DNA from: an uncultured Microbacterium sp.
GTDB lineage: Bacteria; Actinomycetota; Actinomycetes; Actinomycetales; Microbacteriaceae
Length of the DNA: 64,000 nucleotides
Assembly: GCA_913774665.1 (NCBI GenBank)
Contig: CAJYHN010000002.1
Span: 62,001 to 126,000, forward strand
Reading direction: 5' to 3'
The position numbers and the translations under genes are program-made. Within the stretch, counting starts at the first letter, position 1. Each line of letters begins with the position of its first letter. A model generated the notes under the pieces. The model was given only the letters and a program-made list of their open reading frames with translations. It did no database searches and had not been told where the DNA came from. Shown here piece by piece: positions 1 through 64,000 of the stretch.

Positions 1-186
1 GCCGCCGGTCGCGGCGCCCTCCGGCGCGGAGCCGTAGGGCGGAGCCGCCGGCGTCGCGGGGGAGTCGTACCCGGGGACGCCGTCGCTCTGCGGAGCGTAC
101 GGGAACGACGACGTGTCGCCTCCCGACGTGCTGTCGGACCCGGTGTGGTCGGGATGCTGCGGGTCGGTGGTGCGGTCGTCGCTCAC
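1..186 (-). CDS. Proline-rich protein, N-terminal fragment (cut by window edge)
   Basis: Reading leftward from a GTG at 186, the frame stays open for 62 codons to the window edge. The start is supported by AAAGGGG (198..192), five bases upstream. The visible residues are polar and rich in Pro, Gly, Ser, Asp and Tyr, with no hydrophobic segment yet. In actinobacteria such low-complexity N-termini often precede the membrane domain of small integral membrane proteins; that is inference here because no domain is visible. It is divergent from fabG. Confidence 0.6.
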   Translation of the reverse strand, partial: MSDDRTTDPQHPDHTGSDSTSGGDTSSFPYAPQSDGVPGYDSPATPAAPPYGSAPEGAATGG

Positions 187-278
187 GGGAGCCCCTTTCG
201 TCGCGCGTCCTCCCAGCGTTCCAGCGCCGCTGACCCCGTGTCAAACCTCGATGCGCGAGGCGATCGGGGCGGCCTCGG

Positions 279-284
279 TAGGCT
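279..284 (+). promoter_or_regulatory. Probable -10 element of fabG
   Basis: TAGGCT lies 37 bases before the fabG ATG, leaving a short leader with an AGGAG ribosome site. The same hexamer recurs as the -10 of other genes in this window. No convincing -35 is visible. Confidence 0.45.
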
Positions 285-321
285 GGGCCGGTTCCGTCAT
301 CGCAAGCGCAGGAGTCTCACC

Positions 322-1032
322 ATGTCCCAGGACCGCGTCGTCGTCGTCACCGGAGGAAACCGGGGCATCGGTCGAGCCATCGCCGAGCGTTTCGTCGCCG
401 AGGGGTGGAAGGTCGCCGTGACGGCCCGCTCGGGTGAGGGTCCCGAGGGGACGCTGACCGTCCGTGCCGACGTGACCGACGCCGCCACCGTCGACGCCGC
501 TTTCACTCAGGTCGAGGCCGAGCTCGGTCCGATCGCCGTGGTCGTGGCCAACGCCGGGGTGACGAAGGACACCCTGCTGCTGCGCATGACCGAAGACGAC
601 TTCGACAGCGTGGTGAACACGAATCTCGGGGGCGCGTTCCGCGTGGTCAAGCGCGCCTCGAAGGGCATGCTCAAGGCCCGGTGGGGTCGCGTCATCCTCA
701 TCTCCAGCGTCGTGGGCCTGTACGGCTCGGCCGGCCAGATCAACTACGCCGCCTCGAAGAGTGCTCTCGTCGGCTTCGCGCGCTCTCTGACCCGCGAGCT
801 CGGAGGGCGCGGAATCACCGCGAACGTGGTGGCTCCGGGCTTCATCGAGACCGACATGACGGCCGAGCTCCCCGCTGACACTCAGGCGGAGTACAAGAAG
901 AACATCCCCGCCGGGCGCTTCGCGTCGGCTGATGAGGTGGCGGGCGTCGTGACGTGGCTCGCCGGCGATGACGCGGCCTACATCTCGGGCGCCGTGATCC
1001 CCGTCGACGGCGGCCTGGGCATGGGCCACTGA
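322..1032 (+). CDS. fabG: 3-oxoacyl-ACP reductase / SDR-family oxidoreductase
   Basis: This is a 236-residue short-chain dehydrogenase. The Rossmann glycine motif TGGNRGIG is at residues 10-17, the NAG structural motif near 77, and the catalytic Ser129, Tyr142 and Lys146 (YAASK) are present. It ends in the usual PVDGGLGMGH tail of FabG proteins. Length and ending match the NADPH-dependent beta-ketoacyl-ACP reductase of fatty acid elongation. I chose the ATG at 322 because it has AGGAG about 9 bases upstream and starts just before the first beta strand; an in-frame extension to 145 has no site and reads as low-complexity. Other SDR substrates cannot be excluded from sequence alone. Confidence 0.9.
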   Translation: MSQDRVVVVTGGNRGIGRAIAERFVAEGWKVAVTARSGEGPEGTLTVRADVTDAATVDAAFTQVEAELGPIAVVVANAGVTKDTLLLRMTEDDFDSVVNTNLGGAFRVVKRASKGMLKARWGRVILISSVVGLYGSAGQINYAASKSALVGFARSLTRELGGRGITANVVAPGFIETDMTAELPADTQAEYKKNIPAGRFASADEVAGVVTWLAGDDAAYISGAVIPVDGGLGMGH

Positions 1033-1088
1033 CCGCGAGACGCGTCGGCGCGCTCTCCGGCGTCTCGGGGTGCGCGCCTAGCCCGGCT

Positions 1089-1296
1089 GCCGTCTGAGGG
1101 CGCGCGCCTGGCCCGGCCGCCGTCTGGGGGCGCGCCTGGCCCGGCCGCCGTTTAAGGGTGTGCGTCTGGCTTGGCCGCCGTCTGGGGGTGCGCGTCCAGC
1201 CTGCCCGCCGTCTGAGGGTGCGTGCCTGCCCCCGCCGCCGTCTCCGAGTGCGCGCCTGGCCCCGCCGCCGTCTGGGGGTGCGCGTCCGGCCCCGCC
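1089..1296. repeat. Tandem repeat, about 30 bp x 7, between convergent genes
   Basis: Seven consecutive units begin GCCGTCTG or a close variant at 1089, 1119, 1147, 1177, 1207, 1237 and 1267. All are 30 bp except the second, which is 28 bp. A partial unit precedes them. The array fills most of the 298-bp gap between fabG and the convergent hydrolase. The units have diverged at several positions, so the array is not very recent. Several frames are open through it, but the translations are low-complexity and I do not call a gene. Confidence 0.85.
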
Positions 1297-1330
1297 ACCG
1301 CGAGACCGCTCCTGCGGGGTCGAGCCGGTC

Positions 1331-2008
1331 TCATCGCACGGCGGCGACGAGCGTCTCGGCGAACTTCTGGGGCTGAGAGAACTGCGGCCAGTGGCCGGAG
1401 TCGAGCGTGACGACCTCGACGCTCTCGATACGGTCGACCTCGTCGGCGTAGGCCCCCCAGTCCGCGAGGACGCGGCGGAGCGACTCGGCATCGAGCTGCC
1501 CCGACAGGATCGTGACGGGGATCGCGAACCGCCGCTCGTCGGTCAAGGTGATCGGCGATGTCGGAACGCGGCCGGGAACGTCGACGACCTGCTTTGCGGT
1601 CCGCCGGCGCGTCTCGTCGTCGAGGTCGGCGACGTCGTCTTCGTCGAAGAAGTCCCACCCGGGGAAGCACACGACACCGTCCTCGACGGGGAACTCCGAG
1701 ATCATCGCGCCCGGGGGCGGGGTGATCGTGTCGACGAGGATGACGCGCGCGATCTGCGCGGGTCGTCGATCCGCCGCGCCCCATACGACGTTGCCGCCAC
1801 CCGAGTGCCCGACGAGCACGACGTTCTCGACGAGACGGTCGATTTCGCCGACGACGGCGTCGACCCAGTCGTCGATGACGAGGTCGCCCAGCGCGGGCCC
1901 GGGCAGGGTCACGGGGTGCGGTCGATGACCAGCCGCCTCGAGGGCGGGGGTGACGTCGTCCCACGACGACGCGTCGAGCCAGAGACCGGGAACCAGGATG
2001 ACGTCCAT
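1331..2008 (-). CDS. Alpha/beta hydrolase
   Basis: This is a 225-residue small alpha/beta hydrolase of the short, lidless type. It opens with VPGLWLDASSW (oxyanion region), and the nucleophile elbow GHSGGG places the catalytic serine at 69. A C-terminal DSGHWPQ segment supplies the likely catalytic histidine. The substrate is unknown; relatives are annotated as esterases or salicylate-esterase-like proteins. The ATG is preceded by TACGCT (2020..2015) with exactly six bases between, so the transcript is probably leaderless. It converges on fabG across the tandem repeat. Confidence 0.85.
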   Translation of the reverse strand: MDVILVPGLWLDASSWDDVTPALEAAGHRPHPVTLPGPALGDLVIDDWVDAVVGEIDRLVENVVLVGHSGGGNVVWGAADRRPAQIARVILVDTITPPPGAMISEFPVEDGVVCFPGWDFFDEDDVADLDDETRRRTAKQVVDVPGRVPTSPITLTDERRFAIPVTILSGQLDAESLRRVLADWGAYADEVDRIESVEVVTLDSGHWPQFSQPQKFAETLVAAVR

Positions 2009-2099
2009 GCGGCGAGCGTAGAACGGGCCTCCGACATCGGGAAGGGCACCGCTCGGACGCAGGCGGCTCTGCGCGGACGAGGGACCGAGCCCGAGCCGC

Positions 2100-2741
2100 T
2101 CAGCGGGGGAGCAGCGCGACGACCTGGGCCAGATCGACGGGTCCGATCACCAGATCCGCCCGCTCGCGCACGGCCGGCTTGGCGTTGAACGCCAGGCCGA
2201 GTCCCGCCGTCGCCATCATCTCCAGGTCGTTCGCTCCGTCGCCGATCGCGAAGGTGAGGGGGAGGGGCACGCCGAGTTCTCCTGCCCAGCGACGGAGCGT
2301 GTCGGCCTTGGCCGTGGCGTCCACGATCTCTCCCTCGACCTCTCCCGTGAGAGTGGCGTCGACGGCGCCGAGCCTGTTCGCGCGCCAGAGATCGACGCCG
2401 AGATCGGGGGCGACGGTGTCGAGGACTTCGTGGAAGCCGCCCGACACGACGCCGACGATTCCGCCGCGTTCGTGAACGGCGTCGATCAGCTCGCGGACGC
2501 CGGGCGTGGGCTCGATCCGGGCGATGGCCCGCGCGAAGGCCTCGGTCGGAACACCGGTGAGCGCCTGCACGCGGGAGCGGAGGCTCGTGGCGAAGTCGAC
2601 CTCTCCGCGCATGGCGGCCTCGGTGGCGGCGGCCACCTCGGGACCTCGGCCGGCTTCGTCAGCGAGGAGCTCGATGACCTCGTTGCGGATCAGGGTGGAA
2701 TCGGCGTCGAGAACGACGAGGAATCGGGCGGTCGCAGGCAC
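2100..2741 (-). CDS. serB: Phosphoserine phosphatase
   Basis: This 213-residue HAD phosphatase has the SerB signature. LDADSTLI at residues 11-18 holds the Asp nucleophile and acid/base pair (D12, D14). VVSGGF supplies motif II Ser, and the acidic motif GDGANDLEMM lies near residue 167. It hydrolyses L-3-phosphoserine in the last step of serine synthesis. It lacks the N-terminal ACT domain found in mycobacterial SerB2. The start is a GTG with TAGCGT (2754..2749) seven bases before it, again suggesting a leaderless mRNA. Confidence 0.92.
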   Translation of the reverse strand: MPATARFLVVLDADSTLIRNEVIELLADEAGRGPEVAAATEAAMRGEVDFATSLRSRVQALTGVPTEAFARAIARIEPTPGVRELIDAVHERGGIVGVVSGGFHEVLDTVAPDLGVDLWRANRLGAVDATLTGEVEGEIVDATAKADTLRRWAGELGVPLPLTFAIGDGANDLEMMATAGLGLAFNAKPAVRERADLVIGPVDLAQVVALLPR

Positions 2742-2942
2742 GCGCTCAACGCTAGCGGCTCAACGCGAGCGGCATGGCGGTCGCCCGTCGTGAGGCTCAT
2801 CCGCGGTCGCAGACACGCGCTCGACGCCGGCGTTCCGGTGCGCGGGTTCCGCGTCGCCGCCCGATGCAGGACGTGCTCCCGGGGACCCCGCGCCACGCAC
2901 CCGGGCGGCGTCATGCGGGGTCATCTCCCATCGCACCCGCCG

Positions 2943-2948
2943 TAGGCT
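2943..2948 (+). promoter_or_regulatory. Probable -10 element of luxS
   Basis: TAGGCT is 36 bases upstream of the luxS ATG. The short leader between them contains a small GCGG...CCGC stem and the AGAAGGGA ribosome site. No S-adenosylhomocysteine riboswitch fold is evident in this short leader. Confidence 0.4.
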
Positions 2949-2984
2949 TCTGCGGTACCCCCGCTTCTTCAGAAGGGACCTCGC

Positions 2985-3458
2985 ATGGCCGACGTCGAAA
3001 GCTTCACCCTCGATCACACCGCCGTCCTGGCGCCCTACGTGCGCCTCATCGGAACCGAGTCGGGCCCGCGAGGTGACGTCATCTCGAACTTCGACCTGCG
3101 TCTCGTGCAGCCGAACGAGCAGGAGATCCCCACGGCCGGTCTTCACACGATCGAGCACCTGCTCGCGAGCCTCGTGCGCGACCGGATCGACGGCCTCATC
3201 GACATCTCGCCGTTCGGCTGCCGCACGGGCTTCCACGTGATCATGTGGGGCGAGCCCTCGGTGGGCGACCTCGTCGACGCGATCACCGGCTCGCTCCGCG
3301 CGATCGTCGACGAGGTGCAGTGGGACGACGTCCCCGGAACCGACGCGTTCAGCTGCGGCAACTACCGCGACCACAGCCTGCACACCGCCAAGGAGTGGTC
3401 CAAGGAGGTTCTCGCCAAGGGCATCTCGCGTGACGCGTTCGAGCGCGTCGGCGTCTGA
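2985..3458 (+). CDS. luxS: S-ribosylhomocysteine lyase
   Basis: This 157-residue protein carries all LuxS hallmarks. The metal-binding HTIEHLL motif gives His54 and His58, FGCRTGF contains the catalytic cysteine at 79, and SCGNYRDH supplies the third metal ligand Cys124. It cleaves S-ribosylhomocysteine to homocysteine and the AI-2 precursor DPD, recycling the product of methyl transfer. The start is set by AGAAGGGA eight bases upstream. It stands alone, ending at a strong hairpin shared with convergent glgC. Nothing nearby points to AI-2 sensing, so a purely metabolic role is the simplest reading. Confidence 0.96.
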
Positions 3459-3470
3459 GGATTCCGATCC

Positions 3471-3521
3471 GGATGCCACGAGGGGCGGCGACCCGCGCGG
3501 TCGCCGCTCCTCTCGGCATCC
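3471..3521. terminator. Bidirectional terminator hairpin between luxS and glgC
   Basis: Two 23-bp arms (3471..3493 and 3499..3521) pair with about three mismatches around a five-base loop. There is no T tract. The outer ends of the stem are GGATGCC and GGCATCC, the 7-mer that is strongly over-represented in this window. Confidence 0.8.
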
Positions 3522-3554
3522 GGAGCCTCGCGGCATCCGGAGTCGTCCTCGCTG

Positions 3555-4799
3555 CTAGGCGTGGACGTGAACGTCCTTGCCGACGACGGTGATGCCCGTC
3601 TCGGTGACGGTGAAGCCGCGCGCGAGGTCGCGCTCGCGATCGACGCCGATGGTGGCACCGGGCTCGAGGACGACGTTCTTGTCGAGGATCGCGCGGTGGA
3701 TGCGCGCTCCCGCACCGACCTGCACGCTGTCGAAGAGCACCGAGTCGGTGATCGTCGATCCGCCTCCGGCGAGAGCCCACGGCCCGACGACGCTGCGCTC
3801 GAGGTGGGTTCCCGACAGCACCGAGCCGAGCGAAACGATCGAGTCGATCGCGTTGCCGATGCGCCCGACCGAGTCGCGGACGAACTTCGCCGGCGGGGCG
3901 TTGAAGGTCTGCGAGTAGATCGGCCAGTCGTTGTTGTAGAGGTTGAACACGGGCAGGGTCGAGATGAGATCCATGTGCGCGTCGTAGAACGACTCGATCG
4001 TGCCCACGTCGCGCCAGTACGACTGGTCGCGCGGCGTCGATCCGGGGACGTCGTTGCGGTTGAAGTCGTACACCGCCGCCTCGCCGCGGTCGACGAAGTA
4101 GGGCACGATGTCGCCGCCCATGTCGTGCGCGGAGGTCGGCAGTTCGCCGTCGTGCGTGACGGCGTCGACGAGCGCGTCGGCGTCGAAGATGTAGTTGCCC
4201 ATCGAGGCGAGGACTTCGTGCGGGGCGTCGGCCAGACCGGTCGGGTTCTGCGGCTTCTCGAGGAACGCGCGGATCTTGGTCGGGTCGGTCGGGTCGGTGT
4301 CGATCACGCCGAACTGGTTCGCGAGCGAGATCGGCTGACGGATGCCGGCGACCGTCGCCCGCGCGTCGGAGGCGATGTGCGCGTCGAGCATCTGCTTGAA
4401 GTCCATGCGGTACACGTGATCGGCGCCGATGACCACCACGATGTCGGGCTTCTCGTCGCGGATGAGGTTCATCGACTGCAGGATCGCGTCGGCCGAGCCG
4501 GAGAACCAGCGCTTGCCGAGACGCTGCTGAGCCGGGACAGAGGCGACGTAGGCGCCGAGCATCGGCGACATGCGCCACGTCTGCGAGATGTGGCGGTCGA
4601 GACTGTGCGATTTGTACTGCGTCAGCACGACGAGCTGACGCAGGCCCGAATTGATGAGATTCGAGATCGCGAAGTCGATCAGGCGGTATTGACCGCCGAA
4701 GGGGACGGCGGGTTTGGCGCGGTCCGCCGTCAGGGGCATGAGTCGCTTTCCCTCGCCGCCGGCGAGGATGATTCCGAAGACCTTCGGCGCTGCAGGCAT
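3555..4799 (-). CDS. glgC: Glucose-1-phosphate adenylyltransferase
   Basis: This 414-residue nucleotidyltransferase makes ADP-glucose for glycogen synthesis. The N-terminal [13 protein letters not shown] signature binds nucleotide, KPAVPFGG and RLIDFAISN follow, and the C-terminal third is a left-handed beta-helix with hexapeptide-like spacing. Length is normal for bacterial GlgC. The start ATG sits six bases after TAGGGT (4811..4806), so the mRNA is probably leaderless. It is divergent from glgA with 76 bases between, the classical actinobacterial arrangement of the two enzymes that make and use ADP-glucose. Confidence 0.95.
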
Positions 4800-4875
4800 G
4801 GCACCACCCTAGGGCTCCGGCGGGCGAGCGGAAACACGTCTGCGGCGCGCCTCGCGCTGTACTACGGTTCGTTTC

Positions 4876-6066
4876 ATGCGCGTCGACATCGTGACGAAGG
4901 AATACCCGCCGGAGATCTACGGCGGAGCCGGGGTCCACGCCACCGAACTCGTCAAGGCGCTGCGCGCCGAGGGCACCGAGGTGCAGGTCCGCGCGTTCGG
5001 AGCATCGCGCGACGAGGCCGACACGACCTCCTACGGCGTGCCCGCCGAATTGGCGGCGGCGAACGGTGCGATCCAGACCCTCGGCACCGATCTCGCGATC
5101 GTCTCGGACATCGCGGGCGCCGACGTCGTGCACTCGCACACCTGGTACGCGAACTTCGCCGGGCACCTGGCATCCCTTCTTCACGGCATTCCCCACGTGG
5201 TCACCGCGCACAGCCTCGAGCCGCTGCGCCCGTGGAAGGCCGAGCAGCTCGGCGGCGGGTACGCCGTGTCGAGCTACATCGAGAAGACCGCGTACGAGGG
5301 TGCCGCCGCCGTCGTCGCGGTGAGCTCGGGCATGCGCGACGACATCCTGCGCAGCTACCCGTCGCTCGATCCCGACAAGGTGCGGGTCATCTACAACGGC
5401 ATCGACACCGAGTCGTGGCATCCGGTGTCGGACGACGCTTTCCTGGCGTCGCAGGGGATCGACCCCTCGCGGCCCTCGGTCGTCTTCGTCGGGCGGATCA
5501 CGCGCCAGAAGGGGCTGCCGTACCTGCTGCGCGCGGCGGAGCAGCTGCCGCCCGAGGTGCAGCTGATCCTTTGCGCCGGTGCCCCCGACACCCCGCAGAT
5601 CATGGCCGAGGTGCAGGAGCTGGTCCGCGGGCTCCAGGCCACCCGTGACGGGGTCGTGTGGATCGAGAAGCTGCTGCCGCGCAACGAGCTCAGCGCGATC
5701 CTCACCGCGGCGACGACGTTCGTGTGCCCTTCGGTGTACGAGCCGCTGGGCATCGTGAACCTCGAGGCCATGGCGTGCGGGGCTGCGGTCGTCGGAACGG
5801 CGACCGGGGGCATTCCCGAGGTCGTCGTCGACGGCGTGACCGGGCGCCTGGTGCCGATCGAGCAGGTGCAGGACGGAACGGGAACGCCCGTCGATCCCGA
5901 GCGCTTCGTCGACGATCTGGCCCGCGTGCTGACGGAGGTCGTGATGGATGCCGACACCGCCCGGGCCTACGGAGAAGCCGGGCGAACGCGAGCCGTCGAG
6001 GACTTCAGTTGGGCCGCGATCGCGGAGACCACCGCGGCGCTGTACGCGGAGGTCGCGGGGGCGTAG
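4876..6066 (+). CDS. glgA: Glycogen synthase, corynebacterial type (GT4)
   Basis: This 396-residue GT-B glycosyltransferase opens with VDIVTKEYPPEIYGGAGVH, typical of the actinobacterial GlgA family rather than the GT5 enzyme of E. coli. GRITRQKG and the acidic YEPLGIVNLEAMACG donor-binding segment follow in the C-terminal domain. It elongates alpha-1,4-glucan, or makes maltose-1-phosphate in the GlgM sense, from ADP-glucose; both activities are known in the family and sequence alone does not decide. TACGGT (4863..4868) lies seven bases before the ATG, consistent with a leaderless transcript. Confidence 0.92.
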   Translation: MRVDIVTKEYPPEIYGGAGVHATELVKALRAEGTEVQVRAFGASRDEADTTSYGVPAELAAANGAIQTLGTDLAIVSDIAGADVVHSHTWYANFAGHLASLLHGIPHVVTAHSLEPLRPWKAEQLGGGYAVSSYIEKTAYEGAAAVVAVSSGMRDDILRSYPSLDPDKVRVIYNGIDTESWHPVSDDAFLASQGIDPSRPSVVFVGRITRQKGLPYLLRAAEQLPPEVQLILCAGAPDTPQIMAEVQELVRGLQATRDGVVWIEKLLPRNELSAILTAATTFVCPSVYEPLGIVNLEAMACGAAVVGTATGGIPEVVVDGVTGRLVPIEQVQDGTGTPVDPERFVDDLARVLTEVVMDADTARAYGEAGRTRAVEDFSWAAIAETTAALYAEVAGA

Positions 6067-6197
6067 AACGTCCGCGTCGCTGGCGGAGCGGCAGTGCGCC
6101 GCGACCATGACGCGCGACGCGCGCGGGTGTGTCCGGCACTCTCCACAGGGGCCGCGTGGCATCCGGGACCGCCCGTCTCGGACAGTAGGCTAGAACC

Positions 6198-6980
6198 ATG
6201 CCCCAGGTGCTCGAGTTCTCCGACGTCGTCGTCCGCCGGAACGCGCGGGACATCGTGTCCCACCTCGACTGGGAGGTGTCGGACGACCAGCGTTGGGTCG
6301 TGCTCGGACCGAACGGTGCGGGCAAGACGACGCTGCTCCAGCTCGCCGACACCCTGCTTCACCCCACTTCGGGTTCGGTGACGATCCTCGGTGAGCGTCT
6401 CGGCCGCACCGACGTGTTCGAGCTGCGTCCGCGCATCGGCTTCGCCTCGTCGGCGATGGCGCGTCGCGTGCCCCCGGAAGAGACCGTGCTCGACGTCGTC
6501 CTGACGGCCGCGTTCTCGGTCGTGGGTCGCTGGCGCGAGGATTACGACGACATCGACGAGCGTCGCGCGCTGCGCGTGCTCGCCGAATGGAAGCTCGATC
6601 ACCTCGCCGACCGCACGTTCGGAACCCTGAGCGACGGCGAGCAGAAGCGGGTGCAGATCGCCCGCGCCGTGATGACCGACCCCGAGCTGCTGCTCCTCGA
6701 CGAGCCGACCGCGAGCCTCGACCTCGGCGCGCGTGAAGAACTGCTCGCCCTGCTGTCGGGCTACGCGCAGGCGCCGACGACCCCCGCGATGGTGATGGTG
6801 ACGCACCACGTCGAGGAGATCCCCGTCGGGTTCACGCACGTGCTGCTGCTGCGGGACGGCGAGGTCGTGGCATCCGGACCCCTCCAGGACGCCCTCACGG
6901 CCGAGAACCTCACGAAGACGTTCGGGCTCGAGATCGCCCTTACGCACGAAGCCGGGCGGTACGCGGCGCGCGCCGTCTGA
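6198..6980 (+). CDS. ABC transporter ATP-binding protein
   Basis: A single 260-residue nucleotide-binding domain has Walker [10 protein letters not shown] near residue 37, the variant signature LSDGEQKR, and Walker B LLLLDEP. There is no membrane domain and no permease gene next to it. This resembles the YlmA/ModF-like stand-alone ABC ATPases of actinobacteria, whose partner or target is not established. The EIP segment after the H-loop histidine (THHVEEIP) is also typical of this branch. The ATG is six bases after TAGGCT (6186..6191), so it is likely leaderless. Confidence 0.88.
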
Positions 6981-7051
6981 GGCGCGTCGCTTCACGGCGT
7001 CGGCTTCGTGTGAGGGTCGTGCTTGGGCCGTGGCTGGGGCGTGCTCGGGCC

Positions 7052-7060
7052 TGGTAGACT
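7052..7060 (+). promoter_or_regulatory. Extended -10 promoter of rpmE2
   Basis: TGGTAGACT combines a TGn extension with the -10 hexamer TAGACT (7055..7060). It gives a leader of about 70 bases before the L31 start codon. No clear -35 is seen. Confidence 0.5.
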
Positions 7061-7068
7061 CTCCCGTT

Positions 7069-7115
7069 GGTGCCATCGGCGCCGCAGACTTTGACGTCCT
7101 GGCAGAATCCAGGAC
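7069..7115 (+). promoter_or_regulatory. Structured 5' leader of rpmE2: two hairpins
   Basis: Hairpin 1 pairs GGTGCC (7069..7074) with GGCGCC (7078..7083) around a three-base loop. Hairpin 2 pairs GTCCTGG (7096..7102) perfectly with CCAGGAC (7109..7115) around six bases. Both lie between the -10 and the ribosome site AAAGGA. Position and shape suit an L31 autoregulatory leader; such L31 leader motifs have been proposed computationally for actinobacteria. The assignment here is inference. Confidence 0.5.
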
Positions 7116-7137
7116 ACCACTTCTCAAAGGACCTCCC

Positions 7138-7389
7138 ATGAAGACTGACATCCACCCCACGTACAAGGCCGTCGTGTTCCGCGACCTCGGTTCGGGCGAC
7201 ACCTTCCTCACCCGTTCGACCGTGTCCAGCGACAAGACGATCGAGCTCGACGGTGTGGAGTACCCCGTCATCGACGTGGAAATCTCGTCCGCTTCGCACC
7301 CCTTCTACACGGGCAAGCAGCGCATCATGGACTCGGCCGGTCGCGTCGAGAAGTTCAACCAGCGCTTCAAGAACTTCGGCGGTCGTTGA
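7138..7389 (+). CDS. rpmE2: 50S ribosomal protein L31 type B
   Basis: This 83-residue protein begins [16 protein letters not shown] and contains [11 protein letters not shown], diagnostic for type B L31. It has no cysteines, so it is the zinc-independent paralogue that replaces zinc-binding L31 when zinc is scarce. The ATG has AAAGGA about 8 bases upstream. A zinc importer operon with a Zur-like box lies elsewhere in this window (47.7-51.1 kb), but I see no comparable box upstream of rpmE2. Confidence 0.95.
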
Positions 7390-7411
7390 TCCGCAGCGGT
7401 TCTCGCAGCGA

Positions 7412-7448
7412 AAGCCCCTCGTCCTTCGGGACGGGGGGCTTCCGTTTT
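7412..7448 (+). terminator. Rho-independent terminator after rpmE2
   Basis: A 13-bp stem pairs 7412..7424 with 7429..7441, closed by a UUCG tetraloop with one G-U pair. It is followed by CCGTTTT. This is the best canonical intrinsic terminator in the window. Confidence 0.93.
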
Positions 7449-7540
7449 GTGTGCGGGCCGGCGCTAACCGGGGTTCGTCCGGCGCCGTTGTCGGCGGGGA
7501 TCGCGTGGGGACCGGTTCAGAGATGGGTGGGGCGTGGAGA

Positions 7541-8385
7541 TCACGGTCCGAGTTCACCGGACTGCTCGAGGTGAAGATCGCGGCGGCGCTCACCCCCGGG
7601 CAAGGAGGCGCGACTGTGGAGGTAGACGGTGGCGCCAGTCGCGGCGGCAGCGTGCTCAGGGAAGGTCTCGTTGTCACAGACGGAGAGCGCGAACTCGACG
7701 TCGCCGACGTCGAACGAATGTCTTCCCGCCCCCGGGCCCCCGCCCTGGGGGAGAAGATGGCGCGCTCGGGTCGGTCGGTGTTGCTTGGAGCACGTGCAGT
7801 GGGGTGGCGCACCGGTGGTCAGCAGCAGATCGGCGAGAGGTCGGCGGGGGCCTTCGTCGGCCGCCGTGTTCACGATGACGGCGACGACGCCGGTCTCTTC
7901 ATTGGCGACGGCGCCGGTCTCGTGAACGGCGACGGTGCCGGTCTCGTCGTTGGCGGCGGTGCCGGTCTCGTCGTTGGCGGGGGTGCTGGTCTCGTCGTTG
8001 GCGGTGGTGCCGGTCTCGTCGTTGGCGATGGTGCCGGTCTCGTCGTTGGCGGCGGCGCCGGTCTCGTCAACGGCCACCGCGCCGGTCACGACGACGGCGA
8101 CGGCGTGAGTCTCGTTGTTGGCGACGGCGTCGGTCTCGTCAACGGCGGCGGCGCTGGTCTCGTCAACGGCGTGGTGCAGGGGAGCATTGCAGGCGAGATT
8201 CGCGCGGCATGGCAGTTCGCCGGTCAACGTGGTCTCGTTGTAGCCGGTCAGGAAGCTTCGGGAAAGAGCACCACGTCCGCTCCAGCGACGAGGCTCTCGG
8301 CGACGAGCTGCGTGGCGCGCACGACGTTGAGCTCGACGGCGCCGGGGACGGCCTCCGCCGGGACGGCGGCGACGCAGGCCGTCAC
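7541..8385 (-). pseudogene. Decayed nitrilase-family (carbon-nitrogen hydrolase) gene with expanded repeats
   Basis: From a GTG at 8385 a clean nitrilase N-terminus can be read, through GADVVLFPEA with the catalytic Glu, before a stop. A one-base shift near 8243-8250 resumes in frame as FLTGYNETTLTGELP. The frame then enters twelve 24-bp repeats encoding DETGxxAN-like units, grown from the normal HDAVxETGAVAV strand. After these, SKQH still shows the catalytic Lys and SVCDNETFPEHA the catalytic Cys. The frame stops soon after, so the last third is missing. Frameshift, repeat expansion and truncation together make a functional amidohydrolase unlikely. It lies downstream of the HNH gene on the same strand. 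Confidence 0.82.
7882..8169. repeat. Tandem repeat, 24 bp x 12, inside the nitrilase pseudogene
   Basis: Twelve head-to-tail 24-bp units share the core GCCGGTCTCGTCGTTGGC. The period is a multiple of three, so the minus frame is kept as DETGTxAN units. The central units (7930-8049) are nearly identical and the outer ones diverged, which suggests growth from the middle. There are no spacers, so this is not a CRISPR array. Confidence 0.95.
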
Positions 8386-8430
8386 GTGAACAGCTTGGGA
8401 GGACCGCACCGGGGCACCACGTATTCGCGC

Positions 8431-10044
8431 CTAGAACGGCGGCGGATCTGTGCCGTACCTGCCGCCCAGAGGCGAGGTCCAGGCCGTACCGTCGCCCGGG
8501 GGATGGTCGATGTCCCAACGGGTCTCGTGGCGGAGGCGATGGTGATGGCGACATTTGGGGTCGAGGTTGTCGTCGTCAGTGGTTCCGCCGTCGGCCCAGG
8601 CCGTGCGGTGGTCGATGTCGCACTCGCGGGCGGCCCGGCCGCAGCCGGGGAAGACGCAGGTGGGGGAGGTGACGCCGAGCCACCGTCGGAGGGCCACGGG
8701 AACGCGGTACGTCTTGCGATCGAGCACGAGCGGCGCGCCGGTCACGGGGTGGGTGAGGAGCCGGATCCACGAGGTGGCGCTGCCGGCGAGTCGCCGTGCG
8801 GTCTCGAGGTCGATCGGTCCGTAGCCCTCGAGCGTGGCGGGCTCGGTGCCGTGGCCGAGGAGGGTGAGCGCCGGGATCGTCACGACGACCGTCGCCGGGG
8901 GAGCAGTCCGGAAGGTGCGCTCAGCGGCAGGTGCGTGCGGTGCGGTGCTCTCTGTATCGGCGGTGGGCGGGGGCGGAACCGTCGCGTTCTGGCCCGGATC
9001 CTCCGTCATGGTGACGAGGTCGGCGAAGGCATCGGCCCGCAGCTGCGCGAGCGTGCGTTCTTCGTCGGATGCCGCCCGGAGGTGCCGGGCCGCGCGATTC
9101 AGCCGTGACATCACCGCGTGGGCGCGATCCGCGGGGAGAAGGGCGTGCAGGGATGCCATGCCGTCGAGCTCGGCCCTCATCCAGACACCGCGATCCTCGG
9201 CTGCCCGGCGATGACGATCCTCGAGGGATTCGGCATGGACGCGCTCGCGGATCGCACGGGCAGCGACCGCGAACTTCGCCGGGGGAAGGACGAGTGCGAG
9301 CGGACACGCTTCGTCGTCGAAACGCTGGAAAGCGGCGGCATCGCCCGCGGGGAGCGTCGACGCCAGTCGAGCTGCGTCGACCGCGTGCTTCTCGGAAAGG
9401 CGGCCCCCGCCGAAGGCGGTCCACAGCGACGGGCAACCGACGGCCAGCGTCCGTGCGTGGGCGGCCCTCGTCCGAACGGTCTGCTCGGGCAGACGCAGGC
9501 GGACGGCGACCTCGGCGACGGCGGCTCGCTCAGCGAGGTCCGCACGATCGCGACGCACGGCGCCCGGAGTGCGGCCGCGGGGATCGTTCCACGCGCGATC
9601 GAGAGTGGGATCCGGACCGACCCACGGAGTGGGATCGAAAGCGGCGTCGTCGAGGATCGCGAGAATCAGTCGGTACTCGTCGGCGGTCGCCCGCTGCCTG
9701 TCGGTGACGACGCACTCGAGGTGGCCCAGTCGCGCATCGATGTCAGAGGCCGCGGCGGCGTCGCCGTCAAGAGGCGAGAGCAGGTCTTCTATCGACCAGA
9801 CCTCGTCATGGTCGTCGAGGTCGAACGCCGTCGCGATGCCCGGCGTCGCGGCCGGGACCGTTGTGCAAGCCGATCCGCCCGGCAGCTCGGGTTCGTCGCC
9901 CGTCCACCACTCGACATCGCCGCTCTCTCGGAAAGCCGCCCATTCGGCTTCGCGTTCGAGCTCATCGTCGCTCGGCCAGGGCGCCCCGTCGCACTCCCGG
10001 AATACCGGTGTCGGCCGGCCTTCGGAGCGTACGGTGCGGGTCAT
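8431..10044 (-). CDS. DUF222 / HNH endonuclease-domain protein
   Basis: This 537-residue protein belongs to the large actinobacterial 13E12/DUF222 family. The N-terminal half is the helical DUF222 region (RLSEKHAVDAARL, then an ALLPADRAHAVMSRL-like segment). The C-terminus is an HNH nuclease: CVFPGCGRAARECDIDH, then NLDPKCRHHHRLRH, with two Cys pairs for zinc and the HNH histidines intact. The family is multicopy in many genomes and its biological role is unsettled. The ATG is six bases after TAGCGT (10056..10051), suggesting a leaderless mRNA. The nitrilase remnant follows it on the same strand. Confidence 0.9.
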   Translation of the reverse strand: MTRTVRSEGRPTPVFRECDGAPWPSDDELEREAEWAAFRESGDVEWWTGDEPELPGGSACTTVPAATPGIATAFDLDDHDEVWSIEDLLSPLDGDAAAASDIDARLGHLECVVTDRQRATADEYRLILAILDDAAFDPTPWVGPDPTLDRAWNDPRGRTPGAVRRDRADLAERAAVAEVAVRLRLPEQTVRTRAAHARTLAVGCPSLWTAFGGGRLSEKHAVDAARLASTLPAGDAAAFQRFDDEACPLALVLPPAKFAVAARAIRERVHAESLEDRHRRAAEDRGVWMRAELDGMASLHALLPADRAHAVMSRLNRAARHLRAASDEERTLAQLRADAFADLVTMTEDPGQNATVPPPPTADTESTAPHAPAAERTFRTAPPATVVVTIPALTLLGHGTEPATLEGYGPIDLETARRLAGSATSWIRLLTHPVTGAPLVLDRKTYRVPVALRRWLGVTSPTCVFPGCGRAARECDIDHRTAWADGGTTDDDNLDPKCRHHHRLRHETRWDIDHPPGDGTAWTSPLGGRYGTDPPPF

Positions 10045-10255
10045 GGCAGAACGCTAGCGCCGACCTCCGACATTGAGTCGAAGATCGGTTCGCCTCCCGC
10101 GGCGTGAACAAACGCGTCTTGCCCTGCGCGTCGAGGATCGGGGCCGGGCCGCGAGGGGGCGTTCCACCGCACCGGTCGGGGAGCGCGTTCCGCGGCATCG
10201 ATCGGGAGCACCGATCGTTCCGTCGTGCCGGTCGGGGCGCGCCGACCCACGACGA

Positions 10256-10292
10256 ATCGCCCCCGCGCCCGACAACCCGGGGCGGGGGCGAT
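10256..10292 (-). terminator. Hairpin terminator after the M1 peptidase gene
   Basis: A perfect 11-bp inverted repeat (10256..10266 with 10282..10292, ATCGCCCCCGC and its complement) lies 14 bases past the peptidase stop in the direction of transcription. No T tract follows. Confidence 0.7.
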
Positions 10293-10305
10293 CCTCGCGT
10301 CGCGC

Positions 10306-12684
10306 TCAGACAGACTCGACGCGACGAGCTCCACGCCGGCGTCGCACCGACGCGACCGACAGCACCGAGCCGCCGATCAGAGCCGCAACACCCCACAGGA
10401 TCGCCGCGATCGGTGCTTCCGAGCCCGTCGCTCCGAGCTGCCCGCGAGGGGCTGAGGCGACGGCCGCTCCCGGAGCCGACGGCGCGGGGACGGCCGCCGC
10501 GACGACCGGCCCGACGGGCGCGCTCGTGCGCGACTGGGTCAGGTATCCGGCCGCGCTCCCGGTGACTGTCACCGTCACCGTCCGTCCTACGGCGGTGGTC
10601 GGAATCGTGAAGGTGGGGGTCGTGGCATCCGGGATCGTGGTCCCGTCGACCGCCCACGAATACGCGAACGACGTGCCCTCGGTCCACCCGGGGGTGGTCG
10701 CCGTGAGCGTCGCGCCGGCCGTCGCGTCACCCGTGATGATCGGCGCCTGCGCGTCGACCGGGTACTCCTGCACGGCGAGGGTGCTCGAGCACGATGCGCA
10801 CGTTCCGCCGAGGCTTGCAGCGGCCTCGGCCGTCAGTGCTCCGCCCGAGACATCGTCGGCGACCGTCGCCTCGAACGTCGTCGTGGCCGTCCGGCCCGGT
10901 TCCGTCGCCGGAATGGTCCAGACGAGGACGTCGCCCGTGAGGGTCACACCGGCGGGCAGGGTCGCCTGATCGATGAAGGCGCGATCCAGGATGCCGCGGA
11001 CATCGAGCCTGGCGGTCGACGAAGCGAGTGGGACGAGTCCGGTGTTCTCCGCCGTGAGGGTGTAGGTTGCCGAGCCGCCGCGCTCGAGGGGGGCGATCGC
11101 AGAAGAGGACAGCGCGAGCGTGAACTCGTCAGGCCATGCGGGCTTGTCGGCATCCAGGATCCAGTCACGGTAGAACGACTGCAGGTCGCGGCCGGAGAGC
11201 TCCTCGGCGAGGGCGAGGAGGTCGGCGCCGGTCCTGCTCGTGCCGGCGTTACGCAGCTGCCACTGTTCGACGACGGGGAAGAACGCGTCGTCGCCGATCG
11301 CGATGCGCAGCGCCGCCCAGAACTGCGCCGAGCGGTCATAGGTCTGGTAGTCGTACAGAGAGGCCGAGTCGGTCTGCGCACCCGGGGCGATGGTCCAGCT
11401 GCTATCGCCCGCCGGGGTACTACTCCACGCGTCGAACTGCGCCTCGCGGGACGGAGTGCCCGCACCGAAGCCATCGCTGCCTGCGTAGAAGCTTTCGGCC
11501 CAGGTGGCCATGCCCTCGGCGATCCAGATGTCGGTCCACGTGGTGGGAGAGACGTTGTTGCCGTACCACTGGTGGGCGAGCTCGTGCACGAGGGTGCTGA
11601 ACCCGATCCGCGTCGGGAAGAAGGAGCGGTCCTGCGTCTCGAGCGCGTAGTTGATCCCGCGCGGGACGCGGTCCACCACGACGCCGGCGCTCCGCCCCGG
11701 GTAGGGCCCGTACACGGACTCGAGGTTGCGGATGATCGGGCCGAGCTGACCCACCGCCGTGGTCACGGTCGCCTTGTTGGCGGTCGTCGACGTCGAGTCG
11801 ACGAAGGACCACGCGGGGATGGTGCTGCCGTCGGTGAGCGTCACCGACGATTCGATGACGTCGTACCGTCCGATCGAGATGATGAGCAGCTCGGATGCCA
11901 TCTGCTTCGTCTGCTGCCAGGCCCAGGTCGTGCGGGTGCCGTCGGTCGACGGCGTCTTCGAGAGCAGTTCGCCGTTGCTGACCCCGGCGGCCGGGGCTGC
12001 TCCCGCGCCGGTCGCGTCGGAGAGGGTGGTCGGGACGTCGAGGGAGATCGAGTAGGTCGCCTTGTCGCCCGGAGTGTTGTTGTGCGGGAATCCGGTCATG
12101 TTGCCGACCGGCTGACCGAGCATCGTCGCCCCGTCGGTCGTGGCGTTCCACCCCTCGTACGAGCCGTCGGCGTCGACGTGGGCCTGCGGGACTCCGTGAT
12201 AGGCGACCGTGACGCGGAACTCAACGAAAACCGGGGTGGCGGGGGTCACGACGAGCTTGTGCCTGATCGCACCGGCGTCTGTCTCACGCAGCCATGCAGC
12301 GGGAGCGCCGTCCACCGTCACGGAGTCGACCACGAGTCCTTCGAAGTCGAGCGAGAAGCTGCGCAGCGGTTCGGCGGCGCGGGCGGTCATGGTCGAGGTC
12401 GCGACGATGGAGCCGGCCACGACGGAGCCGGTCTGAACCGCGTCGGGAGTCCAGGCGAGGTCGATGTCGTAGTCGAGAGCGTCGTAGCCGCCGTTGCCGA
12501 CGTTCGGGAACATGGCGTCGCCCGAGGAGCGCGCGCCGTCCATGGGGTCGGCCGCGAGCGCCGGGGTGACCGCGGCGACGGATGAGATGACGATCCCCGC
12601 CGCCAGCGCGGCGGTTCCGAGGACCCGGACGGACCGGCGGGAAAGGAGAGGGGGCGAGGGCGGAGCTGCCGGAGCCTGGCGCAT
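10306..12684 (-). CDS. Secreted, probably wall-anchored M1 family metallopeptidase
   Basis: From the ATG at 12684 this is 792 residues. A signal peptide (RRSVRVLGTAALAAGIVISS... ending in ALA) leads to an aminopeptidase-N-like beta domain. The zinc site HELAHQW is at about residue 366, with WIAEGMATW supplying the downstream Glu. After the catalytic region come beta-rich domains, including an Ig-like repeat with YSWAVDG. The end is LGATG, a hydrophobic segment and RRRRGARR, which resembles a sortase anchor with a non-standard LPXTG-type motif. An upstream in-frame ATG at 12807 is possible, but the 12684 start gives the proper signal peptide. Peptide substrates are unknown. Confidence 0.85.
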   Translation of the reverse strand: MRQAPAAPPSPPLLSRRSVRVLGTAALAAGIVISSVAAVTPALAADPMDGARSSGDAMFPNVGNGGYDALDYDIDLAWTPDAVQTGSVVAGSIVATSTMTARAAEPLRSFSLDFEGLVVDSVTVDGAPAAWLRETDAGAIRHKLVVTPATPVFVEFRVTVAYHGVPQAHVDADGSYEGWNATTDGATMLGQPVGNMTGFPHNNTPGDKATYSISLDVPTTLSDATGAGAAPAAGVSNGELLSKTPSTDGTRTTWAWQQTKQMASELLIISIGRYDVIESSVTLTDGSTIPAWSFVDSTSTTANKATVTTAVGQLGPIIRNLESVYGPYPGRSAGVVVDRVPRGINYALETQDRSFFPTRIGFSTLVHELAHQWYGNNVSPTTWTDIWIAEGMATWAESFYAGSDGFGAGTPSREAQFDAWSSTPAGDSSWTIAPGAQTDSASLYDYQTYDRSAQFWAALRIAIGDDAFFPVVEQWQLRNAGTSRTGADLLALAEELSGRDLQSFYRDWILDADKPAWPDEFTLALSSSAIAPLERGGSATYTLTAENTGLVPLASSTARLDVRGILDRAFIDQATLPAGVTLTGDVLVWTIPATEPGRTATTTFEATVADDVSGGALTAEAAASLGGTCASCSSTLAVQEYPVDAQAPIITGDATAGATLTATTPGWTEGTSFAYSWAVDGTTIPDATTPTFTIPTTAVGRTVTVTVTGSAAGYLTQSRTSAPVGPVVAAAVPAPSAPGAAVASAPRGQLGATGSEAPIAAILWGVAALIGGSVLSVASVRRRRGARRVESV

Positions 12685-12933
12685 GGGTTCTGTCGTCCGT
12701 TCAGAAGATGCGGCAGCGTCGTCTGAAAGAGCGCCGCCGAGATGGTTCTCGTTACCGTAGGGGCGGCACGTTTCGGCGGCGTGTCGAACAGGGGCAGAAT
12801 GCGTCACAGGAGATGCATAGGAGGATGCCGCGTCGGGCCGCCTCGGATCGACTCGGCGGCACCGCCGGACGGTGCGAGAACGCCGCGGCTGCCGGAGACG
12901 CCGCGCGATGCGGCGGCAACGCGCGAAGCGGGC

Positions 12934-13668
12934 TCAGCGGATCGGCCACGCCCCGTCGATCGCGGGAGCCGTGGCATCCAGCCGACCGATCTTCACGAAA
13001 TACTCCGTGAGGCTCTCGGCTTGCGCGCGGGCCCAGGCGATCTGGCGCGTGTGGAGCTCGTCGAGGGTCGGGGGCAGCCACGGGCCGAACTTCTCGGCGA
13101 GCGCGAGGGCGAGACGGCCGGCCGCGACCGCGTCGGCGCAGGCCTCGTGCGCGGACTCGAGGGGAACGCTGTAGTGCTCGGCGACGACAGAGAGCGTGCG
13201 CTTGCCGCGACGATAGCGGTCGAAGGTCTTGTCGACGACAAGGGGGTCGATGACGGGGGAGGGGGCGGCGATCGGCGCCACGCCGTGACGCACGGCCTCG
13301 TTCTTGAGCAGGGAGAAATCGAAGGGCGCGTTGTAGGCGACGACCGGAATGCCGGCGGCGAAGAGCGCCCCCAGCGCCTCGACGACTTCGGCCACCACCC
13401 GCGGTGCGGGGGAGCCCTCGGCGCGCGCACGTTCGGTCGAGATCCCGTGGATCGCCGCGGCCCCCGCGGGGATCTCGACGCCCGGGTCGGCGAGCCAGTC
13501 GCGGGCGTCGACGACGCGGCCGTCGGCGTCGAGGACACCCACGTGCGCTGTCACGATGCGATCGTTCTCGACGTCGATCCCGGTGGTCTCGAGGTCGAAC
13601 ACGCCCACGAGGCGCGCCCACTCGGGCGTCTGGAAGAGAGGGAGCGGCTCGGCCTGCCACGTGGTCAT
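12934..13668 (-). CDS. DnaQ-like 3'-5' exonuclease (DEDDh)
   Basis: This 244-residue exonuclease has motif Exo I FDLETTG near residue 24, Exo II YNAPFDFSLL, and Exo III AHEACADA with the DEDDh-type histidine. Proteins of this length in actinobacteria are annotated as polymerase III epsilon subunit-like or as free-standing 3'-5' exonucleases. The C-terminal helix-rich stretch after residue 190 is not a polymerase-binding motif I recognise. The ATG is six bases after TAGCGT (13680..13675), consistent with leaderless transcription. Confidence 0.88.
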   Translation of the reverse strand: MTTWQAEPLPLFQTPEWARLVGVFDLETTGIDVENDRIVTAHVGVLDADGRVVDARDWLADPGVEIPAGAAAIHGISTERARAEGSPAPRVVAEVVEALGALFAAGIPVVAYNAPFDFSLLKNEAVRHGVAPIAAPSPVIDPLVVDKTFDRYRRGKRTLSVVAEHYSVPLESAHEACADAVAAGRLALALAEKFGPWLPPTLDELHTRQIAWARAQAESLTEYFVKIGRLDATAPAIDGAWPIR

Positions 13669-13756
13669 GGGCTCACGCTAGAGCGGGCCTCCGACATCGC
13701 CGCCGAGGCGCGCAGGAACGGGGGTGGATGCCGTGGACTCGAGCAGGACGCGGGCG

Positions 13757-13891
13757 CCGCGCGGCCGGGGTCGAGTCGGCGGGGCGCGGCGCGGGCGCCG
13801 CGCGGGCCCCGCGCGGCCGGGATCGAGTCGGCGGGGCGAGGTGCGGGCGCGGCGCGGGCCCCGCGCGGCCGGGGTCGAGTCGGCGGGGTGA
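13757..13891. repeat. Tandem repeat, 52 bp x about 2.6
   Basis: CCGCGCGGCCGGGGTCGAG starts at 13757 and 13861, with a one-base variant at 13809, giving an exact 52-bp period. The third copy is partial. The segment is over 85 percent G+C and lies between the divergent exonuclease and hydrolase genes, upstream of both promoters. Confidence 0.88.
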
Positions 13892-13958
13892 GGGACGACG
13901 CGTGCCACGGGCGTCGGTCGGGAGGGGGCATGTCGGACCCCCCTCGTAGACTCGACCT

Positions 13959-14831
13959 ATGCCGAACCCCTACGCCGACCGCCTCGCTCAGATCCCCGTC
14001 GTGCGGCGCGAGGCGAGTGTCCTCGGGGGCACGACGGCGTACTGGGTCTACGGTGACGACGACGCCGAGACGACGATCGTCGCGGTTCACGGGTTCCGCG
14101 GCGAGCATCACGGACTCGATCCGGTGGTCGCGCATCTTCCCGGCATCCGGGTGATCTCTCCCGACCTTCCCGGCTTCGGCGAGACCGCGCCCCTCGGGGG
14201 ACGCCCGCACGACCTCGACACCTACGCCGCCTGGCTGCGCGCGTTCGTCGAGACCGTCGCTCCGGGGGCGATCGTGCTCGGCCACTCGTTCGGTTCGATC
14301 GTGTCGTCCGCGGCGGTGGCGGGCGGGTTGTCGACGCCCCGACTCATCCTCGTCAACCCGATCGGGGCTCCCGCGCTCGAGGGCCCTCGCGGAGTCCTGA
14401 CCCGTCTCGCGGTGTTCTACTACCTCGCCGGGGCGAAGCTGCCGCGCGCGATCGGCGAGGGACTGCTGCGCAACGGGCTCATCGTGCGCGTCATGAGCAA
14501 CGCCATGGCCAAGACCCGCGACCCCGACCTGCGGCGGTTCGTGCACGAACAGCACGACGAATACTTCTCGCGCTTCGCCGACCGCGACGTGCTGCACGAG
14601 GCCTTCGTCACGAGCGTCTCGCACGACGTGCGCGAGTTCGCCCCGCGCATCGCGCAGCCGACGCTGCTCATCGCGGCCGAGAAGGACGACATCACCCCGA
14701 TCGAGGCCGAGCGACACCTGGTGACGCTGTTCCCGGACGCCCGGCTCGTCGAGATTCCCGAGGTCGGACACCTGATCCACTACGAGACGCCGCAGGCCGC
14801 GGCGCGGGCGATCGTGGAGTTCCTCGGCTAG
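13959..14831 (+). CDS. Alpha/beta hydrolase
   Basis: This 290-residue alpha/beta hydrolase has the oxyanion motif HGFRG near 44, nucleophile GHSFGS with Ser110, and a C-terminal EVGHLIHYETP region holding the catalytic His. The EKDDITP segment provides the likely acid. It has no signal peptide. The substrate is unknown; the family includes esterases, C-C hydrolases and haloalkane dehalogenase-like proteins. TAGACT (13947..13952) lies six bases before the ATG, so it is likely leaderless. Its stop overlaps the convergent CGNR regulator by four bases. Confidence 0.88.
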   Translation: MPNPYADRLAQIPVVRREASVLGGTTAYWVYGDDDAETTIVAVHGFRGEHHGLDPVVAHLPGIRVISPDLPGFGETAPLGGRPHDLDTYAAWLRAFVETVAPGAIVLGHSFGSIVSSAAVAGGLSTPRLILVNPIGAPALEGPRGVLTRLAVFYYLAGAKLPRAIGEGLLRNGLIVRVMSNAMAKTRDPDLRRFVHEQHDEYFSRFADRDVLHEAFVTSVSHDVREFAPRIAQPTLLIAAEKDDITPIEAERHLVTLFPDARLVEIPEVGHLIHYETPQAAARAIVEFLG

Positions 14832-15382
14832 GCCTCGGCTCGACGCTTGCGGTACGCGTTCACGTTCATGCGGTTGCCGCAGTTGCCCGCGTCGCAGTAG
14901 CGCTTCGAGCCGTTCTTCGAGAAGTCGACGTACACGCCCTCGCAGTCATCCGCCTCGCAGACGCGCACGCGCGCGTACTCATCAGCCCGGATGACGTCGA
15001 CGAAGGCCAACGCCGCCTCCACCAGGATGCGCGTGGCCAGGGGATCCGCGGGGTCGCTCGCGTGGATGTGCCAGTCGAGCCCGTCGTGGCGCACGAGCTG
15101 GGGGAGCGCGCGCCCATCGGCGAGCATGGCGTTCACCAGGGGGACCGCCCCGTCGCGATCCGCACTCCACAGCTTCAGCAGACGGGGTCGGATGCCGCGG
15201 ACGGCGGCGAGCTCGCGGGCGTCGCGCGTGCGCGAACCCGTGTAGCCGTGGCGGTCGGTGAAGGCCTCGAGATCCCCGACGTCGATGAGGGTGTCGACCC
15301 CGCTCGCCTCGGTGTGCGGCAGGGTGTTCACGAGGTCGACGGCGGCGCGCAGCACCAATTCGGTGTCACGAATGAAGACCAC
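14828..15382 (-). CDS. CGNR zinc-finger transcription regulator
   Basis: This 184-residue protein has an N-terminal ABATE-type ligand-sensing region and a C-terminal CGNR zinc finger with Cys142, Cys147, Cys163 and Cys168. The NCGNRMNVNAYRKRR tail matches the DNA-binding end of the family. The start is a GTG with AGGAG six bases upstream. It is transcribed divergently from an EamA exporter, with a perfect inverted repeat over both predicted -10 elements. A role as local repressor or activator of the exporter and of itself is a strong inference. Confidence 0.92.
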   Translation of the reverse strand: MVFIRDTELVLRAAVDLVNTLPHTEASGVDTLIDVGDLEAFTDRHGYTGSRTRDARELAAVRGIRPRLLKLWSADRDGAVPLVNAMLADGRALPQLVRHDGLDWHIHASDPADPLATRILVEAALAFVDVIRADEYARVRVCEADDCEGVYVDFSKNGSKRYCDAGNCGNRMNVNAYRKRRAEA

Positions 15383-15409
15383 GTTGACTCCTGACAGGTA
15401 GAGGCCGTA

Positions 15410-15444
15410 CTGTCACGAGTGTAAACCCCCTTCACTCGTGACAG
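15410..15444. promoter_or_regulatory. Perfect inverted-repeat operator between CGNR regulator and exporter
   Basis: CTGTCACGAGTG (15410..15421) and CACTCGTGACAG (15433..15444) are exact reverse complements with 11 bases between. The operator overlaps a rightward -10 TACTGT (15408..15413) and a leftward -10 TACACT (15423..15418). A further half-site, TGTCACGAATG, lies at 15364..15374 inside the first codons of the regulator gene. Confidence 0.85.
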
Positions 15445-15453
15445 CAGGCCCGC

Positions 15454-16446
15454 ATGACCACGTCTCCCGTGACCCTCCCGCGTCCCGCCCACCGCGGATC
15501 CACCGCCGTCACCGGCCTCGCGATCGCCGTCGCCTCGGCCCTGGCGTTCTCGTCCAGCGGCCCGTTCGTCAAACCCCTGCTCGACGGCGGCTGGTCGCTC
15601 GGCGCGGTGCTGCTCGTGCGCATGGGCCTCGCCGCCCTCCTGCTCTCGCCCGCGCTGATCCTCGCCATCCGCCGTCAGCGCGGATTCCTGCGCCGACACG
15701 GGCTGCTCATCATCGCGTTCGGGCTCACCGCGGTGGCCGGCTGCCAGCTGTTCTACTTCGCGGCGATGCAGCGGATGCCGGTCGCCGTCGCCCTGCTCAT
15801 CCAGTACATCGCCCCGGTGCTCATCGTCATCGCGGTCTGGGTGCGCACCCGACGCTCGCCGTCGAAGGCGGTGCTCATCGGCTCCGTCGTCGCGATGGCC
15901 GGTCTCGTGCTCGTCGTCGACATCAGCGGAGCGCGCTTCGACCTTCTCGGCACGATCTTCGCGCTGTGCGCGGCGGTCTGCGCCGCGGCCTACTTCGTCA
16001 TCGCCGGGCGCGCGGGCGACGATCTCCCCCCGCTCGCCCTCGCCGCGGGCGGCCTGCTGACGGGAACCCTGCTCATGGGCGTGCTGGTGGTCACGGGGGT
16101 GCTGCCCTTCGCCGCACCCTCGATCACCGTGTCGCTCGCGGGACTCGAGCTCCCCGGCATCCTGCCGCTGCTGTGGGTGGGCGGCGTGGCGACCACCGTG
16201 GGCTACGCGCTCGGGGTGATCGCGGTGCCGCTCATCGGCTCGCGGCTCGCCTCGTTCGTGGGTCTCAGCGAGGTGCTGTTCGCCCTCGGGTTCGCGTGGC
16301 TGCTGCTCGGCGAGACGCCGGCGCCGGTCCAGTTCGTGGGCGGGGCACTGATCCTGGTGGGCGTGGTTCTCGTGCGGATGGATGCCGGTGGAGCGGTCGA
16401 GGAGAAGACCGAGACGGCGAGCATCCCGGTGGTGCCGGCGCCGTAG
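15454..16446 (+). CDS. EamA/DMT-family exporter
   Basis: This 330-residue membrane protein has ten predicted helices in two EamA repeats, each with the usual small-residue packing (SALAFSSSGPFVKPLL in the first; FVGLSEVLFALGFAWLLLGE in the second). Members export amino acids, purines or other small metabolites; the substrate here is not evident. It is divergent from the CGNR regulator, and the shared operator ends nine bases before its ATG, so it is very likely the regulator's target. Confidence 0.88.
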   Translation: MTTSPVTLPRPAHRGSTAVTGLAIAVASALAFSSSGPFVKPLLDGGWSLGAVLLVRMGLAALLLSPALILAIRRQRGFLRRHGLLIIAFGLTAVAGCQLFYFAAMQRMPVAVALLIQYIAPVLIVIAVWVRTRRSPSKAVLIGSVVAMAGLVLVVDISGARFDLLGTIFALCAAVCAAAYFVIAGRAGDDLPPLALAAGGLLTGTLLMGVLVVTGVLPFAAPSITVSLAGLELPGILPLLWVGGVATTVGYALGVIAVPLIGSRLASFVGLSEVLFALGFAWLLLGETPAPVQFVGGALILVGVVLVRMDAGGAVEEKTETASIPVVPAP

Positions 16447-16487
16447 CCGGGAGATCCGGTCGGGCGGCGTGCTCCGGATGCCGCGGG

Positions 16488-16973
16488 CTAGATGTCCTCG
16501 CGCGCCAGCTGCATCAGCGGTCCGACGCGGTAGCCGATGACCTCGCCCATCACGAGCGACGTCTCGGTGCGCTCGACGCCCTCGATGGCCAGGATCCGGG
16601 CGTCGGTGTCGAACAGGTGCTGGGTGTCTCGGCACGCCACCCGCACGAGCAGGTCGACCTGACCGCTGAGGCCGTGCGCCTGCAGGACCTCGGGCACCTT
16701 GGCGAGCTCCGCACGGATCGCCGGCAGCTCCGCCTGCCGGACCGTCACCTGCAGGAACGCCTCGATGGGAAAGCCCAGCGCCTCGGCCGACAGCGTGCGT
16801 TCGTACGAGAGGAAGACGCCCCCGCGTTCCAGGCGGCTCATGCGCGCCTGGACCGTGTTCCGAGAAAGTCCGAGCTTCTCGGCGAGCGCGACGACGGTGG
16901 CGCGCGGATCGGCGGACAGGGCGCGGAGGAGGTCGAGGTCGACCGCGTCGAGCTTGCTCATGGTGCGAAACAT
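16488..16973 (-). CDS. Lrp/AsnC-family transcription regulator
   Basis: This 161-residue protein has an N-terminal helix-turn-helix (LDAVDLDLLRALSADPRATV, then LGLSRNTVQARMSRLE) and a C-terminal RAM domain that binds amino acids. It is divergent from bkdA, so it is probably the branched-chain-responsive BkdR-type regulator of the ketoacid dehydrogenase operon; that is inference from position. Two starts are possible, 16973 and 16961; neither has a good ribosome site, and the second leaves the usual N-terminus. Confidence 0.9.
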   Translation of the reverse strand: MFRTMSKLDAVDLDLLRALSADPRATVVALAEKLGLSRNTVQARMSRLERGGVFLSYERTLSAEALGFPIEAFLQVTVRQAELPAIRAELAKVPEVLQAHGLSGQVDLLVRVACRDTQHLFDTDARILAIEGVERTETSLVMGEVIGYRVGPLMQLAREDI

Positions 16974-17129
16974 TAGCAGCGTGAAGGTCGGTCGCGGTGG
17001 GCACTGTGCTCAATATGACGGGGAGGTCTTGAGCGGGGTGCATTCCGCGCGTACGGTCGGCCTCGTCGGCGGTGCTGCCGGCATCCGTACGCCCCGGCTC
17101 TCACGAGGAGCCCGGGCCGCACTGGAGGG

Positions 17130-18272
17130 ATGACGATGACGTACACCCAGACCCGAGGCTCTTCGACAGAGAGGGCCGACGACCACGACGCCGTCGACGA
17201 CGTGCTCCGCCTCCTCGAGCCGGACGGCTCCCGGATCGCCGACGACACCCTCGATCCCTGGATCGCCGATCTCTCGCCGCACGAGCTGCGCGCGCTCCAC
17301 CGCGACATGGTCCTCACCCGTCGCCTGGATGCCGAGGGAGTCGCCCTTCAACGCCAAGGACAGCTCGCCCTCTGGGCACCGTGCCGTGGGCAGGAGGCCA
17401 CCCAGGTCGGCACCGCCCACGCCCTCGCCCCGGGAGACTTCGTCTTCCCCAGCTACCGAGAACACGGGGTGCTGCTGGGCCGCGGTGCCAAGCCCGCCGA
17501 CTACGTCCTGGCCTGGCGCGGCGAGGAGCACTCGGCGTACGACCACACCACCATCAACGCCGCGCCTCCCCAGATCATCATCGGTGCGCAGTCGCTGCAC
17601 GCCACCGGGTGGGCGATGGGCGCGCAGCGCGACGGCTCGACCGATGTCGCCGTCGCGTATTACGGCGACGGGGCGACGAGCCAGGGCGATGTCAACGAGG
17701 CGATGGTCTTCGCCTCGTCGTTCCGCGCTCCCGTGGTGTTCGTGTGCTCGAACAACCAGTGGGCGATCTCCGAACCCGTCACCGTCCAAGCCAGATACCC
17801 GATCGCCGGTCGGGCGCCGGGGTTCGGTATCCCGAGTCTCCGCATCGACGGCAACGACGCCCTCGCCTGCGTCGCGGCCATGCGCTGGGCGCTCGATCGC
17901 GCCCGCCGTGGTGAGGGCCCCTCGTTCATCGAGGCGGTGACCTACCGCATGGGTCCGCACACCACCAGCGACGACCCCACCCGCTACCGAGACGCCGCCG
18001 AGGTCGATGCGTGGGTGCAGCGCGACCCGATCGCGCGGCTCGAGGCCTATCTGCGCGCCGAGGGGATGCTCGACGACTCCGGAATGGACGAGGTCGCCCG
18101 TGCCGCCGACGCTCTCGCCGCGGAGGTGCGCGCGGCGTGCATCGGGGCCACCACGCGGGCCCCCGAGACGATATTCGACAACGTCTACGCGGAGCCGCAC
18201 GCCGGCCTCGAGCGACAGAAGGCGGAGTACAGCGAGTACATGGCCGGGTTCGAGCAGGAGGGCGCGCGATGA
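17130..18272 (+). CDS. bkdA: Branched-chain 2-oxoacid dehydrogenase E1 alpha
   Basis: This 380-residue E1 alpha subunit has the thiamine diphosphate motif from GDGATSQGDVNEA to CSNN (about 179-209), and RGQEATQVG and PSYREHG, which are typical of BkdA/PdhA. With E1 beta and E2 it oxidatively decarboxylates the ketoacids of Leu, Ile and Val to acyl-CoA. The neighbouring acyl-CoA carboxylase operon favours branched-chain over pyruvate substrates. The first ATG is very close to GGAGG (17124..17128); an ATG two codons later (17136) has better spacing. It overlaps bkdB by ATGA. Confidence 0.88.
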   Translation: MTMTYTQTRGSSTERADDHDAVDDVLRLLEPDGSRIADDTLDPWIADLSPHELRALHRDMVLTRRLDAEGVALQRQGQLALWAPCRGQEATQVGTAHALAPGDFVFPSYREHGVLLGRGAKPADYVLAWRGEEHSAYDHTTINAAPPQIIIGAQSLHATGWAMGAQRDGSTDVAVAYYGDGATSQGDVNEAMVFASSFRAPVVFVCSNNQWAISEPVTVQARYPIAGRAPGFGIPSLRIDGNDALACVAAMRWALDRARRGEGPSFIEAVTYRMGPHTTSDDPTRYRDAAEVDAWVQRDPIARLEAYLRAEGMLDDSGMDEVARAADALAAEVRAACIGATTRAPETIFDNVYAEPHAGLERQKAEYSEYMAGFEQEGAR

Positions 18273-19312
18273 CCTCTCTCACCCTCGGTTCCGCGGTCAA
18301 CGCGGGCCTGACCCGCGCCCTCGAGAACGACGACAGAGTCCTGCTCATGGGCGAGGACATCGGCAAGCTCGGCGGCGTCTTCCGCGTCACCGACGGCCTG
18401 CAGAAGCGCTTCGGCGCTCAGCGCGTCGTCGACACCCCGCTCGCCGAGGCCGGCATCGTCGGCACCGCGGTCGGCCTCGCCCTGCGCGGCTACCGGCCCG
18501 TCGTCGAGATCCAGTTCGACGGCTTCGTCTACCCGGCGTTCGACCAGATCGTCTGTCAGGTAGCCAAGCTGCACTACCGCAGCAACGGTCGTATCCGGAT
18601 GCCGTTGGTCATCCGCATCCCGTGGGCCGGCGGCGTCGGCGCGGCCGAGCACCACTCCGAGTCGCCCGAGGCGTACTTCGTGCACACGGCGGGGCTCCGC
18701 GTGATCGCCGCCTCGAACCCGCAGGACGCGTACGTCATGCTGCAGCAGGCGATCGCCTCCGACGACCCGGTGATCTTCTTCGAGCCCAAGCGCCTGTACC
18801 ACTCCAAGGGCGAGGTCGATCTCGACGCCGACCTCGCCGACGCTCCGCCGATGCACCTCGCGCGCGTCGCCCGCGAGGGCACGGATGCCACGATCGTCAC
18901 CTACGGCGCCCAGGTGCGCACGGCCCTCGACGCCGCCGTCGCCGTAGAGGACGAGGGGATCTCGCTCGAGGTCATCGACCTGCGCTCGCTGTCGCCGATC
19001 GACATGAACACCGTCGCGGCATCCGTCCGCAAGACCGGTCGCGTCGTCGTCACTCACGAGGCCGCGCGCGAAGCGGGGGTCGGAGCCGAGCTCGTCGCGA
19101 GCATCACCGAGGAGTGCTTCCACTACCTCGAGACGCCGCCGCGGCGAGTGACCGGGCACGACATCCCCTATCCGCCGTCGAAGCTCGAGAAGCACCACGT
19201 ACCCGATCTGGACCGGATCCTGCACGCGGTGGATCAGGTCTTGGAGCGCGGGGCGGGCTCTTCGCCCACCGGCGGCGCGTCCGCCGCGACCGTCGAGGGA
19301 GGCGTTCGATGA
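18269..19312 (+). CDS. bkdB: Branched-chain 2-oxoacid dehydrogenase E1 beta
   Basis: This 347-residue transketolase-like E1 beta subunit contains LMGEDIGKLGGVFRVT near the start, TPLAEAGIVG, and RIPWAGGVGAAEHHSESPE. It pairs with BkdA to form the thiamine-dependent decarboxylase. The start ATG overlaps the bkdA stop in an ATGA. The stop overlaps the start of a 20-codon micro-ORF that leads into the E2 gene. Confidence 0.9.
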   Translation: MTSLTLGSAVNAGLTRALENDDRVLLMGEDIGKLGGVFRVTDGLQKRFGAQRVVDTPLAEAGIVGTAVGLALRGYRPVVEIQFDGFVYPAFDQIVCQVAKLHYRSNGRIRMPLVIRIPWAGGVGAAEHHSESPEAYFVHTAGLRVIAASNPQDAYVMLQQAIASDDPVIFFEPKRLYHSKGEVDLDADLADAPPMHLARVAREGTDATIVTYGAQVRTALDAAVAVEDEGISLEVIDLRSLSPIDMNTVAASVRKTGRVVVTHEAAREAGVGAELVASITEECFHYLETPPRRVTGHDIPYPPSKLEKHHVPDLDRILHAVDQVLERGAGSSPTGGASAATVEGGVR

Positions 19313-19371
19313 TCGCCGAATCCCGTGCTGCCGAGCCCGTTGCGGGCGGGATCGAAGGAGCCGCGCGATGA
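19309..19371 (+). CDS. Possible 20-residue micro-ORF bridging bkdB and bkdC
   Basis: ATG at 19309 overlaps the bkdB stop, and the TGA at 19369 overlaps the bkdC ATG. The peptide starts MIAES, while bkdC starts MIAEF. The first eleven bases (ATGATCGCCGA) match those of bkdC exactly, so this looks like a duplicated junction that kept translational coupling. GAAGGAGCC, the bkdC ribosome site, lies inside it. It may simply be a spacer; whether it is translated cannot be told from sequence. Confidence 0.35.
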   Translation: MIAESRAAEPVAGGIEGAAR

Positions 19372-20849
19372 TCGCCGAGTTCTTGCTTCCCGACCTCGGT
19401 GAGGGGCTTCCCGAGGCCGAGATCGTGCAGTGGCACGTGGCCGAGGGTGACACCGTCACCCTCAACCAGACGATCGCCGAGGTCGAGACGGCGAAGGCGA
19501 TCGTCGAGATCCCCTCGCCCTACGCCGGCACCGTGCAGGGCCTGCACGCCGCGGCCGGCGACGTCGTCGAGGTCGGCTCGCCCCTGGTGTCGTTCGATCT
19601 CGGCGGGACGGATGCCGCTTCCCCCGCCGCCCCGTCCGCTGAGGCGACCCGTGAGGCCGGGGCAGGCGCGGTCGTCGAGACGGTCGCCGAGGCGCCGCTC
19701 GACGCTCCCGCCGACGACATCGCCGCCCGCGCGACCCCCAACCTGGTCGGCTACGGTGCCGCCCCGGCATCCGGCAACCGCCCGAAGCGACGCGCGCGAG
19801 GGGGCGGAACCGCGATGATCGACTCCGACCACGCCGTGCGCGAGGCCGCTCCGCACGACGTCGTCAAGACCGGACCGATCGACCTGCCGCTCGAGCGTCC
19901 GCGCTCGACTCCGCCGGTGCGCAAGCTCGCGAAAGACCTCGGGGTCGACCTCGTGCTGGTCGCCGCCGCTCACCCGGGCGAGACGATCACGCGCGGCCAC
20001 GTCGAGGAGTTCGCGGCGCGGACTCCGGCGATGCCCGAGGTCGCGGCATCCGCCACCGCTCACGCGGGTGACACGGTCGCACGCGCGAACGTCGCGGCAT
20101 CCGCTCCCGTTCCCCCGTCGACGGTTCCGTCGGCTGGCCGGTCGGACGACCGGATGACCCGCACGCCGATCCGCGGAGTGCGCAAGCACACCGCTGCGGC
20201 GATGGTGCAGAGCGCGTTCACGGCTCCGCACGCGACGACGTTCCTCACTCTGGACGTCACCGCGACGACCGAGTTGCTCGCCTCACTCAAGACCGACCGC
20301 GCGCTCGACGGGCACCGCATCGGCGTGCTCGCGATCGTTGCGAAGGCTGTCTGCCTGGCGCTCGGGCGCACGCCCGCGCTCAACGCCAAGTGGGATGAGG
20401 CGGCGGGTGAGATCGTCGAGCATCACTACGTCAACCTGGGGATCGCCGCCGCGACCGATCGCGGTCTCGTGGTTCCGGTGATCCCGGATGCCGACCGGCT
20501 CGACCTCGTCGACCTCGCCGACGCGATCGCCGAGCTCGCCGCCACGGCCCGCGCCGGGCGCACCGCTCCGGCCGCGATGACCGGCGGGACGTTCTCGATC
20601 ACCAACGTCGGCGTGTTCGGGGTCGATGCCGGAACGCCCATCCTCAATGCCGGCGAAGCGGGGATCCTCGCGGTCGGCGCTCTGCGGCGCACGCCGTGGG
20701 AGCACCACGGCGAGATCGCCCTGCGCGACGTGCTCACCCTCAGCCTCTCGTTCGACCACCGTTTGGTCGACGGAGCCGAGGCGGCGCGGTTCCTCACCGA
20801 CGTCGCCGACGTGCTGCGCGAGCCCGGGAGGGCGATGCTGCTGCGCTGA
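19368..20849 (+). CDS. bkdC: Dihydrolipoamide acyltransferase E2 of the 2-oxoacid dehydrogenase
   Basis: This 493-residue E2 has an N-terminal lipoyl domain with the modified lysine K43 in ETAKA, an Ala/Pro-rich linker, a peripheral-subunit-binding domain around VRKLAKDLGVDL, and a C-terminal acyltransferase core with the catalytic LSFDHRLVDG motif (His464). It transfers the acyl group to CoA. No E3 gene follows, so lipoamide dehydrogenase must be supplied from elsewhere. The ATG has GAAGGAG about 10 bases upstream within the preceding micro-ORF. Confidence 0.92.
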   Translation: MIAEFLLPDLGEGLPEAEIVQWHVAEGDTVTLNQTIAEVETAKAIVEIPSPYAGTVQGLHAAAGDVVEVGSPLVSFDLGGTDAASPAAPSAEATREAGAGAVVETVAEAPLDAPADDIAARATPNLVGYGAAPASGNRPKRRARGGGTAMIDSDHAVREAAPHDVVKTGPIDLPLERPRSTPPVRKLAKDLGVDLVLVAAAHPGETITRGHVEEFAARTPAMPEVAASATAHAGDTVARANVAASAPVPPSTVPSAGRSDDRMTRTPIRGVRKHTAAAMVQSAFTAPHATTFLTLDVTATTELLASLKTDRALDGHRIGVLAIVAKAVCLALGRTPALNAKWDEAAGEIVEHHYVNLGIAAATDRGLVVPVIPDADRLDLVDLADAIAELAATARAGRTAPAAMTGGTFSITNVGVFGVDAGTPILNAGEAGILAVGALRRTPWEHHGEIALRDVLTLSLSFDHRLVDGAEAARFLTDVADVLREPGRAMLLR

Positions 20850-21006
20850 GCCGACCCGCGGCGACCTGGTCGTCGCGCGGTGCACCGACGGGGTGCCGGG
20901 GGAGTGGTCGCCCTCGGCACCTTTCGGTTTTCAGGAGGCCTCTCGCGCGGGTCTTTTGAGGTCCAGAACGCGCGGATGGTTTTGCGGGTGGTCCGGGTGT
21001 TTTGGG

Positions 21007-21160
21007 CACGGCACGGCAGGGCACGGAAGGGCGGGGCAGGGCGGGCCGGGGGAGGGTAGGGCCGGGCAGGTCGGGGCAGGGCCGGGCAGGTCAGGGCAGG
21101 GCAGGGCCCGGCGGGGCAGGGGAGAGCAGGGCCGGGCAGGGCAGGGCGGGCGCCGGAGGA
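21007..21160. repeat. G-rich low-complexity tract with GGGCA repeats
   Basis: The plus strand carries about twenty runs of three or more G, mostly as irregular repeats of GGGCAGGGC and GGGCCGGGCAGG. It occupies much of the 334-bp gap between convergent bkdC and the TetR gene. Nothing else is recognisable in this gap. It has clear potential for G-quadruplex formation on the plus strand. Confidence 0.85.
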
Positions 21161-21183
21161 ACAGCGGGGCGGATGCCGGAGGC

Positions 21184-22035
21184 TCACGCCGTCAAGGCTG
21201 CGAGCGCCATGCGGGTCAGCGCCGGACGCACGCGCGTCGCGGGCACTCCGCGCACGCTGTGCGGCGTCGAGTTGATCAGGCCGAAGCACGCGAGGGCTCG
21301 CACGCGGCGCTCGGCCGGGGTCTCGGCATCCGGATTCGCGGCCGCGAGAGCCTCGGTCCAGACCGCGACGTACGCGTTCTGCAGGCTCCGCACCGTGCGG
21401 CGGTCGGCGGGTGAGAGGCGGTCGAGGTCGCGGTCCTGCACGCGGATCACGTCGGCCTCGGCGAGCGCGAACGTGACGTGGAAGTCGACGAGCGCGCCCA
21501 GGACGGCGTCGGTGTCATCGGGACCCTGCGGGGCGGATGCCGGGTGTGCACAACGGCGGGGGGATTCCGCGACACGCGGGGCGGGGGCGGCCGAGGGCGG
21601 CGTGTCGGGCGCGATCTCCGCGGTTGTGCTCGCGGGGGACGAGTGCGCGACCCGGCGCCCGCCCTCGAGCAGCCGCTCGCTGACGTCGACGAGGATCGCG
21701 CCGAGCAGCGCCTGCTTGCCCGCGACGTGGCGGTACACCGCGGGTCCGCTGACTCCGGCCGCCTCGCCGATGTCGCCGAGGGTCACCCCGTCGAAGCCGC
21801 GCTCGGCGAACAGGCGCGCGGCGGCGGCGAGCAGGGCCGCGCGGCGGTCGGCCTTCGCGCGGTCGCGGGCGGTGCTGAGGGGACGGGCCGAGTCGACGGA
21901 TGCCGCGGCCGCACCCGACGAGGATGCGGGGCGACCGGCAGCGACGTCCGCCGGGGGGACGGGGGAGCCGTCCACGCCCGCGCCACCCGTCGGCGGCTGG
22001 TCGCGGGGGTCTTCGGAAACTCTTGTCATCGGCAT
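21184..22035 (-). CDS. TetR-family transcription regulator
   Basis: This 283-residue TetR protein carries a roughly 50-residue disordered N-terminal extension before the HTH (RRAALLAAAARLFAERGFDG, then LGDIGEAAGVSGPAVYRHV). A second Pro/Ala-rich insertion lies between the HTH and the ligand-binding half. A start at 22029 is also possible. It is divergent from the carboxylase operon and a perfect 7-bp inverted repeat lies between. The likely effector is an acyl-CoA of the leucine pathway; this is inference from context. Confidence 0.9.
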   Translation of the reverse strand: MPMTRVSEDPRDQPPTGGAGVDGSPVPPADVAAGRPASSSGAAAASVDSARPLSTARDRAKADRRAALLAAAARLFAERGFDGVTLGDIGEAAGVSGPAVYRHVAGKQALLGAILVDVSERLLEGGRRVAHSSPASTTAEIAPDTPPSAAPAPRVAESPRRCAHPASAPQGPDDTDAVLGALVDFHVTFALAEADVIRVQDRDLDRLSPADRRTVRSLQNAYVAVWTEALAAANPDAETPAERRVRALACFGLINSTPHSVRGVPATRVRPALTRMALAALTA

Positions 22036-22057
22036 CCGCTCGGGCTAGCCTGGAATC

Positions 22058-22079
22058 TCAGTTAGCCAACATTAACTGA
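22058..22079. promoter_or_regulatory. Probable TetR operator in the carboxylase promoter region
   Basis: TCAGTTA (22058..22064) and TAACTGA (22073..22079) are perfect inverted repeats with an eight-base spacer. They form an A+T-rich island in very GC-rich DNA, between the TetR start at 22035 and the carboxyltransferase start at 22154. Confidence 0.75.
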
Positions 22080-22153
22080 AAACCCCTCCGGCGGGAACGA
22101 CCCCGACCGGAACGACGGTGCCGTCGACGAAGCGGCCCCGAGACGGAGCCGCC

Positions 22154-23758
22154 ATGAGCACAGCACCGGTCACCGCGCCAGCGCCCGAGACGTCAGCGAA
22201 CGCCGCGCCCACCCAGCGCGACCTCGCGGAACAGCTCCGCACGACGCTCGCTGCGGCTGCTCGCGGCGGTTCCGACGCCGCCCGCGAGCGCCACACCGCC
22301 CGCGGCAAGCTCCTCGCCCGCGACCGCGTCGACCGGCTGCTCGACGAGGGCAGTCCCTTCCTCGAGGTCGCCCCTCTCGCCGCCCACGGCCTCTACGACG
22401 GCGGGGCTCCCGGAGCCGGGGTCGTCGCGGGAATCGGCCTCGTGCGCGGACGCCACGTGATGGTCGTCGCCAACGACGCCACCGTGAAGGGCGGCGCGTA
22501 CTTCCCCCTCACGGTGAAGAAGCACCTGCGCGCGCAGGAGATCGCCCTCGAGAACCGACTGCCCTGCGTCTACCTGGTCGACTCGGGCGGGGCGTTCCTC
22601 CCCCTGCAGGACGAGGTGTTCCCCGACCGCGAGCATTTCGGCCGCATCTTCCGCAATCAGGCGCAGCTGTCGGCCCGCGGTATCCCGCAGATCGCGGCCG
22701 TCATGGGCTCGTGCACCGCGGGTGGGGCCTATGTCCCCGCCATGAGTGACGAGAGCGTGATCGTGCGCAACCAGGGCACGGTGTTCCTCGGCGGACCGCC
22801 CCTGGTCAAGGCCGCGATCGGCGAAGACGTCACCGCCGAGCAGCTCGGCGGCGGCGACCTGCACGCCCGGCGCTCGGGAGTCGTCGACCACCTCGCCGAC
22901 GACGACGAGCACGCGCTCGAGATCGTCCGCGACATCGTCGCGACCCTCCCGCCGACCCCCGCGCCGGTCTGGCAGGTCGAGGCGCCCACCGAGCCCGCGC
23001 GCGACCCGAGCGAGCTCTACGACATCGTCCCCGCCGACATCGGTCAGCCCGTCGACATGCGCGCGATCATCGACACCCTCGTCGACGCCGGCACCCTGCA
23101 CGAGTTCAAGGCGCTGTACGGCGAGAGCGTCATCACGACCTTCGCGCGCCTGCACGGGCACCCGGTCGCGATCGTCGCCAACGACGGCGTGCTCTTCAGC
23201 GAGTCGGCGCTCAAGGCCGCGCACTTCATCGAGCTCGCCGATCAGCGCGGCATCCCCCTGCTCTTCCTGCAGAACATCACCGGGTTCATGGTGGGGCGGG
23301 ATGCCGAGGCCGGAGGCATCGCGAAAGACGGCGCCAAGATGGTCACCGCCGTCGCGACCACCCGCGTCCCCAAGCTCACCGTCCTCGTCGGCGGATCGTA
23401 CGGCGCCGGAAATTACGCCATGTGCGGGCGCGCGTACGACCCGCGGTTCCTCTGGACCTGGCCCTCGAGTCGCATCTCGGTCATGGGGGGTACGCAGGCG
23501 GCATCGGTTCTCTCGACCGTGCAGCGCGATCAGCGCGCCGCGCGCGGACAGGAGTGGACGAATGCCGAGGCGCAGGCCTTCCAACAGCCCATCCGCGACC
23601 GCTACGAAGAGCAGGGCAGCCCGTACTACGCCACGGCCCGGCTCTGGGACGACGGCGTGATCGACCCCGCCGACACCCGCACGATGCTCGGGCTCGCGCT
23701 GGACGTCGTCAGCCGCGCGCCGCTGGCCGACCCGGGCTTCGGCCTCTTCCGGATGTGA
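22154..23758 (+). CDS. accD1: Acyl-CoA carboxylase beta subunit, probable methylcrotonyl-CoA carboxyltransferase
   Basis: This 534-residue carboxyltransferase has N- and C-terminal crotonase-fold halves with [20 protein letters not shown] and [23 protein letters not shown], the latter typical of the MCC beta branch. It transfers carboxyl from biotin to 3-methylcrotonyl-CoA in leucine breakdown. Gene order (accD, accA, acyl-CoA dehydrogenase, MaoC, CitE) matches the accD1 locus of M. tuberculosis, which supports this substrate. ATG at 22154 has GGAG seven bases upstream. It is first in the TetR-controlled operon. Confidence 0.9.
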
Positions 23759-23760
23759 TC

Positions 23761-25971
23761 ATGAGCCTTCCCCCCTTCTCCTGCGTCCTCGTCGCCAACC
23801 GCGGCGAGATCGCGCGCCGGGTGTTCCGGACGCTGCGGCGTCTCGGCATCCGCTCGGTCGCCGTCTTCACCGACGCGGATGCCGCCGCTCCCCACACCCG
23901 CGAAGCCGATCACGCCGTGCGCGTGCCCTCGTACCTCGACGTCGATGCGGTGGTCGCCGCCGCGGTGTCAAGCGGGGCGGATGCCGTGCACCCGGGCTAC
24001 GGCTTCCTCAGCGAGAACGCCGGCTTCGCCCGCGCGTACGCGGAGGCCGGAATCGTGTTCGTCGGCCCGGGCGTCGAGGCGCTCGAGGTGATGGGCGACA
24101 AGATCCGCGCCAAGGAGCACGTCGCCGCCCACGACGTGCCGACCGTGCCGGGGTTCTCGGCGGTGGGTCTCAGCAAGGAACGCATCGCGGAAGAGGCCGA
24201 CCGCGCCGGATACCCCCTGCTCGTCAAGCCCTCCGCCGGTGGGGGCGGCAAGGGCATGACCGTGGCCACCGGGCCCGGCGACCTCGCCGACGCGCTCGCC
24301 ACCGCCCGCCGGGTCGCCGCCGCGGCCTTCGGCGACGACACCCTGCTGCTCGAGCGGCTGCTGGAGCGCCCGCGCCACATCGAGGTGCAGGTGCTCGCCG
24401 ACGGCCACGGCACGACCCTCTCGCTCGGCGAACGCGAGTGCACCCTGCAGCGGCGGCACCAGAAGGTGATCGAAGAGGCTCCCTCACCCGTCGTCGACCC
24501 CGCCACTCGCGCCCGCCTGGGCGAGGCCGCGGTCGCCGCCGCCCGCAGTGTCGGATACCTCGGCGCGGGGACCGTGGAGTTCCTCGTCGCCGGCGACCGG
24601 CTCGACGAGCCGTTCTTCATCGAGATGAACACGCGCCTGCAGGTCGAGCATCCCGTCACCGAGATGGTCACCGGCATCGACCTCGTCGAGCAGCAACTCC
24701 GGGTCGCCGCGGGCTTCGCGCTCGAGCTCGGCGAGATCCGCCTCGACGGACACGCGATCGAGGCGCGCGTGTACGCCGAGACGCCCGCGCGCGGATACCT
24801 TCCGGCGACCGGGACCGTGAGCCTGTGGCATCCGGGATCCGCCCGCGTCGACAGCGCCGTCGAGACCGGCAGCGTCATCAGCTCGCTGTACGACCCGATG
24901 ATCGCGAAGGTCATCGCCCACGGTCCCGACCGCGAGACGGCCCTGGCCCGGCTCGACGCCGCGCTCGCCGACACCGTCGTGCTCGGCGTCGACACGAACA
25001 TCGCCGATCTGCGGGCCCTGCTCGCCGATCCCGCCGTGCGCGCGGGGGACCTCGACACGGGGCTGCTGGATCGGCGAGGGACTCCGGAGGTCGCTGAGCC
25101 GCCGCGGGGTGCGCTCGCCGCCGTCGCTCGTCGGATCGTGGATGCCGAGACCCCGGACGACGGCTCGGTGTGGGGGCGCGTCGGGGCGTGGCGGGCCGGG
25201 GGAGCAGGGGCTCCCCGGACCGTGTGGCTGGAGGACGACGCCGGGCAGGTGCACTCCGTGACGCCGGGCGCCGCGGAGGACGCTGTCGTGACGGGAGGGC
25301 CGGCCGAGTACTGGGTGCATGCGGACGGAGGTGCGCACCGGCTGCGCACGGTCTCGCGACGGGATGCCGCCGCGCGTCGTCGAGCCGCAGCGAGCCGTGC
25401 CCCCGGCGCCGTCGACCCCGACCTCGTGGCCCCGCTTCCCGGCACCGTCGTCGCGGTGCACGTCGCCGACGGTGACCGCGTCGAGGCGGGCGCCCGGCTC
25501 GTCACGATCGAGGCGATGAAGATGGAGCACACGGTGACTGCGCCGCACGCGGGTACCGTGCGACTGCGCACGTCCCCGGGTGCGCAGGTGGCCCGAGACG
25601 CGGTGGTCGCGACGGTGCGCCCGGAAGTCGGTGAGCCCCACGATCACGCCGGGATCCCGGCATCCCCTCTGACAACCTCAGGGATCCGCACAACCTCTGT
25701 CGCCGAGGCGGGGGGTACGGCTGAGGATGTGCGAATCGCGGAGGTTCTGCCGGCGCCCGGCGCGCCCGTGCCCGCGAACCCCGCGCGCACAACCTCAGGG
25801 ATCCGCACAACCTCTGTCGCCGAGGCGGGGGATGCGGCTGAGGATGTGCGGATCGCGGAGGTTCTGCCGGAGCCCGGCGCGCCCCCTCGCCACCCCGCCG
25901 ACCAGTCGGAACCGCACGATCACGCCGGGATCCCGGCATCCACCCCATCCCACAAGGAGACCCACTCGTGA
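23761..25971 (+). CDS. accA1: Biotin carboxylase/carrier subunit with a repeat-derived C-terminal tail
   Basis: This is a 736-residue alpha subunit. The biotin carboxylase domain starts FSCVLVANRGEIARRVFRTL, with KPSAGGGGKGM as ATP-grasp loop and EMNTRLQVEHPVTE. The carrier domain has the biotinylated Lys587 in EAMKMEH. Homologues normally end about 40 residues after that lysine. Here about 110 further residues follow, encoded by two 27-bp direct repeats flanking two palindromic 73-bp units at 117-bp spacing. The tail is hydrophilic, has no known domain, and ends in a GTGA overlap with the dehydrogenase gene. The enzyme is otherwise complete. Confidence 0.9.
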   Translation: MSLPPFSCVLVANRGEIARRVFRTLRRLGIRSVAVFTDADAAAPHTREADHAVRVPSYLDVDAVVAAAVSSGADAVHPGYGFLSENAGFARAYAEAGIVFVGPGVEALEVMGDKIRAKEHVAAHDVPTVPGFSAVGLSKERIAEEADRAGYPLLVKPSAGGGGKGMTVATGPGDLADALATARRVAAAAFGDDTLLLERLLERPRHIEVQVLADGHGTTLSLGERECTLQRRHQKVIEEAPSPVVDPATRARLGEAAVAAARSVGYLGAGTVEFLVAGDRLDEPFFIEMNTRLQVEHPVTEMVTGIDLVEQQLRVAAGFALELGEIRLDGHAIEARVYAETPARGYLPATGTVSLWHPGSARVDSAVETGSVISSLYDPMIAKVIAHGPDRETALARLDAALADTVVLGVDTNIADLRALLADPAVRAGDLDTGLLDRRGTPEVAEPPRGALAAVARRIVDAETPDDGSVWGRVGAWRAGGAGAPRTVWLEDDAGQVHSVTPGAAEDAVVTGGPAEYWVHADGGAHRLRTVSRRDAAARRRAAASRAPGAVDPDLVAPLPGTVVAVHVADGDRVEAGARLVTIEAMKMEHTVTAPHAGTVRLRTSPGAQVARDAVVATVRPEVGEPHDHAGIPASPLTTSGIRTTSVAEAGGTAEDVRIAEVLPAPGAPVPANPARTTSGIRTTSVAEAGDAAEDVRIAEVLPEPGAPPRHPADQSEPHDHAGIPASTPSHKETHS
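25639..25665. repeat. 27-bp direct repeat, left copy
   Basis: Identical to 25915..25941, in the same reading frame of accA1, encoding HDHAGIPAS. It contains the perfect 14-bp palindrome GCCGGGATCCCGGC and ends in the over-represented GGCATCC. Confidence 0.95.
25674..25746. repeat. Palindromic repeat unit A inside accA1
   Basis: Arms of 24 bases at 25674..25697 and 25723..25746 are complementary with four mismatches around a 25-base spacer. The first arm begins AACCTCAGGGATCCGCACAA. It is a strong hairpin former located in coding sequence, repeated 117 bp further on. Confidence 0.88.
25791..25863. repeat. Palindromic repeat unit B inside accA1
   Basis: Near-copy of unit A, 117 bp (39 codons) downstream. 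Arms 25791..25814 and 25840..25863 pair with three mismatches. Unit B differs from A at a few positions, including one that improves arm pairing (CGGATC instead of CGAATC). Confidence 0.88.
25915..25941. repeat. 27-bp direct repeat, right copy
   Basis: Exact copy of 25639..25665, 276 bp away and in frame. The pair brackets both palindromic units, leaving the last ten or so codons of accA1 after it. Confidence 0.95.
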
Positions 25972-27146
25972 GCATCGACAGCCAGCAGGTATTCACCGAC
26001 GACGAGCGCGAACTGAGCGCGATGGTGCGCGAGTTCGCCGACGAGGTGATCGCGCCGCGCTCGTACGAAGCCGACCGCGCCCACCAGCTGCCCCTCGACC
26101 TGGTCGAGCAGATGGGCGACCTGGGGCTGTTCGGCCTGCCGTTCCCCGAGGAGGTCGGCGGTCAGGGCGGCGACTACGCGAGCCTCTGCGTCGCGATCGA
26201 GGGAGTGGCGCGCGTCGATCAGTCGATGGCCATCACCCTCGAAGCGGGAGTGGGCCTCGGCGCCATGCCGATCTACCGCTACGGCACCGACGCGCAGAAG
26301 GCGGAGTACCTGCCCGACCTCGTCGCCGGTCGCGCGCTCGCCGGGTTCGGACTCACCGAAGCCGAGGCGGGCAGCGACGCCGGCGCCACCCGCACGACCG
26401 CGAAGCTCGAGGGCGGCGAATGGGTGATCGACGGGACGAAGCAGTTCATCACCAACTCCGGCACCGACATCACCCGCTTCGTCACCGTCACCGCGGTGAC
26501 CGGGCGTACCGATGCGGGCCGCCCCGAGATCTCGACCATCATCGTGCCCAACGGCACGCCCGGCTTCACCGTGGGCCCCGCCTACGACAAGGTCGGCTGG
26601 AACGCCTCCGACACGCATCCGCTCACGTTCGACGGGGTGCGGGTTCCCGAGGCGAACCTGCTCGGCCCGCGCGGACACGGGTTCAAGAACTTCCTCCGCA
26701 CGCTCGACGAGGGCCGCGTCGCGATCGCCGCCCTCGCCACCGGAGCCGCCGAGGGGTGCCTCGAAGCCGCGGTCGACTACGCCCGCAGCCGTACCGTCTT
26801 CGGCGAGCGCCTGTCGACGCGCCAGAACATGCAGTTCCTGCTCGCGCGTATGCACGCCCGCGTGCACACCGCCCGCCTCGCGTGGGTGCACGCCGCGCGC
26901 CTGTGCGACGCCGGCAAGCCGTTCTCGGTCGACGCGGCGGTCGCCAAGATGACCGCGAGCGACGCCGCCATGGCGAACGCGCGCGATGCGACACAGGTGT
27001 TCGGCGGCAACGGGTTCATCAACGAGTACCCGGTCGCGCGGCATTACCGCGACTCGAAGATCCTCGAGATCGGCGAGGGCACGACCGAGGTGCAGCTCAT
27101 GGTGATCTCGCGTGCGCTGGGGCTCACGGGTACCGTTGCGGCATGA
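25968..27146 (+). CDS. Acyl-CoA dehydrogenase, probable isovaleryl-CoA dehydrogenase
   Basis: This 392-residue FAD-dependent dehydrogenase has the N-terminal helical domain, FGLTEAEAGSDAG and WVIDGTKQFITNSG of the middle beta domain, and the C-terminal IGEGTTEVQ segment. It oxidises a short-chain acyl-CoA, most likely isovaleryl-CoA, passing electrons to ETF. The position corresponds to fadE19 in M. tuberculosis. It starts at a GTG overlapping the accA1 stop and overlaps the next gene by ATGA, so the whole operon is translationally coupled. Confidence 0.9.
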   Translation: MSIDSQQVFTDDERELSAMVREFADEVIAPRSYEADRAHQLPLDLVEQMGDLGLFGLPFPEEVGGQGGDYASLCVAIEGVARVDQSMAITLEAGVGLGAMPIYRYGTDAQKAEYLPDLVAGRALAGFGLTEAEAGSDAGATRTTAKLEGGEWVIDGTKQFITNSGTDITRFVTVTAVTGRTDAGRPEISTIIVPNGTPGFTVGPAYDKVGWNASDTHPLTFDGVRVPEANLLGPRGHGFKNFLRTLDEGRVAIAALATGAAEGCLEAAVDYARSRTVFGERLSTRQNMQFLLARMHARVHTARLAWVHAARLCDAGKPFSVDAAVAKMTASDAAMANARDATQVFGGNGFINEYPVARHYRDSKILEIGEGTTEVQLMVISRALGLTGTVAA

Positions 27147-27610
27147 TCGAGCAGCGCGGCCTGTATCTGGAGGAGTTCGTCGTCGGTGAGAAGTACGCCC
27201 ACCGCCCCGGGCGGACGGTGACGGATGCCGACAACGTGCTGTTCACCACCCTCACGATGAACCCGCAGGCGCTGCACCTCGACGCGGCCTACGCCGCGAC
27301 CCAGCCGTTCGGCAAGCCGCTGGTGAACTCGATGTGGACCCTGTCGACCCTCGTGGGTCTCTCTGTGGGGCAGCTGACGCAGGGCACGCTCGTCGCGCAG
27401 CTCGGGCTGACCGACGTGAGCTTTCCCGCCCCGCTGTTCGTCGGCGACACCCTTATGGCCGAGACCGAGATCGTCTCGGTGCGGCCCTCGGCATCCCGTC
27501 CCGGACAGGGTGTCGTCGTCATGGCGCACACCGGCCGCTCGCAGAACGACGAGGTGGTCGCGACCGCGACCCGCACGGTGCTGGTGTGGGCGCAGGAGGC
27601 GGCGGCGTGA
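27143..27610 (+). CDS. MaoC-like (R)-specific hydratase
   Basis: This 155-residue hot-dog-fold protein has the MaoC pattern: LYLEEFVVGEKYAHRPGRTV, then NPQALHLDAAYA with the hydratase Asn/His-type residues, and VGDTLMAETEI. It corresponds to Rv2499c in the homologous M. tuberculosis locus. In leucine breakdown it may hydrate 3-methylglutaconyl-CoA or a related enoyl-CoA; the precise substrate is not visible. ATG overlaps the dehydrogenase stop and the TGA overlaps a GTG of a micro-ORF. Confidence 0.88.
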   Translation: MIEQRGLYLEEFVVGEKYAHRPGRTVTDADNVLFTTLTMNPQALHLDAAYAATQPFGKPLVNSMWTLSTLVGLSVGQLTQGTLVAQLGLTDVSFPAPLFVGDTLMAETEIVSVRPSASRPGQGVVVMAHTGRSQNDEVVATATRTVLVWAQEAAA

Positions 27611-27666
27611 CTTTTTCGCTGGGTCCCGCGCGGCCCATTACGGCGCTGCGGGGGTGGGCGGCGTGA
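27607..27666 (+). CDS. Possible 19-residue micro-ORF 1 before citE
   Basis: GTG at 27607 overlaps the MaoC stop. The peptide begins MTFSLGPA, very close to the start of the CitE-like protein (SFSLGPA), and ends LRGWAA. It looks like a broken copy of the citE 5' end left by a small duplication. The TGA overlaps the next GTG. Translation is possible but unproven. Confidence 0.3.
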   Translation: MTFSLGPARPITALRGWAA

Positions 27667-27749
27667 GCGGGTCTCGCCCCGAGCCGCGCGGCGCGTTCGA
27701 CGAGGGCCCCGCGGGTATCTCTGCGGTGCTGCGGGGGTGGGCGGCGTGA
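27663..27749 (+). CDS. Possible 28-residue micro-ORF 2 before citE
   Basis: GTG at 27663 overlaps micro-ORF 1, and its TGA overlaps the GTG at 27746 of the CitE-like gene. It ends in the same LRGWAA as micro-ORF 1. The final 23 bases of both are near-identical and carry GGGGGTGGG, which is likely the ribosome site for the following start. This supports a tandem duplication of the initiation region. Confidence 0.3.
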   Translation: MSGSRPEPRGAFDEGPAGISAVLRGWAA

Positions 27750-28555
27750 GCGCGTCGTTCTCGCTCGGTCCCGCGCTGCTCTTCGTGCCCGGCGACCGCC
27801 CGGAACGGCTGTCGAAGGCCCTGGAGAGGGCGGATGCCGCGATCCTCGACCTCGAAGACGCGGTTGCCCCGGATGCCAAGGCGCACGCCCGTGCGCAGCT
27901 CATCGCCGCCGACCCCGACCCTGAGCGGGTGATCGTGCGCGTCAACGGGCCAGAGACGCCGGATTTCGCGCTCGACCTCGACGCGCTCACGCACACCCGC
28001 GTGCGGCGCGTGATGGTCGCGAAGGCGGAGGCCCCGGCATCCCTCGCCGCTCTCGCGTCGTTCGAGGTGATCGCGCTGTGCGAGACGGCCCGGGGAGTCG
28101 GGCACGCCGAGCAGCTCGCGGCCCTGCCGCAGGTCGTGGCGCTCATGTGGGGCGCCGAGGACCTCGTCGCGAGCCTCGGCGGAACCTCGAGCCGGCGCGA
28201 CGACGGGTCTTATCGCGATGTGGCCCGCCTCGCGCGGGCGCGCGTACTGCTGGCCGCCGGGGCGTTCGGTAAGCGGGCGATCGACGCCGTGCACGTCGAC
28301 ATCGCCGACCTGAACGGCCTGTCGGACGAGGCGCGGGATGCCGCGGCATCCGGATTCGCGGCCACCGCGTGCATCCACCCGGGGCAGGTCGCGACGATCC
28401 GCGCGGCCTATGCCCCGTCTGCCGCGCAGGTGGCGTGGGCGCGCGGGGTGCTCGAGGCCGCGAAGCAGGAGCGGGGAGTGTTCCGCCACGAGGGGCGCAT
28501 GATCGACGAGCCGATCCTGCGCCACGCGCGGTCGGTGGTGGCGCGGGCGGGGTAG
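27746..28555 (+). CDS. CitE-like CoA ester lyase
   Basis: This 269-residue TIM-barrel protein has LLFVPGDRPERLSKAL, ILDLEDAV, and RVNGPETP, followed by ALCETARGVGHA and LMWGAEDL, which hold the acidic metal ligands. CACIHPGQVATI closes the barrel. The homologue Rv2498c sits at the same place in the M. tuberculosis locus, where CitE-like enzymes act on hydroxyacyl- or HMG-CoA-type thioesters. I chose GTG 27746 because GGGGGTGGG precedes it; an in-frame GTG at 27737 is possible. It is the last gene of the TetR operon. Confidence 0.88.
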   Translation: MSASFSLGPALLFVPGDRPERLSKALERADAAILDLEDAVAPDAKAHARAQLIAADPDPERVIVRVNGPETPDFALDLDALTHTRVRRVMVAKAEAPASLAALASFEVIALCETARGVGHAEQLAALPQVVALMWGAEDLVASLGGTSSRRDDGSYRDVARLARARVLLAAGAFGKRAIDAVHVDIADLNGLSDEARDAAASGFAATACIHPGQVATIRAAYAPSAAQVAWARGVLEAAKQERGVFRHEGRMIDEPILRHARSVVARAG

Positions 28556-28650
28556 CAAGCTTCCGGTGCGAGGTGGCGGAGGCCGTCGGAGCCACCGGGG
28601 TCGGCGCGGGGTTTCGGTGCCTTCGGCGGGCTCCGGGACCTGGGTTCCGA

Positions 28651-29238
28651 CTAGCTCGCGACGCCCGCGTAGGCGAGCATCTCCCAGCTGTCTCCGTCGA
28701 GGCGGAACGTCGTCGCCGAACAGTTCGGCAGACGTTCGCCCTCGCGCGGGAACGCGCCGTCGGTGGCGAACAGGATGACCTCGCGGATGAGTGCGCCGTG
28801 CGCGACGGCGATCACGTCGGTGCCCTCGGGAGCGGATGCCACGGCCTCGGCGAGCGCGCTGAGCGCGCGCTCGCGCACCACCGGCCAGGTCTCGGCCCCC
28901 GGAACGTCGGCGGCGTGCCACGGGCCGTAGGTGTCGTAGAAGGTGGGGGCGTCCATACCCTCGGCGTCGCCGTAGGAGCGCTCCTGGAGGCCCGGCAACC
29001 GGAGGCTCACGGCGGTGCCGAGGGCGGCGGCGACGATGTCGGCGGTCTCCGCTGCGCGGGACAGGTCGCTCGAGACGACGATCGCCTCGCGACCGGCGTA
29101 CTCCGTGGCGAGGCGGTCGGCGAGCTCCCGCGCTTGAGCGCGGCCGGTGTCGTTGAGGGGGATGTCGGTCGAGCCCTGGATGCGCCCTCCGGAGTTCCAG
29201 TCGGTTTCACCGTGTCGCACGAGAGTCAGGATCGTCAC
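28651..29238 (-). CDS. Histidine phosphatase family protein
   Basis: This 195-residue phosphoglycerate-mutase-like phosphatase carries the phosphorylated histidine in VRHGETDWN (His9). SSDLSRAAETA supplies the second phosphate-binding arginine, and VAHGALIRE the second catalytic His. The short length fits broad-specificity phosphatases such as GpgP or CobC-like enzymes rather than glycolytic mutase. The GTG start follows TAGGCT (29250..29245) by six bases, so a leaderless transcript is likely. Confidence 0.9.
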   Translation of the reverse strand: MTILTLVRHGETDWNSGGRIQGSTDIPLNDTGRAQARELADRLATEYAGREAIVVSSDLSRAAETADIVAAALGTAVSLRLPGLQERSYGDAEGMDAPTFYDTYGPWHAADVPGAETWPVVRERALSALAEAVASAPEGTDVIAVAHGALIREVILFATDGAFPREGERLPNCSATTFRLDGDSWEMLAYAGVAS

Positions 29239-29311
29239 CGCTCGAGCCTAACTCGCGGTCCTGGTCGAGGCTCGCACCTGTCTGGCGTTCGCGAGCGCGA
29301 CGGTGCGGGAT

Positions 29312-29349
29312 CGGCCCCCGGCGCGAGTCGGGTCGCACGCCGGGGGCCG
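29312..29349 (-). terminator. Hairpin after the alpha/beta hydrolase
   Basis: A perfect 12-bp inverted repeat (CGGCCCCCGGCG at 29312..29323 with its complement at 29338..29349) lies about 18 bases past the hydrolase stop. It separates it from the downstream phosphatase promoter. Confidence 0.75.
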
Positions 29350-29366
29350 GGTCTGCGGAACGCCGG

Positions 29367-30179
29367 TCAGCGGGCGACGGATGCGCCGTCGAGGGCGCTG
29401 ACGACCACGCGGGTGAAGCCTTCCGGGTCGGCGAGGTGTGCGAAGTGGTCGGCGCCCTCGATGTCGGTGATGCCGGCGTTCGGGATGACGTCCGCCAGGT
29501 CGTGCGCCGACTGGTACAGGAACGCCGTGGTCGCCGTTCCCGCGATCAGGTGGGTCGGGTTGTCGATCTCGGCGTAGCCGGACAGATCGCTGCCGAGGGC
29601 GTCGATCTCGGCGAGCTCGCGGACCCACGTCGGGGTGAGCGGAACGCTCGCGCCCCACAGCGGCGTCTCGCGGATGAAGGGGATGGCCTCCGCTGGCACG
29701 CGAACGAAGTTCACGAGCGCGTACTCGAGCGCCGCGTCGAGGTCTCCGGCGTCCACCAGGTCGCGATAGCCCTGCAGGCGCTCGCCGGCGACGGGGCCCT
29801 GCACCGCGAGCGGCGGCTCGTAGGCGAGGAGGGTGCCGCCGCCCAGCCCGTGCTCCCGGGCGTAGGCGAGGGTGGCCAGCGCTCCGAACGAATGGCCGAG
29901 CAGGTGAGCGCCGGGGCCCGCGACCTTCATCATCGCGGCGATGTCGGCGACCTCGTGGGCGAGGGAGTAGTCCGCGGCATCGCCCGTTCCGCCGCGTCCA
30001 CGCCGGTCGTAGACGTACAGGGTGACGTGCTCCGCGAGATGCTCGCTCGCGGGGATCCACTGCTCCTTCGTCGCGATGCTACCGTGCGTCACGACCAGGG
30101 CCGGCCCGCTGCCACGGCGGAAGTACGCGATGGGTGTTCCGTCGGACGATGTCGTCTCGGCGTACTCGATGTCGGACAT
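29367..30179 (-). CDS. Alpha/beta hydrolase of the gentisate island
   Basis: This 270-residue hydrolase has THGSIATKEQW as oxyanion region, GHSFGA with Ser97, and a C-terminal GADHFAHLADP containing the catalytic His. The ATG at 30179 has AGGAGG about 5 bases upstream. It is divergent from the gentisate dioxygenase gene across a promoter region with two palindromes, so it is probably co-regulated. A thioesterase or ester hydrolase step feeding salicylate or gentisate is a reasonable guess, not shown. Confidence 0.85.
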   Translation of the reverse strand: MSDIEYAETTSSDGTPIAYFRRGSGPALVVTHGSIATKEQWIPASEHLAEHVTLYVYDRRGRGGTGDAADYSLAHEVADIAAMMKVAGPGAHLLGHSFGALATLAYAREHGLGGGTLLAYEPPLAVQGPVAGERLQGYRDLVDAGDLDAALEYALVNFVRVPAEAIPFIRETPLWGASVPLTPTWVRELAEIDALGSDLSGYAEIDNPTHLIAGTATTAFLYQSAHDLADVIPNAGITDIEGADHFAHLADPEGFTRVVVSALDGASVAR

Positions 30180-30275
30180 GTTCTGCCTCCTCGCAGATCG
30201 GTGTCGATGCTCTCGGCGGGACGCCGATCTCGAGCCATCGGCATCCCGTGGCCACATCGTGTAACACATCGGCGT

Positions 30276-30285
30276 CTTGCGCAAG
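30276..30285. promoter_or_regulatory. Palindrome CTTGCGCAAG in the gentisate promoter region
   Basis: A perfect 10-bp palindrome with a TTGCGCAA-like core. Its centre is 49 bases from that of the second palindrome, between the divergent hydrolase and dioxygenase genes. A candidate operator for the local regulator. Confidence 0.5.
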
Positions 30286-30322
30286 CGATCTGTCTCGCTT
30301 CTCTGGAACGTGTGACAAAAAT

Positions 30323-30336
30323 ACGTTGCGCAACGT
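30323..30336. promoter_or_regulatory. Palindrome ACGTTGCGCAACGT in the gentisate promoter region
   Basis: A perfect 14-bp palindrome about 46 bases upstream of the dioxygenase ATG, sharing its TTGCGCAA core with 30276..30285. It follows an A+T-rich stretch (GACAAAAATA) that probably belongs to the promoter. Confidence 0.6.
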
Positions 30337-30382
30337 CGAGAAGTCATGCAACCTGGGACCACGCCGACGTCGAGGAGGACCG

Positions 30383-31483
30383 ATGAGCGAGACCGTCACC
30401 CCGGTCGAGAACGCGATGCAACCCGAGGACACCCCCGAACTGCGCGCCCTGTATCGCGGATTCGAGGAGAACCATCTCATCCCGCTGTGGACGCAGCTCG
30501 ACGACCTCATGCCCCAGGCCCCCCAGCCCAAGGCAGTGCCGTGGGTGTGGCGGTGGAGTGCCCTGCGACCCCTCGCCGAGCGTGCGGGAGACCTCGTCCC
30601 CGTGGGGCGAGGGGGAGAGCGGCGGGCCATCGGGCTCGCCAACCCCGGGTTGAGCGGCCGCGCGTACATCTCCCCGACGCTGTGGGCGGCGATCCAGCAG
30701 CTCGGCCCGCGCGAGACCGCGCCCGAGCACCGGCACTCGCAGAACGCCTTCCGGTTCGTCACCTCCGGCGAGGGGGTGTGGACCGTCGTCAACGGCGACC
30801 CCGTGCGGATGAGCCGCGGCGACTTCCTGCTCACTCCCGGCTGGCACTTCCACGGCCACCACAACGAGACCGACGAGTCGATGACCTGGATCGACGGCCT
30901 CGACATCCCCTTCGCTTACCAGATGGATTCGGGATTCTTCGAGTTCGGTTCCGAGCGGGTGACCGACGAGGCCACCCCCAACTTCTCGCGGTCCGAGCGC
31001 CTGTGGGCGCACCCGGGACTGCTGCCGCTCGCGGGACTGCGCCGCTCGGTGTCGAGCCCGATCGGCGCGTACCGCTGGGAGCACACCGACGCCGCGCTCA
31101 CCGACCAGCTCCTGCTCGAGGCCGAGGGGATGCCGGCGACGGTCGGCCCCGGTCACGCCGCCGTGCGCTTCTCGAACCCCACCACCGGGGGCGACGTCAT
31201 GCCGACGATCCGCGCACAGTTCCACCGTCTGCGCGAGGGATCGTCGACGCCGGTCCGCCGGGAGGTCGGGTCGAACGTTTACCAGGTGTTCGAGGGGACC
31301 GGTCGCGTGCTGCTCGGCGACACCGAGCACACCGTGGAGCACGGCGACATCTTCGTCGTGCCCAGCTGGTGCCGCTTCCGCGTTCAGGCCGAGACGCGCC
31401 TGGATCTGTTCCACTTCAGCGACACCCCGATCTTCGAGGGGCTGGGACTGTACCGCGCGTTCGACGAGGAGACCGACCGATGA
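30383..31483 (+). CDS. Gentisate 1,2-dioxygenase
   Basis: This 366-residue bicupin ring-cleavage enzyme binds iron through the PEHRHSQNAFRF histidines of the first cupin. The second cupin is more degenerate (YQVFEGTGRVLLGDTEHTV). GWHFHGHHNETDE and WIDGLDIPF match the gentisate 1,2-dioxygenase family. It opens gentisate to maleylpyruvate. GAGGAGG lies five bases before the ATG. It is first in a three-gene operon with the isomerase and hydrolase of the same pathway and is equivalent to SdgD of the Streptomyces salicylate-CoA route. Confidence 0.92.
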   Translation: MSETVTPVENAMQPEDTPELRALYRGFEENHLIPLWTQLDDLMPQAPQPKAVPWVWRWSALRPLAERAGDLVPVGRGGERRAIGLANPGLSGRAYISPTLWAAIQQLGPRETAPEHRHSQNAFRFVTSGEGVWTVVNGDPVRMSRGDFLLTPGWHFHGHHNETDESMTWIDGLDIPFAYQMDSGFFEFGSERVTDEATPNFSRSERLWAHPGLLPLAGLRRSVSSPIGAYRWEHTDAALTDQLLLEAEGMPATVGPGHAAVRFSNPTTGGDVMPTIRAQFHRLREGSSTPVRREVGSNVYQVFEGTGRVLLGDTEHTVEHGDIFVVPSWCRFRVQAETRLDLFHFSDTPIFEGLGLYRAFDEETDR

Positions 31484-32304
31484 AGCTGCTGACCCTGCAC
31501 TGGAAGGGGGGCACCGCCGCGGCCCGCGTGGAGGGGAGTCGGGCCGTCGTGCTGGAACGCTTCGCCGACGTCGGCGACGTGCTGCGGGCCGGCTCCGCGT
31601 CGGCCGTCGCGGGCGTCGCGGGTCCGGTCGTGGAGGTGGATGCCGCGCACCTCGCGCCCGTGATCCTCGCCCCGAGCAAGATCGTGTGCGTCGGTCTGAA
31701 CTACCGTGCCCACATCCTCGAGATGAAGCGCGACCTGCCCGAGCACCCCGTGCTGTTCGCGAAGTTCGCCGACACCCTTGCCGCGGACGGCGAGGAGATC
31801 GCCCTCCCGCCCGAGAGTCCCGAAATCGACTGGGAGGGCGAGCTCGCCGTCGTGATCGGCTCGACCGTCCGCCGTGCGTCGCACGAAGAGGCGGAGGACG
31901 CCATCGCCGGGTACACCATCGCGAACGATGTGTCGATGCGCGACTGGCAGTTCCGCACCCGCGAGTGGCTGCAGGGCAAGATGTGGGAGCGCTCGACCCC
32001 ACTCGGGCCGGTGCTCGCCACCCCCGACGAGATCCCCTCCGACGCGCGCATGACCACGATCGTCGACGGCGTGCCGAAGCAGGTCGGCGACATCCACGAC
32101 CTCGTCCACGGGCCCGTCGACCTCGTCCGCTACGTCTCGACCATCACGACGCTCCGCCCCGGAGACGTAATCCTCACCGGAACCCCCGGCGGCGTCGGGC
32201 ACGCGCGCGAACCCCGGGAGTATCTGACATCCGGAAGCGTCGTCGAGGTCACGATCGACGGGATCGGGACCCTGCGCAACCGCTTCACGGCGGAGGAGCC
32301 GTGA
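31480..32304 (+). CDS. Fumarylacetoacetate hydrolase-family protein, probable fumarylpyruvate hydrolase
   Basis: This 274-residue protein has the FAH fold: IVCVGLNYRAHILEM, then DWEGELAVVIG with the metal-binding Glu residues, GYTIANDVSMRDWQ, and GDVILTGTPGGVG. It cleaves fumarylpyruvate to fumarate and pyruvate, the last step of the glutathione- or mycothiol-type gentisate pathway. The ATG overlaps the dioxygenase stop and the stop overlaps the isomerase GTG, so all three are coupled. Confidence 0.92.
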   Translation: MKLLTLHWKGGTAAARVEGSRAVVLERFADVGDVLRAGSASAVAGVAGPVVEVDAAHLAPVILAPSKIVCVGLNYRAHILEMKRDLPEHPVLFAKFADTLAADGEEIALPPESPEIDWEGELAVVIGSTVRRASHEEAEDAIAGYTIANDVSMRDWQFRTREWLQGKMWERSTPLGPVLATPDEIPSDARMTTIVDGVPKQVGDIHDLVHGPVDLVRYVSTITTLRPGDVILTGTPGGVGHAREPREYLTSGSVVEVTIDGIGTLRNRFTAEEP

Positions 32305-33086
32305 GCGCGAGAGAGCTGACGTCCGAGCAGCTCGCGCTACGGAAACGGCAGGGCGCCGGAGCGCGTTACGACGCCGACTCCGCCCCGCACGCGCACCTCG
32401 ACCTCGCCCGTCGCGGCACGGCGTACTTCGCGCGACGCCTCATGAACCTCGACGACGCAGAGCTCGACGCCCCGAGCCTGTTGCCCGGCTGGACGCGTCG
32501 GCACCTCGTCGCCCACGTCGGGTACAACGCCCGCGCGGTCGCGCGCCTGGTCGAATGGGCGCGCACGGGCGTCGAGACGCCCATGTACGCCTCCGACACG
32601 CAACGGGCCGACGAGATCGCCCTCGGCGCCACGCTGCCCACGCGCGCCCTGCGCCACCTCGTCGACCACGCCGCCGTGCACCTGGACGTCGAGTGGCGCG
32701 ATCTGTCGGACCCGCAATGGGATGCCGAGGTCGTCACCGCGCAGGGGCGCACGGTGCCCGCGCGCGAGACGGCGTGGATGCGGGCCAAAGAAGTGTGGGT
32801 GCACGCGGTCGACCTCGCCGACGGCGGCTCGTTCCTCGACTTCCCTCCCGAGATGATCGACGGCATCATCACCGACGTCCTGCGTGCCTGGACGCGCCGG
32901 AGCGAGCCCGGCGCCGTCGTGCTGCGCGCCACCGACCGCGATGCCGCGCCGGGGGAGTACGGCGAGGGCGGCCCGGTCGTCGAGGGCGCCGCCGCCGACC
33001 TCGCGCGCTGGCTCGCCGGTCGGGGTGCCCGTCGGCTGCGGGTGGCGGGCGGCGGTGAGCTGCCCGAGATCGCGCGCTGGTTCTGA
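32301..33086 (+). CDS. Maleylpyruvate isomerase, probably mycothiol-dependent
   Basis: This 261-residue protein has the mycothiol-dependent maleylpyruvate isomerase N-terminal domain (a DinB-like four-helix bundle): LLPGWTRRHLVAHVGYNARAV, then LRHLVDHAAVHLDVEW and EVWVHAVDL provide the metal-binding histidines. It converts maleylpyruvate to fumarylpyruvate between the two neighbouring enzymes. The GTG start overlaps the preceding stop. Mycothiol use is an actinobacterial trait and supports the taxonomic reading. Confidence 0.9.
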   Translation: MSARELTSEQLALRKRQGAGARYDADSAPHAHLDLARRGTAYFARRLMNLDDAELDAPSLLPGWTRRHLVAHVGYNARAVARLVEWARTGVETPMYASDTQRADEIALGATLPTRALRHLVDHAAVHLDVEWRDLSDPQWDAEVVTAQGRTVPARETAWMRAKEVWVHAVDLADGGSFLDFPPEMIDGIITDVLRAWTRRSEPGAVVLRATDRDAAPGEYGEGGPVVEGAAADLARWLAGRGARRLRVAGGGELPEIARWF

Positions 33087-33204
33087 GGGCGAGACCCCAT
33101 GTGTTTGCCGAGAACGCCTCCGTTCGGTGCCGGACGGGTGCGTTCTCGACGATCGCGTGCGGTCTCGGCGTGCGGGGGTGGTCCCGTGGGCACCCGCGGG
33201 TGGG

Positions 33205-33816
33205 TCACCCGCCCGGCACGGGCGGTAGCTCCACCACCTCGCCGAGAGGGGTGTACCGCGGTCCGGCGAGACGCCCGATCGGGCGGAGCAACTCGGTGTC
33301 GATGCCGGCCGCGCCCGTCGAGCCGAGGCGTACGACGTCGTCGCGTACCGTCCAGCCCACCACCGTGCCCACGACGAACTCGCCGCCGGTCGGGCTGAAT
33401 GCGGTGGTCGAGTGGTAGCGGCACTCCATCCGCACGGGCGCGTCGGCGAGACCCGGGACGCCGATCACCCGCGACTGCTCGAGAGCGAGGCCCAGACGAT
33501 CGGCCTCGCCGACCTCGGGCGGCATCCATTCGCTGCTCGCGTGCAGCGCGGACAGCATCGTCTCGTCGGCGATGTTCACGACGAACTCGCCGAGCTTCTC
33601 GATGTTGCGCACCGTGTCCTTGCGTCCGTTCGCGCGTCGGTTGACGGTGAAGCCGAGCATGGCCGGGTGCTGGCTCACCCAGGTGAACGAGCTGAAGGGC
33701 GCCAGATTCACCGGGTCGCGCCCGCTCGTGACCCACGCGATCGGCCGGGGAACGACCGAGCCGACGAGTAAGCGGTAAGTGTCGGCGGGGGAGAGACCGG
33801 CGGCGTCGATGAACAT
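33205..33816 (-). CDS. Flavin reductase-like domain protein
   Basis: This 203-residue split-barrel flavin-binding protein has VGSVVPRPIAWVTS, NLAPFSSFTWVSQHPAMLGF, and KDTVRNIEKLGEFVVNIA. This is the DIM6/NTAB-type family that reduces FMN or carries it. AAAGGAG six bases upstream fixes the ATG at 33816. It follows the CoA ligase and hydroxylase on the same strand. A supply of reduced flavin to the hydroxylase is possible, but hydroxylases of that class normally reduce their own FAD with NAD(P)H, so its role is open. Confidence 0.85.
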   Translation of the reverse strand: MFIDAAGLSPADTYRLLVGSVVPRPIAWVTSGRDPVNLAPFSSFTWVSQHPAMLGFTVNRRANGRKDTVRNIEKLGEFVVNIADETMLSALHASSEWMPPEVGEADRLGLALEQSRVIGVPGLADAPVRMECRYHSTTAFSPTGGEFVVGTVVGWTVRDDVVRLGSTGAAGIDTELLRPIGRLAGPRYTPLGEVVELPPVPGG

Positions 33817-33833
33817 CGAACGCTCCTTTCGCA

Positions 33834-35486
33834 TCAGGATGCCGTGAGTTCGGCGGCGAGCATCTCGCGCAGGGCCTTCTTGTCGATCTTGCCCACCTTG
33901 GTCAGGGGCAGTTCGTCGACGGTGACGAGGTGGTCGGGACGCTTGAAGGCGGCGACTCCCGAGGTGTCGAAGTGCTCCCGCACGGTGGCGAGATCGAGCT
34001 CGTGTCCCTCGTGCAGCACCGCGAACAGGCACACCGTCTCTCCGAGGGTGCCGTGCGGCATCGCCACGGCGGCCGCGAGTCGCACCGCGCGGAGTCCGTA
34101 CACGAGGTTCTCGACCTCCTCGGCCGAGATGTTCTCGCCTCCGCGGTTGATCATGTCCTTGCTGCGCCCCTCGACGACGAGGTTGCCGTCGGGGCGCTGC
34201 CGCACGATGTCGCCGGTGATGTAGAAGCCGTCGGAGGTGAAGGAGCGCGCGTTGGCCTCGGGGGCGTCGTAGTACCCACGCGGGGTGTACGGGCCGCGCG
34301 TCAGGAGGACGCCGGGCTCGCCCGGGGCGACCTCGCGTCCAGTCGTCTCATCGACCACGCGCAGTTCGTCGAGGTGCGAGACCGGTCGCCCCTGCGTGCC
34401 CACGATCACCTCGACGGGGTCGTCGAGGCGGGTGACGTTGATGAGTCCCTCGGCCATGCCGAACACTTGCTGCAGTGTTCCGGGGAGCCCGCGTACCACG
34501 CGCTCTGCGAGCTCGTCGGCGAGGCGGGCGCCGCCCACCTGGAGGACACGCAGGCTCCGCAGCGCGTCGACGCCCACGACGCCGGCGTGATCGAGCCACG
34601 AGGCGACGACGGCGGGAACCGCGGCGGTGTGTGTCACTCGGTGGCGTTCGATGGCCGCGAAGGCACGCTCGGGTCGGGGCGAGCCGAGGGGGACGACCGT
34701 GCCGCCGGCGATCAGCGTGCCCAGGATGCCGGGACACGCGAGGGGGAAGTTGTGTCCGATCGGCAGCGTCGCCAGGTACACCGTGTCGGCGTCGACGGCC
34801 GAAGGGAGAGCCGTGAGGACGAGGTTGCAGAGGTAGTCGTCGTGCGTGCGGGCGATGAGCTTGGGAAGGCCCGTCGTCCCGCCCGACAGCAGGAACACGG
34901 CCACGTCGGCGGCATCCGGGGTCGGAAGGGTGCGGCCGCGGGTCGTCTCGTCGGAGGGCGCGCACAGTGCGGTGAGGCCGACGGTGTCGGGCTGGTCGTG
35001 GTCGTCCGACAGGACGACGAGGTGGCGCACCGTCGGGTTCGACGCGCGCAGAGAACGGGCGAGTGCCAGGTGGTCGAAGTCGCGCAGGGTGTCGGGGGTG
35101 ACCAGTGCGACCGCCTCCGAGGCCGAGACGAGGTGTCGCAGCTCATGCTCGCGATGGGCGGGAAGGGCCATCACCGGCACGATCCCCACGCGCAGGCACG
35201 CGAGCGTCAGGACCACGAACGTCCAGTGGTTCGGCAGTTGCACGACGACGCGCTCGTCGGGGGCGAGGCCCCGGCCGATCAGGCGAGCGGCGCACGCCTC
35301 GACACGGTCGAGCAGGTCGGCGTAGGTCAGCGCGAGTTCGCCGTCGACGAGGGCGGTTCGGTCGGCGTTCGCCCGAGCGGAAGCGGCGAACGCGTCGCCC
35401 AGCGTGCGGCCCTGCCAGAGCCCCTCGGATCGGTACAGCTCGGCGACAGCGTCGGGCCAGGGCGTGATTCCCTCGCGTGTCTTCAT
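33834..35486 (-). CDS. Aryl-AMP/CoA ligase, probable salicylate-activating
   Basis: This 550-residue ANL-superfamily enzyme has FLLSGGTTGLPKLIARTHDDY (A3), a GMAEGLIN motif (A5), GFYITGD (A7), GRSKDMINRGGENISAEE (A8) and the C-terminal catalytic lysine in LTKVGKIDKKAL (A10). The sequence resembles 2,3-dihydroxybenzoate/salicylate-AMP ligases such as DhbE. Next to a salicylyl-CoA hydroxylase-like gene it most likely activates salicylate, as SdgA does in Streptomyces. No carrier-protein or siderophore gene is nearby. Its start overlaps the hydroxylase stop by four bases. Confidence 0.88.
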   Translation of the reverse strand: MKTREGITPWPDAVAELYRSEGLWQGRTLGDAFAASARANADRTALVDGELALTYADLLDRVEACAARLIGRGLAPDERVVVQLPNHWTFVVLTLACLRVGIVPVMALPAHREHELRHLVSASEAVALVTPDTLRDFDHLALARSLRASNPTVRHLVVLSDDHDQPDTVGLTALCAPSDETTRGRTLPTPDAADVAVFLLSGGTTGLPKLIARTHDDYLCNLVLTALPSAVDADTVYLATLPIGHNFPLACPGILGTLIAGGTVVPLGSPRPERAFAAIERHRVTHTAAVPAVVASWLDHAGVVGVDALRSLRVLQVGGARLADELAERVVRGLPGTLQQVFGMAEGLINVTRLDDPVEVIVGTQGRPVSHLDELRVVDETTGREVAPGEPGVLLTRGPYTPRGYYDAPEANARSFTSDGFYITGDIVRQRPDGNLVVEGRSKDMINRGGENISAEEVENLVYGLRAVRLAAAVAMPHGTLGETVCLFAVLHEGHELDLATVREHFDTSGVAAFKRPDHLVTVDELPLTKVGKIDKKALREMLAAELTAS

Positions 35487-36973
35487 CGCAGCACCGCGTC
35501 CGCACGGCCCGAGAGCACTAGGGTCATGGCGCGATCCTCGTCGCAGCCGGGTTCGTCGATGATCGCCGCCACGCCGTGACGCAGTCGTGCCGCCTCCGCG
35601 GTGAGCTGGCGGTCGAGTGCGCTCCCGCCGGTCACGAGCACCGCGGTGGCATCGCTCCGGGTGGCCAGCGCCGAGCGCACGGCGTCGTCGGGCCGGATGC
35701 CGTCACCCGCCGCGACCGTGACGACCGGGGGAAGATCCTCGCGGCCGACGACGCGTCGCTCGAGAAGACCCGCCACGGCGGACTCCAGGGGTGGCGCGCC
35801 ATGACGGCTCTGCCACCGGTCGAGCGCGCGGCGCACGGCCTCCGGATCGCGGCGAGCGATCTTCGTGGCTGGCAGAGCACGCGAGAAGAAGTGGAATCCG
35901 AACTGCCATGGTTCGAACGCGTGGAAGTAGGTGCCGAAGTTCTCCCACCACGACAGACTCGGCCGCGCGGCGCCCTGGATACGAGCCACCTGGGGTTGCC
36001 GCACGCTCTCGTACTCCCGGAACGCCGCGTCGACGTCGTCGGGATGCGCGGCGAGCGCGTCGGCGAGGGCGATGGCGTCTTCGAGCGACATCTTCGTGCC
36101 GCTGCCGACCGAGAAATGGGCCGTGTGCACCGCGTCGCCGAGCAGGGCGACGTTGCCGTGGTGCCAGCTCCGGGCGCGGATGGTGCGGAAGTTCCCCCAC
36201 CGCGAGTTGTTGCCGATGAGCCGTGCCCCGTCGATGAGGGGGCCGAAGATCTGCTCCAGGCGGTGCCTGCTGTGCTCGTCGCTCGGACCCGGGGGCGTGG
36301 CGGGGTCGAATCCGTCGAGTCCGGCCGCGCGCCACGTCTCTTCGTCGGTCTCGACGATGAAAGTCGACAGGCCCCCGCCGATCGGGTACGCGTGCGCCGC
36401 GAACACGCCGGGCACGGCATCGGGGAGCCCGTCGACATGGGTGTGCAGGAACGTCAGGCCCGGGAACGGCTGGTCGGTGGCGAACCAGATGAACTTCGCC
36501 GCCGCCGTCTCGTACGTCACCCCCAGGGTGTCGTCACCGATCGCGGCACGCGTCTGAGAGTTCGCGCCGTCGGCGGCGACGATCACGTCGTAGTCGCCGA
36601 GCTCGTCGATGCGCCGGGGGTCGGAGAAGTGCAGGTGGGCGCCGGCCTCGGTGGCTCGTCGCTGGAGGGCGGCGAGCAGATCTTTGCGCAGAACGGCTCC
36701 CATGCCGTTGCCGCCGAAGGTCATCGTCTCGCCCTTCGCGGTGACCCGGATGATGTCCCACCGCACCCCCGATGCATCGAGGGTTTCGCGCAGGGCCGAG
36801 TCGGCGGCATCCACCCCGTTCTGGGTCGCGTCCGAGAAGACCACGCCGAAGCCGAAGGCCTCGTCGGGCCGGTTGCGCTCGAACAGGTCCACATGGGCGC
36901 CGGGCACGTTCCGTGCGGCCAGAGCGGCGAACAGCAGTCCGCCCGGACCGCCTCCGATGATCGCGATACGCAT
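35483..36973 (-). CDS. FAD-dependent monooxygenase, probable salicylyl-CoA 5-hydroxylase
   Basis: This 496-residue flavoprotein starts IAIIGGGPGGLLFAALA (FAD-binding GxGxxG), has the second motif YDVIVAADGANSQTR, and GNVALLGDAVHTAHFSVGSGTKMSLEDAI for the FAD ribityl site. The FSVGSGTKM form is characteristic of SdgC/anthraniloyl-CoA monooxygenase-type hydroxylases that act on CoA thioesters. It would convert salicylyl-CoA to gentisyl-CoA. It lacks a fused ene-reductase domain, in contrast to longer anthraniloyl-CoA enzymes. GAGGAGG lies eight bases before the ATG. First gene of the leftward operon. Confidence 0.88.
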   Translation of the reverse strand: MRIAIIGGGPGGLLFAALAARNVPGAHVDLFERNRPDEAFGFGVVFSDATQNGVDAADSALRETLDASGVRWDIIRVTAKGETMTFGGNGMGAVLRKDLLAALQRRATEAGAHLHFSDPRRIDELGDYDVIVAADGANSQTRAAIGDDTLGVTYETAAAKFIWFATDQPFPGLTFLHTHVDGLPDAVPGVFAAHAYPIGGGLSTFIVETDEETWRAAGLDGFDPATPPGPSDEHSRHRLEQIFGPLIDGARLIGNNSRWGNFRTIRARSWHHGNVALLGDAVHTAHFSVGSGTKMSLEDAIALADALAAHPDDVDAAFREYESVRQPQVARIQGAARPSLSWWENFGTYFHAFEPWQFGFHFFSRALPATKIARRDPEAVRRALDRWQSRHGAPPLESAVAGLLERRVVGREDLPPVVTVAAGDGIRPDDAVRSALATRSDATAVLVTGGSALDRQLTAEAARLRHGVAAIIDEPGCDEDRAMTLVLSGRADAVLR

Positions 36974-37051
36974 GTCAGCCTCCTCGCTGAAGATGTCGAA
37001 CCGTCACGACGAGATGAGTATGCAACACAAATCGGTCCTGCACCATATCTT

Positions 37052-37074
37052 CGTTACATTCGCGTCCGGTAACG
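37052..37074. promoter_or_regulatory. Inverted repeat upstream of the PaaX-type regulator
   Basis: CGTTAC (37052..37057) and GTAACG (37069..37074) are inverted with 11 bases between and lie seven bases before the regulator ATG, between it and the divergent hydroxylase operon. It is a likely autoregulatory site. The nearby CAACACAAATCGG (37022-37034) resembles TAACACATCGG at the dioxygenase promoter (near 30262). Confidence 0.6.
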
Positions 37075-37081
37075 TTCTCGC

Positions 37082-37918
37082 ATGCGCCCCCGTTCCCTCG
37101 TCTTCACTCTCTTCGGGGACTACTTCCGGTACTGCGGAGACGGGGAGGTGCCGCTGCGCGGACTGAGCGACGTCCTCCAGCTCTTCGACATCGAGCCGGC
37201 CACCACCCGGGTGGTGATGTCGCGCCTGCGCGCCGAGGGCTGGTTCGAGACCCGCCGCGACGGGCGGCTCACGACCTACCTGCTGTCGCCGAAGTCCTGG
37301 GATCTGCTCGACGAGGGGCGCGAGCGCATCTTCCGGCACGTGTCGGGCGAGTGGGGTGGCGAGTGGACCCTCATCGCGACGCGCGCCGGCGATCGCTCGG
37401 CCCGCGACGAGATGCGCAAGCACCTCACCTGGCTCGGCTTCGGGCAACTGCAGCCCGCGATCTGGGTCGCTCCCGGCGACCGTCTGGCGGCTGCGCGAGA
37501 GCTGATGGATGCCAACGGGGTGGGGTCCGATGTCCTTCTGAGCCGCAGCGGGGACCTCACCCACGACCGCTCGATCGCCGCGCGCGGATGGGATCTCGAC
37601 GCACTCGACGCGCACTACGCCGCGTTCGCCGCCCGACACGACATCGCCACGACCGAAGGGGCGGACGCCGCCCTGATCGCGCGCGTGCGCCTGACCGACG
37701 ACTACCGTCGTTTCCCCTTCACCGATCCGGACCTGCCGGCGGCGCTGCTGCCGGAGGGATGGAGCGCCCCGCACGCCCATGCCGTTTTCGTTCGCCGGCA
37801 CGGCGAGCTGCGCGCCGAGGCGACCGCGACGATCGAGCGTCTCACCGGGATGACGGTGAACGGTGCGCACCGGGCGTTCCTCGAGGGAGGGGCGGTGGGA
37901 TACACGCGAGCGGAGTGA
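37082..37918 (+). CDS. PaaX-family transcription regulator
   Basis: This 278-residue protein has the PaaX winged helix near its start (SLVFTLFGDYFRYCGDGEV, then TTRVVMSRLRAEGWFE), the central PaaX domain (WTLIATRAGDRSARDEM, WVAPGD) and the C-terminal segment ending in GMTVNGAHRAFL. PaaX proteins are aryl-CoA-responsive repressors of phenylacetate genes. Beside aryl-CoA ligase and hydroxylase genes this one probably senses salicylyl-CoA or gentisyl-CoA; that is inference. It is divergent from the hydroxylase operon. Confidence 0.92.
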   Translation: MRPRSLVFTLFGDYFRYCGDGEVPLRGLSDVLQLFDIEPATTRVVMSRLRAEGWFETRRDGRLTTYLLSPKSWDLLDEGRERIFRHVSGEWGGEWTLIATRAGDRSARDEMRKHLTWLGFGQLQPAIWVAPGDRLAAARELMDANGVGSDVLLSRSGDLTHDRSIAARGWDLDALDAHYAAFAARHDIATTEGADAALIARVRLTDDYRRFPFTDPDLPAALLPEGWSAPHAHAVFVRRHGELRAEATATIERLTGMTVNGAHRAFLEGGAVGYTRAE

Positions 37919-37945
37919 TCGTGCCGAGGACGAGCGCGCGGGAGG

Positions 37946-38794
37946 TCAGAGCGGGTCCGGAAGCCGCTCGGCGAACGCCCGCAGCACGTCGGTCGTCCCG
38001 CCGTCGATCTTCACGGCCGCGCGGCGGTCGGCGCGGGTCTCGCCACGGTTGATGATGACGACGGGCAGGCGGCGACGGCGCGCGCGCTCCACCAGCCGGA
38101 TACCGGAGTTCACCACGAGCGACGACCCCGCGATGACGAGGGCGTCGCTCGCGTGCACGAGCTGCTCGGCCTCGCGGAACTTCTCGACCGGGATGTACTC
38201 GCCGAAGAACACGACGTCGGGCTTGAGCGTGCCCCCGCACACCGAGCACGTGGGCACGACGAAACCGTCGGCGGACGCGGGCGTCACGTCCCCGTCGGGT
38301 CCGAGCTCGACGTTCTCGGGAAGACTGATCCACGGATTGTCGGCCTCGACCCGCTCGGCCAGATCGCGGCGGTCGAACACCTGACCGCACTGCAGGCAGC
38401 CCACGCGGCGCATCGTGCCGTGCAGCTCGACGACACGGCTGCTCCCGGCGCGCACGTGCAGGCCGTCGACGTTCTGCGTGATCACGCCGTTGGCGACTCC
38501 GGCGGACTCGAGATCGGCGAGGGCGCGATGACCGTCGTTCGGCCGTGCGGCGGCGAACACCTTCCACCCCAGGTGGCTGCCCACCCAGTAGCGACGCCGC
38601 GCGTCGGCGCTCGAGAGGAACTGCTGCGCCGTCATCGGCGTGCGAGTGGGAGCGCCCTTCCCGCGATAGTCGGGGATCCCCGAATCGGTCGACACGCCCG
38701 CGCCGGTGAGAACGGCGATCCTGCGCCCGGCGAGGACCTCGACGGCACGATCGACGGATGCCGAGAACTCGGCATCCTGCACCGTGTCGGTCAT
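37946..38794 (-). CDS. Sir2-family NAD-dependent protein deacylase
   Basis: This 282-residue sirtuin has [15 protein letters not shown] (NAD-binding), TQNVDGLH, the catalytic His in ELHGTMRR, two zinc Cys pairs (CLQCG and CSVCG), and VFFGEYIP. An insertion of about 25 residues lies between the Cys pairs. It removes acyl groups from lysine using NAD, with tyrosine/arginine desuccinylase determinants not obvious. GGAGGTGCGC precedes the ATG. It ends 27 bases from the convergent PaaX gene. Confidence 0.92.
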
Positions 38795-38923
38795 GCGCAC
38801 CTCCGTCGCATCGAGTCTATGGCGGGCCGTCGACACCGGCTCGCGCGCGCAGCCCGTCCCCGTCCCGTCGTCGTCGACGGGTCCGTGTCGCGGGGAGGCG
38901 CGCTCGAAAGGGAGACTGGGGGA

Positions 38924-40126
38924 ATGAGCTCCTTCCCCCGGCCCGCCATGCTCGACGTCACCTCCCTTCGCCGCGTGCGTCCGTGGGGCGGTGATCTCGT
39001 CGACATCGCCATCGAGGGGGGACGGATCACCGCGATCACCCCCGCCGCCGCCGACCCCATCGGCATCCGGGAATTCGACGGACGCGGACTGCTCGCCCTT
39101 CCGGGCCTCGTGAACGCCCACGCGCACGTGGACAAGTCGTGGTGGGGACTGCCGTGGCAGTCGTACGGCGGCGAGGGGTCGACCGAGGGGCGCATCCGAC
39201 ACGAACGGGAGCAGCGCGAGGCGCTCGGCATCCCCTCGGTCGAACGCTCCGCAGTCGTGCTCCGCGAGCTCGTCCGGCAGGGGACGACCGCGATCCGCAC
39301 CCACGTCGACGTCGACACCGGGGTGGGCCTGCGCGGGATCGAGGCGGTCGAAGAAGCCGTCGCCGCCTACGGAGGCGCCCTCGACGTGCAGATCGTGGCC
39401 TTCCCGCAGGATGGGGTGCTCCGACGCCCGGGCGTCCTCCAGCTCCTGCGCGAGGCCGCGGGCCGCGACAGCGTCACGGGGATCGGTGGCCTCGATCCCG
39501 CGTCGATCGACCGCGACCCGGTGGGACAGATCGACGCCCTGACCGCGCTCGCCGTCGAAACCGGGGTCGACCTCGACATCCATCTGCACGATCCCGCCGA
39601 GCTCGGCGCGTTCCAGATCGAGCTGCTCATCGAACGCACGCAGCGCCGGGGACTCGGCGGACGGGTGAACATCGCCCACGGGTTCGCCGTCGCCCAGCTC
39701 GACCCCGCGCGTCGGCGCGACCTGCTCGCCGCGATGGGCGCGGCCGGCGTCTCGATGACCACCGTCGCCCCGCTGCGTCTGGCGCAGCTTCCCCTCGCCG
39801 AGCTCGACGCGGCCGGCGTCCGGTTGGGGCTCGGCACCGACGGCATCCGGGATCTCTGGAGCCCCTTCGGCACCGGGGACACGCTCGGCATCGCCTGGCA
39901 GTACGCCCGCGCGGGAGGGCTCGTGCACGACGAGGAGCTGCTCCGCGTCGTCGAGCTCGCCACCCGCGCGGGGGCGTGGGCGATCGGTCGAGAGGTGCAC
40001 GACCTCGTCGAGGGGGCGCGCGCCGACATCGTCCTCGTGGATGCCGAGAACCCCATGGACGCGCTCGTCCGTCAGCCCGAGCGGGCACTGGTGATCGCCG
40101 GGGGTCGGGCGCTGCACGTGGCGTGA
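38924..40126 (+). CDS. Amidohydrolase, cytosine deaminase-like
   Basis: This 400-residue metal-dependent amidohydrolase has metal site NAHAHVDKSWWG (HxHxDK, as in CodA), THVDVDTG, HLHDPAELG, NIAHGFA and GTDGIRDLWSPFGTGD, each aligned with cytosine deaminase landmarks. It probably deaminates a pyrimidine or related amino-heterocycle in the cytoplasm. The ATG at 38924 is preceded by GGGGG, with GGAG slightly farther. No transporter or regulator is adjacent. Divergent from the sirtuin. Confidence 0.87.
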   Translation: MSSFPRPAMLDVTSLRRVRPWGGDLVDIAIEGGRITAITPAAADPIGIREFDGRGLLALPGLVNAHAHVDKSWWGLPWQSYGGEGSTEGRIRHEREQREALGIPSVERSAVVLRELVRQGTTAIRTHVDVDTGVGLRGIEAVEEAVAAYGGALDVQIVAFPQDGVLRRPGVLQLLREAAGRDSVTGIGGLDPASIDRDPVGQIDALTALAVETGVDLDIHLHDPAELGAFQIELLIERTQRRGLGGRVNIAHGFAVAQLDPARRRDLLAAMGAAGVSMTTVAPLRLAQLPLAELDAAGVRLGLGTDGIRDLWSPFGTGDTLGIAWQYARAGGLVHDEELLRVVELATRAGAWAIGREVHDLVEGARADIVLVDAENPMDALVRQPERALVIAGGRALHVA

Positions 40127-40281
40127 GGACGGGCGTACGCGGACAGGCGAGGCCCTCGCTCCCCGGGTGAGTGTCCACGACATCCGGAGGGCGTCGAGTT
40201 TCATCCGGGTGGTGGGGACGCTCAGCGCCGGGGCGGGCGCCCGCGACGCTGCGCGGGAAGACGTGCTGGGAGGATAGGGGA

Positions 40282-41091
40282 ATGCCCGTCATCGCCCTCG
40301 ACTCCGCCGACGACCCGCGCCTCGCCGACTACCGCGATCTCACGGACGTCTCGCTCCGGCGAGTGTCGGAGCCGGCCGGCGGGCTCTACATCGCCGAGTC
40401 GTCAAAGGTTCTCGACCGCGCCCTCCGTGCGGGGCACCGGCCGCGCTCCGTCCTCGTGCAGGAGAAGTTCCTCGCCGACGCGCTCGCCCTCGTCGGTGAG
40501 GACGCCGAGATCTACGTCGTCGCGGCCGAGATCGCCGAACAGGTGACGGGGTACACCGTGCACCGGGGGCTCCTGGCCTCCATGCATCGCCCCGCGCTGG
40601 CATCCGTCGAAGAGATCGTGCGCGACGCACGGCTCGTCGTCGTTCTCGAAGACGTGGTCGATCACACCAACGTCGGAGCCGCGTTCCGTTCGGCGGCGGC
40701 CCTCGGCGCCGACGCGGTGCTCGTCACGCCCCGCTGCGCCGACCCGCTGTATCGACGCAGCGTCCGCGTCAGCATGGGCACCGTCTTCCAGGTGCCGTGG
40801 ACGCGACTGCCGGAGTGGTCGGATGCCGCACCCCTGCTGCACGACGCCGGATTCCACCTCGCCGCACTGGCGCTGTCGGACGACGCGGTGACCCTCGACG
40901 CCTTCTCCGCCGCGGGGCACGAGCGTGTCGCCCTGCTCATGGGATCCGAGGGCGACGGACTCAGCCGGGGCGCGCTCGCCGCGGCGGACACCGTCGTGAC
41001 GATTCCGATGGCCGGGGGAGTGGACTCGCTCAACGTCGCCGCGGCGAGCGCGGTGGCGCTGTGGGAGCTGGGGCGCGGACGCCGAGCCTGA
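40282..41091 (+). CDS. SpoU/TrmH-family RNA 2'-O-methyltransferase
   Basis: This 269-residue protein has an N-terminal substrate-binding domain (IAESSKVLDRALRAG) and a C-terminal SPOUT knot with LEDVVDHTNVGAAFRSAAALGADAVL (motif 1), LLMGSEGDGLS (motif 2) and VTIPMAGGVDSLNVAAASAVALWEL (motif 3). It methylates a ribose in rRNA or tRNA using S-adenosylmethionine; the target base is not predictable. The ATG follows GGGAGGATAGGGG, which supplies the ribosome site. Confidence 0.92.
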   Translation: MPVIALDSADDPRLADYRDLTDVSLRRVSEPAGGLYIAESSKVLDRALRAGHRPRSVLVQEKFLADALALVGEDAEIYVVAAEIAEQVTGYTVHRGLLASMHRPALASVEEIVRDARLVVVLEDVVDHTNVGAAFRSAAALGADAVLVTPRCADPLYRRSVRVSMGTVFQVPWTRLPEWSDAAPLLHDAGFHLAALALSDDAVTLDAFSAAGHERVALLMGSEGDGLSRGALAAADTVVTIPMAGGVDSLNVAAASAVALWELGRGRRA

Positions 41092-41145
41092 GGCGGGGAC
41101 CGCGAACCGGCTCAGCCGGTCGGGCCCTCGGATCCGCTCGCGCGG

Positions 41146-41826
41146 TCAGCCGCGCGGAGAGCCCTGGCGCAGGATGCGTTCCGACGCGGCGGCGGCACGG
41201 ACGCGGCCGTCGTCGTCGGCTTCGAGCCGGGTGAGCACGTCGTCGGACAGCCCCTCGTGGCCCGCGAGGTACCAGCGCTCCACGACGGAGCCGTCTGCGG
41301 CGACCCTCCGATCGCGCGCATCGTCGGGGGGCAGACCCTCGTCGGGGGTATCGGCGCGCGAGAGCGCGAGCTGCAGATGCGCGGGGAGCGCGCCCGGCCC
41401 GGCCGCCGTCTCGGGGGCCGTGTACAGCGACACGACGACTCCGCGACCCGACCACAGCAGCCAGTCGATCTCGTCGGACTGCCAGCGATGATCATCGACC
41501 GACCAGGTCGACCAGTCCGGCCCCTCGGTGTCGAGCGACCACCGGTTGCCGCCCTCGACGAGGACGGCAGCGATCGCGAGCGCCGCGGTGCGGACCGCGT
41601 CATCGTCGCCGACGAGGAACGCGGAGAGACCGGGTGCCCAGGCGGACGAGACGATGTCCCACCCGTCGGCGCCGAACCGTCCGCTCTCGACCTCGGGCGT
41701 CCACCCCGCGTCGGTCAGCCCCTCGGCGAGTCCCTCGGCGTCGCGGAGGAGGGTGTCGGCGTCGGCCGCGTCGAGGAGGGCGAGGACGGCGTGCGGCAGG
41801 ACCGCGGCGGGATCCACGGGCGTCAC
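41146..41826 (-). CDS. Hypothetical protein
   Basis: This 226-residue acidic protein has no signal peptide or membrane helix. The N-terminal two thirds are Trp/Asp-rich (EGPDWSTWSVDDHRW, DEIDWLLWSGRGVVV). The last 45 residues (HEGLSDDVLTRLEADDDGRVRAAAASERIL) look like one leucine-rich-variant or HEAT-type helical repeat. I do not recognise the family as a whole. The GTG overlaps the stop of the upstream SGNH esterase gene, so the two are translationally coupled. Confidence 0.75.
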   Translation of the reverse strand: MTPVDPAAVLPHAVLALLDAADADTLLRDAEGLAEGLTDAGWTPEVESGRFGADGWDIVSSAWAPGLSAFLVGDDDAVRTAALAIAAVLVEGGNRWSLDTEGPDWSTWSVDDHRWQSDEIDWLLWSGRGVVVSLYTAPETAAGPGALPAHLQLALSRADTPDEGLPPDDARDRRVAADGSVVERWYLAGHEGLSDDVLTRLEADDDGRVRAAAASERILRQGSPRG

Positions 41827-42683
41827 ACCTGCGACTCGCGGGAGCCCGCGGCATCCCGGCCCGGGGCGAGGGTCACCACCGGGAGCGGCTCGGGGCGCTT
41901 GGGCTGAATGTGGTCGCCGGATGACTGGTGCCGCAGGCGCCTCAGCACCCAGGGCATGAGGTACTCGCGCGCCCACACGAAGTCCTTCTCGCGGGCGGCG
42001 CGCCACGTCGTGATCGCCCTGGTCTCGGCCTTCATCGGTTCGAGGTCGTTGGGCACGTTGAGGGCGCGCAGCACCATGCGGGCGACCTCGTGATGACCGA
42101 GAGAGTTGTAGTGCAGGCGGTCGTCGTCGAAGAAGCGCATGTCCTGCACCTCTTTCAGACCCCACTGGTCGGCGACGACGCAGTCGTAGCGATCGGCGAT
42201 CGAGCGGATGTTCTCGTTGTAGATCGCGACCTTGCCCCGGATGCCGCGGAACACCGGCGTGAACTCGGTGTCGACCGCCGTGAAGACGACGACGGTGGCC
42301 CCGCTGGCGCTCAGACGCGCAACAGCGTCTTCGAACTGCCGCGACACGGCGTCTGGGTCGCTGCCCGGGCGGATGACGTCGTTGCCCCCGGCGGAGATGG
42401 TGATGAGGTCGGGCTTGAGCGCGAGCGCCGGTTCGATCTGGTCGGCGACGATCTGCGCGATGAGCTTTCCGCGCACCGCCAGGTTGGCATAGGCGAAATC
42501 GTCGACCTGCGCGCCGAGTACCTCGGCGACGCGGTCGGCCCACCCCCGGTGACCGCCGTCGGGCAACGGGTCGCCGATTCCCTCGGTGAACGAGTCGCCG
42601 AGGGCGACGTAGCGGCGCCACGGGTGGGGGCCGGGGTTGTCGGATGCGGAAGGGGTGCGGGGCGAGTGCGGATCGAGTGTCAT
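41823..42683 (-). CDS. SGNH/GDSL hydrolase
   Basis: This 286-residue SGNH hydrolase has block I VALGDSFTEGIG with the catalytic Ser, block II Gly in the LAVRGKL segment, block III SAGGNDV, and block V DRLHYNSLGHHEVAR with the catalytic Asp/His. It has no signal peptide, so it acts in the cytoplasm on an unknown ester. GGAGG seven bases upstream supports the ATG at 42683. The following hypothetical gene is coupled by GTGA. Confidence 0.9.
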   Translation of the reverse strand: MTLDPHSPRTPSASDNPGPHPWRRYVALGDSFTEGIGDPLPDGGHRGWADRVAEVLGAQVDDFAYANLAVRGKLIAQIVADQIEPALALKPDLITISAGGNDVIRPGSDPDAVSRQFEDAVARLSASGATVVVFTAVDTEFTPVFRGIRGKVAIYNENIRSIADRYDCVVADQWGLKEVQDMRFFDDDRLHYNSLGHHEVARMVLRALNVPNDLEPMKAETRAITTWRAAREKDFVWAREYLMPWVLRRLRHQSSGDHIQPKRPEPLPVVTLAPGRDAAGSRESQV

Positions 42684-42937
42684 CGAAACCTCCGGCTTCC
42701 ACGGTACCCCCGGCCTCCGACACCGCGAGAGAGCCGGGGGAGAGAGCCGGGCGTGAGAGGCAGCGGCATCCGCACCTGCACGAACGCGATTTCGTCGGAT
42801 GAACGCGGTCCGCGCGCGTTTCTCGACGCGGATCGCGTTTATGGCCGGTGGCGCGACGTATCCGCCTCCGGGTCGGGCGTGGCGGGCTCCGCTGTCGCCT
42901 ATCGTTGATGTTCGCGCTCGCGAAGGATGGAGGTTCG

Positions 42938-45055
42938 ATGCTGGAAGAAGAAGCCCGCACCTCGGCCCTCCCGCACACGAGCCCGGCCGCCGAAGCGGCG
43001 ACTCCGCGCATCGCCTCACCCGGCCCGGTCGCGAGCCCTCACCCGGTCGCGAGCCCCGGTCCGGTTGCGAGCCCTGGCCCGGTTGCGAGCCCCGGCACAT
43101 CCTCCGCGCCCGCGGCCCCGGCATCCGCGCCCGTCGACCCGGCCCCCGTCGTCGACCCGTCCCACGCCACCGCGCCCGTCGCCGACGAACCCGCGCCCGG
43201 GGCGATTCCCGACCCCGCTCTCGACGGGATCGAGCCGCACTTCGGCTCCTTCGCCGCCGAGCACCTGTCGCCGTCGTTCCCGCAGCGCGCCCCCTGGGGA
43301 ACCGCTCAGCGCCTGCGCGCCTGGCAGGCTGAAGCGCTCGACCTGTATTTCGGCCTCGACGGACCCGACGGCGAGGGCAAAGGCCCCCGCGACTTCCTCG
43401 CGGCCGCCACCCCCGGCGCCGGCAAGACGACCTTCGCCCTCCGCCTCGCCTCCGAGCTGATGCGTCGTCGCGTCGTCGACCGCATCGTCGTGGTGGCCCC
43501 CACCGAGCACCTCAAGACCCAGTGGGCCGAGGCGGCCGCGCGCGTCGGTATCCGTCTCGATCCCTTCTTCTCCAACCGGCACGCCACCCCCTCCCGGCAG
43601 TACCACGGCGTCGCCGTCACCTACGCGCAGGTCGCGGTCAAGGCCGAGGTGCACCAGCGCCTGACGATGGATGCCCGCACCCTCGTCATCCTCGACGAGG
43701 TGCACCACGGTGGCGACGCTCTCAGCTGGGGCGACGCCCTGCGCGAGGCCTACAACCGCGCGACGCGCCGCCTGCTGCTGTCGGGAACCCCGTTCCGCAG
43801 CGACACCGCGCCCATCCCGTTCGTGGAGTACCACCCCAACTCCAAGGGCATCCGCCTCTCGCGCACCGACTACGCCTACGGCTACAAGCGCGCCCTCGAG
43901 GACGGCGTCGTCCGGCCCGTCTTCTTCCTCGTCTACGCCGGGCAGATGCGCTGGCGCACGAAGGCGGGTGAGGAGATGGAGGCCCAGCTCGGCCAGGACA
44001 ACACCAAAGACATCACCTCGCAGGCCTGGCGCACGGCGCTCGACCCGAACGGCGACTGGATCCCCGCGGTCCTGCGTTCCGCCGATCGCCGCCTCACCGA
44101 GGTGCGGGAGACGGTTCCGGATGCCGGGGGCCTGGTCATCGCGACGGATCAGACCGCCGCGCGCGCCTACGCGGCCATCCTCGAGGACATCAGCGGCGAG
44201 AAGGTCACCATCGTGCTCTCGGACGAGGCCGAGGCGTCGGGGCGCATCGAGACGTTCTCGAAGGGGACGACCCGCTGGATGGTCGCCGTGCGCATGGTGT
44301 CCGAGGGAGTCGACGTCCCGCGCCTCGCCGTCGGCGTGTACGCCACGAGCGCTTCGACGCCCCTCTTCTTCGCCCAGGCCATCGGCCGATTCGTGCGCGC
44401 ACGCCGCCGCGGTGAGACCGCGAGCGTGTTCCTTCCCAACGTGCCGCAGCTGCTCGCCCTCGCCGGCGAGATGGAGGCGCAACGCGAGCACGCGCTCGAC
44501 CGCGACAGCGACGTGGAAGACCAGTGGAACGCCGAAGAAGACATGATGGATGCCGCCGAGCGCGAGGACAAAGCCTCCGACGCGCTCGAGCAGGAGTTCG
44601 AGTACCAGGCGCTGGGCTCTCTCGCGCACTTCGACCGCGTGATGTTCGACGGGCAGGAGTTCGGCCAGCTCGCCGTTCCGGGAACCATCGAGGAGGAGGA
44701 GTTCCTCGGCATCCCGGGTCTTCTCGAGCCCGAGCAGGTGCACGAGGTGCTCATGTCGCGCGCGACGCGGCAGTCGCGCCACCGCTCGAGTCGCGAGGCG
44801 ACCGAGAAGGAGAGCGGTGTCGAGCCGCCCTCGGTCGACGACGGCGGGCTCCCGGCGCCGCTCCACCGCACCCTCAAGGAGCAGCGCCAGCTGCTCAACA
44901 CGATGGTCGGTCTCTACGCCCGCCAGAGCGGCGAGCCGCACGGCCTGGTGCACGCCGAGCTCCGCCGCATCTGCGGTGGCCCCGCGGTCTCGCACGCGAC
45001 GGTCGCGCAGCTGCAGGCGCGCATCGATCTGCTGCGCAAGCGCGTGCACTCCTGA
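42938..45055 (+). CDS. DEAD/DEAH-type superfamily 2 helicase
   Basis: This 705-residue helicase has Walker A ATPGAGKTT, DEVHH in motif II, LLSGTPFRSD in motif III, and motif VI near AIGRFVRARRRGE. The first 100 residues are low-complexity Pro/Ala, including four 18-bp repeats encoding PGPVAS. A Glu/Asp-rich stretch follows the helicase core, and a C-terminal helical region ends the protein. GGATGGAGG just before ATG 42938 favours this start over an in-frame one at 42908. Substrate unknown; the family is usually annotated as a DNA/RNA helicase related to UvrB/type I restriction motors. Confidence 0.85.
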   Translation: MLEEEARTSALPHTSPAAEAATPRIASPGPVASPHPVASPGPVASPGPVASPGTSSAPAAPASAPVDPAPVVDPSHATAPVADEPAPGAIPDPALDGIEPHFGSFAAEHLSPSFPQRAPWGTAQRLRAWQAEALDLYFGLDGPDGEGKGPRDFLAAATPGAGKTTFALRLASELMRRRVVDRIVVVAPTEHLKTQWAEAAARVGIRLDPFFSNRHATPSRQYHGVAVTYAQVAVKAEVHQRLTMDARTLVILDEVHHGGDALSWGDALREAYNRATRRLLLSGTPFRSDTAPIPFVEYHPNSKGIRLSRTDYAYGYKRALEDGVVRPVFFLVYAGQMRWRTKAGEEMEAQLGQDNTKDITSQAWRTALDPNGDWIPAVLRSADRRLTEVRETVPDAGGLVIATDQTAARAYAAILEDISGEKVTIVLSDEAEASGRIETFSKGTTRWMVAVRMVSEGVDVPRLAVGVYATSASTPLFFAQAIGRFVRARRRGETASVFLPNVPQLLALAGEMEAQREHALDRDSDVEDQWNAEEDMMDAAEREDKASDALEQEFEYQALGSLAHFDRVMFDGQEFGQLAVPGTIEEEEFLGIPGLLEPEQVHEVLMSRATRQSRHRSSREATEKESGVEPPSVDDGGLPAPLHRTLKEQRQLLNTMVGLYARQSGEPHGLVHAELRRICGGPAVSHATVAQLQARIDLLRKRVHS

Positions 45056-45374
45056 CCCGGGCGCCTTCTCCGTCGCGAGAGGGCATCTCGCCGACGTACC
45101 GGTGACGAGCTGCCGCCGACGTGTCAGCGAGGCGTGATTTCGAGGCCGCCGCGGTCCCGACGCCCCTGCTCGAGCGGTGCGCCTGGCCACCGCCTCGGTC
45201 GCCCGGCTGCGCGATCGCGACCCCGCTTTTCGCGACCCCGAAATGCTGGCACCGAGCGCTCGGCATCCGCGTCTTTCCGGGCTTCGGGGGGCCGAAATGC
45301 TGTCAGTGTGGGCCGACGCGCCCGAGGGGGTGAATCGCCCTCACTACGGTGGGGGACGACCCGAAGGAGCACCC
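45056..45374. other. 319-bp intergenic region without a gene
   Basis: I see no gene here. It holds short direct repeats: CCGAAATGCTG at about 45239 and 45292, and CGCGACCCCG at about 45217 and 45231. It ends in the promoter region of the VIT-type gene, with TACGGT near 45346 and an AAGGAG ribosome site at 45364. Confidence 0.5.
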
Positions 45375-46454
45375 GTGACGACCCCCGCCACACCCACCGC
45401 CCGCGATCGCCGCCGCTGGGCGCGCTATCTCGTCGACGAACGCGCCGAGGCGCGCGTCTACCGCGAGCTCGCCTCGCGCCGCACCGGCGAGGAACGCGAC
45501 ATCCTGCTCGCCCTCGCCGAGGCCGAGGGCCGCCACGAGCAGCACTGGGTCGATCTTCTCGGCGAAGCGCCCAAGCGCCTGCCCGCACCGGGCATCGGCA
45601 CCCGCCTTTTGACGTGGATGGCCCGCCGCTTCGGCTCGATCTTCGTCCTCGCCCTCGCCCAGAACGCCGAGGCCCGCTCGCCCTACGCCGACGAGCCCTA
45701 CGCGACCCCCGCGATGGCCGCCGACGAACGCGTGCACCACGAAGTCGTCCGCGGTCTCGCCGCGCGCGGGCGCCGACGCCTCTCGGGGACCTTCCGCGCC
45801 GCCGTCTTCGGCGCGAACGACGGCCTCGTGTCGAACCTCGCCCTGGTGATGGGTGTGGGCGCGACCGGGGTGGCCCCCAGCTTCGTGCTCTTCAGCGGAA
45901 TCGCGGGTCTGCTCGCCGGCGCCCTGTCGATGGGCGCGGGGGAGTTCGTCTCGGTGCGGTCGCAGCGCGAGCTTCTCGAAGCCACCGAGGAGAGCGACTT
46001 CGCCGACTCCGCTCTTCCCCATCTCGACCTGGATGCCAACGAGCTCGCGCTCGTCTATCGCACGCGCGGAATGGACCCCGACGCCGCTCTCGACAAGGCC
46101 CGCGAGGTCGTCACCGCCGCGCAGACCGGGAGCGCACCCGCCGCAGCCGCCCCGGGCGAGTCGTCGCACGAGGTGGTCGGAAGCGCCTGGGGAGCGGCCC
46201 TTTCGAGTTTCCTGTTCTTCGCCTCGGGCGCGATCATCCCGGTGCTGCCGTGGATCTTCGGCATGGCCGGCTTCCCGGCCGTGGCACTCGCCCTGGGACT
46301 CGTCGGAATCGCGCTGATCGGCACCGGCGCCATGGTCGGTCTGCTCTCGGGCGCCTCGCCGATCAAGCGCGGACTCCGCCAGCTCGCGATCGGTTTCGGC
46401 GCGGCCGCTGTCACCTACGTGCTGGGTCTGCTGTTCGGAGTGTCGGCGGGCTGA
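45375..46454 (+). CDS. VIT1/CCC1-family iron or manganese transporter with ferritin-like N-terminus
   Basis: In this 359-residue protein, the first about 130 residues are a cytosolic ferritin-like domain with Glu-rich helices (AEARVYRELASRRTGEERDILLALAEAEGRHEQHW). The membrane half begins FRAAVFGANDGLVSNLALVMGV, with AGALSMGAGEFVSVRSQRE, typical of VIT/CCC1 transporters that move Fe2+ or Mn2+. About five helices are predicted. GTG 45375 follows AAGGAG. It has no partner genes and converges on the 2OG oxygenase. Confidence 0.92.
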   Translation: MTTPATPTARDRRRWARYLVDERAEARVYRELASRRTGEERDILLALAEAEGRHEQHWVDLLGEAPKRLPAPGIGTRLLTWMARRFGSIFVLALAQNAEARSPYADEPYATPAMAADERVHHEVVRGLAARGRRRLSGTFRAAVFGANDGLVSNLALVMGVGATGVAPSFVLFSGIAGLLAGALSMGAGEFVSVRSQRELLEATEESDFADSALPHLDLDANELALVYRTRGMDPDAALDKAREVVTAAQTGSAPAAAAPGESSHEVVGSAWGAALSSFLFFASGAIIPVLPWIFGMAGFPAVALALGLVGIALIGTGAMVGLLSGASPIKRGLRQLAIGFGAAAVTYVLGLLFGVSAG

Positions 46455-46464
46455 CGCGACGAGA

Positions 46465-46486
46465 GGCGCTGCCCTCGGGCAGCGCC
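46465..46486. terminator. Bidirectional hairpin between VIT-type and oxygenase genes
   Basis: A perfect 9-bp stem, GGCGCTGCC (46465..46473) with 46478..46486, closed by a CTCG tetraloop. It lies in the 67-bp gap between the convergent stops. Confidence 0.78.
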
Positions 46487-46521
46487 GGTGGGGCCGCGGC
46501 CGGGCCGGTGGTCGTTCGCGA

Positions 46522-47568
46522 TCAGCCCCGGCTCGCCGCCGCCACCCGGGCGGCCTCGCGCGCTGCGCCGAGGTTCTTGCGGCCCGCCCGCGAGCCGGCG
46601 AGCTTGGCGGCGATGTGCTCGCGCACCGTCACCGGCTCGTACAGCGCCGGGGCCTCGGCCGAGACGAAGTGGGGCAGCGGGGCGATCACGGCATCCGCGT
46701 TGCCGTCGTGGAAGAACGCCGCCGAGCGTCGACGCTCGATCGTGCCGTCGATGACCGGCGGCTTCACCCGATGCAGGGTCGACATCCACCGGTCGTTCGT
46801 CAGACGGGCCGCGACATCACCCAGGTTGACGAGCAGGGCGCCCCGGGCCGGCGAGACGTCGTTCCAGGAGCCGTCCTGGCCGAGAACCTGGAGTCCCGCG
46901 ACCTGGTCCGCCCAGAGCACGGTGACGAGACCGAAGTCGGTGTGCTCGCCCATGCCGGTCAATTCCGCTCCGAGCTCGATCGAGCCCGGCGGGAGGGCGT
47001 AGTTGTTCATGCGCAGGACGTCGATGGAGTGATCGGTGACGTCGTCGAAGAAGTCGTCGGGCACCCGAAGTGCCGCCGCGAAGATCCGCGTCAGAGTCTG
47101 TGCGACACGCCGCGCCTCTCCGTAGTAGTCGCGGACGGCCGGCTCGAAGACGCGCGTCTCGGCGGGCCAGGTGTTCTCCGCGTAGTCCGCCGCGGTCGCC
47201 GTGCTGCCCGGGTAATCGGCGGCCGAGGTCCCCACGTTGAACGCCTCGAAGAAGTCGTTCATCCGCGTCACCGGATCGACGCCGAGGCTGTAGCTCAGGG
47301 ACTCGCTCTTGGGCGGGCTGTACCCGCGATTCTCGGCCGCGGGCCGCACGTAGGCCTTCTTGGCCTCCAGCGGCAGGGCGAAGAATTCGTCGAGACCCTC
47401 CGTGAGCTGCGAGATCACGGCATCCGGGATGCCATGGCCCACCACCTGCATGAAGCCCACGGTGCGACACGCGTGGTCGACCGCGGCGACCACCGCGGCT
47501 CGGGCATCGGGGGAGCCGGGGCCCACCCAGGCGGAGATGTCGATCATCGGCACAGAGAACGCGGGCAT
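46522..47568 (-). CDS. 2-oxoglutarate/Fe(II)-dependent oxygenase, isopenicillin N synthase family
   Basis: This 348-residue oxygenase has an N-terminal DIOX_N region (VPMIDISAWV, GFMQVVGHGIPD) and a jelly-roll core with the iron triad His209, Asp211 (GEHTDFG) and His266 (STLHRV). An RRRSAAFF segment carries the 2-oxoglutarate-binding Arg and Ser. Actinobacterial relatives are of unknown substrate; a beta-lactam role is not implied. TAGCGT (47580..47575) is six bases before the ATG, so the mRNA is likely leaderless. A 39-bp inverted repeat lies just upstream. Confidence 0.9.
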   Translation of the reverse strand: MPAFSVPMIDISAWVGPGSPDARAAVVAAVDHACRTVGFMQVVGHGIPDAVISQLTEGLDEFFALPLEAKKAYVRPAAENRGYSPPKSESLSYSLGVDPVTRMNDFFEAFNVGTSAADYPGSTATAADYAENTWPAETRVFEPAVRDYYGEARRVAQTLTRIFAAALRVPDDFFDDVTDHSIDVLRMNNYALPPGSIELGAELTGMGEHTDFGLVTVLWADQVAGLQVLGQDGSWNDVSPARGALLVNLGDVAARLTNDRWMSTLHRVKPPVIDGTIERRRSAAFFHDGNADAVIAPLPHFVSAEAPALYEPVTVREHIAAKLAGSRAGRKNLGAAREAARVAAASRG

Positions 47569-47601
47569 GACCCGACGCTAGGCGGCCGATGTCACGCGGG
47601 T

Positions 47602-47640
47602 GTTTCCGCACCGTCACGCACGGCGCGACGGTGCGGAAAC
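47602..47640. terminator. Perfect 14-bp inverted repeat between zinc-transporter operon and oxygenase
   Basis: GTTTCCGCACCGTC (47602..47615) and its exact complement (47627..47640) flank an 11-base spacer. It lies 42 bases beyond the last transporter stop in the direction of transcription, so a terminator is likely. It is also 22-60 bases upstream of the oxygenase -10, so an operator role is possible. Confidence 0.6.
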
Positions 47641-47681
47641 TCCCGGCGGCACGGGGGCTCGTCGACGATCACGGCGCCGGG

Positions 47682-48494
47682 TCACGGCATCCGGAAGGGA
47701 TGCCGCCGACGCCGGCGCCCGCGTGCCGTCGCCCGGGACCCCGCGTACAGCAGCGCCCCGATCGCCGTGGCGAAGAAACCGATCGGGAGGTCGGTCGTCA
47801 CGGCCAGCGCGATCGAGGCCCACACCGTGCCGAGCGTGAGGGCGATCGAGAGGGCGATGCCGCGGCCGGGCGTCCGCGCGAGCACCTGCGCCGCGGCCGG
47901 GGGGCCGATCAGCAGAGCGAACATCAGCAGGGCGCCCACCATCGGCACGCTCACTGTCGTCGCCGCGGCGATCACGAGAGCGAAGACGAGGTCCACTCCC
48001 GTGACGGGTATTCCGCGTGCGGCGGCGAGGGACGGCGAGACGGATGCCAGCAGCAGCGGCCGCGCGATGAGCGCGACGAGCGCGAGACAGCCGATCGCGA
48101 GCAGGCCCATCGTGGTCAGCTGATCGGGGGACACCCCGAGGATCTGGCCGAAAAGCAGGGCGAACACCTGCGCCGAGTACTCGCGGGAGCGGCTGAGGAA
48201 CAGGGCGCCGAGGGCGAGCATCGTCACGAGGGTGAGGGCCGTGACGACGTCATGCCGTGCGCGGCGACCGAGGAGCACGATGCCCACGGCCCCGCCCGCG
48301 GCGAAGACGCCGAGGCCGACCAGCGGATTCACTCCGATGAGGACGGCCCCCGCGGCGCCGGCGAACGCGCCATGAGGTACCGCGTGTGCGAAGAAGGCGT
48401 TGCCGCGCAGCACGACGAAGAAGCCGACGACCCCGGCGACCACCGCCACGATCGTCCCTCCCGCCCAGGCGGTCATGAGGTACGGCGCGAACAT
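47682..48494 (-). CDS. znuB: Zinc/manganese ABC transporter permease (second)
   Basis: This 270-residue ABC-3 family permease has about eight hydrophobic helices. GNAFFAHAVPHGAFAGAAGAVLIGVNPLVG is the conserved cytoplasmic-coupling region, and FALLIGPPAAAQVLA is another family signature. The Arg-rich tail is cytoplasmic. It pairs with the preceding permease, giving a heterodimeric channel. ATG 48494 overlaps the upstream stop; a GTG one codon earlier is also possible. It is the last gene of the operon. Confidence 0.88.
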   Translation of the reverse strand: MFAPYLMTAWAGGTIVAVVAGVVGFFVVLRGNAFFAHAVPHGAFAGAAGAVLIGVNPLVGLGVFAAGGAVGIVLLGRRARHDVVTALTLVTMLALGALFLSRSREYSAQVFALLFGQILGVSPDQLTTMGLLAIGCLALVALIARPLLLASVSPSLAAARGIPVTGVDLVFALVIAAATTVSVPMVGALLMFALLIGPPAAAQVLARTPGRGIALSIALTLGTVWASIALAVTTDLPIGFFATAIGALLYAGSRATARGRRRRRHPFRMP

Positions 48495-49363
48495 CACGCC
48501 GCCGCCGTCCGACGCGCGGGCGGGCGCAGGGCCCGAACGGAACGCGCCCCGACATAGGTGAGGAACACCGCGGCGACGATCGTGAAGCTGACGGGCCAGC
48601 TGCTGCCCCCGAACCAGTCGAAGCTCGCAAACGCCACCAGGCACCCGAGCCACACCTCGACCACCGCGATGGCCGCGGCGAGCATCGCCGCCGTACCCAG
48701 ACGCCGGGTGAACAGCAGCGCGGTCGCGGCGGGTCCGATCAACAGCGCGGTCGAGAGGATCGCCCCGATCGACAGGGACGACAGCTGCACGGCCAGGGCG
48801 AGGGCGACGAGGAAGAGCGTGCTCGCCGTCCGCGAGGGGACTCCGCGCGCGGTGGACAGATCGCGGTCCAGGGTCTCGAGGGTCACCCACCGCCAGATCG
48901 CGGCGACGATCGCGAGAGCGAGGCCGCCCAGGGCGACGATGACGGGCACCAGCCGCGTGTCGATCGAGAACAGCGAGCCGAAGAGCACCGAGATCGCGGC
49001 GTTGCTCGACCCGCCGATGAGGGTGTCGAGGGTCAGGAACAGAGCGGTCAGCCCCGTACCCGCCCCGAAGACGACGCCGGTGGCCACGTCGCGCCCTTCC
49101 AGCCGCCGGGTGCCGATCGCCTCCATCGCGACGGCCGAGATCACCCCGGCCACGACGAACCCCCACAGCTGACTCACGCCGAGAAGGAATGCCCCCGACC
49201 CTCCGACCGCCCCCAGATCGGCGAGCGCATGACCGGCGAAGGACTGACCGCGCGTGATCGCGAACATCCCGACGACGCTCGACACCACCGCGACGAGGGT
49301 TCCGACCACGAGGGCCGTCTGCACCGTCGGGCTCGCGAAGAACGCCGAGAGCATCGCGCTCAC
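48494..49363 (-). CDS. znuB: Zinc/manganese ABC transporter permease (first)
   Basis: This 289-residue ABC-3 permease has GQSFAGHALADLGAVGGSGAFLLGVSQLWG and LSTALLIGPAATALLF family motifs and eight or so helices. It is paralogous to the next gene, so the channel uses two different permease subunits. GTG 49363 overlaps the ATPase stop by GTGA. It lies between znuC and the second permease gene in one coupled operon. Confidence 0.9.
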   Translation of the reverse strand: MSAMLSAFFASPTVQTALVVGTLVAVVSSVVGMFAITRGQSFAGHALADLGAVGGSGAFLLGVSQLWGFVVAGVISAVAMEAIGTRRLEGRDVATGVVFGAGTGLTALFLTLDTLIGGSSNAAISVLFGSLFSIDTRLVPVIVALGGLALAIVAAIWRWVTLETLDRDLSTARGVPSRTASTLFLVALALAVQLSSLSIGAILSTALLIGPAATALLFTRRLGTAAMLAAAIAVVEVWLGCLVAFASFDWFGGSSWPVSFTIVAAVFLTYVGARSVRALRPPARRTAAA

Positions 49364-50148
49364 GAGGGGGTCCCGCCGTCGTCGGCGACGACGAAGGTGC
49401 GCCCGGCCGTCTCGATCACCCGCATCGGGGCGCGGTACAACGCGCTCAGCACGTCGTCGCGCACGACCTCGGCGGGAGTCCCCACCGCCGCCCGCCCGCC
49501 CGCGAGGTAGGCGACGCGGTCGAGCACGGGGAGCAGCAGGGTCAGGTCGTGCGCCGTGACGACGATCGACACGTTCGAGTGCCGTCGCAGGTCGTCCAGG
49601 AGGGCGACCACGTCTCGCGCGCTGACCGGGTCGAGGCTCGCGAGCGGCTCGTCCAGAAGGAGCAGGGCCGGCCGGCTCACGATCGCGTGCGCGAGGAGGA
49701 CTCTCTGCTGCTGTCCGCCCGAGAGCTCACCCACCCGTGCGTCGGCGAGACCCGATGCGCCCACCTGCGCCAGAGCGTCCTCGACCGCACCGCGCAGGCG
49801 GCGGCGACCCAGAGGGATGCCGAGCCGCGCCCCGTCGAGACCCAGCATCACGACATCGCGAGCGCGCAGGGGCGCTTGCGGGTCGAGAGCGATCTTCTGC
49901 GGGACGTACCCGACGCCCGCGCGTCGAGTCGGCCGCTGGATGTCTCCCTCCTGGGGCCGCAGGATGCCGAGCAGCACGCGCAGCAGCGTGGTCTTGCCCG
50001 CACCGTTCGCTCCGATGAGACCGACGATCGCACCCGCCGGCACGTCGAGGTCGACGTCGTCGAGCACGGTCGTGCCCGCGAAGCGCACCGAGATCCCGCG
50101 CGCCCGGAGGACGACGTCGGGATCCCGGAGCGGAGGCGCCTCGCTCAC
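49360..50148 (-). CDS. znuC: Zinc/manganese ABC transporter ATP-binding protein
   Basis: This 262-residue ATPase has Walker A GANGAGKTT, Q-loop YVPQK, signature ELSGGQQQRVLLA, Walker B LLLLDEP and H-loop TAHDL. It powers uptake through the two permeases. The GTG overlaps the znuA stop. The order substrate-binding protein, ATPase, permease, permease is typical of actinobacterial ZnuABC-type operons. Confidence 0.92.
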   Translation of the reverse strand: MSEAPPLRDPDVVLRARGISVRFAGTTVLDDVDLDVPAGAIVGLIGANGAGKTTLLRVLLGILRPQEGDIQRPTRRAGVGYVPQKIALDPQAPLRARDVVMLGLDGARLGIPLGRRRLRGAVEDALAQVGASGLADARVGELSGGQQQRVLLAHAIVSRPALLLLDEPLASLDPVSARDVVALLDDLRRHSNVSIVVTAHDLTLLLPVLDRVAYLAGGRAAVGTPAEVVRDDVLSALYRAPMRVIETAGRTFVVADDGGTPS

Positions 50149-51089
50149 AGGTGCTCGGTGGAGGTGCCCTGGGTGACGGCCGTCTCGAGCGCCTTCACCT
50201 CGGCCAGCATCCAGTCCTGGTAGTGGTAGTTCGCCGGCATCGTCTCGTACACGCCCACGACCGGGATGCCGTTGTCCTTGGCGAGCTGGAGGTATTTGTC
50301 GGTCGTGTCGTCGGTGACCTGCTGGTTGTAGAGGAACACCTTCACCTGCTTGCCGGTGAACAGGGCGTCCTGCGTCGCGGTGTCCTGCGCCGACGGGTCC
50401 GTGTCGTTCATGATCGCGGCCTGCAGGTTCCAGGGCGTCTTGACGTCGGCATTCGCGGCTTCGAGCATGTAGTCCGCGACGGGCTCGGTCACCGCGACGG
50501 GCGTCCGGGGGTGGTTCCGGCCGAAGCTCGAGAGCGCGTCGGTCCAGTCGGACAGTGAGGCGATGAAGGTGGCGAGGTTCGCGTGGAACGCGTCGGCGCT
50601 CGCCGGATCGAGCTCGCTGAGCTTGTCGGCCACGGCGGTGGCGACCGCGGGCATCGTCTTCGGGTCGTACCAGAGGTGCGGATTGTCGGTGCTGTCGGGC
50701 AGGCCGAGCACGTCCTGCGCCACGATCACCGAGCGGCTGCTGTCGGGGGAGGCCTTCTCGAGATCTGACATGAAGTCGTCGTATCCGAGGCCGTTCTGCA
50801 CGATGAGCTGCGCCCCGGCGATCTCCTTCGCCACGCTCGCGCTCGCCTCGAACGTGTGCGGATCGGTGTTGGGGTCGCTGAGGATCGCCGACACATCGAC
50901 CCGGTCACCCCCGATCTGCTGCACGACGTCGGCGTACTCGTTCTCGGCGGCGACCACGGCGACCTTGGGGCCGGAGTCGGCCGTGGCGCCGGGCGTCGGC
51001 GCCGACGCGCCGGTGGCGCACCCGGCGAGAACGAGTGTCAGCAGAGAGACGGAAGCGGCGGCGGTGACGACGGTGCGCGTAATTTTCAT
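50145..51089 (-). CDS. znuA: Zinc ABC transporter substrate-binding lipoprotein
   Basis: This 314-residue lipoprotein has a lipobox LAGC (Cys24) after a signal peptide, then the cluster A-I fold: AAENEYADVV, DPHTFEAS (first His), NPHLWYDPKT (second His), GIPVVGVYETMP. The His-rich loop typical of enterobacterial ZnuA is missing. It captures Zn2+ (or Mn2+) outside the membrane. A Zur-like palindrome overlaps the predicted transcription start, supporting zinc as the substrate. Confidence 0.92.
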   Translation of the reverse strand: MKITRTVVTAAASVSLLTLVLAGCATGASAPTPGATADSGPKVAVVAAENEYADVVQQIGGDRVDVSAILSDPNTDPHTFEASASVAKEIAGAQLIVQNGLGYDDFMSDLEKASPDSSRSVIVAQDVLGLPDSTDNPHLWYDPKTMPAVATAVADKLSELDPASADAFHANLATFIASLSDWTDALSSFGRNHPRTPVAVTEPVADYMLEAANADVKTPWNLQAAIMNDTDPSAQDTATQDALFTGKQVKVFLYNQQVTDDTTDKYLQLAKDNGIPVVGVYETMPANYHYQDWMLAEVKALETAVTQGTSTEHL

Positions 51090-51124
51090 GGAGGTCGGGT
51101 CCCTTCGGCGGTCGGTTCAGGGAA

Positions 51125-51139
51125 TGAGAACCGTTATCA
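51125..51139. promoter_or_regulatory. Zur-like operator of the zinc transporter operon
   Basis: TGAGAACCGTTATCA is a 15-bp near-perfect palindrome (one mismatched pair plus centre). It resembles actinobacterial Zur boxes. It is 36 bases upstream of znuA and directly downstream of a leftward -10 TACGGT (51151..51146), so bound Zur would cover the start site. Confidence 0.75.
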
Positions 51140-51266
51140 CGAGGCACCGTAGGGAGGGAGGCTATGCCGTGAAAAGGCGACGGCTATCGGTTCGCTGTAT
51201 GGATCGCGCGCGAGCTCCGAGGCGCGCGCCCGGGGCACTCGAGAACAGCGATGCCGGAAAACCACG

Positions 51267-51292
51267 AAGGCCCCGGACGAATCCGGGGCCTT
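51267..51292 (-). terminator. Terminator after tRNA-Leu
   Basis: Perfect 11-bp stem AAGGCCCCGGA (51267..51277) with 51282..51292 and a four-base loop, placed nine bases beyond the tRNA 3' end. Read leftward it is followed by CGTGGTTTT. Confidence 0.88.
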
Positions 51293-51300
51293 CTGTGTTG

Positions 51301-51386
51301 TGCGCGAGGGGGGACTTGAACCCCCACGCCCGTTAAAGGGCACTAGCACCTCAAGCTAGCGCGTCTACCTATTCCGCCACCCGCGC
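51301..51386 (-). tRNA. tRNA-Leu (anticodon GAG)
   Basis: The 86-nt minus-strand sequence folds as a class II tRNA. A 7-bp acceptor stem starts GCGCGGG, the anticodon loop is CTTGAGGT, there is a long variable arm and the T-loop is GGTTCAAGTCC. The anticodon GAG reads CUC/CUU leucine codons. The CCA end is not encoded. Confidence 0.97.
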
Positions 51387-51527
51387 ATCTGGGTGTTTCG
51401 CTGCTTTCGCAACGAGGAACGACATTACCACGCTCCCGACCCCGCCTCGAATCAATGCCGCCGCCCGGGCGCGTCTCGGCGCGACGCGCGGCGGGCCGCG
51501 ACGCTCGTCCCCGGTACCGTAGTGCGC

Positions 51528-52829
51528 ATGCCCGAGCTCGAATCCGACATCCCCGAGGTCGCCCGCGTCGCGCGCGACCTCATCCGGTTCGACACCTCGA
51601 ATTACGGCGGGGGCCGTGCCGAGGGCGAGCGCGAGGCGGCCCAGTACGTCGGCGCGTACCTCGAAGCCCTCGGTCTCGAGGTCGAGTACTACGAGCCCGT
51701 CGATCGACGCACCAACGTCTGCGCCCGCATTCCGGGTCGAGACCCCGGCAAGCCCGCCCTGATCCTCCACGGCCACCTCGACGTGGTGCCCGCCGTCGCC
51801 GCAGACTGGAGCGTCGATCCGTTCGCGGGCGAGATCCGCGACGGCATCCTGTGGGGTCGCGGGGCGGTGGACATGAAGGACATGGATGCCATGATCCTCA
51901 CCGCCGTGGCCGACGTGCTGCGCGCGGGGGAGCAGCCCGAGCGCGACATCATCGTCACCTTCTTCGCCGACGAGGAGAACGGCGGGGTCGAGGGCTCGGC
52001 GCTCGTCATCCGCGACCGACCCGAGTGGTTCGCCGGAGCGACCGAGGCCATCAGCGAGGTCGGCGGGTACTCGATCGCCGTCGGCGACCGCCGCGCGTAC
52101 CTGCTGCAGGTGGGGGAGAAGGCCCTCGTGTGGATCAGGCTCGTCGCCCGCGGCCGTGCGGGCCACGGCAGCGGTCTGCACGCCGACAACGCCGTCACGA
52201 AGCTCGCCGAGGCCGTCGCGGCCCTCGGCCGTACCGAGTGGCCGATCCGCCTGACCGACACGACCGCCCAGCTACTCGAGGGACTGGCCGAGATCACCGG
52301 CGACGACGCGGGCGACCCCGACGCGCTCGCTTCGCGCACCGGTGCGGCATCCAGCTTCATCCGCTCGACCCTGCGCACCACGACGAACCCGACCGGTCTC
52401 ACCGCGGGGTACAAGCACAACGTCATCCCCGACCGCGCCGAGGCGCTCATCGACGTGCGGGTGCTGCCCGGCACCGAGGAGGCGGCCTTGGCCGACATCC
52501 GCCGCATCATCGGCCCCGACGTCGAGATCGAGATCGTCCACCAGGACATCGGACTCGAGGTGCCGTTCTCGGGCGACCTGGTCGACGCCATGGTCGCCCA
52601 GCTCACCCGTCACGACCCGGGCGTGCCGGTCCTGCCGTACCTGATGGGCGGGGGCACCGACAACAAGGCGCTGTCGGCCCTCGGCATCGCCGGTTACGGA
52701 TTCGCGCCGCTGCGTCTGCCCGCCGATCTCGACTTCACCGGGATGTTCCACGGTGTCGACGAGCGCGTCCCCATCGACGCGCTCACCTTCGGTCAGCGAG
52801 TTCTCGCCGACCTCATCCGCACGTACTGA
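51528..52829 (+). CDS. M20/M25/M40 family metallopeptidase
   Basis: This 433-residue zinc hydrolase has [10 protein letters not shown] (first metal His/Asp), [13 protein letters not shown] (bridging Asp), and FADEENGG (general-base Glu). A dimerisation domain (RGRAGHGSG) is inserted in the middle. It may be a dipeptidase or a deacylase of amino acids. TACCGT (51515..51520) lies seven bases before the ATG and there is no ribosome site, so a leaderless mRNA is likely. uppP follows nine bases later and may be co-transcribed. Confidence 0.9.
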
Positions 52830-52837
52830 AGGACCGC

Positions 52838-53683
52838 ATGCACATCTTCGAGGTCATCATCCTCGGGCTCGTCCAGGGCCTGACCGAGTTCCTCCCCATC
52901 TCCTCCAGCGCGCACCTGCGCATCGTCGGCGAGTTCCTCCCGTCGAAGACCGACCCGGGCGCGACCTTCACCGCGATCACGCAGATCGGTACCGAGCTCG
53001 CCGTGCTGATCTATTTCCGCAAGAAGATCGTGCGCGTCATCTCGCGCTGGTTCGGCTCGCTCGCCGGCAAGGTGCCGCGCACCGACCCCGATGCCCGCAT
53101 GGGATGGCTCGTCATCATCGGCACGCTGCCGATCGCGCTGCTGGGCGTGCTCCTGCAGAGCCTCATCCGCGACAATTTCCGGAGCCTGTGGATCACCGCG
53201 GTGGTGCTGATCGTGTTCGGCATCCTGCTGGGGCTCGCCGACCATTACGGAAAGCGCCGTCGCGACCTCGACGACCTCACGTATCCGCACGGCATCGCCT
53301 TCGGTGTCGCCCAGGCTCTCGCACTCGTCCCCGGCGTCTCCCGTTCGGGGGCGACCACGACCCTCGGTCGCGCCCTGGGGTACAAGCGCACGGCCGCCGC
53401 GGAGTACTCGTTCCTCCTCGCGGTGCCGGCGGTCTTCGCCAGCGGATTCTTCGAGCTGTACAAGAGCTTCGACGAGGGAACGGGCCCGTACACCCTCGGT
53501 GAGACCGCGATCGCGACGATCATCGCGTTCGTCGTCGGATACGTCGTCATCGCCTTCCTCATGCAGTACCTCAAGCGCGGCAGCTTCCTGCCCTTCGTGA
53601 TCTACCGCGTCGCTCTCGGCGTGCTCATCATGGTGCTGCTGACCCTCGGCGTGCTGCCGGCCTACTCGGCCATCACCGGCTGA
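52838..53683 (+). CDS. uppP: Undecaprenyl-diphosphate phosphatase
   Basis: This 281-residue membrane protein has the UppP/BacA motifs: [17 protein letters not shown] near the start and the [11 protein letters not shown] phosphatase motif near 165. About eight helices are predicted. It recycles the undecaprenyl carrier for cell-wall synthesis and gives intrinsic bacitracin tolerance. The ATG is preceded by GAAGGA. It ends at a strong hairpin. Confidence 0.95.
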
Positions 53684-53696
53684 TCCCGGATGCCGA

Positions 53697-53728
53697 GAAG
53701 GCGCCGTCCCGTTCGGGGCGGCGCCTTC
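53697..53728. terminator. Hairpin terminator after uppP
   Basis: A 14-bp stem with one G-U pair (53697..53710 with 53715..53728) and a GTTC loop, starting 13 bases after the stop. It lies between convergent uppP and the PAC2 gene and may serve both. Confidence 0.82.
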
Positions 53729-53837
53729 GTCGTGTGCGGGGGGTCCGGGGGCATCGACGGGCTCGGCCACCGGGGCGTACCGCGGGCGGTCCCGGAGCGC
53801 GTCGAAGGGGCCGGGGGAGTCGTCGCCGGCCGCTCGG

Positions 53838-54704
53838 TCAGCGTCGGGGCGGGTCGTCGCGTCCGGGTTTGGTGGGACCGTCGCCGCCGCGGCGCAGGTA
53901 GCGCTCGAACTCCTGGGCGATCGCGTCCCCCGAGGCTTCGGGGGAGTCCCACGTGTCACGGGTCTGCTCGAGCTGGCGGATGTACTCGCTCATCTCGTCG
54001 TCGTCGGCCGCGGCCGCGTCGATCGAGGCCTCCCACAGGCGCGATTCGTTCTCGAGGTCTCCGCGCGGGACCACGATGCCCGTGATCGACTCGAGCTTCT
54101 CGAGCAGGGCGAGAGTGGCCTTGGGCGAGGGGGTGTGCCCGGCGACGTAGTGCGGCACGCTCGCCCAGAGGCTCGCGGTCGGGATACCCACGGTCTCCGA
54201 GACATGACCGATGGCGCTCAGGATGCCGACCGGCCCCTCGTACAGGCTCCGCTCGAGGCCCAGGCTCTGGCGCACGCCCTCGTTGTCGCTGCCCGCGAAG
54301 ACCGAGATGGGGCGCGTGTGCGGAACGTCGGACATCATCGACCCGAGGGCGACGAAGCCCGTGACGTCCTCCCGCAGGGCGACGTCGATGAACTCGGCGG
54401 CGAACGCCTGCCAGGCGCGCGCGGGCTCCACGCCCACCAGCAGCCAGATCTCGGCGTCGTCGGAGGGGTTCACGGGGCGCAGGAGCGTGGCCTCGGGCCA
54501 GGTGAGGGTGCGGCGGCCCTCGGCATCCAGTCCGACCTGGGGGCGGGTGTACTGGTAATCGAAGTACAGCTCCGGGTCGACCGAGTGCACGACCTCGTAC
54601 TCCACATCGGCGCGCAGCATCGCCGCCGCCGCCGATGCGGCTTCTCCGGCATCGTTCCACCCGTCGAACGCGGCGACGATGATCCGGCGACCCAGTGCGT
54701 CCAC
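53838..54704 (-). CDS. PAC2-family protein (proteasome assembly chaperone-like)
   Basis: This 288-residue PAC2-domain protein has IIVAAFDGWNDAGEAASAA near the start and VPHTRPISVFAGSDN, and a C-terminal acidic/Arg-rich tail predicted to be disordered. In actinobacteria these proteins carry the PAC2 fold but have no proven function; a link to the proteasome is by homology only. GTG 54704 follows AGGAGG by four bases. It is divergent from the HAD-trmI-paf locus. Confidence 0.88.
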   Translation of the reverse strand: MDALGRRIIVAAFDGWNDAGEAASAAAAMLRADVEYEVVHSVDPELYFDYQYTRPQVGLDAEGRRTLTWPEATLLRPVNPSDDAEIWLLVGVEPARAWQAFAAEFIDVALREDVTGFVALGSMMSDVPHTRPISVFAGSDNEGVRQSLGLERSLYEGPVGILSAIGHVSETVGIPTASLWASVPHYVAGHTPSPKATLALLEKLESITGIVVPRGDLENESRLWEASIDAAAADDDEMSEYIRQLEQTRDTWDSPEASGDAIAQEFERYLRRGGDGPTKPGRDDPPRR

Positions 54705-54832
54705 GCAACCTCCTCTGCCCCGTCGGGGCTGGCTTCCAGGATAGGCGCACCCGCGGAGAGCGAGCCGGTCCCGCCCGGCGGACGGCACGGGGGGCGGACG
54801 GGCGCGTATCGGGCCCTCAATAGGATGGAACG

Positions 54833-55531
54833 ATGACTTCCCCCGCTCCCGCCGCCGTCCTCTGGGACATGGACGGCACGCTCGTCGACACCGAGCCGTA
54901 CTGGATGGCCGCGGAGACCCCGCTCGTGGAGCGCTTCGGCAGGACCTGGTCGCACGAGCAGGCGCTCGGGATGGTCGGCCTGGCCCTCGAGGACTCCGCC
55001 CGGCTGCTGCAGAACGCGGGCGTGCCCTGGGGTGTCGACGAGATCATCTCTCACCTGACCGATGAGGTGCTGCGTCAGCTCGCCGTGACAGGCGTGCCGT
55101 TCCGTCCCGGCGCTCGCGAGCTGCTCGCCGATCTGCGCGCCTCGGGCGTCAAGACCGCTCTCGTCACGATGTCGATGCGCCGCATGGCGCTCTCGGTGGT
55201 CGAGCTCATCGACTTCCCGGCCTTCGACCTCGTGGTCGCCGGCGACGACGTCGAACGTCCGAAGCCCCACCCCGACCCGTATCTGCAGGCGGCCGCGGCG
55301 CTCGGCGTCGACATCCGCGACACCGTGGCGATCGAGGACTCGCCGAACGGCCTGCGCTCCGCCCTCGCGAGCGGTGCCGTGTCGCTGGGCGTGCCCCTCA
55401 TGGTCCCCCTCGACGGGGTCGGCGCGCACGCGCTGTGGCCGAGCCTCGAGGGCCGAACGACCTCCGACCTGCGGGCGCTCCACGCCGCGCACACCCCGAT
55501 CCACCCCGAAGAGACACGAGTCACCCGATGA
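54833..55531 (+). CDS. HAD-family phosphatase
   Basis: This 232-residue phosphoglycolate-phosphatase-like HAD enzyme has motif I WDMDGTLVDTEP, motif II VTMS, and motif IV IEDSPNGLRSA, with an inserted helical cap. Its substrate is a small phospho-metabolite. TAGGAT (54821..54826) sits six bases before the ATG, so the operon mRNA is probably leaderless. It overlaps trmI by ATGA and is regularly found upstream of it in actinobacteria. Confidence 0.9.
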   Translation: MTSPAPAAVLWDMDGTLVDTEPYWMAAETPLVERFGRTWSHEQALGMVGLALEDSARLLQNAGVPWGVDEIISHLTDEVLRQLAVTGVPFRPGARELLADLRASGVKTALVTMSMRRMALSVVELIDFPAFDLVVAGDDVERPKPHPDPYLQAAAALGVDIRDTVAIEDSPNGLRSALASGAVSLGVPLMVPLDGVGAHALWPSLEGRTTSDLRALHAAHTPIHPEETRVTR

Positions 55532-56547
55532 GCGAGACCCCCCACCTGAGCGGCCCCTTCCGGGTCGGCGACCGGGTGCAGCTGACCGGCCCCAAGGGTC
55601 GCATGCACACCATCACCCTGCGCGAGGCGGGCGAGCTGCACACCCACAACGGTGTGCTGAAGCACGAGCTGCTGGTCGGCCAGCCCGACGGCAGCGTCGT
55701 GACCAACAGCTCCGGTCACGACTACCTGGCCGTGCGCCCGCTGCTGCGCGACTTCGTCATGTCGATGCCGCGCGGTGCCGCGATCGTCTACCCGAAGGAC
55801 GCCGCGCAGATCCTCGCGCAGGCCGACATCTTCCCGGGCGCCACGGTCGTCGAGGCCGGTGTCGGCTCGGGGGCGCTGTCGCTGTGGCTCCTGCGCGCGA
55901 TCGGTCCGGCCGGTCGCCTGCTGTCGTTCGAGCGTCGCGAGGAGTTCGCCGACGTCGCCCGCGCCAACGTCGAGACGTTCCACGGCGAGATGCCCGCGAC
56001 CTGGGAGGTCGTCGTCGGAGATCTGGTCGAAAGCCTTCCGGATGCCGTGGCCCCGGCCTCGGTCGACCGCATCGTGCTCGACATGCTCGCGCCCTGGGAG
56101 TGCATCGACGCCGCGGCCGACGCGCTGACCCCCGGTGGCGTGGTGCTCTGCTACATCGCCACCGCCACTCAGCTCAGCCGCGTGGCCGAGTACATCCGCG
56201 CCACCGGACTGTTCACCGAGCCGGATGCCAGCGAGACCATGGTCCGCGGGTGGCACGTCGAAGGACTCGCGGTCCGCCCCGACCACCGCATGGTCGCCCA
56301 CACGGGCTTCCTGATCACCGCGCGCCGCCTCGCTCCGGGGGCCGTTCCGCCCGAGGTCAAGCGCCGCGCCTCGAAGTCGAGCTACGGCGACGAGGACGTC
56401 GAGCTGTGGACTCCCGGTGCCGTCGGTGACCGCCAGATCACCGACAAGAACCTGCGCAAGCGCGTGCGCGAGGCGCAGAAGTCCGCCGAGGGGGTTCGCC
56501 AGTCCGTCGCGGGCGCCTCGTCGGAAGCGCCCGGTTCGACCGCCTAA
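55528..56547 (+). CDS. trmI: tRNA (adenine-N1-)-methyltransferase
   Basis: This 339-residue methyltransferase has a small N-terminal beta domain (FRVGDRVQLTGPKGRMHTITL) and a Rossmann core with VVEAGVGSGALSLWLL (SAM motif I), and LDMLAPWE (catalytic motif). It makes m1A58 in the T loop of tRNAs. The C-terminal 60 residues are Lys/Arg-rich. In many actinobacteria trmI is followed by the proteasome ATPase, dop and pup; here the next gene is the FKBP lipoprotein. Confidence 0.92.
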   Translation: MSETPHLSGPFRVGDRVQLTGPKGRMHTITLREAGELHTHNGVLKHELLVGQPDGSVVTNSSGHDYLAVRPLLRDFVMSMPRGAAIVYPKDAAQILAQADIFPGATVVEAGVGSGALSLWLLRAIGPAGRLLSFERREEFADVARANVETFHGEMPATWEVVVGDLVESLPDAVAPASVDRIVLDMLAPWECIDAAADALTPGGVVLCYIATATQLSRVAEYIRATGLFTEPDASETMVRGWHVEGLAVRPDHRMVAHTGFLITARRLAPGAVPPEVKRRASKSSYGDEDVELWTPGAVGDRQITDKNLRKRVREAQKSAEGVRQSVAGASSEAPGSTA

Positions 56548-56556
56548 ACTGATCCG

Positions 56557-57504
56557 GTGCGTAGACTCCCCGCTCTCGTTGCCGTGACCGCCCTGGCCGG
56601 ATTCGGCCTCGCCGGGTGCTCGGCATCCGCCGCCTCGTCGTGCCCGACGCCCACCGACAGCGCGATCGCCGCGGTGGTCGACGCGAGCGGAGACTTCGGC
56701 ACCGCCCCCACGGTCTCGGTGCGTTCTCCCTTCGTGCCCGAGGCGGCGGGGACCCAGACCCTCATCGAGGGCGACGGTCAGCGCATCACGAGCGACGACC
56801 AGCTCTCGCTCGTCGACGTGACGGTGCTCGACGCCGCCACCGGCTCGCAGCTCGTGGCGACCACGTACGGGTCCGACGTGAAGTCGGCGACGCCGCTGCC
56901 CCGCCTGACGCAGGCCATCCCGGCTATCGCGCCGCTGCTGCACTGCGTGGCCGAGGGCTCGCGGGTCGCGGTCGCCATCCCCGGTTCGGACCTCGGCGCC
57001 CAGGGCGCGACGGCGCTCGGCGTCAGCGAGGGCGATGGAGCGGTCTTCGTCTTCGACGTGCGCAAGGTCTTCCTCCCCGCGGCCGACGGGGCCGACCAGT
57101 ACAACGCCGACTCGGGCATGCCCTCCGTCGTCCGCGCCCCCGACGGCACGCCCGGCGTGGTCATGCCCGCCGGCGACGCTCCCACGCAGCAGCGCACGCA
57201 GACCATCAAGAAGGGCGACGGCGAGGTGCTGACCGCCGACTCCTCGGTCGTCATCCACGTCCAGGGCGTCGCGTGGGGTGCCACGACCACCTTCGCCTCG
57301 ACCTGGAAGAACGGCGCGCCCGGCCAGGCGACCGTGTCGCAGCTCCCGCCGGCGCTCGCCTCGGCCCTCGAGGGTGCGACGGTCGGATCGCAGCTGCTGA
57401 TCGTCGTCCCCGCCGACCAGACCGCTCAGGACCAGCAGGTGCTCAAGGCTCCCGCGAACTCCGCACTCGTCTACGTCATCGACGTCCTCGGCACCGTCGG
57501 CTGA
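56557..57504 (+). CDS. FKBP-like peptidyl-prolyl isomerase lipoprotein
   Basis: In this 315-residue lipoprotein, GLAGC (Cys21) is the lipobox. Two FKBP-like repeats follow, the second with GDGEVLTADSSVVIHVQGVAWGATTTF. Both domains have lost several of the aromatic active-site residues, so a chaperone role is as likely as catalysis. TAAACT (56545..56550), overlapping the trmI stop, is six bases before the GTG, suggesting its own leaderless promoter. The gene lies in the usual FKBP-pafBC-tatAC array. Confidence 0.85.
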   Translation: MRRLPALVAVTALAGFGLAGCSASAASSCPTPTDSAIAAVVDASGDFGTAPTVSVRSPFVPEAAGTQTLIEGDGQRITSDDQLSLVDVTVLDAATGSQLVATTYGSDVKSATPLPRLTQAIPAIAPLLHCVAEGSRVAVAIPGSDLGAQGATALGVSEGDGAVFVFDVRKVFLPAADGADQYNADSGMPSVVRAPDGTPGVVMPAGDAPTQQRTQTIKKGDGEVLTADSSVVIHVQGVAWGATTTFASTWKNGAPGQATVSQLPPALASALEGATVGSQLLIVVPADQTAQDQQVLKAPANSALVYVIDVLGTVG

Positions 57505-57601
57505 TCGGCATCCCCCGCTCGGCCCGCGCGGAGCGGGCTCGCGGGGATCGCGTGGTGCCCCCTGCCGTTCCGGTCGGTCGCTCGACGCCTAGGATGGGCG
57601 G

Positions 57602-58594
57602 GTGCCCGCCACCGTCTCCCGCAGCGCTCCCGAGGAGCGTCTGGTGAACCTCGTCGTCGCCCTCATGGCGACCGAGCAGGGGCTGACGAAGGACACCATC
57701 CTGTCGTCCGTCGCCGGCTACCGGGAGCAGCTCGAGGCGGGTGCCTCGAAGGACGCGCTCGAGAAGATGTTCGAACGCGACAAAGAGAGCCTGCGCGGTC
57801 TCGGCGTCCCGATCGAGACCATCGGCAATCGCGCGGACCCCGACGATCTCCGCGAGGCGCGCTACCGCGTGCCGACGGCCGAGTACGCGCTCCCCGAGGA
57901 CATCACCTTCAGCCCCGCCGAGGTGGCGCTGCTGAACATCGCGGGCGGTGTGTGGGGGAGCGAGTCCCTCTCCGCCGACGCGCGCAGCGGTCTGCGGAAG
58001 ATCCGCGCGCTCGGCATCGCCGTCGACGAGCCGATCATCGGCTACGCCCCGCGCATCCGCGTCCGCGACGCCTCGTTCGCCGCTCTTCAGAGGGCGATCG
58101 AGCAGTGCCGCGTCGTGACCTTCACCTACCTGCGCCCCGGCGAGGCGCGCCCGCGCGAGCGTCGCGTGCAGCCCCTCGCGCTCGTCGAGTACGAGGCGCG
58201 CTGGCACGTCTACGGCTACGACCTGAACGTCGATGCCGACCGCACGTTCCTGCTCTCGCGGATCGTCGGCGAGGTGACGCTCACGCGCAAGGGTTTTGCC
58301 GCAGAACTGCGCGAGGGGGCGGGGGAGCGGGCCCTCGACGGCCTGCGCGCCGTCGCCGCACGCCAGCGCGCCCTCCTCGAGGTGCACCCCGGCACCGAGG
58401 CGGCCCTGCGTCTGGAGCGCCGCGCCGAACGGGCGCCCCAGGGCATCCGCGTCCCCTACGTCGACCTCCACGTCTTCGCCGACGAGCTCGCCTCGTACGG
58501 CCCCGAGGTGCGGGTCGTCGAGCCCGCCGACCTGCGCGCCGAGGTCATCCGACGTCTCGAGGCGACCCTCGCCCTGCACGGAGGTGCCGCGTGA
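57602..58594 (+). CDS. pafB: PafB, WYL-domain transcription regulator
   Basis: This 330-residue protein has an N-terminal winged helix (ERLVNLVVALMATEQGLTKDTI, EKMFERDKESLRGLGVPIE), a middle WYL domain (VTFTYLRPGEARPRERRVQPLAL) and a C-terminal WCX region. PafB with PafC is a DNA-damage-response activator in mycobacteria, acting independently of LexA. TAGGAT (57590..57595) is six bases before the GTG, so the transcript is probably leaderless. The stop overlaps pafC by GTGA. Confidence 0.92.
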   Translation: MPATVSRSAPEERLVNLVVALMATEQGLTKDTILSSVAGYREQLEAGASKDALEKMFERDKESLRGLGVPIETIGNRADPDDLREARYRVPTAEYALPEDITFSPAEVALLNIAGGVWGSESLSADARSGLRKIRALGIAVDEPIIGYAPRIRVRDASFAALQRAIEQCRVVTFTYLRPGEARPRERRVQPLALVEYEARWHVYGYDLNVDADRTFLLSRIVGEVTLTRKGFAAELREGAGERALDGLRAVAARQRALLEVHPGTEAALRLERRAERAPQGIRVPYVDLHVFADELASYGPEVRVVEPADLRAEVIRRLEATLALHGGAA

Positions 58595-59565
58595 GCACCG
58601 ATCGTCCCGTCGCCGCGCTGGATCGCGCCGCGCTGCTGCTCCAGCTCGTGCCGTACCTGCTGGGCAAGGGCGAGGTGTCCGTGGCCGAGGCCGCCGCGGA
58701 GTTCGAGGTCGCCCCCGACCAGATGCGCGCGATGGTCGAGCGCCTCACGGTGATCGGCCTTCCCGGGGAGCAGGGGTACTGGCAGCTCCCGCACGACCTC
58801 TTCGACATCGACTGGGACCTGCTCGACCGCGACGACGTCATCGCCATCACCAACACGGTGGGGCTCGAGCGCTCCCCGCGGCTGACCGCGCGAGAGGCGG
58901 CCGCTCTTCTGGCCGGGCTGCAGTTGGCCCGCAGCCTCCCCGGTTTCGGAGACAGCGAGCTCGTCACCGGGCTCCTCTCGAAGCTCGCGCGGGGCGCATC
59001 CACCGCGCCCGCCGCGGTCATCGTCGCCCCCGGGCCGGTGGACGGCGTCCGGGACGTGGTCGACGAGGCCCTGCGCTCGCGTGTCGCGGTCACGTTCACC
59101 TACCGCGCCCCCGGGGCCGAGCCCATCAGCCGGACCGTCGACCCCATCAAAGTCCACATCGCGAACGGGCAGTGGTACCTGCAGGGCTGGGATCACCTGC
59201 GCCAGGCCGTGCGCACGTTCCACCTCGACCGCGTCGGCGATGCCCGCGTCACCGACATCCCGGCCGCGCACGGCGCCGACCCCGTGCCCGAGCTGTTCGC
59301 CCCGGCGGACGACGAGGTCGTCGCGCGCTTCCGCTTCCCCCGGGAGGTTGCGCCCCTGCTGGCCGACTACCTCGAGCGCGCCGAGATCGAGGACGGCGAC
59401 GACGGCCGGGCCGTGGCATCCCTCCGGCTCGCCGACGAGCAGAGCCTCAAGCGCCTCGCGGCCCGTCGCGGGGGAGAGGTCGAGCTCGTCGAACCCGCCG
59501 GAGCCCGCCGGGCCGCCGCCGCGTGGGCGGCCGCGGGCCTCGCGCAGTACGCGCACGAATCCTGA
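58591..59565 (+). CDS. pafC: PafC, WYL-domain transcription regulator
   Basis: This 324-residue protein is paralogous to PafB. HTH-like start (LLLQLVPYLLGKGEVSVAEAA), then VAVTFTYRAPGAEPISRTVDP as the WYL segment and WYLQGWDHLR, ending in an Ala-rich WCX region. It forms the active heterodimer with PafB. The GTG overlaps the pafB stop. tatA follows 88 bases later with its own -10. Confidence 0.92.
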   Translation: MSTDRPVAALDRAALLLQLVPYLLGKGEVSVAEAAAEFEVAPDQMRAMVERLTVIGLPGEQGYWQLPHDLFDIDWDLLDRDDVIAITNTVGLERSPRLTAREAAALLAGLQLARSLPGFGDSELVTGLLSKLARGASTAPAAVIVAPGPVDGVRDVVDEALRSRVAVTFTYRAPGAEPISRTVDPIKVHIANGQWYLQGWDHLRQAVRTFHLDRVGDARVTDIPAAHGADPVPELFAPADDEVVARFRFPREVAPLLADYLERAEIEDGDDGRAVASLRLADEQSLKRLAARRGGEVELVEPAGARRAAAAWAAAGLAQYAHES

Positions 59566-59653
59566 CCGTTACCGCCGGGTTTCCGCGCGTCGGAGCGCAC
59601 GACGAGCGCCCGGGTTAGACTGAGATACCGCACGAACGAGACGAGGAGTCCTC

Positions 59654-59905
59654 ATGTTCCAGGGTTTGACCGGATGGCACCTGCTCATCGTTCTCGCTGT
59701 CATCCTTCTTCTTTTCGGCGCCGCCAAGCTCCCCGCTCTCGCCAAGAGCATGGGTCAGTCGGCACGAGTGTTCAAGAGTGAGATGAAGGAGATGAAGCGC
59801 GACGACGAGGTCGCTGCCGCATCCGAAGCCCCGCGCGCCACCGACGTCGGCACCACGCCGACCGTCGCTCCCGAGCCGCGCAGGTCGACCGACCCCACCG
59901 TCTAA
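59654..59905 (+). CDS. tatA: Sec-independent (Tat) translocase subunit TatA
   Basis: This 83-residue protein has one N-terminal helix (LLIVLAVILLLFG) followed by the hinge FGAAKLPALAKSMGQS and an amphipathic helix, then a charged tail. It forms the Tat pore for folded proteins with TatC. TAGACT (59616..59621) provides a -10, and GAGGAG lies before the ATG, so this gene has a leader unlike many neighbours. Confidence 0.96.
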   Translation: MFQGLTGWHLLIVLAVILLLFGAAKLPALAKSMGQSARVFKSEMKEMKRDDEVAAASEAPRATDVGTTPTVAPEPRRSTDPTV

Positions 59906-59908
59906 CCC

Positions 59909-60730
59909 GTGGCGACGGCAGGACCGCCGCGCATCGACGTGCCCGAAGGGCCGCGGCGCGACAAGCGCATGTCGATCGGGGCGCACCTGGTCGAGCTGCG
60001 CAAGCGGCTCATGATCGCGGCGCTCGCCCTCGTGGTGGGTATGGTGGTCGCGTTCATCATCACCGACCCGATCATCCACCTCATCACCGAGCCCATCCGC
60101 GTCATCGCGGAACGGCGCGGCGATGACTTCTCGGCGCTGAACTTCACCTCGGTGACCTCGGCGTTCGACCTGCGCATGCGCATCGCGTTCTCGATCGGCA
60201 TCTTCCTCTCGGCGCCGGTGTGGCTCTGGCAGATCTGGGCGTTCATCATGCCCGGGCTCACGCGCAAAGAGATCCGTTACACGGTCGGCTTCGTGGCATC
60301 CGCCGTCCCGCTCTTCTTCGTGGGCTGCTGGGTGGGTCTGCTGATCGTCCCGCACGTGATCGAGCTGATGTGGGGCTTCACGCCCGAGGGCGGCGTCAAC
60401 TTCTACAACGCGGTCGACTACTACGACTTCGTCTTCAAGCTGATGATCGTCGTCGGCGTCGCGTTCGTGCTGCCGGTGTTCCTCGTGGCGCTGAACGTCG
60501 CGGGCATCATGAGCGGAAAGGCGATCCTCAAGGGCTGGCGCGTGGCGATCCTCATCGCCACCCTGTTCTCGGCCCTGGCCACCCCCGCGGCCGACATCAT
60601 CAGCATGCTGATGCTCGCCGGCATCCTCACCGTGCTGTTCTTCGCGGCGGCAGCGGTCTCGATGCTGTTCGACCGGCGCAAGGCCCGCCGCCTCGCCGCG
60701 GCCGAGATGCCCTCGGGGCCCATCGCGTGA
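59909..60730 (+). CDS. tatC: Sec-independent (Tat) translocase subunit TatC
   Basis: This 273-residue protein has six membrane helices and the TatC signatures HLVELRKRL near residue 31, and FILSAP-like FLSAPVWLWQIWAFIMPGL, which form the twin-arginine signal recognition site. The GTG start is three bases after the tatA stop. The stop overlaps the helicase GTG, so all are in one unit. Confidence 0.95.
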   Translation: MATAGPPRIDVPEGPRRDKRMSIGAHLVELRKRLMIAALALVVGMVVAFIITDPIIHLITEPIRVIAERRGDDFSALNFTSVTSAFDLRMRIAFSIGIFLSAPVWLWQIWAFIMPGLTRKEIRYTVGFVASAVPLFFVGCWVGLLIVPHVIELMWGFTPEGGVNFYNAVDYYDFVFKLMIVVGVAFVLPVFLVALNVAGIMSGKAILKGWRVAILIATLFSALATPAADIISMLMLAGILTVLFFAAAAVSMLFDRRKARRLAAAEMPSGPIA

Positions 60731-63210
60731 GTTCACCGAGTCCGGCCGAGCGTTTCGCTCGCGCCGCCGCCCGCTCCACGCACCCGCACACGGCCGACTT
60801 CGCCGAGATGCAGCGCTTCGACCTCGACGATTTCCAGATCGCCGGATGCCACGCCCTCGAGGACGGCCGGAGCGTTCTGGTGGCCGCGCCCACCGGCGCC
60901 GGAAAGACGATCGTCGGCGAGTTCGCGATCCACCTCGCGATGCTCGAGCCCGGTGACAAGGCGTTCTACACCACCCCCATCAAGGCGCTCTCGAACCAGA
61001 AGTTCCATGAGTTGCAGGAGGTGTACGGCGACGACGAGGTCGGCCTGCTGACGGGTGACACCAACATCAACGCCTCGGCGCGCATCGTCGTGATGACCAC
61101 CGAGGTGCTGCGCAACATGCTGTACGCCGACTCGCCGGCCCTGCGGGGTCTGCGCTTCGTCGTGATGGACGAGGTGCACTACCTCGCCGACCGCTTCCGC
61201 GGCGCGGTGTGGGAAGAAGTGATCATCCACCTCCCGCCGTCGGTCAAGCTCGTGTCGCTGTCGGCGACCGTCTCCAACGCCGAGGAGTTCGGCGACTGGC
61301 TCGACACCGTGCGCGGCGACACCGAGGTGATCGTGTCTGAGACCCGTCCGGTTCCTCTCGAGCAGCACGTGCTCGTCCGCGGCGACCTTCTGCCGCTGTT
61401 CGACGATCGGGCCGGAGTCGCGACCGCGCAGGTCAATCAGGAGCTGCTGCGCATCCGCGGCGGCAACGCCGGGGGGTACGAGAACAACCGGCGCGCGCAG
61501 GAGTATCGCTCCCAGCGGCACGCGGGCGGCCCCCGCCACGCCCATCAGCGTCGCGGCGGGCACAAGCCGCTGCGCGCGCAGCAGGGCCCGCGCATCGAAC
61601 GCATCGACCGGCCCGAGGTCGTCGAGCTGCTGCAGCGCAACCACCTTTTGCCGGCGATCTTCTTCATCTTCAGCCGCGCCGGGTGCGATGCCGCCGTCCA
61701 GCAGCTGCGCCGTGCCAACGTCCGGCTCACCTCCGCCGAGGAGCGCGTCGAGATCCGCCAGATCGTCGACGAACTGACCTTCACCCTCAAGGACGAGGAT
61801 CTCGCCGTCCTGCGCTTCTGGGAGTGGCGCGACAACCTCGAACGCGGGATGGCCTCGCACCACGCGGGTCTGCTGCCGGCCTTCAAGGAGGTCGTCGAGG
61901 AGCTGTTCCGCCGCAAGCTCGTCAAGGTCGTGTTCGCGACCGAGACGCTCGCCCTCGGCATCAACATGCCGGCGCGTACCGTCGTGCTCGAGAGGCTCGA
62001 GAAGTTCAACGGCGAGGCCCGCGTCGCCATCACCTCGGGGGAGTACACGCAGCTCACCGGTCGCGCCGGCCGTCGCGGCATCGACGTCGAGGGCCACGCG
62101 GTCGTGCAGTTCACCGAGGGCCTCGACCCGCAGTCGGTCGCCGCGCTCGCCTCGCGCCGCACCTACCCGCTCAACTCGAGCTTCCGGCCCACCTACAACA
62201 TGGCCGTGAACCTCATCGACCAGTTCGGTCGTGCGCGGGCGCGCGAGATCCTCGAGTCGTCGTTCGCGCAGTTCCAGGCCGACCGCTCGGTGGTGGGCCT
62301 CGCCCGCCAGGTGAAAGAAGCCGAGGAGTCGCTCGCCGGCTACGAGAAGGCGATGACGTGCGACCGCGGCGATTTCCGCGAGTACTCCACCATTCGACGC
62401 GAGCTGAGCGACCTCGAGAAGATCAATAGACGGGATGCCACGGCTCCGCGCCGTCTGCGCGACGAGCGGCAGCAGCAGATCCAGTCGCTGCGCAAGCGCA
62501 TGCAGCGCCACCCGTGCCACTCGTGCCCCGATCGCGAGGCTCACGCCCGCTGGGCGGAGCGCTACTGGAAGCTCAAGCGCACCACCGACAAGACCCGCCA
62601 GCAGATCGACCAGCGCACCGGCACCGTCGCGCGCGTGTTCGACCGGGTCGTCGAAGTGCTCGCGGCGCTGGAGTACGTGGCGATCGAAGACGACGGCGCC
62701 ACGGTGCTCACGCGCGCCGGCCGCACGATGCGCCGCATCTACGGAGAGCGCGACCTGCTCGTGGCCGAGTCGCTGCGCCAGGGACTGTGGGAGGGACTGG
62801 ACGCCCCCTCGCTCGCCGCCCTCGCCTGCTGCCTCGTGTACGAACCACGCCGCGACGAAGCGGGACCGGGGGAGCGCGGCCTGCCCCGCGGCGCCTTCCG
62901 CGGGGCCCTCGACGCCACGCAGACGCTCTGGCAAGAGCTCGACGATCTCGAACGCGACCACCGGTTGCCGGGCTCGGAGTCGCCCGCCTCGGGCCTCGCG
63001 CCGGCGATGCACGCGTGGGCGAAGGGCCTCCCGCTCGACAGCGTGCTGACCCTGGCCGACATGGCCGCGGGTGACTTCGTGCGCTGGGCGAAGCAGACGA
63101 TCGACCTGCTCGACCAGATCTCGCTGGTCGCCGAACCGCCGCTCGCCAAGACCGCGCGCACGGCGCTCGACTCCGTGCGCCGCGGGATCGTGGCCTACAC
63201 GTCGGCATGA
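60727..63210 (+). CDS. helY: Ski2/HelY-type DEAD/DEAH RNA helicase
   Basis: This 827-residue helicase has motif I APTGAGKT, Ia TTPIKALSNQK, II DEVHY, III SLSATVSN, V TETLALGINMPA, and VI QLTGRAGRRGID. An insert of about 60 residues rich in Arg, His and Gln follows motif III. The C-terminal arch/DSHCT-type region has HPCHSCPDREAHARW. It resembles actinobacterial HelY/MTR4-like helicases thought to act in RNA turnover. GTG start overlaps the tatC stop and the stop overlaps the lnt ATG. Confidence 0.92.
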   Translation: MSSPSPAERFARAAARSTHPHTADFAEMQRFDLDDFQIAGCHALEDGRSVLVAAPTGAGKTIVGEFAIHLAMLEPGDKAFYTTPIKALSNQKFHELQEVYGDDEVGLLTGDTNINASARIVVMTTEVLRNMLYADSPALRGLRFVVMDEVHYLADRFRGAVWEEVIIHLPPSVKLVSLSATVSNAEEFGDWLDTVRGDTEVIVSETRPVPLEQHVLVRGDLLPLFDDRAGVATAQVNQELLRIRGGNAGGYENNRRAQEYRSQRHAGGPRHAHQRRGGHKPLRAQQGPRIERIDRPEVVELLQRNHLLPAIFFIFSRAGCDAAVQQLRRANVRLTSAEERVEIRQIVDELTFTLKDEDLAVLRFWEWRDNLERGMASHHAGLLPAFKEVVEELFRRKLVKVVFATETLALGINMPARTVVLERLEKFNGEARVAITSGEYTQLTGRAGRRGIDVEGHAVVQFTEGLDPQSVAALASRRTYPLNSSFRPTYNMAVNLIDQFGRARAREILESSFAQFQADRSVVGLARQVKEAEESLAGYEKAMTCDRGDFREYSTIRRELSDLEKINRRDATAPRRLRDERQQQIQSLRKRMQRHPCHSCPDREAHARWAERYWKLKRTTDKTRQQIDQRTGTVARVFDRVVEVLAALEYVAIEDDGATVLTRAGRTMRRIYGERDLLVAESLRQGLWEGLDAPSLAALACCLVYEPRRDEAGPGERGLPRGAFRGALDATQTLWQELDDLERDHRLPGSESPASGLAPAMHAWAKGLPLDSVLTLADMAAGDFVRWAKQTIDLLDQISLVAEPPLAKTARTALDSVRRGIVAYTSA

Positions 63211-64000
63211 GCGCCGTGACGACGCCCCGGGGGGCAGCGGTTGCTCCGCTGCGCCTCGCTTTCGCGGCGCCCCTCGCCGTGGTGGCGGGGCTGCTGCTGG
63301 TCACCGCTTTCCCCGCCCTCGCCTGGTGGCCGATGGCGTTCCCCGCCGTCGCCCTCGCGTTGGTGACCCTCATCGGCCGCCGGTTCTGGTCGGCCGTGCT
63401 GATCGGGTTCCTCTTCGGGGTGGCGTTCTTCTCTGTCAACCTGCTGTTCACCGCTCGCTACCTCGGACCCGTCCCGTGGGCGGCCCTGTTCGTCCTCGAA
63501 GCGTTGCTCACAGCCGTTCTGGCGGCGCCGATCGCCCTGGCCTATCGGTGGATGCCGCGCATCGCGCCGGGGCGCGTGGGACGGCTCCTGCTGCTCCCCG
63601 CGCTCGTCGCGGCGCTGTGGACCCTCCGGGAGCAGATCGTCGGCTCGTGGCCGTACGGCGGCTTCCCCTGGGGGCGCATCGGCGTCTCGCAGGTCAACAG
63701 CCCCTTCGCCGAGGTGGCGTCGTGGGTGGGTATGTCGGGGCTGTCCTTCCTCGTGGTGCTGTTCTGCGCGATGGCCGTGGAGTTCGTGCGCGGCGGCCGC
63801 ATCCGTCGGGTGACCGGCGCGGTCCCCGCGGCGGCGGTGCTCGTCGTGCTGGTGGCGTTGCCCGCGTTCCCCACCGCCGACGCGGGCTCGATCCGCGTGG
63901 GCGCGGTGCAGGGCAACGGTCCGGCGGGGTACTTCGACCAGCGCACGCGCAACGCGGTGTTGAACGCGCAGCTCGCGGCATCCGCCCCTCTGTTCGGTCA
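63207..64000 (+). CDS. lnt: Apolipoprotein N-acyltransferase, N-terminal part (cut by window edge)
   Basis: The frame is open from the ATG overlapping the helY stop to the window end (264 residues visible). The first about 220 residues form several membrane helices, with SWPYGGFPWGRIG and MSGLSFLVVLFCAM, typical of Lnt. The nitrilase-like periplasmic domain then begins (IRVGAVQGNGP) and is truncated by the edge. Lnt adds the third acyl chain to lipoproteins. Its position after helY is conserved in actinobacteria. Confidence 0.9.
   Translation, partial: MSAVTTPRGAAVAPLRLAFAAPLAVVAGLLLVTAFPALAWWPMAFPAVALALVTLIGRRFWSAVLIGFLFGVAFFSVNLLFTARYLGPVPWAALFVLEALLTAVLAAPIALAYRWMPRIAPGRVGRLLLLPALVAALWTLREQIVGSWPYGGFPWGRIGVSQVNSPFAEVASWVGMSGLSFLVVLFCAMAVEFVRGGRIRRVTGAVPAAAVLVVLVALPAFPTADAGSIRVGAVQGNGPAGYFDQRTRNAVLNAQLAASAPLFG

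Follow-up and report, generated by a model that had tools for sequence, protein, structure and literature searches.

Why does one seven-base word, GGATGCC (GGCATCC when read on the opposite strand), recur so often in this stretch of Microbacterium DNA, and what could read it? The original prediction, made on the 64,000 bp analysed here (the window), held that the word is strongly over-represented and behaves as a selected DNA word.

Abundance, codon use and local arrangement of GGATGCC

A recount of the window found 60 GGATGCC and 55 GGCATCC, 115 copies in all, so that the strong excess stands although the figures first given (57 and 54) were slightly low. Markov models of orders 1, 2 and 3 predict 14.2, 15.3 and 20.5 copies. 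By z-score, GGATGCC was the top 7-mer of the window for orders 1 and 3, and only a single-copy word surpassed it at order 2; the maximal-order expectation is 80.8, from a model that already contains the inflated sub-words of GGATGCC itself. The whole genome (3.58 Mb), from a Microbacterium near M. testaceum, contains 2725 and 2762 copies in the two orientations (5487 in total), which is about 1500 per Mb, or roughly one copy on each strand every 1.3 kb. Equal enrichment of single-base variants would have spoken against a selected word; in 356 kb tested, GGATGCC appeared 548 times versus 81.7 expected (6.7-fold), whereas no variant exceeded about 1.9-fold, the highest being GGATACC (28 vs. 15.1 expected). 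CGATGCC had been considered far rarer and is indeed less frequent, but it is not rare, with 40 copies in the window and 245 in the 356 kb, near its own expectation of 216. In this species the base following GGATGCC is a purine.

Codon or dipeptide usage could yield such a word, the GAT-GCC and GGC-ATC frames being common. Nevertheless, 20 synonymous shuffles inside 998 called genes left on average 404 copies of the 1447 observed in the sampled genes, and the excess thus survives the codon-conserving model initially put forward as its refutation. Counts fell from 377 to 12 in the GCA-TCC frame and from 594 to 106 in the GAT-GCC frame; the GGC-ATC frame, with 247 of 376 copies retained, is largely explained by usage. 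The word had also been noticed in intergenic DNA, and short gaps (20-400 bp) separating called genes turned out to be even denser than the genes, with 202 sites in 76.9 kb versus 18-43 expected. With the shuffle, the intergenic density and the dialects described below all against it, we give an artefact of usage practically no chance.

Convergent gaps contain 4.44 sites/kb, versus 1.86 sites/kb in divergent gaps, and inverted pairs occur in the former. The features of the window are as follows.

1-64000, 60 on the plus and 55 on the minus strand: GGATGCC/GGCATCC, 115 copies (word count)
3471-3477, plus strand: GGATGCC, forming the left arm of a hairpin that resembles a terminator and follows the called gene ending at 3458
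3515-3521, minus strand: GGCATCC, right arm of the same hairpin (left arm at 3471)
3532-3538, minus strand: GGCATCC, extra copy just 3′ of hairpin 3471-3521
23845-23883: inverted pair, GGCATCC (23845) and GGATGCC (23877)
28336-28351: close inverted pair, GGATGCC (28336) and GGCATCC (28345)
38756-38777: close inverted pair, GGATGCC (38756) and GGCATCC (38771)
47419-47433: close inverted pair, GGCATCC (47419) and GGATGCC (47427)
47686-47704: close inverted pair, GGCATCC (47686) and GGATGCC (47698)
51843-51890: inverted pair, GGCATCC (51843) and GGATGCC (51884)

The terminator-like stem with the word at both ends (3471/3515) was confirmed, and the three close inverted pairs singled out at the outset are all present, with the pair 47686/47698 placed exactly and the second coordinate off by one in the other two (correctly 28345 and 47427).

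Over-representation, balanced orientation and some inverted, terminator-like pairs are also properties of DNA uptake sequences, which spread by biased uptake and are known from Neisseria and Haemophilus. Here, a competence receptor (a Tad/Flp-type pilus) would favour DNA containing the word, whose copies would then multiply through biased uptake and recombination. The density, both orientations, the inverted pairs in convergent gaps and the dialects fit this explanation, as does the low density in what looks like an island, where 36 kb contain 24 sites (vs. 178 in 100 kb). The genome encodes a ComEC-domain protein, but 148 of 150 family genomes do so too, independently of the word they use, and we rejected this protein as a discriminator. 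Sites show no clear bias towards gene ends, their quintiles along genes being nearly flat, unlike the intragenic end bias reported for the uptake sequences of Pasteurellaceae (PMC2346458). The likeness to Neisseria and Pasteurellaceae thus comprises a non-palindromic iterated word on both strands, terminator-like hairpins and dialects; GGATGCC differs in its strand-specific spacing, for which double-strand uptake would offer no obvious reason, and in its link to a methyltransferase, whose changes coincide with the word switches; competence and preferential uptake would be predictions here. An uptake sequence is, in sum, unlikely. In the one phage examined, Microbacterium phage Min1, the word was not in excess (16 vs. 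12.8 expected).

Strand order and its possible readers

Neighbouring sites lie in opposite orientation 1076 times and in the same orientation 676 times, and the strand imbalance amounted to 0.55-0.34 of Poisson at 5-40 kb, versus 0.78-2.42 for seven control words. The near 1:1 balance, previously invoked against strand polarity, is therefore tighter than chance. No strand skew was seen along 786 kb of one contig, nor along two contigs examined, in which the origin was not located; a KOPS-like or replication-polar word was discarded, given this lack of polarity on the contigs examined. Alternation also appeared in 52 loci (893 vs. 668), which is not independent evidence because these loci are orthologous. 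Repulsion is not a universal property, being absent from palindromic GGATCC sites, as in genome G057, and from GGATGCC in a high-density genus (G226) that shows no strand order either.

This strand order suggests a separate marking of each strand, for example as a signal of parental versus new strand. An orphan methyltransferase would mark one strand and selection would keep the copies alternating and balanced, with word, enzyme and spacing co-evolving in dialects, such that every stretch of both strands would carry a parental-versus-new mark that could serve repair, the control of replication or the resection of breaks. MutS was found in none of nine genomes (0/9), making classical methyl-directed mismatch repair an unlikely reader, and a strand-marking code would have to work without it; we view such a code as conceivable but doubtful. 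If true, a mark telling the old from the new strand without MutS would bear on replication accuracy.

The alternation could also come from a signal resembling Chi to which the helicase-nuclease AdnAB would respond in a single orientation, so that copies would be required on both strands. Strand-separate repulsion and balance could result from such a polar signal with no preferred break direction. Like the Chi sites of RecBCD and AddAB, GGATGCC is short, GC-rich and non-palindromic, and its orientation seems to matter. PDDEXK_1 proteins, AdnAB-type by domain and length only, occur in 148 of 150 family genomes, usually two in each; however, they are just as common in genomes without the word, and therefore discriminate no better than ComEC. 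RecC was found in 0 of 150 family genomes, and Chi of the RecBCD type was rejected on this count. Leading-strand skew, as expected of Chi, is missing from the contigs described above, and the palindromic dialect GGATCC would be odd for a polar signal. Two papers (PMC4824097, PMC13309787) state that the response of AdnAB to Chi is unknown; a reading of the word by AdnAB, which we hold to be quite unlikely, would bear on whether this enzyme has a Chi.

Two further explanations are very improbable. Binding by a nucleoid or chromosome-organising protein would fit the genome-wide spread, and the strand order suggests a spatial rule, but the dialect switches would demand matching protein changes. 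Alternatively, mutation or repair bias alone, by deamination or by Elhai's ratchet, would make the word without benefit; in Elhai's model (PMC4390886), the HIPs of cyanobacteria are a possible by-product of methylation-directed repair. This model relies on MutS/MutL-type repair, and MutS was not found in the nine genomes searched. Furthermore, context-dependent mutation would hardly produce a density dependence that is specific to the strand and extends over hundreds of bases. A simple C-to-T deamination of GGACGCC was rejected, as this sequence shows no overall depletion (163 vs. 164 expected); its count in the synonymous shuffle test (453 vs. 858) is as expected from conversion of a synonymous precursor.

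Dialects in Microbacteriaceae and comparison with cyanobacterial words

GGATGCC reached at least 0.6/kb in 75 of 88 other Microbacterium genomes (median 1.30) and exceeded 0.6/kb in 38 of the 84 other Microbacteriaceae genera sampled; 59 genomes of other families had a median of 0.26/kb and a maximum of 0.47/kb. Three Microbacterium genomes from two separate lineages (G043, G057 and G064) are low in GGATGCC (0.25-0.35/kb) and contain 6067, 6168 and 8244 copies of GGATCC, respectively, or 1.84-2.23/kb versus a genus median of 0.34. In a third lineage GGATGGC, hinted at by 20 kb samples, was then seen genome-wide, with 3546 copies in G032 and 3158 in G038. Local samples from 80 loci of named taxa added four further GGATCC species, M. 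oryzae with GGATGGC, and a LacPavin MAG and Schumannella soli with GGATGCG. The comparison with related genera proposed earlier thus shows a word common in the family and replaced by dialects; since GGATGCC also passes the codon-aware test and is denser between genes, its description as a selected DNA word is upheld. A search of the open-access literature, covering actinobacterial uptake sequences and Microbacterium methylomes as well as the word itself, yielded no report of GGATGCC.

The closest parallel is with HIP1 and the alternate HIPs of cyanobacteria, which have matching methyltransferases, occur at 500-2500 copies per Mb and include GGGATCCC, according to Elhai (2015, PMC4390886). The density found here lies inside that range, the word is likewise far above expectation in genes and gaps, another word takes over in some lineages, and the dialect is linked to a methyltransferase, here through covariation with a candidate enzyme. 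GGATGCC and GGATGGC, unlike the palindromic GGATCC, differ in being non-palindromic, and the main word in having 7 bp; moreover, the phylum is another, MutS was not found, and there is a strand alternation that a palindrome cannot show. GGATGCC is thus best read as a putative non-palindromic relative of HIP words. Methyltransferase-linked iterated words were known before from cyanobacteria, but a palindrome conceals which of the two strands counts. Since the main word here is non-palindromic, the genome itself reveals how the strands are used, namely in alternation and in balance.

A candidate methyltransferase and its covariation with the word

GGATGCC is probably the target of a conserved orphan beta-class methyltransferase of Microbacteriaceae, an iterated word kept at a set density whose dialects would follow the specificity of the enzyme. 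The candidate gene lies outside the window.

G000:C7:20205-21158 (= L121:9205-10158), plus strand: candidate orphan beta-class methyltransferase

It is the only PF01555 match of its genome, is homologous to the RsrI and CcrM methylases and shares with CcrM, YhdJ and RsrI relatives the order DPPF, variable region and FAGSGT, from which the modified base would be adenine. Its scores fall far short of the NCBIfam cut-offs for CcrM and PRK11524, a model that we take to be YhdJ, and its specificity is a prediction. There is no restriction gene beside it among the 17 ORFs of its own locus scanned with Pfam, so that a restriction-modification target with a cognate endonuclease found no backing there; the matches were MMPL, 3-keto-disaccharide hydrolase, LplA, MauE, luciferase-like, esterase, GalK and GalT, and six ORFs had none. 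The gene overlaps the end of lplA; of the 80 named loci, 54 have lplA immediately upstream, and 96 of 100 loci contain it somewhere. Strong matches (E 7e-140 or better) exist in 84 of 88 other Microbacterium genomes, 77 in one piece and seven in two.

From sequence we infer that this enzyme would recognise and methylate the word, and likewise the purpose that the mark may have. Copies would accumulate, and selection or a drive linked to repair would hold them at the density given above; when the specificity changes, the old word would decay and a new one (GGATCC, GGATGGC or GGATGCG) would build up. Close to an existing copy, another on the same strand would add little and one on the other strand would not interfere, which would lead neighbours to alternate. 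Among the functions originally listed (uptake, recombination, nucleoid protein, modification), a modification target is the best supported, as a candidate, through the tracking of dialect and enzyme; the presence of ComEC and PDDEXK_1 gives no contrast for uptake or recombination. The two GGATCC lineages and the GGATGGC lineage are natural dialect switches that offer ready tests of the role of the word.

The link between dialect and enzyme is statistically modest. In family genomes at least 95% complete, the median was 0.32/kb where no enzyme match was found (n=23) versus 0.56 with a match (n=219; p=0.001, kinship ignored); some absences may be misses, because at most seven candidates were scored per genome. 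The enzyme occurs without GGATGCC excess in many genera, and no strong word was found in G088 and G061, which have it; within a genus, enzyme-less genomes (g79, g90 and g117, and G059 at 0.99/kb) are not lower than their sisters.

Where GGATGCC is clearly in excess (≥3-fold in 67 of 72 named loci, ≥1.0/kb in 30 of 32 other genomes), residue 110 of the enzyme is Gly in 97 cases out of 97. It is also Gly in the remaining seven enzymes, labelled GGATGCC by default, and is Q (4) or E (3) in the seven GGATCC enzymes; the statistic on parallel residues is a weak one (p 0.02-0.05). Q or E also occurs in three other genera, namely in G161, which has no strong word, and in G157 and G160, whose words were not sampled. 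For this reason six enzymes from other genera, three of them with G, do not enter the count. The G206 enzyme has S. A basic to Ser/Thr specificity residue, proposed from the first 20 sequences, was refuted by G087, G076 and G210.

The enzyme tree and the LplA tree each show two origins of GGATCC. Relative to LplA, a control of little power with 0-1 conserved columns changed in one clade, the enzyme distance is 1.07 in the GGATGGC clade, inside the null of 0.99 ± 0.05 (maximum 1.14) from 82 species labelled GGATGCC, and reaches 1.17 in one GGATCC clade and 1.19 in the other; the methyltransferase is accelerated in both GGATCC lineages.

Abundance and context of GGATGCC

The excess of GGATGCC and its reverse complement GGCATCC is real, widespread in the Microbacteriaceae, dialect-forming and strand-ordered. 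As originally noted, the word is over-represented in the window (bases 62001–126000 of a 793 kb contig), with 60 GGATGCC and 55 GGCATCC, i.e. 115 copies versus 14, 15 and 20 expected under Markov orders 1, 2 and 3; the whole 3.58 Mb genome contains 5487 copies, 2725 and 2762 per strand. We take the host to be a Microbacterium of the M. testaceum group, because its closest named core-gene matches (92–94% identity) are from Microbacterium testaceum and from a strain catalogued next to that species; the assignment to the Microbacteriaceae comes from these named records. A purine lies directly 3′ of GGATGCC in 94% of the copies, giving GGATGCCR as the form of the word both here and in the compared genome G070; this preference was not seen in genera g94 and g116.

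A codon-aware model, proposed as a check on the excess, was run by shuffling synonymous codons within genes (20 rounds). The sample comprised 1,155,663 bp of the genome with 1758 copies of the word (one complete contig, a second that is almost complete, and four 20 kb samples), in which 998 genes were called with a simple codon-model caller. Shuffling kept a mean of 404 copies versus 1447 observed, ruling out codon usage as the source of the excess; by frame, the observed and shuffled counts were 377 and 12 for GCA-TCC, 594 and 106 for GAT-GCC, and 376 and 247 for GGC-ATC. Density was 1.48 per kb in called genes and 1.74 in all uncalled DNA, and the 20–400 bp gaps between called genes reached 2.63 per kb, with 202 copies found in a total of 76.9 kb versus 18 to 43 copies expected. 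The second proposed check, equal enrichment of single-base variants, gave no such enrichment: in a 356 kb sample none rose above about 1.9 times its expected count and, depleted variants apart, none above 1.31 times in the shuffle. The synonymous precursors GGACGCC (453 observed vs. 858 in the shuffle) and GGCCTCC (224 vs. 683) were depleted, which is what conversion towards GGATGCC predicts, as were some further variants, down to 0.46.

In 80 kb of the same genome (loci L016–L019), CCTGCAGG was over-represented, with 36 strand counts against 4.4, as was CTGCAG, with 114 against 40, possibly constituting a second word. A stretch of ~44 kb (L006–L008, G000:C1:about 100001–144000) is poor in GGATGCC and has a reduced GC content at each edge; it resembles an acquired island. 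The sole RNA gene found within the window is:
51300–51386, minus strand: tRNA-Leu (gag)

Strand order and spacing

Neighbouring copies in the host genome lie on opposite strands in 1076 pairs and on the same strand in 676 (z 9.6). Same-strand pairs are scarce up to about 500 bp, with 9 vs. 29 expected at 8–30 bp, 46 vs. 94 at 30–100 bp and 93 vs. 134 at 100–200 bp; against the same expectations, opposite-strand pairs numbered 58, 111 and 159, and they approach expectation beyond 600 bp. The CV of same-strand gaps was 0.89, versus 1.02 to 1.12 for six control words. Relative to Poisson, the variance of the strand difference was 0.55 in 5 kb windows, 0.50 in 10 kb, 0.37 in 20 kb and 0.34 in 40 kb, below the value given by flip rate only (0.63–0.67; p 0.007–0.033), with seven control words at 0.78 to 2.42. 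In smaller samples, this balance was also found in genomes G034, G070 and G018, in part in G204, and not in G226; neighbour alternation alone gave z values of 1.3, 2.9, 2.6, 2.2 and 0.3, respectively. No repulsion was seen between sites of the palindromic dialect GGATCC. Along the site order in a sample of the host genome, the autocorrelation of orientation was negative at lag 1 (−0.221), close to zero at lags 2–4 and again negative at lag 5 (−0.104, about 4 sigma, with 12 lags examined).

There was no strand skew of GGATGCC along either of two host contigs, in agreement with the earlier argument that strand balance speaks against a polar replication signal. Crowding kept separate for each strand could be yielded by a polar Chi-like signal for AdnAB, as likewise by the strand marking considered below; the response of AdnAB to Chi is called unknown in PMC4824097 and unclear in PMC13309787. 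Between genes, word density was 4.44 per kb in convergent, 2.57 in tandem and 1.86 in divergent gaps. Both orientations occur in 16 of 98 convergent gaps, where such pairs can form terminator stems.

Distribution and dialects

GGATGCC has a median of 1.30 per kb in 88 other Microbacterium species, reaching at least 0.6 in 75 of them. Medians of the 84 genera represented by 293 further Microbacteriaceae genomes span 0.08 to 1.62 per kb (above 0.6 in 38), and outside the family, in 59 genomes representing 19 families of the same order, the median is 0.26 and the maximum 0.47. Among the 13 Microbacterium below 0.6 per kb, five have a known other dialect, G050 showed GGATGC[CTG]G in 20 kb, G026 is without the methyltransferase described below and G039 is an assembly 44% complete, leaving G035, G040, G061, G078 and G088 without such explanation.

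All the dialects, GGATCC, GGATGGC and GGATGCG, start with GGAT. Whole-genome counts of GGATCC are 6067 in G043, 6168 in G057 (among the poorest in GGATGCC, yet rich in this word) and 8244 in G064, i.e. 1.84–2.23 per kb versus a genus median of 0.34 and a next highest value of 0.50; these three genomes contain GGATGCC at 0.25–0.35 per kb. GGATGGC, first suggested by 20 kb samples, occurs 3546 times in G032 and 3158 in G038, and 412 to 1374 times in the other 86 members. Local samples (13–21 kb each) of 80 named loci added GGATCC in M. gubbeenense, M. azadirachtae and two further Microbacterium, GGATGGC in M. oryzae, and GGATGCG in one MAG and Schumannella soli. Such density and dialects fit a DNA uptake sequence; strand-specific crowding, however, does not obviously fit it, and there is no counterpart here of the intragenic bias that van Passel describes for Pasteurellaceae (PMC2346458).

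A candidate methyltransferase

The single PF01555 match of the host genome is a DNA methyltransferase, encoded outside the window, with the beta-class order (DPPF, variable region, FAGSGT) and solved relatives including RsrI, CcrM and MboIIA. The first four bases of its gene coincide with the end of lplA, and a search of the 17 neighbouring ORFs turned up no endonuclease; in 54 of 80 named loci lplA immediately precedes the methyltransferase gene, and 96 of 100 loci contain lplA at some position. Strong matches came from most of the 44 genomes searched, with weaker best matches in G026, G198 and G267 and none in G177. A profile from 15 orthologs matched 84 of the 88 Microbacterium genomes at E 7e-140 or better, 77 of them with an unbroken match and seven with a match in two pieces, with no such match in G026, G059 and the incomplete assemblies G039 and G046. 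The other 293 family genomes comprised 258 with a match, two with a partial one and 33 without (E cut near 1e-90; at most seven candidates scored per genome). We take the methyltransferase to be a vertically kept orphan. Several matches in genera g38, g87, g70, g48 and g41 are reported with one internal stop, possibly from decay or match overrun. Among 19 other families sampled, clear orthologs occurred only in f6 (G093, G111, G127, G142) and f20 (G109, G125, G140); GGATGGC is raised in some of these genomes, up to 0.40 per kb, and likewise in G091 (f4), yet without an ortholog.

Residue 110 is Gly in all 97 methyltransferases from genomes with clear GGATGCC excess and Gln or Glu in all seven from GGATCC genomes, a count that leaves out six of other genera. 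Those six include two with Glu and one with Ser, and G161 has Gln, all outside the genomes with a demonstrated GGATCC word. An earlier candidate specificity residue failed on further sequences. GGATCC forms two separate lineages in the methyltransferase tree (46 rows), which places G064 inside the G034 clade (support 100/99), and in a quick tree of the control protein LplA (37 rows). Methyltransferase divergence relative to LplA was 1.17 and 1.19 in the two GGATCC clades, versus a null of 0.99 ± 0.05 (top 1.14) from 82 species labelled GGATGCC, and 1.07, inside the null, in the GGATGGC clade; no parallel change was seen in LplA of the GGATCC clades, a comparison of little power, and in the methyltransferase the overlap of changed conserved columns between both lineages had a p of only 0.02 to 0.05. 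Pro252, present in the same 97 proteins, is Ala in all three GGATGGC methyltransferases and in one of two from GGATGCG genomes. Family genomes at least 95% complete have a median of 0.56 GGATGCC per kb with the methyltransferase (219) and 0.32 without (23; p 0.001, uncorrected for kinship), sister species without it do not have lower density, and no strong word was found in G061 and G088, though they keep it. A link between methyltransferase and word is probable but unproved.

In the simplest model, GGATGCC would be recognised by this orphan methyltransferase, its predicted specificity, and be kept so dense that on either strand the nearest copy is, for most positions, no more than about 1 kb away; each copy would mark one strand, making strand-specific crowding natural. 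The word works like the cyanobacterial HIPs, for which Elhai proposed an origin in methylation-directed mismatch repair (PMC4390886). Since none of nine genomes tested gave a MutS match (the control search was positive in 11 of 14 known genomes), precisely this route seems unavailable here. GGATGCC differs from a HIP as defined, because it lacks palindromic symmetry as the main word and is so far only predicted to be methylated.

Locus L183, from a record titled Planococcus sp. APC 4015, is Microbacterium-like with GGATGCC excess, and that genome is probably mislabelled or mixed. Microbacterium phage Min1 carries annotated PurL and acyl-CoA desaturase (L251:40945–43272 and 43713–44810), an unusual phage cargo.
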